IMG/VR virus record: IMGVR_UViG_3300035698_001871
Location: 1-24,101 of that record
Source of the DNA: a virus
Length of the DNA stretch: 24,101 nt
Direction: 5' to 3' (one strand)
Below the pieces are notes generated by a model. It was not told where the DNA came from. It saw only the letters and a program-made list of their open reading frames with translations, and did not search any database. Position numbers and translations under genes: made by a program. Numbering within the stretch: the first letter of the stretch is position 1; each line of letters opens with the position of its first letter. This document shows positions 1-24,101 of this stretch, piece by piece.

Positions 1-376
1 ACATCATCTTGTTCTGGAGCGTAGTCAGTTAGTGCTGGTAGGTGATTAAGGTAGAATTTCCCGTCAGCCTTCGCACCATCTGTTATGTCTACGTTTGCGT
101 CTTGGAAAATAAACACCTTCACCATACCCTCAGTCCCACCAAGCATTGTTGCTATAGTAACAGCAGCAGCTCCTGAGAGCTTAATAGCCTCATAACCATA
201 GGAGCCTACGTCTGTTCCTATTACTAAAGAAGTTACTCCAAGAGCTATTTCCAGTTCAGTAACTCCTACATTACCAGAGCCAGAGATAGCGTTTAAGGCT
301 ACCCTGTTAGCTCTGATGTATGCAGGTACTGCAGAACCAAGAACTTGATCAGTCGGCTCGTTTACGTTTAGCGTCA
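1..376 (-). CDS. Virion-associated protein, truncated by window edge
   Basis: Open reading frame of at least 125 codons running off the left edge; it starts MTLNVNEPTDQVLG at 376. GGAGGAT lies 8 bases before the ATG, which decides the start even though it overlaps the previous gene by 28 bases. The visible part is rich in Ala, Gly, Val and Thr with alternating hydrophobic residues, as in beta-rich phage head or decoration proteins. It follows the portal gene and a 101-residue protein, a place where head proteins are common. No family is recognised and the C-terminus is not seen. A capsid-related role is inference from position only. Confidence 0.7.
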
Positions 377-654
377 TTTTTTCTATCCTCCAGTATTTGT
401 AGGAATATGTCAGGTAAGTTTATTAAATAATCTACCGTCTTTACCCTTCCATTTAGGTCTCCTAAGTGAGTCAAAACTGCAGCAGTTGTAAGATTCTTAT
501 CAGCTATGTCATCTACCATTGAACGCTGCTCAGCCTGAAATCCCTCTTTCCATACTTCAAGTTCGTTCACTATATCATTCCACACTATGGAAGACTTAAG
601 ATCTTCTACCTGATCCATTGTGGAATAGACTCTTACTCCTTCTTCATCTTTCAT
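349..654 (-). CDS. Small phage protein downstream of portal
   Basis: 101 residues, highly charged, predicted mainly helical, with a lysine/arginine tail (KRKRAD). Its ATG overlaps the portal stop in a TAATG junction, so it is probably translationally coupled to the portal. Small helical proteins containing a W-x-D-I-x-x-E-L segment, here WNDIVNEL near residue 25, are frequent beside phage portal genes, but I know of no established function. It could be a scaffold-like or portal-associated protein; that is inference from position. Confidence 0.75.
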   Translation of the reverse strand: MKDEEGVRVYSTMDQVEDLKSSIVWNDIVNELEVWKEGFQAEQRSMVDDIADKNLTTAAVLTHLGDLNGRVKTVDYLINLPDIFLQILEDRKNDAKRKRAD

Positions 655-2609
655 TATTCAACTCCTACTGGAACCATGTTTCCCTTTTGAGCTTCATCTA
701 AGACTTGATCATCAGGCATTGTTTGACCTTGGATCTGGTTAATATTTCGTTTGAAGTCTTCTACATTCTTTGCACCTAGTTGCTGTGCTATATACATGAA
801 GATTCTGGTTACGTCAAACTGTTGCATTAGTTCAGGGGTTGTGCCTATTACCTTAAACAACTCAATCCATGACTGAGAGAAGTTACCTCCTGGGATTGAT
901 CCATCTCTTACAATAAGGTCATAGTTGATTGCTAGTTCAAAAGGTGAGACTTTAACGTTCTGAGCTTTAGGACCAAAGGTTGCCTGAAGCTGCTTAGCAT
1001 AGCGTCCTACTATCTTCACATAAGTATCCTGTGACATATACTGCTGCGTATGCACAGCAAACATGGTACCTACATCCTGCATGAATTGCATACCTATTAT
1101 CATAGCAATTCGTTGTAAGCGGCTGATTGCACTACCTCGTGTACCTTGGAATTCAGCCCCTGTTAGTCGCTCAGGGCCAGACATTCTAAGAGCACCCTGC
1201 ATGGATTGATCAGCGCCACTTATGCGATCCATCCACTGGGTAATGTAAGCAGAGTCAGTTATGTTGGACTTTGTAATATCTTGGACTGCGAGTTGCTGAA
1301 CTACTTTATCCACTCCACGTCCCCAAGCTGGACGCCTCAGCCTTATTAATGCTCCAGGTCCTGGGTCTTTCAAGTCATTAATATTCACGAGGTAAGGATC
1401 AACTATCAACATATCATTGATAGATTTTCTTACATTAGTTACATGTGAGTTGAATAAGAAGTCTAAAGTATGCTGTAAGCCATAAAGTACCTCCATACGC
1501 CCTATTGGAGTTATCGAGTATCCATCATACTCTGGGGAGGCTACACTAACAGGGAACATTCCGTGGTTGTGGTCAGCTCGTTCGCATGAGATTATTACAT
1601 CATCTGAGGCAAGCTCAAAGTACCACTTTTCAGGAGTTTCACTTTCACCTAAGCCCCACTCTTCAGGGATTAACTTAACATACATCTTGATTGTGTCAAC
1701 TGGGCTTGTGGTGTTAGTAGTCGACTGGTTCAGTCTGGTAGATCCTCCATGTCGAGTCTGACGCTCACTTTGGTCTAGGGCAAAGGTTGACCGCTTGTCT
1801 TTCTTCTGCTTTAAGTACTTAACATTAAACAGAGTTGAGTTAGGCATGCTTTCTTCACTTAGTAAATTCATATAGTTATCACGGTCTACCCAGCCTACAA
1901 ACTCACCTTTTTGAATGTCTATGCTTGAGACAGAGGGATCAGGTAGCCACATGTAAGGGTCGATGTTACTAAGATCATTACCTTCGAATAGTAAGGAGTC
2001 AATATAGGTGACGTCATCTGTTGTTTGCTCACCTAGTGCAGACTGCGTAATTATAGATGATTTAATAGGTTTACGTCCATAGACTGAATTCCATCCTGGG
2101 ATTGCAATACCTACTCCATACCCCAAGCAGTCTCGCAAGACTGTATGAACATTCAAGGGAACCTTATTCTTAATACAATGCAACCTAATCACCAACTCCA
2201 TCAGCATCCCACCCATTGTATCATCGTCTTCTACTCCCTCATATTGGAAGATAGGGTCCTGAAAGAATGCCATTGATAGGTAGGTTAGCAACGCTTCGAG
2301 CATAGAATAGCTATACGGAAATACTATAGAAACAGGCTTTGAAGCATCTTTGTTCTTAAGCTGCTGTTCCTTGTCTTTGAGAGGGATGTAAGCTGTTAGA
2401 GTCTTATCTATCTCTCTCCAGGAATCGAATCGCTTAGATATTTCATTTCTTGATTCCTGTGCTCGCTGGTAGATTCTAGATCTTAACTTATTATGAAAAT
2501 CAGATCCAGGTTTCAAGTCAAGACCTAAAGGATACTCATAATTAAAGTCTTTCTTATTATAAATATCTGTCTTCCAGCTAGAAGGACTACCTTGAACTAT
2601 GTAAGGCAT
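654..2609 (-). CDS. Portal protein (head-tail connector)
   Basis: 651 residues, within the size range of portal proteins of podovirus-like phages. The portal forms the dodecameric ring at the capsid vertex through which the terminase pumps DNA. What I see: a long soluble protein with a helical N-terminal region (residues about 40-75), a conserved-looking core at about 95-175 (SYSMLEALLTYLSMAFFQDP, then GYGVGIAIPGW), and a helical C-terminal part with the segment MQFMQDVGTMFAVHTQQYMS typical of portal stem/crown helices. It shares a TAATG overlap with the gene before it and one with the gene after it. The portal call rests on overall pattern and on co-occurrence with terL; no catalytic motif exists for this family. 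The distance from terL, with fibre genes in between, is unusual. Confidence 0.82.
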   Translation of the reverse strand: MPYIVQGSPSSWKTDIYNKKDFNYEYPLGLDLKPGSDFHNKLRSRIYQRAQESRNEISKRFDSWREIDKTLTAYIPLKDKEQQLKNKDASKPVSIVFPYSYSMLEALLTYLSMAFFQDPIFQYEGVEDDDTMGGMLMELVIRLHCIKNKVPLNVHTVLRDCLGYGVGIAIPGWNSVYGRKPIKSSIITQSALGEQTTDDVTYIDSLLFEGNDLSNIDPYMWLPDPSVSSIDIQKGEFVGWVDRDNYMNLLSEESMPNSTLFNVKYLKQKKDKRSTFALDQSERQTRHGGSTRLNQSTTNTTSPVDTIKMYVKLIPEEWGLGESETPEKWYFELASDDVIISCERADHNHGMFPVSVASPEYDGYSITPIGRMEVLYGLQHTLDFLFNSHVTNVRKSINDMLIVDPYLVNINDLKDPGPGALIRLRRPAWGRGVDKVVQQLAVQDITKSNITDSAYITQWMDRISGADQSMQGALRMSGPERLTGAEFQGTRGSAISRLQRIAMIIGMQFMQDVGTMFAVHTQQYMSQDTYVKIVGRYAKQLQATFGPKAQNVKVSPFELAINYDLIVRDGSIPGGNFSQSWIELFKVIGTTPELMQQFDVTRIFMYIAQQLGAKNVEDFKRNINQIQGQTMPDDQVLDEAQKGNMVPVGVE

Positions 2610-3226
2610 TATGTAGGTTCTCCTAATTTGTCCATAATGAACTCAAAATGAACTTGTATTAAGGCAGCGCCGACTGCTAAGGTGTCACCACTTACATCAC
2701 GATATAGACGTAGTCCAATAACATCATGTGCGACTACTCCTAAGATCCCAGTATCAAGAGGAGTCCCTACTAAAACATGCTGAGCATGTGTCCCAGGCGA
2801 AGTTCCTAATATTGTAGTAGTAGCCCCTGTAACAGTCTCACCTGGTTCTATAACTCTATATTCAAGACCCCAACAGACTGTGCCAGCATCAGCTACAGCC
2901 TCATGACACCAGTCTACTACTACACTTATTGTAGATCCTGCAGTAAACCTATATGGAATAAGTATACTATAATGTACTTCGTCATCAGATGCAGCATCAA
3001 ACTTTAATATAGGCCAGACACTTAGAAACCTCTCTGTTGGCCCAGCTACACCAGACTTCCAGGAAGGAGCAGTAACTCTTACATGACGCTTGATTCTGGC
3101 ACTACCTGCCATGGTAAGCCTGCCATTATTATCAAAGCGGGAGTAATTAGCAGACCCACCAAAGTCTACAGACCCATCTTCGTTGAGTCTAGGATATCCA
3201 TGTCCTGGAACTATATTCTTTCCCAT
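2609..3226 (-). CDS. Beta-rich virion protein, unknown role
   Basis: 205 residues, predicted mostly beta strand, with few lysines and many Gly, Val and Thr. The C-terminal half (VGLRLYRD-like IGLRLYRDVSGDTLAVGAAL followed by VHFEFIMDKLGEP) looks like a jelly-roll or receptor-binding domain; similar endings occur in phage structural hypothetical proteins. The start is coupled to the upstream gene by a TAATG overlap and its own stop is coupled to the portal start. A structural or tail-surface role is inferred from composition and neighbours. Confidence 0.7.
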   Translation of the reverse strand: MGKNIVPGHGYPRLNEDGSVDFGGSANYSRFDNNGRLTMAGSARIKRHVRVTAPSWKSGVAGPTERFLSVWPILKFDAASDDEVHYSILIPYRFTAGSTISVVVDWCHEAVADAGTVCWGLEYRVIEPGETVTGATTTILGTSPGTHAQHVLVGTPLDTGILGVVAHDVIGLRLYRDVSGDTLAVGAALIQVHFEFIMDKLGEPT

Positions 3227-3612
3227 TATGCTAAGAACCCAAATATGTCAATAGTTGCAGTGCAGGCTACAGTAGTACCTGTGTTTACATAGATACCGAA
3301 TACAGAAGCAGCAGCACAATCTGTGTACTTAGTTACATCAGCCCCTCTGATTTCCATAAAGTCTGTGGCTAGAGTAGTTAAGCTTGATAAGTCAATAGTC
3401 TGCCTCCATGTATCACAGAGTGCCCCAGTACCAAAATCATAGTCTGTACCACCTGCCATTGAGGCAGAGGGTTCTCTGATAACTATACCTATCGGGTAGA
3501 AAGTCTTCCCATCTGGGACTGTGAACAAATTAGTCTTAGCTGCAGCAGTCTTCATATCAACGCCAGTGACTGTTGCTACTTTAGTAATCGCATTTTCTCT
3601 TAAGTAAGGCAT
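3226..3612 (-). CDS. Small beta-rich virion protein
   Basis: 128 residues, beta-rich, with segments such as KTNLFTVPDGKTFYPIGIVI and ASVFGIYVNTGTTVACTATI that alternate hydrophobic and polar residues as in virion proteins. AGGAAC precedes the ATG. It overlaps the next gene in TAATG. No specific family is recognised. Its neighbours (fibre, portal) suggest a minor head or tail component. Confidence 0.65.
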   Translation of the reverse strand: MPYLRENAITKVATVTGVDMKTAAAKTNLFTVPDGKTFYPIGIVIREPSASMAGGTDYDFGTGALCDTWRQTIDLSSLTTLATDFMEIRGADVTKYTDCAAASVFGIYVNTGTTVACTATIDIFGFLA

Positions 3613-3621
3613 TTTAAGTTC

Positions 3622-3855
3622 CTATGTATAAACTACATCACCATCAAGACAAACTACATTACCTTCGAATGTAACTATAGAATCAACAAAGGTAGCCATT
3701 AAAGCATCCAAGTCGTCCAAGCGAAGTACGTCATTTCCATCTATCGGAGTCCCACACTTAATAGACGCTAATGTCTCAATGGCAGCATCATGATCTCCAT
3801 CATCATACTGATGAATGTTTATTAAGCTGCCTATTCTTATTTGTACTGTTGCCAT
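3622..3855 (-). CDS. Small acidic protein
   Basis: 77 residues, acidic (many Asp), without a recognisable domain. It starts at an ATG 5 bases after a 25-bp inverted repeat (3861-3885) that fills the whole gap to the preceding gene, so only a weak Shine-Dalgarno (GGAC) is present. Its position among virion genes suggests a structural or assembly role, but nothing in the sequence proves this. Confidence 0.55.
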   Translation of the reverse strand: MATVQIRIGSLINIHQYDDGDHDAAIETLASIKCGTPIDGNDVLRLDDLDALMATFVDSIVTFEGNVVCLDGDVVYT

Positions 3856-3860
3856 GATTA

Positions 3861-3885
3861 AGTCCGTTTATTGATTGAACGATCT
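3861..3885 (-). promoter_or_regulatory. 25-bp inverted repeat, site 1
   Basis: In the minus-strand sense, arm AGATCGTTCAAT, centre, then the complement of AGTCCGTTTATT. It fills the gap before the 77-residue gene and its last base is part of the Ig-like gene's stop codon. Confidence 0.75.
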
Positions 3886-4457
3886 TACCATGCCCCAATT
3901 ACAGCAACCGGGGCCGTTGAATCAATCTGTGCAGGAGCACCGTCTACTGAACCATGAGCCACATCCGTATCAATCACGATTGCTTTATTCGCTGCTAAGT
4001 TAGTTGTAGGGGTAAAATCTGCCACAGCGTTAGGTGTCGTTGCAAGGTCATTTACTGTGCCGGTTATCGAAGATACGGTAAGGTCAGCACTTGAATCCCC
4101 ATCTTGAACAGTATAAGTGGCTGTTGCCATAGCTTTAGCTGTGGCTGTCGCGGTGACCGCCTGCCCCGAATCCAGGTTGATGGTAATGTTTCCCGTTGAC
4201 GTAACAAGCTCAGAAAAATAGACCGTGATATTTATTTGATTGCTTGCAACATAAGTTCCGTTTGCCGTTGAGGAAGTAATATTAACTACAGTCGGGACAA
4301 CAGCTTCGTCTATGTCCGGGTGAGGGTAGGTGTAGGCGGAATAGCCACTCATGGCTTCGGGCTTTGCTTCTGATTGAAAGAAGTCTGTACCAGAGGTAAG
4401 AATGTCTGACATCACAAACGCTTCACCACATTGAGCTACGGTATTACAGGTTGACAT
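3885..4457 (-). CDS. Ig-like module protein, probably a C-terminal extension of the fibre
   Basis: 190 codons from the first ATG. Residues about 55-150 (PTVVNITSSTANGTYVASNQ through TYTVQDGDSSADLTVSSITG) match the bacterial Ig-like repeats found in secreted adhesins and on phage tails. The N-terminal part, ending SGYSAYTYPHPD, resembles the C-termini of secreted parallel beta-helix proteins. The ATG at 4457 has no Shine-Dalgarno, and the same frame stays open upstream for about 31 more codons to 4550, just past the stop of the fibre gene. So this is probably either joined to the fibre by a -1 frameshift, part of one gene broken by a missing base, or a recombined remnant. Confidence 0.6.
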   Translation of the reverse strand: MSTCNTVAQCGEAFVMSDILTSGTDFFQSEAKPEAMSGYSAYTYPHPDIDEAVVPTVVNITSSTANGTYVASNQINITVYFSELVTSTGNITINLDSGQAVTATATAKAMATATYTVQDGDSSADLTVSSITGTVNDLATTPNAVADFTPTTNLAANKAIVIDTDVAHGSVDGAPAQIDSTAPVAVIGAW

Positions 4458-4546
4458 ATTGCCAAGGCTAAAAGCTCTATAAGCACCGTTGTACTGATTG
4501 TTCCATATATAAAGCGGTTCAGACCCTCTTGCCTTGGGATCTACTC

Positions 4547-5434
4547 CTACCCCAATCTGGTCAGCGCAGGAGCCGTAGCGTCAGTCATAAGCCCTGTTAA
4601 AAGGGAACAATCAGAACTATCCCAAAACATCCAACCGTATTCTGTTCCAGCGGTCCCACCACCAAAAGCCGTGAAGTACATATCAGAGATTTCGCCGTCT
4701 ACTGTAGCCGTGGACATATTAGCCTTGATGCTTCCGGCATCTTCTTCCGCAGTAGTACCACCGTCAGAATCCCTTAAAAGCACTTCAGCCGTTGCGCCTC
4801 GGAAGGCAAGGTTAATGCTACTCACCCAAGTTGGGTCAGCATCACCATTAGCCTGAAGTATAGAGTTAGCTGTACCAGCCCCAAGCCAGGAAGGGGCACC
4901 AACTCCATTACCCATTAGTAGCGTACCCTCTGCACCTGCAGCAAGCCAAGCATAGGTGTCATCAGCTGTACCATAAAGAATACCACCATTAGTCTCAGTA
5001 CGTCCAGCTATTGAAGCTAAAGCTGCATGATAAGCTTGGACATCAGTCCCAATAATGAGGCCTATGTTTGTTCTAATAGTAGCATCATCGGCACTTCCTA
5101 ACAGAGTAATTATATCAGCTGAGGGAGTAATACCTGCATATGTATCAAGGTCATTATCCCAAGCTTGGATATTTGTACCAATGACAATACCTATATTTAT
5201 CATAATATCTGCATCATCTGTACTACCAAGCAAAGTAATTACATCAGCAGAAGGTGTGATGCCAGCGTAGGTGTCTAAGTTTACATTATATTCTTGGACA
5301 TCTACACCTACTTCAAGCCCTAAAGCAGCAGAAGAAGTTCCATATATAGGCCCTCCATGCTGGCGAGCTTCAGCAGATGTAATACTGAACAAGACAAAAG
5401 TCAAGACCGTTAAATATTTGAACAATCTATTCAT
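4547..5434 (-). CDS. Tail fibre-like protein with signal peptide and tandem repeats
   Basis: 295 residues from ATG 5434 (GAGG 7 bases upstream; a GTG at 5446 is less likely). Residues 1-24 form a classical Sec signal peptide: MNRLFKYL, a hydrophobic stretch, then SAEA before RQHGG. After that come two nearly identical repeats of about 38 residues (LDTYAGITPSAD, then ITLLGS, DDA and NIG) and part of a third. This fibre-shaft repeat is common in phages and metagenomic viruses. The C-terminal half is beta-rich and probably a knob. Codons 3-11 also spell a 25-bp operator-like repeat (5404-5428). The stop TAG directly follows a GGGG run, after which the -1 frame encodes an Ig-like module. Confidence 0.75.
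   Translation of the reverse strand: MNRLFKYLTVLTFVLFSITSAEARQHGGPIYGTSSAALGLEVGVDVQEYNVNLDTYAGITPSADVITLLGSTDDADIMINIGIVIGTNIQAWDNDLDTYAGITPSADIITLLGSADDATIRTNIGLIIGTDVQAYHAALASIAGRTETNGGILYGTADDTYAWLAAGAEGTLLMGNGVGAPSWLGAGTANSILQANGDADPTWVSSINLAFRGATAEVLLRDSDGGTTAEEDAGSIKANMSTATVDGEISDMYFTAFGGGTAGTEYGWMFWDSSDCSLLTGLMTDATAPALTRLG
5404..5428 (-). promoter_or_regulatory. 25-bp inverted repeat, site 2 (inside the fibre signal peptide)
   Basis: Minus-strand sense: AGATTGTTCAAA, centre, complement of AGACCGTTAAAT. It begins 6 bases after the ATG of the fibre gene and encodes NRLFKYLTVL. Confidence 0.65.
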
Positions 5435-5442
5435 GATACACC

Positions 5443-5739
5443 TCACTTGTAGAAAGTAACTATCAGTATAGCAGGATCGGTGATAGCTATTGCTCTGAAG
5501 TTTTTGATGGACTTTGGGTTCGCGAAGTAAATACTCTGGCCTAGGTAGACCAAGTGTCCATCATTAGCGTCTGGGTCGCCTCCTTCTATACGATATCTGA
5601 TGCTGCTATCTTCTACTGTAATATTGACAGCATTAGAGGCATCTCGATAGCCTCCACCCAAACGAGAAACAGCATCTATTGCTACTTCTATCTTCTCATA
5701 ATAGAATGGAGCCCTGTCAAGTTCTTGTGTATAGTTCAT
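5443..5739 (-). CDS. Small virion-type protein
   Basis: 98 residues, mixed alpha/beta. Residues about 17-65 (VEVAIDAVSRLGGG-like start, then RYRIEGGDPDAND, GHLVYLGQSIYF) fit a family of short phage proteins seen in structural operons, to my recollection without known function. GAAGGTGAC precedes the ATG. The gap upstream holds the inverted repeat 5755-5779. The following fibre ATG is 8 bases beyond its stop. The function is unknown. Confidence 0.65.
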   Translation of the reverse strand: MNYTQELDRAPFYYEKIEVAIDAVSRLGGGYRDASNAVNITVEDSSIRYRIEGGDPDANDGHLVYLGQSIYFANPKSIKNFRAIAITDPAILIVTFYK

Positions 5740-5754
5740 TATGTCACCTTCTGT

Positions 5755-5779
5755 AGTATGTTTAAATATTGAACGATCT
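5755..5779 (-). promoter_or_regulatory. 25-bp inverted repeat, site 3
   Basis: Minus-strand sense: AGATCGTTCAAT, centre, complement of AGTATGTTTAAA. It overlaps the stop of the 92-residue gene and lies 15 bases before the next ATG. Confidence 0.75.
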
Positions 5780-6057
5780 TATTGACCTAACCAGTTTTTA
5801 ATGTATTGAATAGCCATAACAAGAACTCCTCCACCAAGGCCTGTGGAGGCTGCTAAGGCTGTATCCTTTTTCTTTTTAGACTTAGACTTATCCTCAATGT
5901 CATCAAACTTAGTATTGCATAGAGCTACTTGGGTTACCTGTGTATCTATCATCTCATCTATTCTTGTATCTAAATGATCCAAGATGTCAAATGTAAGTTC
6001 TTTAGAAGTCTTAGGGTCAGCTCCAACATATGCCTCTTTACTCACTCCGTGGCTCAT
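5779..6057 (-). CDS. Small membrane protein, possible holin
   Basis: 92 residues. The N-terminal 60 are polar and probably coiled-coil (DILDHLDTRIDEMIDTQVTQ), followed by a lysine-rich segment (KSKSKKKK, about 57-64) and one C-terminal transmembrane helix (about 66-90, ALAASTGLGGGVLVMAIQYI). This soluble-helix, basic-linker, tail-anchor layout resembles XhlA-type holin accessory proteins and some phage holins. Its start overlaps the terL stop as ATGA. A holin role would complete the lysis set with the endolysin at 10502, but the two are separated by terL and the tailspike, so this is tentative. Confidence 0.6.
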   Translation of the reverse strand: MSHGVSKEAYVGADPKTSKELTFDILDHLDTRIDEMIDTQVTQVALCNTKFDDIEDKSKSKKKKDTALAASTGLGGGVLVMAIQYIKNWLGQ

Positions 6058-7595
6058 GCTACCCTCCAGTTTTCAATAGGTGCCTCATAGTCAAGTTCAG
6101 CATACTCAGATTCAATATCGTCTGGATTTTCAGACGGGCTAAAGTATCTCTCACCTAATTCAAGCATCTCGATTATGTATGCGAAGCAGTCCATTAAGTC
6201 CCAAAGCTTTGATCTGGGAAACATAAGGAGTTGTTGTTCTAGTTTATTAACTGTTGCACATGCAGCATTGTGGTAGATGTAACCTCCTCTATAATAAGGT
6301 ACTAATTCCTTAACGCGGAGTTCTTTCTTCATTCCACCTCTGGCTTTAAGCCAAATTAGTTCAAAGAATGATCCAGTGCGAAACATCTCGTTTTTAATAG
6401 GTTGTTTAATAAACTCGTTAAGGGAAGTTTCCTCAATACCTAATACTTTTGCATCTAACATTCTAGCCATGCCGAACATAGCAGAGTAGATTTCATCTGG
6501 GTACATCTTCTCTGATATAGCATCTCGGACATAGAGTTTAGCTCTTGTAAGATCAATACCTACTCCGACTATTGCGGATTCAGCACTGTGGATTTTTACT
6601 GTCTTTGCAGGATCGAGTAGGACTACAGTTTCTATGTTCTTGTCCTGCTGGATTTCGCTGTCGAAAGTGGTCAAGTCATTCTCTCCACAGCGTCTGTCAG
6701 GTGGAAGGTTGTAGTAGTGAAAGTATTCTTGACGAAAAGCTGCGTCTTTGGATGAGATTGGAAGGTTACGCAGCTCCCTGAAAAACACATCTGACTGCCC
6801 AGCTTCAACATGCTCTTTCCATTCCTTCTCAATGCTCTCGTTAGACATAAAGTTTGGAGCTGTTGATTGAAAGTTGTCATCACAAGCTTCTAATCGCACA
6901 GAGTCCCATTCTGGTGAGTCTAGTAATTTCTGAAGTGTTGAGTCTTCATGTTTTAAGGTGTCGATGTAGACTATTTTGTAATTCTGGGCTTTTTTTCCTA
7001 TTCGTGGTACAGCTTTGATAACATCTGCGTAAAGCCAAGTGTACCAAGACTTACGAATCTCATCATTCATGACTTTTACTGGGTCTTCAAGATCGTCTAT
7101 TACTATTAATCCTGGGCGGTCATTCTTAAATAGCACCCCACGAACTTGCTGCCCTGCTCCACGGGGCCAGACTAAAGTATTATAAGCAACCCAAGCCTTT
7201 TTGCTAAAGACTTCCTCAAATTCCTTAATATTAACATCTCGCTGTCTGAAGTCTCCGAAGAAGGCTTTGATTGTTCTATTGGAGACTAGCTCACGACGTA
7301 GGTTTTCAGTCTGTAATGAAGCAGCATCATGGCTTTTGTTGATGTAACAGATGAAATTTACTAATCTGAATAGAATATAGCGAGCTTTTAATGCTAAGGC
7401 TACTATAGAAGTCTTTCCCCAACCACGAGGGGCTGCTATTGCTACCTTTTGTGAAGGCCCATCTATGAGATCAAAGATCTTACCATGAACCTCAGGAGCA
7501 AATTCCAGCTCGAAACGCTCTGGGAAAAACGTCTTAGCAACCATCTCAGTCGAGATGCTGCATTGGTATAAGATTTCTTCTATCTCTGAGTCCAC
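6054..7595 (-). CDS. terL: Terminase large subunit (packaging ATPase-nuclease)
   Basis: 513 residues, the usual length for TerL. It translocates phage DNA into the prohead with its ATPase domain and cuts concatemers with its RNase H-like nuclease domain. I see a Walker A at residues 55-63 (APRGWGKTS), an adenine-side segment FICYINKSHDAA, a Walker B at 163-170 (LIVIDDLE), a coupling-motif candidate at about 205-215 (KIVYIDTLKHED), and a nuclease Asp in VVLLDPAKT followed by AIVGVGIDL. The start is a GTG at 7595 with a weak, distant AAAGGA; an internal ATG at codon 18 is possible. The next gene starts in an ATGA overlap. Confidence 0.93.
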   Translation of the reverse strand: MDSEIEEILYQCSISTEMVAKTFFPERFELEFAPEVHGKIFDLIDGPSQKVAIAAPRGWGKTSIVALALKARYILFRLVNFICYINKSHDAASLQTENLRRELVSNRTIKAFFGDFRQRDVNIKEFEEVFSKKAWVAYNTLVWPRGAGQQVRGVLFKNDRPGLIVIDDLEDPVKVMNDEIRKSWYTWLYADVIKAVPRIGKKAQNYKIVYIDTLKHEDSTLQKLLDSPEWDSVRLEACDDNFQSTAPNFMSNESIEKEWKEHVEAGQSDVFFRELRNLPISSKDAAFRQEYFHYYNLPPDRRCGENDLTTFDSEIQQDKNIETVVLLDPAKTVKIHSAESAIVGVGIDLTRAKLYVRDAISEKMYPDEIYSAMFGMARMLDAKVLGIEETSLNEFIKQPIKNEMFRTGSFFELIWLKARGGMKKELRVKELVPYYRGGYIYHNAACATVNKLEQQLLMFPRSKLWDLMDCFAYIIEMLELGERYFSPSENPDDIESEYAELDYEAPIENWRVA

Positions 7596-7615
7596 TTTAG
7601 TGTTTGGTAATCCTT

Positions 7616-9985
7616 TTAGTTAAAGACTAAATAGTTATAAGTCTCAGTACCAGCAGCAGCTGTATTATCAGCTGTTCTAACTGTGAATGAAACTCCAGCA
7701 TTCTTTGATAAGATAAAAAGGCTCTTACTTGTATTTTCAAGAGCTCCTGCATTGACATTTGCAGGAGTTAAAACAACTATTGAGCTTGCTGTTATTGATG
7801 TATTTGCTACTACTTTAGAAGCTGCTGCTGCAAGTGTAAAAGTTCCAGAGTTTCCATTAGTTGATAATACATTTATATACCTTAAAAATGTTGGGTTTTC
7901 TGTAGTATTTGCCATTCGCATTACTAAGCCGCCTTCTGGCCCACGAAGATTAACCCTGTCACTAGCATCCATGCCTAACACATTCATTGCTACCCCTGTT
8001 GAGTCATACCATCTAAGAACTGTATTATTAGCATATGACGACCCAGTAGAATGATAATTGTAAGAGCCATCTGATCCACCTGATCCATGAGAAAGAATCA
8101 GTGTGGTTGCTGAAGAATTAGAAAGATAATTAACCCCTCTTGATGTGTCCTTTGGCTCTGTAGGAAAGTTTGTTATGTATAGAAATCGATTGAAAGTGGC
8201 CAGAGCTTCAATATCCACACCAGGCTCAGAAGTAGAGGAGTAATATCCACCTATAAATGTATTATCATCTCCTTCGTCTATATCTATTACAATTGTTGCA
8301 TCAGATACAAATCTAGGCTGCAGAAACATATTTAGCCGAGGAACCTCAACCCCGTTAGCTTCCATGTGAATACATTTTGTAGCTGCTCCCCCAGCACTTT
8401 CAAACCATGGTGTGATAAAGGTATTATTATGCCCTCCATTCATGTATAGGATTATACCAGAAGGAACTGAAGTTTCAAGTCCTGAGATGGTATTACCTTT
8501 AGGACGTAAGTCATTAGTGACATCTGATATAAATCCCATAGCATAGGTAGTTGTAGTGTGTATCCTTACATTATCTAATACACAAGCATTAGTGCTATTA
8601 GATCTTAGCGGAACCGCATTATAGTAAGTGCCAAGTTCAACACCTTTATCAGCTATGTTAACCTCAAGATGCCCAGCCTGTAATTCGATACAGCCAAGAA
8701 ATCTAAAAGCGGTTCCACCAACTGTATCAACCTTAATATTCTCAAGAATTCCATTACATCGTCTAAGGATAAGTCCATCACCAGTGGCTACTCCACCATT
8801 TAGTTTGAAGTCTCTAAAGGTAATATCAGTCCAGCCATTCTGGGCACCAGCACTGGTAACTTCTATAATATGAGCAGCGTTAGTAACTTGGTTAAATCCA
8901 GTTTGGTATCCCTGCCCTTCAATATTAATAGTGTCAAAAGATGCAGCTATAGTAATCTGCACCTCATCATCTATATCATAGGATCCATTTATTTGGAGCT
9001 TTCCTTTATTAATCATATCAGCAACTGCATAATTAGCGTAGATTGCATTATTAGTTGAAGTCTCAGCTATTGAAACACCATACCACTCAATCTCAACAGG
9101 TTGTGCAGTTCCCCAAACAACTTCTGACGTTGCATTGGTAAAGATGTAGATTGGGTAAATACCAGCCTCTACATGTCCATTATTAGTTACAACACACCCA
9201 GCTTCAATAGTCACAACATTTCCTCTGCCTTCCCAGAAGACTGAGGTATTTGCATTAATGGTTAAGTTACTTGCTACAGTCTCAGGTTCGCTGATTAATA
9301 GGCTTACTGAATCAGTTCCAATGTAAGTGGTTACTGCAACAAGGCTGTTAAACCAAGAAGAATGAAGTACTGTACCATTAGAGAAGTCTATATCACCAGC
9401 TCCAGCAAATATCTGGTAATTTCCAGCTTCTATATTATTTATATTTGATATAGTGTCAGCAACAGCTATGGTGATAATATGAGGGGATTCCCACTTGAGA
9501 ATGACATCATCTCCGACTGCCATGTCTGCAGTGGTAGTTTCAGCTTCTGAGATTACCATAGTTAAGGTATCATCAGAGGTTACATCTAAGGCTTCGTCAA
9601 GACAGGAAAACCATGAGGAACGGACTATTGAGCCTGCTGCGAAGTCTATATCACCTGTGCCTACAAATATTTGGTAGTCTTTTGCTTCTATGTCGTAAGT
9701 GTTGATGGTAAGCTGACCTGTGTTGTTTATAGCTCCATCATTGATAAATTTGAGTTTGATGTTTACTGGGATTGTTAAGGCAGTGGTTGCTTCGACTTGG
9801 GCGATGTAGAGGGTTTGTTCAATAGCGCCTATGGCAGTGACTGCAGCATCTATAGTGGCATAAGATCGAGTATCAGACCAGATGCCAGAGGTCTTGGTCA
9901 TAATGATGTCTGTGCAGTAGGTAGTAGCTGCTATGTTTAGGAAGAATAAGAAGGCTAGGCCTAGGCCTTTAAGTATGTCTTTCAT
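7616..9985 (-). CDS. Tailspike-like parallel beta-helix protein with signal peptide
   Basis: 789 residues. An N-terminal Sec-like signal (about 1-24: MKDILKGLGLAFLFFLNIAA followed by TTYC) is unusual for a virion protein. Residues about 95-330 contain three degenerate repeats of roughly 85 residues, built on YQIF-x-G-x-GDIDF and SSWF-x-x-L and ending ISEAET or ISEPET. From about 340 to 640 a typical right-handed beta-helix follows (IEGQGYQTGF, ITFRDFKLNGGVATGDGLIL, NTFIGGYYSS), as in pectate-lyase-fold phage depolymerases. The last 100 residues may form a trimerisation or knob domain. The inverted repeat 9995-10019 sits 9 bases upstream. Host-glycan binding or cleavage is the likely role; no catalytic residues can be assigned. 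Confidence 0.8.
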   Translation of the reverse strand: MKDILKGLGLAFLFFLNIAATTYCTDIIMTKTSGIWSDTRSYATIDAAVTAIGAIEQTLYIAQVEATTALTIPVNIKLKFINDGAINNTGQLTINTYDIEAKDYQIFVGTGDIDFAAGSIVRSSWFSCLDEALDVTSDDTLTMVISEAETTTADMAVGDDVILKWESPHIITIAVADTISNINNIEAGNYQIFAGAGDIDFSNGTVLHSSWFNSLVAVTTYIGTDSVSLLISEPETVASNLTINANTSVFWEGRGNVVTIEAGCVVTNNGHVEAGIYPIYIFTNATSEVVWGTAQPVEIEWYGVSIAETSTNNAIYANYAVADMINKGKLQINGSYDIDDEVQITIAASFDTINIEGQGYQTGFNQVTNAAHIIEVTSAGAQNGWTDITFRDFKLNGGVATGDGLILRRCNGILENIKVDTVGGTAFRFLGCIELQAGHLEVNIADKGVELGTYYNAVPLRSNSTNACVLDNVRIHTTTTYAMGFISDVTNDLRPKGNTISGLETSVPSGIILYMNGGHNNTFITPWFESAGGAATKCIHMEANGVEVPRLNMFLQPRFVSDATIVIDIDEGDDNTFIGGYYSSTSEPGVDIEALATFNRFLYITNFPTEPKDTSRGVNYLSNSSATTLILSHGSGGSDGSYNYHSTGSSYANNTVLRWYDSTGVAMNVLGMDASDRVNLRGPEGGLVMRMANTTENPTFLRYINVLSTNGNSGTFTLAAAASKVVANTSITASSIVVLTPANVNAGALENTSKSLFILSKNAGVSFTVRTADNTAAAGTETYNYLVFN

Positions 9986-9994
9986 GATGTCTCC

Positions 9995-10019
9995 AGATGG
10001 TTTATATATTGAACGATCT
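9995..10019 (-). promoter_or_regulatory. 25-bp inverted repeat, site 4
   Basis: Minus-strand sense: AGATCGTTCAAT, centre, complement of AGATGGTTTATA. It lies between the PLA2-like gene and the tailspike, 9 bases before the tailspike ATG. Confidence 0.75.
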
Positions 10020-10025
10020 TAGTAA

Positions 10026-10505
10026 CTACCTATTCCTGGGATCTTTGGGTTCTGTGTCATTGACTAAGAATTTATACTCTATGTCTTCCTTCTTAGGTGT
10101 GACTCCTTTAGAAAATGACCTGCCTCCACCATAACTTACTGCTGTGTAGTAAGTCATTATCCTACGTAGATGTATGATGTCGAGGGTTTGGTCTTCTATA
10201 CCGTAAGGTGTGTAAGGAATAGTTTGGATAACTATTAGCATATTCCAGATGAAGACTAGGTCTGCTATGACTTTGTCTTCTGGAGTTTCACCTTCCCAGT
10301 ACATCCAGTCGTGTGGGCGACAAGCAAGAAACATACTCTCACCCCAGTTGGTGTCTGGGACGAGATAGTCACCTAGTCCACCAGGGCCACACCCTCCTGT
10401 ATGAGCGTCTATTTTTTCATTAGTAGCATCACGGTAAGAAGTAGGGACTAGGAGATTGAAGCCTTCTATTTCGACTATGATTAGTGTCCATTTACCAGCT
10501 TTCAT
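10026..10505 (-). CDS. Phospholipase A2-like protein
   Basis: 159 residues. Residues 38-69 carry the hallmark of the PLA2 fold: a glycine-rich loop (GCGPGGLGDYLVPD, possible Ca2+ site) and then ACRPHDWMY, in which H65-D66 would be the catalytic dyad and Y69 the usual following tyrosine. PLA2 enzymes cleave the sn-2 ester of phospholipids. There is no signal peptide; cysteines are few. GGGGAGAAGAG precedes the ATG, which overlaps the endolysin stop (ATGA). Position right after the endolysin suggests help in lysis or membrane passage; a virion-borne entry enzyme, as with the parvovirus PLA2, is another possibility. Activity is inferred. Confidence 0.75.
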   Translation of the reverse strand: MKAGKWTLIIVEIEGFNLLVPTSYRDATNEKIDAHTGGCGPGGLGDYLVPDTNWGESMFLACRPHDWMYWEGETPEDKVIADLVFIWNMLIVIQTIPYTPYGIEDQTLDIIHLRRIMTYYTAVSYGGGRSFSKGVTPKKEDIEYKFLVNDTEPKDPRNR

Positions 10506-10816
10506 CTCTTCTCCCCAAACGAGTAATGATTACCGTCTCCGCCTTTGAATCTCCCTCCCCATGACCCACCTATTGATTCCCAGAATTCTCCTAAAGATAA
10601 GTGGTCTGAGGTTTTTCTTAGGTAAATTCCATCTTTGAACAAGTTAAGGTCTTGAGCTAATCTCTTATAATGAAAGGATCCTTTCCTATGCCCAGTCTTA
10701 GCATATGCATCTCCTAAGGTAATCTCATAACCTTTTACATACGCAAAGAGGATAAGTAAGACAAGCATCTTAGCAAACTCACTCTGCCTCTGTCTCAGTG
10801 TTAGTTTCAGGCTCAA
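10502..10816 (-). CDS. M15-family (VanY-like) peptidase endolysin
   Basis: 104 residues, the size of small phage M15 endolysins. The family binds one Zn2+ and cuts peptide bonds in peptidoglycan stem peptides. Visible ligands are H49 and D56 (SFHYKRLAQDLNLF) and H97 (GDGNHYS), with D94 as probable catalytic acid; the segment FWESIGGSWGGRF (78-90) is typical of the family. The start is a TTG at 10816 with GGAAGG 9 bases upstream, inside the end of the preceding gene; starting at the internal ATG (codon 17) would delete the conserved first helix. No signal peptide, so it probably needs a holin. Confidence 0.88.
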   Translation of the reverse strand: MSLKLTLRQRQSEFAKMLVLLILFAYVKGYEITLGDAYAKTGHRKGSFHYKRLAQDLNLFKDGIYLRKTSDHLSLGEFWESIGGSWGGRFKGGDGNHYSFGEKR

Positions 10817-11351
10817 CGTTGATTATCCTTCCACTCTTAAGTCCTGCAGCTATTCCACGATCTTTAAACCCTTGAAGTTCCTCAGGGCTTAACTGCATGT
10901 GAGCTGAGAGAGTCTGGGTTTTAATAGGAGCGCGATGACCACTTAGTTCTAACATGACTGTGTTAGCTACTTTAACCTTATCCATTATAGTTAGTTCTAT
11001 TTCATCATCAAAGGCTTCTTGATAAATATTTAGTGCCTTGTTAGTTATAACTCTAATTTTTTCTGTGACTTTTTTCGTCTCATCGTCTCGTTCCAGGCGA
11101 ATTTCAGAAAGTTTTTTCTGGCCAAGTTCTGAGTTTAATGTGTTAGAAACAGTCTGAGGATGAATATGGAGGATCTCAGCGATTTCAGTACCTTTAAAGC
11201 CCCGCGCTGCGAGATTAACAATCTCATGATTCCGCTGCCAGAGTGCCTTGATGTCAGGAGTTTTTCGTTCCTCTACTCTCCTTTCATCTGGCTCTCTAAA
11301 CTCAAACCCGTAAAGTCCGTTTCTTGTTTCTATACCTTCTAACCCAGACAT
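10779..11351 (-). CDS. Terminase small subunit-like HTH protein
   Basis: 190 residues. A helix-turn-helix at about 43-75 (GFKGTEIAEILHIHPQTVSN) is followed by long charged helices (about 80-150) and an acidic tail (ETNTETEAE). This order, DNA-binding domain then helical oligomerisation region, fits terminase small subunits that recognise the packaging site. AAAGGAG precedes the ATG, and a strong minus-strand promoter lies 35 bases upstream, making it the first gene of the leftward operon. TerL is three genes downstream. As the only obvious HTH protein here, a transcriptional-regulator role, even of the 25-bp repeats, cannot be excluded. Confidence 0.72.
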   Translation of the reverse strand: MSGLEGIETRNGLYGFEFREPDERRVEERKTPDIKALWQRNHEIVNLAARGFKGTEIAEILHIHPQTVSNTLNSELGQKKLSEIRLERDDETKKVTEKIRVITNKALNIYQEAFDDEIELTIMDKVKVANTVMLELSGHRAPIKTQTLSAHMQLSPEELQGFKDRGIAAGLKSGRIINVEPETNTETEAE

Positions 11352-11385
11352 TAACTATCTCCTTTAATTCATTTCTAATAGTATC

Positions 11386-11414
11386 ATGATAACACAAGAA
11401 CATTAAAATGTCAA
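11386..11414 (-). promoter_or_regulatory. Sigma70-type promoter of the leftward operon
   Basis: On the minus strand, TTGACA (11414-11409), a 17-base spacer and TATCAT (11391-11386). The expected start is near 11379, about 28 bases before the ATG of the first gene. It should drive the packaging, lysis and virion genes, although virion genes far downstream may need further control. Confidence 0.75.
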
Positions 11415-11509
11415 CGTAATTTTTAGTGAATTTGTTCCACCTAGACCTAACACCTTTAGTCTAACACCTTAATCTTAACTCTGGGATCTGCTAACTATTG
11501 GCCCAGACC

Positions 11510-11534
11510 AGACCATTTAATTATTAAACGATCT
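11510..11534. promoter_or_regulatory. 25-bp inverted repeat, site 5 (symmetrical, control region)
   Basis: AGACCATTTAAT, centre T, complement of AGATCGTTTAAT; only 2 arm mismatches. It lies between the divergent promoters, about 95 and 157 bases from their -35 boxes. Confidence 0.8.
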
Positions 11535-11691
11535 GTTACGGGAACGATGCGTGGCACGCTGTCACACAATGCACAACATGGTGTTATTATAAAAACTTGC
11601 TCCAAAATGTATAGGTGGTAACCCCCGCACTATCAAGTAAAACTTCCCCCATTGGATTGCATAGTATTATTATACAATGATACGATTTATG

Positions 11692-11719
11692 TTGACATTG
11701 AGGTGTGATCATGTATTAT
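11692..11719 (+). promoter_or_regulatory. Sigma70-type promoter of cassette 1
   Basis: TTGACA, 16-base spacer, TATTAT. Spacer and -10 share GGTGT, GATCATGTAT with the promoter at 12343, so the two look duplicated. It drives the one-gene unit that ends at the terminator 12212-12246. Confidence 0.7.
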
Positions 11720-11725
11720 TTAATT

Positions 11726-11745
11726 ACATGAATATTTGTTCATGT
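11726..11745. promoter_or_regulatory. Palindrome at the cassette 1 start point
   Basis: Perfect 7-bp arms ACATGAA and TTCATGT around TATTTG, placed just where transcription from 11692-11719 should begin. It could be an operator or a 5' RNA hairpin. It is unrelated to the 25-bp repeat. Confidence 0.5.
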
Positions 11746-11776
11746 GAATGGTTCTTTGACAATTGAATAACAAACC

Positions 11777-11790
11777 GAACGTTCCATGTT
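11777..11790 (+). repeat. Left arm of 14-bp inverted repeat around cassette gene A
   Basis: GAACGTTCCATGTT, exactly complementary to 12192-12205. It lies in the 5' leader of gene A; its partner lies just after the stop codon. Confidence 0.75.
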
Positions 11791-11820
11791 GTCACATCCA
11801 ACATGAAAGGGATAACCAAC

Positions 11821-12180
11821 ATGGAAAATACAATAGGTCAAATGATCGGCAAGATCAAACACTCGATGAGTGTCACTAATGACAATAAAGAGAAAACCAG
11901 TATCATGGTGACGTTTGATTTTAGTACCGCCACTGACGTTGACATCAAATCATGGCTATGCGGTTCGAGGGCGATAGCATTTCAGCGCCCTGCTAGGTCA
12001 TTGAGTAAAGGTGAAATCGATGCATTGTCGGGAACAGTGGTAATTGCCCAGAATGCCGGCGTGAAGGTCAAATCGCGTGATGAAATTGAACGTGATGCAC
12101 TGGCTGCTATGAGTAGCATGGACAAAGAACAACAAACCGCATTTTTGCAGAAGATGGCCGATAGCATGAAAACCGAATAA
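11821..12180 (+). CDS. Unknown cassette protein A (moron-like)
   Basis: 119 residues from ATG 11821 (GAAAGGG 9 bases upstream; the ATG at 11803 lacks a ribosome site). N-terminal half has a strand-like STIMVTF-type segment (TSIMVTFDFS), the middle carries a tryptophan and an Arg-rich stretch (SWLCGSRAIAFQRPARSLSK), and the C-terminus is a charged helix (AAMSSMDKEQQTAFLQKMAD). It resembles the 124-residue protein at 16226 in layout. The gene has its own promoter and terminator, and codons such as TCG, GCG, ACG and ATC are commoner than in its neighbours. The unit is also bracketed by a 14-bp inverted repeat. This suggests an acquired, independently expressed gene. Function unknown. Confidence 0.8.
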   Translation: MENTIGQMIGKIKHSMSVTNDNKEKTSIMVTFDFSTATDVDIKSWLCGSRAIAFQRPARSLSKGEIDALSGTVVIAQNAGVKVKSRDEIERDALAAMSSMDKEQQTAFLQKMADSMKTE

Positions 12181-12191
12181 CATAACCAGAT

Positions 12192-12205
12192 AACATGGAA
12201 CGTTC
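12192..12205 (-). repeat. Right arm of 14-bp inverted repeat around cassette gene A
   Basis: AACATGGAACGTTC, exact reverse complement of 11777-11790, 7 bases before the terminator stem. The two arms could pair in the mRNA. Confidence 0.75.
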
Positions 12206-12211
12206 ACAATC

Positions 12212-12246
12212 AAAGGTCATTAGTTAATTCTAATGGCCTTTTTTTT
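12212..12246 (+). terminator. Rho-independent terminator of cassette 1
   Basis: A 12-bp stem (AAAGGTCATTAG with CTAATGGCCTTT, one G-U pair), a 6-base loop and an eight-T run. It ends the transcript of gene A. Confidence 0.88.
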
Positions 12247-12285
12247 ATACCTATTCATCTATGGTGTAACTAGGGGATATGACAT

Positions 12286-12310
12286 AGATCGTTTAAACAT
12301 TAAATGATCT
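12286..12310. promoter_or_regulatory. 25-bp inverted repeat, site 6 (symmetrical, promoter-linked)
   Basis: AGATCGTTTAAA, centre C, complement of AGATCATTTAAT; 2 arm mismatches. It ends 32 bases before the -35 of the promoter at 12343. Confidence 0.8.
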
Positions 12311-12342
12311 ATTACCACTATCACAATACACTGAATAATACG

Positions 12343-12371
12343 TTGACAATACGGTGTAGATCATGTATGAT
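12343..12371 (+). promoter_or_regulatory. Sigma70-type promoter of the rightward operon
   Basis: TTGACA, 17-base spacer, TATGAT; the spacer ends GATCATG like the promoter at 11692. The symmetrical inverted repeat 12286-12310 ends 32 bases before the -35. The predicted leader is long, about 200 bases. Confidence 0.75.
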
Positions 12372-12400
12372 GTATTTAATGTATTGATGTATTGATGTAT
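12363..12400 (+). repeat. Five spaced ATGTAT direct repeats
   Basis: ATGTAT begins at 12363, 12370, 12379, 12387 and 12395, so the period is 7-9 bases. The first copy overlaps the -10 box. This may be low-complexity AT sequence, a regulator site or part of an unwinding element. Confidence 0.6.
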
Positions 12401-12532
12401 ATAATGTTTGTCACATGGACACCCCTCATATATAAAAAAAAATAATAAACTAACTATATAACTATGTGTGTATACTAAGTACTGCATACAAATATAATGG
12501 GTTGGGACGGATGTAGCAAACATAATATACGG

Positions 12533-12560
12533 TAATACGTAATACATAATACGTAATACA
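12533..12560 (+). repeat. Four 7-bp tandem repeats (TAATACR)
   Basis: TAATACG, TAATACA, TAATACG, TAATACA without gaps, ending 11 bases before the Shine-Dalgarno of the gene at 12585. They look like iterons or a cooperative regulator site. Confidence 0.7.
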
Positions 12561-12584
12561 TTTAAACTTAAGGAGGAATAACTA

Positions 12585-13241
12585 ATGGGAATAAGTGCAG
12601 AAGTTAAACAGGAGAGTAGTGTACCAGTGCAGAGTAGAGTTAGTCTGATTAGTTTAGCAGAGCTGTGTTATTACTGGGATGTCACAGGGTATGAGATTAA
12701 GAGCATGAGTCAGCTGTTGAGTTGGAGTGCAGAGTTACTATGTGATGTGTTAAGAGCGAATGGGAAGCTGCCGGTTAGTATTACTTCAGTAGCAGAGGCT
12801 AAGAGATTTATGGAGGAGAAGGGGTTGTTCCAGCCGAGTATGAAAAAGAGGAGTTTTAAGAAGATAGGTAATGCTATCACGTTTGAGAATTTGAGGAATG
12901 AGGGGATAGACCCTAAACAGTATACTCCTGTAGCTCATAAGATATTGCATAATAAGAAGAGTGTGGAGGTAGCGCCTGAAACTGATCAGAGAAGGATTAT
13001 GGGTGTTATCTTTGAGGAGGAGGCAGAGGAAAGAAGGAAGCTAGAAAAAGAACGGATAGCGATGAAAGAAAAGATTAAAGATCATGGAGAGGAGATGGGG
13101 TTTGTTCCTGGGCCTATTAAAGAGGATGAAGAGCCTGTGGTGATTAAAGAGGGTGGGAATACTGATGAAGAGATAGATGCGTTACAAAGGCAGCAAGAGG
13201 CTAAGGATAAGAGACAGCTGGAGGAGATTGCTGAGATGTGA
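12585..13241 (+). CDS. Unknown early protein with charged C-terminus
   Basis: 218 residues. An N-terminal region of about 90 residues (LAELCYYWDVTGYEIKSMSQ, then LSWSAELLCDVLRANG) looks like a small helical domain that could bind DNA. The middle is basic (KKRSFKKIG), and residues about 140-218 are highly charged and probably coiled-coil (EEEAEERRKLEKERIAMKEK). TAAGGAGGAAT gives a strong start. It follows tandem TAATACR repeats and a promoter, the position where phages often keep a replication initiator or early regulator. No family is recognised, so that is only a contextual suggestion. Confidence 0.8.
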   Translation: MGISAEVKQESSVPVQSRVSLISLAELCYYWDVTGYEIKSMSQLLSWSAELLCDVLRANGKLPVSITSVAEAKRFMEEKGLFQPSMKKRSFKKIGNAITFENLRNEGIDPKQYTPVAHKILHNKKSVEVAPETDQRRIMGVIFEEEAEERRKLEKERIAMKEKIKDHGEEMGFVPGPIKEDEEPVVIKEGGNTDEEIDALQRQQEAKDKRQLEEIAEM

Positions 13242-13256
13242 GATGTGATTGGTAAC

Positions 13257-13281
13257 AGTTCGTTCGGGAATTGAACGGTCT
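13257..13281. promoter_or_regulatory. 25-bp inverted repeat, site 7 (promoter-linked)
   Basis: AGTTCGTTCGGG, centre A, complement of AGACCGTTCAAT; both arms carry GTTC. It ends 51 bases before the -35 at 13333. Confidence 0.75.
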
Positions 13282-13332
13282 GTGGTTACGGCTGTAATTA
13301 CCGACTGTAATCAAAATAACGGGTGAAAGGGG

Positions 13333-13362
13333 TTGACATTGTCATTGAAATTATGGTATGAT
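13333..13362 (+). promoter_or_regulatory. Sigma70-type promoter with palindromic -10 region
   Basis: TTGACA, 18-base spacer, TATGAT. It should drive the gene at 13435 and the small-gene run after it. A 25-bp repeat (13257-13281) ends 51 bases before the -35. Confidence 0.75.
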
Positions 13363-13374
13363 ACCATAGGTATC
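13353..13374. promoter_or_regulatory. Two overlapping palindromes on the -10 box
   Basis: ATGGTAT-G-ATACCAT (13353-13367) is a perfect palindrome covering the -10 box TATGAT, and GATACC-ATA-GGTATC (13360-13374) overlaps it. A dimeric repressor bound here would block RNA polymerase. The sequence is unrelated to the 25-bp repeat, so a second regulator is implied. Confidence 0.55.
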
Positions 13375-13395
13375 AATGAGTGAAGAACATTGGTA

Positions 13396-13420
13396 ATAAC
13401 TTTCAAACAATAAACTACAA
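13396..13420 (+). promoter_or_regulatory. Degraded copy of the 25-bp repeat
   Basis: The core CTTTCAAACAATAAAC matches 14 of 16 core bases of site 12 (23716); outer bases have diverged. It abuts the AAAGGAGG of the gene at 13435, the usual position for these sites. Confidence 0.4.
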
Positions 13421-13434
13421 AGGAGGTGAGTAAG

Positions 13435-13671
13435 GTGAGTAAAGTATCAGAATCAGATGTACATGATGCCTGTCAGGTGATAGTTAACAATTCAAAGAGT
13501 AAGGCTCCTAATTATGCTATTAACTATGCCAAGGTAGGGATAACTATGAGTGGGCATGAGTTGTATGTTCAATGTCTTTATATCTTAAACAATATAACTC
13601 ATTGGCGTGGAGAGGATGCTAAGGCTGTTAGAGAAACATTGAAGGTGTTTGTGAAAGATTACAGGAGATAA
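13435..13671 (+). CDS. Small unknown early protein
   Basis: 78 residues, mostly helical (HDACQVIVNNSKSKAPNYAI, then LYVQCLYILNNITHW). The start is a GTG at 13435, 8 bases after AGGAGG; an in-frame GTG at 13426 lies inside the ribosome site and cannot be it. First gene after the promoter at 13333. A degraded copy of the 25-bp repeat (13396-13420) lies directly before the ribosome site. No family recognised. Confidence 0.7.
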   Translation: MSKVSESDVHDACQVIVNNSKSKAPNYAINYAKVGITMSGHELYVQCLYILNNITHWRGEDAKAVRETLKVFVKDYRR

Positions 13672-13675
13672 ACTA

Positions 13676-13948
13676 ATGAGAAAAGATACACTAATTAGCA
13701 GGTTGTATGAAGTTGCTAACTCTAAGGGCAAACATAAGGAGATAATACTCCTAATACAAGAGTTAGTATTAGAAGATAATAAACCTTTTAGACCTTTATG
13801 TATTTGTGGTACTCAGATAGTTCAAGATGCTAAAGGATACTGGATCTGCCCAGCTTGTCAGGGTAGTCCAGAGAAGGAGAAAGAAGATAAAGAAGATCAA
13901 GAAGTAGCTGAACTCAAGGCACTTATTAACGTAGCAGATATAACATAG
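13676..13948 (+). CDS. Zinc-ribbon protein
   Basis: 90 residues. An N-terminal helical part (1-40) is followed by a likely zinc ribbon at about 42-61: C-I-C-G, then C-P-A-C (CICGTQIVQDAKGYWICPAC). The C-terminus is acidic and lysine-rich (EKEKEDKEDQE). CAGGAG precedes the ATG. Treble or ribbon Cys pairs suggest nucleic-acid or protein contact; exact function unknown. One of several small Cys-pair proteins in this operon. Confidence 0.75.
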   Translation: MRKDTLISRLYEVANSKGKHKEIILLIQELVLEDNKPFRPLCICGTQIVQDAKGYWICPACQGSPEKEKEDKEDQEVAELKALINVADIT

Positions 13949-13967
13949 TGAAAGGAGACTAACATTC

Positions 13968-14153
13968 ATGAAAAGAAAAGTTTTATCTAAGCAAAGATTA
14001 AGTCAATTGCATCAGGCTAAGATCGCAAGGCGTTGGTTAAATCGTAACTTCTGGAAAATCTGCAAGATTAATGTTGGGATAGCGTATGCTTCTGGGTCGT
14101 TCAAGAAGATGCATGCAAAGTCTGTGCAAGCGGCTGTTAGGGGAATGAGATAA
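13968..14153 (+). CDS. Small very basic protein
   Basis: 61 residues with more than a dozen Lys and Arg (start MKRKVLSKQRLSQLHQAKIA) and few acids. It probably binds nucleic acid. AAAGGAG is well spaced. No family recognised. Confidence 0.65.
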   Translation: MKRKVLSKQRLSQLHQAKIARRWLNRNFWKICKINVGIAYASGSFKKMHAKSVQAAVRGMR

Positions 14154-14202
14154 TAACCTTCTACATCATATCATAAATCAATAACTATAAGGAGACAAGA
14201 AA

Positions 14203-14402
14203 ATGAGAAAAGAATGCAATAATTGTGCAAAGGATTTTGTCATGGTGCGAGGGGACCTATAGCAATAATGCTTGAAAGAGCAAACAATTTAGAATGCTTC
14301 ATATTACCTAAGGTTGAGAACTTCAAACTTGTTGATCTTGTATCGAGAGTACGTATTATCAATCAGGACAATCCAGTTATTCGGATGCTGGCAAAATACT
14401 AA
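14203..14402 (+). pseudogene. Small Cys-rich gene split by a -1 frame change
   Basis: A good ribosome site (AAGGAG) precedes ATG 14203, which reads MRKECNNCAKDF and then stops at 14260-14262. From the TTTT run at 14235-14238 the -1 frame continues CHGARGPIAIMLERANNLEC and on to TAA at 14400-14402, right before the next gene's ribosome site. Joined, the product is 66 residues with CNNC and later Cys residues, probably a metal-binding protein. Either one T is missing in the assembly, the gene is broken, or ribosomes slip on TTTT. A separate 44-residue product from ATG 14268 has no ribosome site. Confidence 0.6.
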
Positions 14403-14417
14403 GGAGATATCCTAACA

Positions 14418-14738
14418 ATGAAAGCTAAAAAAGAACATACTCAAAGAGTAACCATCCTAGGTCAGCCCATCTCGCTGATCAGACCATCAGTTCCAAATCA
14501 ACCTCGTGTGTATAAAGACGAACGACCTACTACCAAGTATCCTCTTAAAACCTTACGATCTAAAACAATCAAAGCACACTCCGGCAAAGTCCTTGCTGCT
14601 GCTATTAAGTTATATAGTGGTGGGATAAGGGCTATGAAGGGAACTCATGCAGATGTATTAATAAACTTCGGAATCCATCCTGCTAATGTAGTAAGTACAG
14701 GATGGATGCTTGAGAATAATAACTATGTGTGGAGGTAA
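14418..14738 (+). CDS. Basic unknown protein
   Basis: 106 residues with a basic N-terminal half (RVTILGQPISLIRPSVPNQP, then KTLRSKTIKAHSGK) and a C-terminal half (KLYSGGIRAMKGTHADVLIN) ending in a small Trp-containing domain. AAGGAGAT precedes the ATG. Its stop codon overlaps the first base of a 25-bp inverted repeat (14738-14762). DNA binding is possible from charge; no family recognised. Confidence 0.7.
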   Translation: MKAKKEHTQRVTILGQPISLIRPSVPNQPRVYKDERPTTKYPLKTLRSKTIKAHSGKVLAAAIKLYSGGIRAMKGTHADVLINFGIHPANVVSTGWMLENNNYVWR

Positions 14739-14762
14739 GTCCGTTCAATTCATAAACGATCT
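14738..14762 (+). promoter_or_regulatory. 25-bp inverted repeat, site 8
   Basis: AGTCCGTTCAAT, centre T, complement of AGATCGTTTATG. Its first base is the last base of the previous stop codon; the next ATG is 13 bases away. Confidence 0.75.
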
Positions 14763-14775
14763 GGGAGGTAAGACT

Positions 14776-15057
14776 ATGACAAAAGAAGAAAAAGACGCTC
14801 TTGAGCTTGAACGTGCTAATGCTAAGTTCAAGTGTAAAGAAACTTGGGCTACCATTTTGAGGATGAAAGAGGTGCTTGCTACCTACTCACTCGATCATAT
14901 GAGATGGTCTGACCGATTCAAGAAGGCTGATGCTAGACTTGCAGAAGAAGATAGACTAACCAAAGTTACATCAGTTAAGAAAGCACCTAATATTACTCTA
15001 ACCCTGGAACAGATTAGAGAGATAGCAGATCAACTTGGCGTGGAAGTAGATGTTTAG
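14776..15057 (+). CDS. Unknown helical protein
   Basis: 93 residues from ATG 14776, 6-8 bases after GGGAGG; an upstream in-frame ATG at 14710 would overlap the previous gene and cross the 25-bp repeat. Charged, helical (KEEKDALELERANAKFKCKE; LTLEQIREIADQLG), with a C-terminal valine-rich end. No family recognised. Confidence 0.7.
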   Translation: MTKEEKDALELERANAKFKCKETWATILRMKEVLATYSLDHMRWSDRFKKADARLAEEDRLTKVTSVKKAPNITLTLEQIREIADQLGVEVDV

Positions 15058-15072
15058 GAGGAGGTAAAGACT

Positions 15073-15483
15073 ATGCCTATCAGATGGAAGGTGGTGACAG
15101 AAGGTAGACAGAGCATAATTACAAAGACAGCCCTTGCTGGCTATGACTATCAGGAAACAGAACTCCTGACTCGAATATACAGAGTAGGAAAGGTGGTAAC
15201 AGCACACGAGAAGTCCATAGGACTCTTAACTTTCTCCCGGAAAAAGGATGCAAAGTTCTTCGCTGGGGTGTTCCACATTACTCTCCCCACACTAAAAGTT
15301 ATCAAAGTAAAGGGTTTGGGAAGAGGGGAGAGGATTAACCAGCTACTTTGTGATAGCCATGCCCTCGTAGACTTTCTTCATGAACTCAAGGGAGATGACT
15401 CAGTAGCAATAGCCTATGGTAACATACATATGGAAGCTCCACACAATACAATAGCATATAAGTCGGTCAAGGTACTAACTTAA
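15073..15483 (+). CDS. Unknown alpha/beta protein
   Basis: 136 residues with a basic, beta-rich N-terminal half (TRIYRVGKVVTAHEKSIGLL, then FSRKKDAKFFAGVFHITL). Its ATG follows GGAGGAGG. Small phage proteins with this kind of layout are common in early regions and unassigned. Confidence 0.7.
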   Translation: MPIRWKVVTEGRQSIITKTALAGYDYQETELLTRIYRVGKVVTAHEKSIGLLTFSRKKDAKFFAGVFHITLPTLKVIKVKGLGRGERINQLLCDSHALVDFLHELKGDDSVAIAYGNIHMEAPHNTIAYKSVKVLT

Positions 15484-15497
15484 GAAAGGAGGTAGTG

Positions 15498-15836
15498 ATG
15501 AAAAGACTAACAATGAAAGAAGCTGTCCAAGGACACAGAGAAGAATGGGATTGGATAGTGAAGAATAAAAAGACTAAGTGGGAATGGCTAATGTCTGTAG
15601 GTAAGGACAAAGATCTTGATAATGGTTGCTTTCTATGTGAATATAACTTAAGACATAAGCAATCCTATTGTCAAGACAGATGTCTCCTTGTCTGGCCAGG
15701 AGGGTCTTGCATGGAGGATGAAAGTCCTTATATAAAACTCCCTCAGTTCTATAACGAAGATCCCAAGGCCTTCATCCGTCTCGCCAAGCAAATCCGAGAC
15801 CTTCCATTAAACCCTAAACACTTTAAGGGAGAATAG
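15498..15836 (+). CDS. Cys/Trp-rich small phage protein
   Basis: 112 residues from ATG 15498 (AAAGGAGG 5 bases upstream; GTG 15495 is too close). Four or five cysteines in CFLCEYNLRH, YCQDRCLLVW and SCMED suggest a metal site. Several tryptophans lie in the N-terminal helix (EEWDWIVKNKKTKWEWLMS). Cys-containing phage proteins of this size are widespread; function is not known to me. Confidence 0.7.
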   Translation: MKRLTMKEAVQGHREEWDWIVKNKKTKWEWLMSVGKDKDLDNGCFLCEYNLRHKQSYCQDRCLLVWPGGSCMEDESPYIKLPQFYNEDPKAFIRLAKQIRDLPLNPKHFKGE

Positions 15837-15841
15837 ATTAA

Positions 15842-16090
15842 ATGAAGGAGTATCCAGAAACACATGTGAAAGGTTATCTATCAATAGAGCAAAATCTTAA
15901 TATAGGATTAAAAGGGTGTGATCTTGGGATTCAGATCGCTAAGGATGGAAGAGTCTGGATCCGTGTAGAGCGGCTAAGTCCAAAGGTGGTGATCGCTATG
16001 AGGCAGGTAAGAAAGGTGATCCAGACTTTATGGTTATCTACTTGCCTCAAAGTGTGTCAAGAGAAGGTAGAAAAGCTAAGGAAACTTTAA
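15842..16090 (+). CDS. Unknown small protein, probably frame-changed in its second half
   Basis: The uninterrupted frame has 82 codons. Codons 1-48 (ending LGIQIAKDGRVWIRVE, then RLSPK) look like genuine coding sequence. After about 15985 the -1 frame gives a more convincing end: GGDRYEAGKKGDPDFMVIYL and on to TAA at 16105-16107, with codons of the G/A-any-pyrimidine type as in its neighbours. One missing G in the GG at 15985-15986 would explain it, giving an 88-residue protein. AAGGGAG precedes the ATG. No family assigned. Confidence 0.55.
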   Translation: MKEYPETHVKGYLSIEQNLNIGLKGCDLGIQIAKDGRVWIRVERLSPKVVIAMRQVRKVIQTLWLSTCLKVCQEKVEKLRKL

Positions 16091-16134
16091 CTATGAGTAT
16101 TGAGTAACTGGAGCTAAATACACCAAATTTTCCA

Positions 16135-16163
16135 TTGACATTTTGTCGAACTTCTGTCATTAT
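16135..16163 (+). promoter_or_regulatory. Sigma70-type promoter of cassette 2
   Basis: TTGACA, 17-base spacer, CATTAT. It lies in the 118-base gap before the gene at 16226 and, with the terminator at 16619, makes that gene a separate unit. Confidence 0.6.
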
Positions 16164-16225
16164 GAATTATGACCCTCGTGAAATGTCACATCTTATAAAC
16201 CATCAACTTAAGGGAGGTTAGCATT

Positions 16226-16600
16226 ATGAAGAAGGTAAGTGTAGAAGCAAAAGTACCAGAGAATAAGGAGAAAGGGACTAAGGAACTGGCCGCGTTGGTA
16301 AGTGTCAACTTTGCTGAGAATGTAAAGGAACTGGTCGAGATGTTTGGTGAGGAAGCAATTCTTACAAACTGCTTCGCCAACTGGAGAGTGACTCTTCAGT
16401 CTAACATTCGAGCTGGGTTGAGAAAGGGTGAATCCGGTGAGGCGATTGCTACTCGGCTTGCATCTGCAAAGATGGGTGTTGCAAGCACCGGTGCAAAGGT
16501 CGATCCGATCCAGGCTTACCTGGCCACTTTCCAGAACTCCAGTCCTGACGAGCAGAAGAAAATGATGGCTGATTTGGCTGCAAGGGCAGCTAAGAAGTAA
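16226..16600 (+). CDS. Unknown cassette protein B, layout like protein A
   Basis: 124 residues. Its order matches protein A at 11821: a charged start with an NKEK segment, a strand (AALVSVNFAEN), a central tryptophan and Arg-rich part (FANWRVTLQSNIRAGLRKGE), and a C-terminal helix ending SPDEQKKMMADLAARAAKK, comparable with SMDKEQQTAFLQKMAD. Identity is low, so common ancestry is inference. AGGGAGG precedes the ATG. Own promoter and strong terminator, and richer in G and C at third positions than its neighbours; probably highly expressed. Function unknown. Confidence 0.8.
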   Translation: MKKVSVEAKVPENKEKGTKELAALVSVNFAENVKELVEMFGEEAILTNCFANWRVTLQSNIRAGLRKGESGEAIATRLASAKMGVASTGAKVDPIQAYLATFQNSSPDEQKKMMADLAARAAKK

Positions 16601-16618
16601 CTGGCCGGCTTATAAGTA

Positions 16619-16652
16619 GTGTCCCTGGTACTGGCCACCAGGGGCACTTTTT
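16619..16652 (+). terminator. Rho-independent terminator of cassette 2
   Basis: Eleven-bp stem (GTGTCCCTGGT with ACCAGGGGCAC, one G-U), a 7-base loop and TTTTT. It is GC-rich and strong. Genes after it must be transcribed by readthrough or by a promoter I could not see. Confidence 0.88.
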
Positions 16653-16689
16653 AATACCCTTCTAAATGCACCATGGAGTAAGATGAGTA

Positions 16690-16714
16690 AGACCGTTCAA
16701 CAATAAAACAATCT
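16690..16714 (+). promoter_or_regulatory. 25-bp inverted repeat, site 9
   Basis: AGACCGTTCAAC, centre A, complement of AGATTGTTTTAT. It lies after the cassette 2 terminator and 16 bases before the next ATG. Confidence 0.72.
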
Positions 16715-16730
16715 ACGACAGGAGAATAAG

Positions 16731-16970
16731 ATGTTAAAAGTTAAAAGGACCAAGAATCCCTCCATAAAGCAAGCATCTAACATGATGCTTAACCTCAAAG
16801 AAAAATTCAAGAAAGACTCAAACATAGATATAAAATTTATGTCTTGGTATTCTAACCTTAACCATATACGCTTCTGGATATATATTGAGGATCTATACTG
16901 TTTAAGTATAGATTCTTGGGAAGAACTCCAAGACAGATACTTCGAACTGATGGAGGAGCCTAATGCCTAG
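16731..16970 (+). CDS. Small unknown protein upstream of ligase
   Basis: 79 residues, basic N-terminus, aromatic-rich centre (KFMSWYSNLNHIRFWIYIED) and an acidic end. CAGGAG precedes the ATG and the 25-bp repeat 16690-16714 lies 16 bases before it. Its last codons overlap the ligase start by 8 bases. No family recognised. Confidence 0.68.
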   Translation: MLKVKRTKNPSIKQASNMMLNLKEKFKKDSNIDIKFMSWYSNLNHIRFWIYIEDLYCLSIDSWEELQDRYFELMEEPNA

Positions 16971-17820
16971 CCAATGGCAACGCTGGAAAGGTATAATGAA
17001 GTGTTATCCTTTCGAGGAGAAACGCTTAGCTAAATGGAATCCTCCTTATATAGTTCAGCCAAAGTATGATGGAGTTCGTTGTAGAGCTATTCCACTTGAA
17101 ACTGGCAAGACAGGTAATGAGTACCTTCTACTCTCCAGTGAAGAAAATGTCATCTATAGCGTCCCTCATATAAATGAGATCCTGGGATCACTTCACCTTA
17201 ACGCAGAATTAGATGGTGAACTCTACTGTCATGGAATGAGTTTTGAGGAAATCTTAAGTGTCACCTCCAGGACAATCAACCTCAGTAACGACTTCAAACG
17301 AATCCAGTTTCATATGTTTGACATAGTCAATGACCAACCTCAAATGAAAAGGTTGCTAATCCTGGAAAACCTCAAAGGTATTAATCCCTGGCTACCAGTT
17401 GCGCCTTTCTGGATTTGTGAGTCGTTAGATGATGTTATGAGGGCTTATGATAAGATTATAGAACTTGGCTATGAAGGTATTATCGTAAGGCATATCCAAG
17501 CTCCTTACATTCGTAAGCGTAGTACTATGGTTATGAAGTTTAAGCCTAAGAAGGAGGACACTTATGAAATCGTGGGCGTCCAAGAAGAACTTTCAATTAG
17601 TGGAACACCAAAAGGTACCCTTGGATCAATCCAGTGTAAGTCAGGAGATGGAAATATGTTCTCAGTTGGAACGGGATTCTCTGACGATTTACGAAGTAGA
17701 CTTTGGAGAGATGGAGAATCGCTGTGTGGCAAGTTTATTAAAGTTCAATACCAGCATCTAACTTCAGGGAAAAAGGTTCCAAGGTTCCCTGTATTTGTGG
17801 AGGTGATAGAAGATGAGTGA
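16963..17820 (+). CDS. ATP-dependent DNA ligase
   Basis: 285 residues, a minimal phage-type ligase of adenylation domain plus OB fold. It seals nicks with 3'-OH and 5'-phosphate ends through lysyl-AMP. I see motif I at 34-39 (KYDGVR, K34 carries AMP), an LDGELYCHG segment after about 80, motif III as FDIV near 124, motif IV as EGIIVR near 171, and motif V as VMKFKPKK near 192. The C-terminal third, starting TYEIVGV, fits an OB fold ending VEVIED. GGAGGAG sits before ATG 16963; an in-frame ATG at 16996 is less well placed. It probably acts in replication and recombination with the nuclease and ATPase downstream. Confidence 0.92.
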   Translation: MPSQWQRWKGIMKCYPFEEKRLAKWNPPYIVQPKYDGVRCRAIPLETGKTGNEYLLLSSEENVIYSVPHINEILGSLHLNAELDGELYCHGMSFEEILSVTSRTINLSNDFKRIQFHMFDIVNDQPQMKRLLILENLKGINPWLPVAPFWICESLDDVMRAYDKIIELGYEGIIVRHIQAPYIRKRSTMVMKFKPKKEDTYEIVGVQEELSISGTPKGTLGSIQCKSGDGNMFSVGTGFSDDLRSRLWRDGESLCGKFIKVQYQHLTSGKKVPRFPVFVEVIEDE

Positions 17821-18052
17821 TAAAGGAAAGGAAATGCTGGAAGAATATACCAAAGCGATAAAAGATCTAGGCCCAGACATAACCCAAGAGGCTCTTATCT
17901 CACTTGGCACAGTCTATAATATGAAACAGAACATTCCAAGTAACATAATACTATTTGAGATTAAGTTCTGGTGGTGGACTATTAAAGAGCTTCTATACAT
18001 GTACTGTTTCATAAACAAAGATCCAGGCCACTTACCTTTTATGGAGGAGTAA
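17813..18052 (+). CDS. Small unknown protein after ligase
   Basis: 79 residues, helical, with a hydrophobic tryptophan-rich segment (FEIKFWWWTIKELLYMYCFI, about 49-68) that may be a membrane-associated helix. The start overlaps the ligase end by 8 bases, with GGAGG in the ligase coding sequence. Function unknown. Confidence 0.7.
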   Translation: MSDKGKEMLEEYTKAIKDLGPDITQEALISLGTVYNMKQNIPSNIILFEIKFWWWTIKELLYMYCFINKDPGHLPFMEE

Positions 18053-18053
18053 A

Positions 18054-18281
18054 ATGACAGAAGTAAAATTAATCTACTTTAAAGAAAGTGGAAAGTATTA
18101 CTCAGAAGGTTCATATAACTCAGAGTCTGGCTCATTTTGGGTTATAGTAGGAGAGATCAATAAGATGCTAAAACAAGGGAAAAGACCAGGATTAGTTGAT
18201 GGGTTTGGCTTCCATGTGTTAGCAGAAATATATGTTGAAGTAGGTCCAATGCCTCACTTATTTATAAGGAGGAATAACTAA
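18054..18281 (+). CDS. Small unknown protein
   Basis: 75 residues, beta-rich and aromatic (VKLIYFKESGKYYSEGSYNS). Strong GGAGGAG before the ATG, and its stop overlaps the next ATG in TAATG. This type of short protein, starting with a strand and a Tyr-rich loop, occurs in phage early regions; no function is known to me. Confidence 0.7.
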   Translation: MTEVKLIYFKESGKYYSEGSYNSESGSFWVIVGEINKMLKQGKRPGLVDGFGFHVLAEIYVEVGPMPHLFIRRNN

Positions 18282-18439
18282 TGAAACAAAAGCCTATTCC
18301 AATCAGCACATGTCAAAACTGTGATCCTGACTCTTGGATCATTGAAGGTGATAGTGAAGCCACTTACAAGTGTAAGAAGTGTAAAATGTTAATAACTAAA
18401 ATTCTAAGGAGGAGAGATCATGACGAATCAAGTAGATAA
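18281..18439 (+). CDS. Small zinc-ribbon protein
   Basis: 52 residues with two Cys pairs, C11-x2-C14 and C31-x2-C34 (TCQNCDPDSW and YKCKKCKM), the layout of a zinc ribbon. The start is in a TAATG overlap with the gene before, with AAGGAGG upstream. Its basic tail (KILRRRDHDESSR) overlaps the start of the next gene by 20 bases and also encodes that gene's ribosome site. Confidence 0.7.
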   Translation: MKQKPIPISTCQNCDPDSWIIEGDSEATYKCKKCKMLITKILRRRDHDESSR

Positions 18440-18773
18440 CCAACAAGCTAGCCCAACACCCGTACCTCAATTCTTCATCGCTGGAGTTAAATTCCACCAA
18501 ATGGGGACTATCATCATGGATATGGTGGTAGGTGATACTCTGGCAATGGTTCCTGAACCCACTAACAAATATGATCCTAACGCAGTCCAGCTTGTCTACG
18601 CAAGGCATGATAAGGAAGTTATGTGTGGCTTTGTTCCAATGAAGTTTAGTGCTACTATTACTGCGTTGATCGAAGTTGGAGTCAAGCTTGAGTGTAAGAT
18701 AGTAGAACTCAATAAGACTGAGCAACCATGGAAGCAATGCTTGGTGGAGATTAAGGAGGTTATTGATGACTGA
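18420..18773 (+). CDS. HIRAN-domain protein
   Basis: 117 residues. Residues about 18-110 fit the HIRAN domain (known from HLTF/Rad5, where it binds 3' ends of single-stranded DNA): FFIAGVKFHQ, then GDTLAMVPEPTNKYDPNAVQ, then a GFVP segment. The EPTNKYDPNAV core is the diagnostic part. Here it stands alone without a helicase. AAGGAGG precedes the ATG. It probably recognises DNA ends or damaged forks in phage replication or repair, near ligase and nuclease; that role is inference. Confidence 0.83.
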   Translation: MTNQVDNQQASPTPVPQFFIAGVKFHQMGTIIMDMVVGDTLAMVPEPTNKYDPNAVQLVYARHDKEVMCGFVPMKFSATITALIEVGVKLECKIVELNKTEQPWKQCLVEIKEVIDD

Positions 18774-18993
18774 ACCACTAAAACCTTGTGCCAAATGTGG
18801 CAAGGATATGATTGACTCAGACGGAACAAATACTTCTGGAGTCCATATGATACTTCATTCTGATCCAGACGACTTTGGATCAACTGATGACTATAAAAAG
18901 AAACAGATGGGAAAATATTCCCTAGACAAAGAATACAGCTTCTGCTGGGAATGTTGTCTTGATGCTTTATTCCAAGGAGGTAAAAATGCCTAA
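18766..18993 (+). CDS. Small Cys-pair (zinc) protein
   Basis: 75 residues from ATG 18766 (AAGGAGG 6 bases upstream; TTG 18763 is less likely). C-x2-C near the start (PCAKCGKDM) and C-x2-CC near the end (FCWECCLDALF) could form a zinc ribbon or FYVE-like pair. It overlaps the HIRAN gene by 8 bases and the next gene by 8 bases. Function unknown. Confidence 0.72.
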   Translation: MTEPLKPCAKCGKDMIDSDGTNTSGVHMILHSDPDDFGSTDDYKKKQMGKYSLDKEYSFCWECCLDALFQGGKNA

Positions 18994-19375
18994 GAAATAC
19001 TACTGCTCTAACTGTGGCACACGCCTTGTTGTAACTCGCAAAGCCTTGCCTAAATACGCTACTATCATCGAACTTGTCGAATACCACGAGTGTCCTGATG
19101 AACCTGTGGAGTTCGACCTGGAACCAATCCCAGTCCCACGGCCTCCAGTCGAAGACAAAGACAAGTTCGTTCATCAATTAAACGGTCTGGGTGTGAAAGC
19201 TGACCTCCCTGAGAACCGTGTGCTACTCGAACCTCTCGGAGATAAGCGAGACAAGGAACATATCAAAAAGGAAAAATCCTCTGCTCCTCCAACTGTCTTA
19301 GATTACATTAATAGAGTTCCCATATCATCTCCTGCAAACGAACCTATCGACCTCGACAGTCCGGAAGGAGACTAA
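18986..19375 (+). CDS. Zinc-ribbon protein with long linker
   Basis: 129 residues from ATG 18986, 5 bases after AAGGAGG; an in-frame ATG at 18959 lies within the previous gene without a site. C-x2-C at the start (YYCSNCGTRL) and a later Cys (HECPD) may bind zinc. The rest is a Pro- and Asp-rich, probably disordered chain. Codons for KFVHQLNGL in that linker also spell a full 25-bp inverted repeat (19164-19188). Confidence 0.72.
   Translation: MPKKYYCSNCGTRLVVTRKALPKYATIIELVEYHECPDEPVEFDLEPIPVPRPPVEDKDKFVHQLNGLGVKADLPENRVLLEPLGDKRDKEHIKKEKSSAPPTVLDYINRVPISSPANEPIDLDSPEGD
19164..19188 (+). promoter_or_regulatory. 25-bp inverted repeat, site 10 (inside a coding region)
   Basis: AGTTCGTTCATC, centre A, complement of AGACCGTTTAAT. 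It lies within the zinc-ribbon gene 18986-19375 and encodes part of KFVHQLNGL in its Pro/Asp-rich linker. Confidence 0.68.
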
Positions 19376-19376
19376 A

Positions 19377-19670
19377 ATGTCTAAGGTATTCATAGTAAAC
19401 AAATCAGCCCATGACTTCTCACCTGCAGAAGCATTTGGTGAGATAGTCTTCCTCAGTGAAGGTCCCATGAATCGCTATAGCACTAACAACATGCACAGGT
19501 TATTCAGTTCACGAATGAAGGATTCTAAGGAGACAGATCATATAGTTCCTTGTTCCCTTAATGTAATGAACTCTATCGCATGTGCTTTTTTTGCTGTTAA
19601 GCATAGAAAACTTAATCTTTTACTATTCAAAGATGGAGAGTACCTTGAAAGGAATATGGTTTTTGATTAG
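19377..19670 (+). CDS. Phage protein of unknown function
   Basis: 97 residues. The pattern MSKVFIVNKSAHDFSPAEAF, with later FGEIVFLSEGPMNRYSTNNM and LNLLLFKDGEYLERN, matches a small phage protein that I recall from many tailed-phage genomes; it has no assigned role. The full length is present. GGAAGGAGAC precedes the ATG, 1 base after the previous stop. Confidence 0.78.
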   Translation: MSKVFIVNKSAHDFSPAEAFGEIVFLSEGPMNRYSTNNMHRLFSSRMKDSKETDHIVPCSLNVMNSIACAFFAVKHRKLNLLLFKDGEYLERNMVFD

Positions 19671-19866
19671 TTTGGTAGTCTTGATATTACTCTGGCACTG
19701 GTGGAGTCTGCCTTGCTATGTCACAAACGTAGGTATATGTAGGGTAGCTCCACTTGAGATTAAGACTGCTATGAGAAAGATGGGACCTTATTATGATTAT
19801 AGGATAAAGGAAGGTAAACTCTACGTTAACAGAGGAGACAACAAATGGATGAGATTAAGGTACTAA
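19633..19866 (+). CDS. Small membrane protein
   Basis: 77 residues from ATG 19633, overlapping the previous gene. One N-terminal transmembrane helix (about 8-24, IWFLISLVVLILLWHWW) and a 45-residue soluble domain (TAMRKMGPYYDYRIKEGKLY). The start is uncertain: TTG at 19663 has a better GAAAGGA but would cut the helix. It could be a holin, a spanin-like part or a superinfection-exclusion protein; nothing decides this. Confidence 0.6.
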   Translation: MESTLKGIWFLISLVVLILLWHWWSLPCYVTNVGICRVAPLEIKTAMRKMGPYYDYRIKEGKLYVNRGDNKWMRLRY

Positions 19867-20051
19867 CAAAAAGACCTAAGCACCTCGATGAGATCTGTGC
19901 TAACTGTGACAAACGTCTCGGCTCACATCATGGAGGACATTCTACCTGGCCTCACAATTACTGCCCTGATCCTGAAGAAAGAATGTACTGGGAATTAGGC
20001 CCAGGGACTGTATTTAAACCTACTGGGAAATTTAAGGAGAATACAAAATGA
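19845..20051 (+). CDS. Small Cys/His-rich protein
   Basis: 68 residues. C-x2-C (ICANCDKRLGSHHGGH), several His residues and a later CPDPEE suggest a zinc site at about 18-41. AGGAGA precedes the ATG, which lies 22 bases inside the previous gene. Small Cys/His proteins of this kind are common in phages; function unknown. Confidence 0.7.
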   Translation: MDEIKVLTKRPKHLDEICANCDKRLGSHHGGHSTWPHNYCPDPEERMYWELGPGTVFKPTGKFKENTK

Positions 20052-20218
20052 CTATTACAAAAAGAACTTTAGAAAGGTGGAGGAAGGAAGCGCTTGAGAC
20101 AGAACACAAAGCCTCAACTGATCAAGACTTTGGTTACCCATCAGAAGCTCTTGAACTATGCCAACGCATCCTTCGCATGACCGCAGAACTTCTCGATCAA
20201 CACTTGTTAAGAAAATGA
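20048..20218 (+). CDS. Small helical protein
   Basis: 56 residues, charged and helical (KRTLERWRKEALETEHKAS, later LELCQRILRMTAELLDQHLL). The start overlaps the preceding stop as ATGA, with AAGGAG upstream. No family recognised. Confidence 0.65.
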   Translation: MTITKRTLERWRKEALETEHKASTDQDFGYPSEALELCQRILRMTAELLDQHLLRK

Positions 20219-20233
20219 AAGGAGAATAAGATT

Positions 20234-20359
20234 ATGTCAAAAATAAGAATGAAATCATCTATACCTATTGATATAGGACATTCACGTATCCCAAATAGTA
20301 ATGAAGAGGCTGATGTAGTAGAAATGATACGAGAATTTTTTAAGTCTCATTCATACTGA
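20234..20359 (+). CDS. Small protein ending at a possibly read-through TGA
   Basis: 41 codons after AAAGGAG, ending FFKSHSY at TGA (20357-20359). The same frame then stays open for 22 more codons (VEQTEDYSLVVQRIEICEEE and PI) and ends at TGA 20426-20428, which overlaps the nuclease ATG as ATGA, the junction style used elsewhere here. The gap downstream is otherwise unusually long (65 bases). A mutated Trp codon, a sequencing error or readthrough could explain it. Other genes here end at TGA, so the phage does not generally recode it. Confidence 0.55.
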   Translation: MSKIRMKSSIPIDIGHSRIPNSNEEADVVEMIREFFKSHSY

Positions 20360-20424
20360 GTTGAGCAGACTGAAGACTACAGTTTAGTAGTCCAAAGAAT
20401 TGAAATTTGTGAGGAGGAACCAAT

Positions 20425-21426
20425 ATGACCTTCCCTCTAACACCAGTCCCTGCTTGGGACATTCGTGATTCATCCAAGCTAACCGACTTTGACTCGTGTG
20501 CTAGGCAATTCTTCTTCTCTCACATCTTAGGCTGGAGACCTGATTACCCTGCACATGACCTTTACTTTGGTGAGTGCTGGCATATAGCACGTGAGCATCA
20601 GATTGTCCACGGCTATGATGACATCCAGGGTGCGTACAATGCTTTCATCGATCACTATCGCAAGGAGTTCGCACCTGAGGACGATGCTATGAATAGTCCT
20701 AAGACTCCAACTGCTGTTCTCCAAGCACTAATGAAATTCGCAGAGGAGCGATCTCGTGACTTGATCGATAATGAGGTTGTCATCATAGACGGTCAAAAGA
20801 TGACTGAGATCGCTGGTACTGTGCCAGTTGACGAGAAGCGTGTGCTACACTATCGCATGGATACTATCATGAGACGCTTGGTGGACAATATGATCTTCTC
20901 CTGGGATCATAAGACTACGCATGAAAAATACCTCAACGGAAGACAATGGTCTGAGGCTTTCCACCTTGGTATCCAGAATGGTACCTACACCCACTGCCTT
21001 TACTGCATGTTTCCTATTGAGCAAGTTTTAGGCGTAGAGTTCTGCGGTGTAGGGTTTACCTACCTCAAGCGTGGCTCATCTGCGAGACCTGCAGGGTTTC
21101 ATTCTTCACTACGCCGTGTGCCTGCTTTTAAAACCCCAGACCAGATGAATGTCTGGCTATGGAATGTGATAGACTTACTCGACAAACTCGACCGTGAAAT
21201 GGATCGCTTGCATCATTGCAAGGAGGAAGACCCAGTCTTAATGGCCTTCCCTATGAGACCTAAGAGTTGCACCGACTACAGAGGCTGCCCGTTTCATGAC
21301 TTTTGCTTAAGCTGGCCTAATCCATTACAGAGAAGTTATGAACCTCCATTGGGTTTCAGGGTAGAATTCTGGGATCCTTCACTAAAGGAATCTAAAGTTA
21401 AAAAGGACTTATCATGGCCAAGTTAA
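20425..21426 (+). CDS. PD-(D/E)XK nuclease, Cas4/RecB-like
   Basis: 333 residues. Motifs of the RecB-type nuclease: D146 in RMDTIMRR, D161-x-K163 in FSWDHKTTH, and a downstream Gln/Tyr helix (IQNGTYTHCLY). One Cys near the N-terminus (C25, DSCARQFFF) and three near the C-terminus (C282, C288, C294 in CTDYRGCPFHDFC) match the iron-sulfur layout of Cas4 and AddB nucleases. It probably resects DNA ends for the Sak4-like ATPase downstream. There is no CRISPR context. GAGGAGG precedes the ATG. Confidence 0.88.
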   Translation: MTFPLTPVPAWDIRDSSKLTDFDSCARQFFFSHILGWRPDYPAHDLYFGECWHIAREHQIVHGYDDIQGAYNAFIDHYRKEFAPEDDAMNSPKTPTAVLQALMKFAEERSRDLIDNEVVIIDGQKMTEIAGTVPVDEKRVLHYRMDTIMRRLVDNMIFSWDHKTTHEKYLNGRQWSEAFHLGIQNGTYTHCLYCMFPIEQVLGVEFCGVGFTYLKRGSSARPAGFHSSLRRVPAFKTPDQMNVWLWNVIDLLDKLDREMDRLHHCKEEDPVLMAFPMRPKSCTDYRGCPFHDFCLSWPNPLQRSYEPPLGFRVEFWDPSLKESKVKKDLSWPS

Positions 21427-21581
21427 GAAAACTAATCTGCTGGTTGCTCGGGCATAGGTCTATATGCCTTGGACATTTTGCTGTAATGCTTGAGGAGAAT
21501 CCTTATAATCCAAGAAGCTATTACACAAACTGGAAATGTGAACGCTGTGGACATTACTTTTCAGAACAATGGGATAACTAA
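21414..21581 (+). CDS. Small zinc-ribbon protein, DUF1660-like
   Basis: 55 residues. LICWLLGHRS near the start and WKCERCGHYFSEQW near the end resemble DUF1660-type prophage proteins (Cys, then GH, later C-x2-C-G). Its ATG lies inside the end of the nuclease gene (13 bases). Likely zinc-binding; role unknown. Confidence 0.68.
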   Translation: MAKLRKLICWLLGHRSICLGHFAVMLEENPYNPRSYYTNWKCERCGHYFSEQWDN

Positions 21582-21582
21582 T

Positions 21583-21741
21583 ATGACCAGTGTAATAAAA
21601 ATAGGAAACACTCAAGCAGAAGTAAGAATAACTCACTCCAAACGAAGCCTTTTATACTTTACGAAGAACTTCTTTAATATAGAAGTTCCTCATTATATGG
21701 AAGAACTAATAAGGAAAATAGACAATGATCAACATAACTAA
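21583..21741 (+). CDS. Small unknown protein
   Basis: 52 residues from ATG 21583; the frame is open upstream to 21490, but that part overlaps the previous gene without a start signal. The ribosome site is weak, so coupling to the preceding gene is likely. Basic, beta then helix (SVIKIGNTQAEVRITHSKRS, then HYMEELIRKI). No family recognised. Confidence 0.5.
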   Translation: MTSVIKIGNTQAEVRITHSKRSLLYFTKNFFNIEVPHYMEELIRKIDNDQHN

Positions 21742-21895
21742 AGAAGATCTCCGTGATGCTATTATTGATCTAAGGGAACTTACCAACATCCTCGAACGTT
21801 ACTGGAATAAACTTAGTCCAGAGGAAGTTGAGGAAGCTACCGAGATTAGACACTTACCTTGTGATGGATGTGAGGAGGAAGAAGATGCTACATAA
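21725..21895 (+). CDS. Small acidic protein
   Basis: 56 residues, helical and acidic (ITKEDLRDAIIDLRELTNIL, later CDGCEEEEDA with a Cys pair). AAGGA lies 9-10 bases before the ATG; it overlaps the gene before by 17 bases and the gene after by 11. Its end encodes GAGGAGG, the ribosome site of the following gene. Confidence 0.65.
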   Translation: MINITKEDLRDAIIDLRELTNILERYWNKLSPEEVEEATEIRHLPCDGCEEEEDAT

Positions 21896-22142
21896 CTTAA
21901 CACAAAAAACTATATCAAACAAAGTAAGCTTAGAGATATCAGACGACCACAAACTTCTAGGAGTATTCAAAGAAGACATAAAGATTGCTGAGTTTGATAT
22001 AGCCCTAGTCTGGAATATGATAAGAGATAACCTCGCTACAATAGATGTAGGATTTATTGCACGCCCTGAACTATTCAGAAGAAAAGGTGAAGCAGCTGCT
22101 GCTATTCTATATACTAACAAGATGTATTTTGAAAAGGAGTAA
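21885..22142 (+). CDS. Small unknown protein
   Basis: 85 residues from ATG 21885 (GAGGAGG about 6 bases upstream; the in-frame ATG at 21828 lies inside the previous gene). Mixed alpha/beta (VSLEISDDHKLLGVFKEDIK, then AEFDIALVWNMIRDNLATID). It sits 2 bases before the ATPase gene. No family recognised. Confidence 0.68.
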   Translation: MLHNLTQKTISNKVSLEISDDHKLLGVFKEDIKIAEFDIALVWNMIRDNLATIDVGFIARPELFRRKGEAAAAILYTNKMYFEKE

Positions 22143-22144
22143 CC

Positions 22145-22984
22145 ATGCCCTACGACTACCGTAATGAGCTAGCAGATGTAGTCAAGTACTATAACCAAGA
22201 CCCACTCCAGAAACGTTTCTCTGCTTTAGTAACAGGCGAGACCAACTCTGGGAAAACTTACCTACTCCGCACAGCTCGCTTCCCTATTCACATAGACTCC
22301 TTCGACCCAGGTGGAACTAAATGCCTCCTCGACTTAATAAGAAGTAAGGAAAACCCTAACGGCCAAATAGTCGCAGACACACAATGGGAGGCTGATGATC
22401 CACTTTCACCTACTACCTTTGCCAACTGGATGAAGGCTATTGATAGACGCATACAGATAGGATACTTCAAAGAGTTTGGTACTTACTGTATTGATAGTGC
22501 TACTACCTTTGGTGACGCTGTTATGAATTATCAGTTGGCTAAGGTAGAAAGAGCAGGTGAGTCTCCCAGAATGAGACAAGACTACATGCCTCAAAAGACG
22601 TTCATGTCTAACTATATCAAAAAACTAATGCGTATCCCTTGTGACTTTATTCTGACTGGTCACCTGCGTGAAATAAAGAAACTAATAAGGATAGACAAAA
22701 GCACTGGGATATCCCAGGAAGAAATCAAGTACCGTTTCCTAACAACTGGCCAAGCTGTAGTAACTATCCCTTTACTTTTTGATGAGATCTATGTGATAAT
22801 AGGTAAGGATGGACAGGGTAGGACCCCAGAACGTGAAATGCTTATTGATTCCCTGGGAACCTACATAGCTCGATCCAGGCTAAAAGCCAAAGGGCTTCTT
22901 GACGCAACTGAGAAGCCTGATATTAAAGGACTACTAAAAAAGATAGGGCTTACTTGGGAGGATAAGCCTAAGTTGGAAGCATAA
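22145..22984 (+). CDS. Sak4-like RecA-fold ATPase (AAA_24)
   Basis: 279 residues. Walker A at 31-38 (GETNSGKT), a FPIHIDSFDPGG strand after it, a Walker B-like YCIDSATTFGD near 118, and a later ILTGHLREIKK segment. This order fits phage Sak4-type recombinases, single-domain RecA-like ATPases that promote single-strand annealing and usually travel with an SSB and an exonuclease, both present here. AAAGGAG precedes the ATG. The exact subfamily is inferred; a general phage AAA ATPase is the alternative. Confidence 0.82.
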   Translation: MPYDYRNELADVVKYYNQDPLQKRFSALVTGETNSGKTYLLRTARFPIHIDSFDPGGTKCLLDLIRSKENPNGQIVADTQWEADDPLSPTTFANWMKAIDRRIQIGYFKEFGTYCIDSATTFGDAVMNYQLAKVERAGESPRMRQDYMPQKTFMSNYIKKLMRIPCDFILTGHLREIKKLIRIDKSTGISQEEIKYRFLTTGQAVVTIPLLFDEIYVIIGKDGQGRTPEREMLIDSLGTYIARSRLKAKGLLDATEKPDIKGLLKKIGLTWEDKPKLEA

Positions 22985-22986
22985 TA

Positions 22987-23011
22987 AGATCGTTTAATCA
23001 ATAAACAATAT
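22987..23011 (+). promoter_or_regulatory. 25-bp inverted repeat, site 11
   Basis: AGATCGTTTAAT, centre C, complement of ATATTGTTTATT. It starts 2 bases after the ATPase stop and ends 20 bases before the GTG of the next gene. Confidence 0.73.
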
Positions 23012-23031
23012 ATTGAAAGGAGGTGAGACAA

Positions 23032-23217
23032 GTGAAGTATAAAATCCTCTGTATATTCACACAGACTGGAAGAACCTACACATTCAAGAATGTGACTATT
23101 GTCTGTGATAATGAGTCAGTTCTCCAGTTTGAATATGCAGCCATGTCAGACGGTCTGGCTAAGACAGCTACCTTCCCAAAGGCTACACTTTGTGGGTGGT
23201 CTGTGACTCCAGAGTAA
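23032..23217 (+). CDS. Small beta-rich protein
   Basis: 61 residues from GTG 23032, 8 bases after AAAGGAGG; the GTG at 23023 lies inside the ribosome site. Beta-rich (KILCIFTQTGRTYTFKNVTI). The 25-bp repeat 22987-23011 lies 20 bases upstream. It lies between the ATPase and the SSB-like gene; function unknown. Confidence 0.65.
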   Translation: MKYKILCIFTQTGRTYTFKNVTIVCDNESVLQFEYAAMSDGLAKTATFPKATLCGWSVTPE

Positions 23218-23252
23218 TACTAACCCTTAACTCAAAAAAGGAGAAAAACCTC

Positions 23253-23672
23253 ATGGCTTTAACTGACTACAGTGATTTAGAAAAAGAAATTCAAGACGCA
23301 CCAGAACCTACAATCCTGAATCGAGGAGCTGAGGTAAAAGCTCGCATCATTAGCATAAATGAAGGTATTAGTGACAAGAATGATGCCCAGTGGTACATGC
23401 CTACCTTTGATGTGCCTGCTCAGCCCCTGGTAATCGAGTTCAATGATTTCTTCTGGGATCTCAAAGAGAAGGAAAAGATTGGTGACAAACAGTACCAACG
23501 TCTCCTGACCAAATTCAGGAAATTCGCTACAGCCTTCAGCCTTAATTATTCCAAGCCTTTCGACTGGATCGATGACCTTATCGGCCTGGAAGGATGGGTA
23601 ATCCTGGGCGTGAAGAAGGATGAGGAATACGGGGATAAGAATAATATATCCAAGTATGTTATTGGGAAGTAA
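23253..23672 (+). CDS. SSB-like OB-fold protein
   Basis: 139 residues from ATG 23253 (AAAAAGGAG upstream; in-frame start 23190 lies in the previous gene). The pattern (GAEVKARIISINEGISDKND early; LIGLEGWVILGVKKDEEYGD and NNISKYV late) is typical of DUF669-type phage single-strand-binding proteins: strand-rich OB fold with a conserved GW-V-x-LG-V-K-x-D-EEYGD-KN end. Position after the Sak4-like ATPase supports this. No long acidic tail is present. Confidence 0.72.
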   Translation: MALTDYSDLEKEIQDAPEPTILNRGAEVKARIISINEGISDKNDAQWYMPTFDVPAQPLVIEFNDFFWDLKEKEKIGDKQYQRLLTKFRKFATAFSLNYSKPFDWIDDLIGLEGWVILGVKKDEEYGDKNNISKYVIGK

Positions 23673-23680
23673 AGTTTAAC

Positions 23681-23710
23681 GTGCTGGTAGGCTTGTCATG
23701 CTGCCAGCAC
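23681..23710 (+). other. Stable hairpin without T-run
   Basis: GTGCTGGTAG, ten-base loop, CTGCCAGCAC: 10 bp with one G-U pair, 8 bases after the stop of the SSB-like gene and 5 bases before the repeat 23716-23740. No T-run follows, so a classical terminator is unlikely; mRNA-end protection or attenuation is possible. Confidence 0.6.
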
Positions 23711-23715
23711 AACCC

Positions 23716-23740
23716 AGTTCGTTCAATCAATAAACAATCT
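23716..23740 (+). promoter_or_regulatory. 25-bp inverted repeat, site 12
   Basis: AGTTCGTTCAAT, centre C, complement of AGATTGTTTATT. It follows the hairpin 23681-23710 and lies 16 bases before the last ATG. Confidence 0.75.
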
Positions 23741-23756
23741 ATGAAAGGAGTCAACT

Positions 23757-24068
23757 ATGGACAATGCAAACTTTATGATTGAGTTGGAAAAAAGCTTCCT
23801 TCGGAGCAAGCAACTCCTGATAAAAAAGGAAAAGGAATACTCTGATGGTAAAGATCGCCTTGGTCAGTTTCACCGTGCTGGAGCTGCAGACGATGTCCTA
23901 GCAACCCAAGCTCTCATTGGCATGGCTGTCAAACATTACACTTCAATAGCTGACATGGTAAAGGATCCTTACTCCTACTCACTCCGTCAGTGGAACGCGA
24001 AGATAACCGACTTACGTAATTACACTTTTCTTCTTAATGCACTGCTGAGGGATATAGGAGTTGTATAA
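23757..24068 (+). CDS. Small all-alpha phage protein, possibly MazG/Nmad-like
   Basis: 103 residues, all helical. The pattern KKEKEYSDGKDRLGQFHRAG, then ALIGMAVKHYTSIADM and WNAKITDLRNYTFLLNALLR matches a small protein common in phage genomes that resembles the all-alpha nucleotide-pyrophosphohydrolase/Nmad group. Catalytic acids cannot be assigned surely. AAAGGAG follows the repeat 23716-23740. A ribosome site for one more gene (GGAGGA) is seen at the very right edge. Confidence 0.72.
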   Translation: MDNANFMIELEKSFLRSKQLLIKKEKEYSDGKDRLGQFHRAGAADDVLATQALIGMAVKHYTSIADMVKDPYSYSLRQWNAKITDLRNYTFLLNALLRDIGVV

Positions 24069-24101
24069 CACAACATCGTACATTATTAAAATCTCGGAGG
24101 A

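Follow-up and report, generated by a model that had tools for sequence, protein, structure and literature searches.

Dispersed 25-bp palindromes in a little-known phage group as candidate punctuation sites of transcription, with an orientation best accounted for by avoidance of mRNA pairing

The phage DNA described here carries a dispersed array of 25-bp palindromes which, judging from sequence, are quite possibly bound by a dimeric protein, with the effect of blocking or punctuating transcription. The array was found in the IMG/VR record IMGVR_UViG_3300035698_001871, a fragment of 24,101 bases that was analysed at full length and is hereafter called the window. Its source is an uncultivated tailed phage belonging to a little-known group of bacterial viruses, and a comparison of the window with a phage collection gave no near match. 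The minus strand contains the genes for the portal protein and the terminase, the plus strand those for a DNA ligase, an exonuclease, and a Sak4-type protein, and a divergent control region is located at about 11.4–13.4 kb. With a symmetric PWM, exactly 12 copies of the element were detected, with scores from 25.8 to 32.6 and nothing else above 7; shuffled window sequences gave 0–2 matches at scores of at least 10. The copies are the following:

3861..3885, minus strand: 25-bp site with unequal arms, GTTC upstream, in a gap that separates minus-strand genes
5404..5428, minus strand: 25-bp site with unequal arms, in the initial codons, for a putative signal peptide, of the gene that ends at 4547
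5755..5779, minus strand: 25-bp site with unequal arms, before gene 5443–5739
9995..10019, minus strand: 25-bp site with unequal arms, 9 bp before gene 7616–9985
11510..11534, no strand assigned: 25-bp site in the divergent control region, position 9 equal in both arms
12286..12310, plus strand: 25-bp site in the control region, its centre about 44 bp from a TTGACA/TATGAT-type promoter (around 12342)
13257..13281, plus strand: 25-bp site after gene 12585–13241, with a promoter downstream at about 13332, both arms GTTC
14738..14762, plus strand: 25-bp site with unequal arms, overlapping the stop of gene 14418–14738
16690..16714, plus strand: 25-bp site with unequal arms, 16 bp before the gene at 16731
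19164..19188, plus strand: 25-bp site with unequal arms, inside a gene at about 18987–19375
22987..23011, plus strand: 25-bp site immediately 3′ of the Sak4 gene (22145–22984), both arms GTTT
23716..23740, plus strand: 25-bp site with unequal arms, 16 bp before the gene at 23757

The eight copies with unequal arms have GTTC in one arm and GTTT or GTTA in the other, and in all of them the GTTC arm is upstream with respect to the local genes, as an earlier note on this sequence had observed. The remaining four (11510, 12286, 13257, and 22987) have equal arms at position 9. The chance of 1 in 128 that was attached to this agreement is correct for a test fixed beforehand, but position 9 had been picked after viewing the data.

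A search with the portal protein led to 69 related loci, most of them carrying the element. The first set consisted of 22 related contigs that were fetched (23 with the window), and the later set of 8 contigs found by the site pattern together with a portion of a 46-kb contig from a metagenome-assembled genome. The element is present in 23/23 and 9/9 contigs of the two sets, respectively (0–1 in shuffles), and 292 sites were counted in 20 contigs of the first set, window included. The array comprises 12 copies in the window and from 5 to 24 in each relative, about 20 per genome being typical. The consensus of the site differs from genome to genome, and three contigs that lack the common sequence have a version of their own, for instance AGATAATTAAAT-N-ATTTAATTATCT. 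The consensus of the left arm agrees with that of the right arm at 90% within a genome and at 75% between genomes; both arms therefore change together, which fits a symmetric and co-evolving protein site. Another 25-bp palindrome, GCTATGTCCCAA-N-TTGGGACATAGC, occurs in nine copies in the Desulfofustis phage LS06-2018-MD01 (OP947158), whose portal is 43% identical to that of the window; one copy follows the gene of a Sak4-like ATPase, and one is right 3′ of the primase gene, at the convergence of transcription units. No palindrome excess was noticed in Vibrio phage VS-ABTNL-3 or Caulobacter phage Kuura, and a literature search found no account of the element described here.

The co-variation of the arms also bears on the possibility that the copies are recombination boundaries, that is, short gene-end homologies used by Sak4 annealing to shuffle cassettes, which can be likened to the promoter-stem-loop cassettes described in T4-type phages. 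Sak4 is indeed conserved among the relatives, and the consensus shared within each genome is as expected from gene conversion. Nonetheless, the joint change of left and right arms is more in keeping with a symmetric protein site than with homology as such, and recombination would not predict the even spacing of the sites, so this explanation is very unlikely.

The copies are not distributed at random along the genomes: 229 out of 334 site centres are intergenic, compared with 5.9% of the DNA. In the typical layout, the first bases of the site are shared with the stop codon of the upstream gene, and 9–20 bp separate the site from the start codon that follows. The spacing is more even than that of random gene junctions (combined z=-8.1). 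Some copies lie inside very long genes, and the site inside one conserved gene (19164 in the window) has a counterpart at the equivalent location in most relatives. At the convergence of early and late genes, a site is found at or between the ends of the primase gene and a giant structural gene in 21/21 genomes (14 within 60 bp by automatic count, and seven read from the table, of which three are within 75 bp with overlapping genes and four are located within a longer gap between the stops or at its edge), and it often constitutes the whole gap between the two genes. A site also recurs after one small structural-arm gene in 19/20 cases. In the control region, the strong sigma-70-like promoters are mostly located 30–110 bp downstream of a site, not under it.

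According to the model proposed here, the 25-bp sites would be occupied by one DNA-binding protein that is symmetric (dimeric) and probably phage-encoded, and the bound protein would serve as a roadblock to elongation or punctuation mark of transcription, keeping transcription units apart where genes end, within the divergent control region, and at the early/late convergence. An action on moving polymerase had already been suggested in the earlier note from the orientation of the copies; it is still the best model, although what argues for it is the placement at the convergent junction, the position at gene ends and the even spacing, and not the orientation. A broader version is possible but doubtful, namely that in this lineage, in which no integrases are detectable, the array is the principal boundary between transcription units, replacing intrinsic terminators and including the sole early/late element, with selection on the mRNA shaping the mismatches that each copy may carry.

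Two other functions of the DNA have to be weighed against this placement. In the first, the array would anchor a protein involved in shaping, segregating, or packaging the genome, gene junctions being used simply because coding sequence is costly. The even spacing, the copies within very long genes and a ParB-N/methylase fusion that is conserved among the relatives are all consistent with such DNA-organising sites. However, the choice of junctions is not arbitrary, as the convergent junction (21/21) and the small structural-arm gene (19/20) indicate, and the ParB-like protein occurs as a fusion with a methylase; this explanation is considered rather unlikely. In the second, the sites would be phage-specific promoters or activator sites which derive a polarity from their unequal arms and drive the downstream genes. 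Many sites are 9–20 bp before a start codon and a direction bias does exist, and the array resembles T7-type phage promoters as a repeated phage-specific sequence before genes. T7-type promoters, however, are asymmetric sites, whereas the 25-bp sites are palindromic and are also found at convergent gene ends, where a promoter function is implausible since it would read antisense in 21/21 genomes. Moreover, no conserved element flanks the palindrome, and the bias favours opposite changes in arm strength at pyrimidine and at purine positions (see below). A promoter function is thus improbable.

The orientation of the copies was analysed with gene strands assigned by a simple ORF caller, leaving out strand-ambiguous sites (confidence below 0.5). 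Counted per site, 190 copies are oriented with transcription and 89 against. The strict rule of the window, in which every unequal copy has GTTC upstream, is rejected in the relatives: among 31 related contigs, 52 copies have the GTTC arm upstream and 33 have it downstream (p=0.05), so that 33/85 copies point against transcription and the 8/8 of the window overstates a tendency of about 61%. A general direction bias is nonetheless real. When the arms differ by a transition, the transcript has A·C over G·U in a proportion of 364:196 (both sets, window left out), with 26 genomes for and 4 against; the genome bootstrap gives 1.56–2.18, which corrects only in part for the fact that sites in close relatives are not fully independent. 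The first set, window included, gave 262:153, and the set fetched afterwards replicated the bias with 102:38 (p=3e-8). It is important to note that several of the tests were picked while viewing the first set, and that the hairpin reading of the bias was formed on that set and then tested on the second. Among single positions, position 9 gave 28:22 and position 5 gave 89:41 in the first set without the window; positions 3 and 12 were also contrasted, and position 3 failed to replicate.

The nature of the mismatches indicates what this bias is about. At pyrimidine pairs C is upstream in 275:149, and at purine pairs A is upstream in 89:47, the odds being the same. This rejects a rule by which the upstream arm is the stronger one: pyrimidine and purine changes have opposite effects on arm strength, yet both take G·U pairing out of the transcript. 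For the same reason, an upstream arm that is just more GC-rich is ruled out by the purine positions, and the conclusion drawn in the earlier note from the asymmetry of the arms, that the site itself is directional, does not follow. The bias also depends on the context, with a value of 2.21 when a start codon follows within 30 nt, compared with 1.27 at the remaining intergenic sites (Fisher p=0.013); sites within ORFs are intermediate (1.74). A selection or mutation bias of the sense strand, independent of any hairpin, might in principle produce the orientation, and the A-rich leader would be in line with it; flanking, intergenic, and third-codon composition, however, predict C..A/T..G odds of 0.72–1.03 while 1.86 is observed, so composition is ruled out as the source by the flanks and this explanation as a whole has a very slight probability.

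In agreement with the mismatches, hairpins folded from the sense strand are weaker than those from the antisense strand (mean -3.3 versus -4.0 kcal/mol, p=1e-5), a difference replicated in the later set and also seen in sequence context (p=1e-7). The two arms form 2196 Watson-Crick pairs, compared with 2272 (sd 14) after shuffling of the halves inside each genome, and this deficit was replicated (970 versus 987, sd 7); only 1 perfect palindrome was observed against 9.4 in the half-shuffles. The A·C bias, its strength near start codons, the weak sense hairpins, and the reduced pairing between arms therefore make avoidance of mRNA pairing the best explanation of the direction. The best account is that orientation reflects the avoidance of an mRNA hairpin before ribosome-binding sites, and not a polarity of the site itself. 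In terms of the roadblock model, orientation would be a by-product: within the sequences tolerated by the protein, the copies would keep those mismatches that stay unpaired in the mRNA, which would avert a hairpin just before the ribosome-binding site. The same data bear on an RNA element, in which the transcript hairpin would be a terminator, processing, or stability signal. A weak hairpin is possible in every copy, but sense hairpins are the weaker ones, pairing between arms is avoided and there is no T-run, so that this reading is largely refuted and hardly probable at all. An intrinsic terminator in particular was rejected because of the AT-rich arms, the weak sense hairpin and a T-rich stretch 3′ of the site in the sense direction in only 7/411 cases.

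Three proteins of the window were considered as candidates for binding to the sites:

12585..13241, plus strand: ribbon-helix-helix-like protein of 218 aa, in the control region between sites 12286 and 13257
10779..11351, minus strand: HTH protein resembling small terminases, encoded by the first gene of the leftward operon
19377..19670, plus strand: Pam3_gp32-like protein of 97 aa, about 190 nt after the in-gene site

The first of them is called ribbon-helix-helix-like from its sequence pattern and helix layout, with helices 21–33 and 41–58 predicted at high confidence. It is found in 17 contigs of the first set and in 7/8 later ones. Arc and Mnt of phage P22 represent a type of small ribbon-helix-helix proteins that bind near-palindromic operators, and here, similarly, a ribbon-helix-helix-like protein is encoded beside two sites; in contrast to that type, the family fails to track the motif between genomes. 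Thus, despite predicted helices that fit and its locus in the control region, it was rejected as the binder, given that its divergence tracks the motif poorly (r=0.23) and that two genomes (G005 and G019) have the same motif and different protein subfamilies; nor was it supported by Pfam, by a PDB sequence search, or by Foldseek. The HTH protein was also rejected, since it showed no motif tracking (partial correlation -0.01). Among early-region proteins, the 97-aa protein tracked the motif best in the larger analysis and second best in the first one. Its predicted fold is Rossmann-like, with a weak resemblance to CARF/SAVED domains (best E=0.04), and on this model it is not likely to bind DNA. 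The site-binding protein may even come from the host.

Regarding the lifestyle of these phages, a scan of the contigs with short patterns found no integrase or serine recombinase families. PF00589 had matches in 0/21 contigs, with control genomes being positive, although highly diverged members could escape such a search; PF00940 (T7-type RNA polymerase) likewise matched 0/21, in a search without a working positive control. In the genome collection, the portal matched only two contigs, of 45–46 kb, approximately the size of a whole phage. These two contigs and the lack of detected integrases and serine recombinases suggest that the lifestyle is probably not integrative; with no integrase found, a silencer of the lysogeny type is not obviously needed.

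The closest points of comparison are sets of dispersed sites bound by phage repressors. The stoperators of cluster A mycobacteriophages, bound by the L5 gp71-type repressor, are found in 20–30 dispersed copies in promoter regions and short intergenic spaces, with a genome-specific motif and an orientation correlated with transcription; each is a 13-bp asymmetric site bound by a monomer, whose reversal abolishes repression (PMC9283540, PMC6550527). The 25-bp sites are likewise many, dispersed, mostly located in short intergenic gaps, and genome-specific in their consensus. They differ from stoperators in being near-palindromes with co-varying arms and not asymmetric 13-mers. Their orientation bias of only about 65:35 is a tendency and not a rule, best explained by transcript pairing; no integrase was found, and the ribbon-helix-helix and HTH candidates do not track the motif. 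By analogy, the best model is that the 25-bp sites would work like stoperators without being members of that family. In phage SPbeta, the 15-bp SPBRE motif forms dispersed intergenic sites at promoters, bound by the phage repressor MrpR, which has a tyrosine-recombinase fold (PMC10516654). A dispersed intergenic set of sites and one proposed phage-encoded binder are common features; in contrast, that recombinase-type family (PF00589) was not matched in the contigs analysed here.

If the proposed model is true, dispersed protein-bound stop sites are not peculiar to mycobacteriophage lysogeny, and would also serve phages without sign of integration, with a different site architecture. The analysis offers both a caution and a tool: the strand asymmetry of transcribed palindromic operators can come from avoidance of RNA pairing, and orientation with transcription alone is no evidence for a directional site.

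Intrinsic-terminator-like hairpins followed by T-runs lie just 5' of two of the 25-bp sites, 12286 and 16690. Since these hairpins adjoin the sites upstream, the sites and true terminators coexist. The control region also holds a cluster of near-consensus sigma-70 promoters, most of which stand 40-170 bp 3' of the centre of a site; in several relatives this distance is about 47-52 bp.

12212-12247, hairpin and T-run, before site 12286
about 16619-16653, hairpin and T-run, before site 16690
11691, 12342 and 13332, plus strand, sigma-70 promoters
11414, minus strand, sigma-70 promoter

The relatives' DNA (L079, L107 and L108) carries the following genes, among which the ParB-methylase fusion is kept throughout the phage family.

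L108:13549-14895, ParB N-terminal domain fused to N6/N4 DNA methylase
L108:14936-17455, DNA polymerase of family A whose N-terminal domain is uracil-DNA-glycosylase-like
L107:18373-18915 and L108:2051-2518, genes resembling HNH endonucleases, in one relative's early region
L079:2760-4862, radical SAM/B12-binding/glycosyltransferase protein, late operon of one relative
L079:4859-5791, methyltransferase-AAA protein, same operon

At L079:6416-6984 the small-terminase-like HTH gene seems to be broken up as two ORFs, possibly by a frameshift in the record or in the phage.

Conserved family-wide is a protein of 97 aa, Pam3_gp32-like by Pfam:

19377-19670, plus strand, Pam3_gp32-like protein

Its confidently predicted fold weakly resembles CARF/SAVED cyclic-nucleotide domains, with a viral ring nuclease among the weak matches (E=0.04), and the protein may have an anti-defence role.
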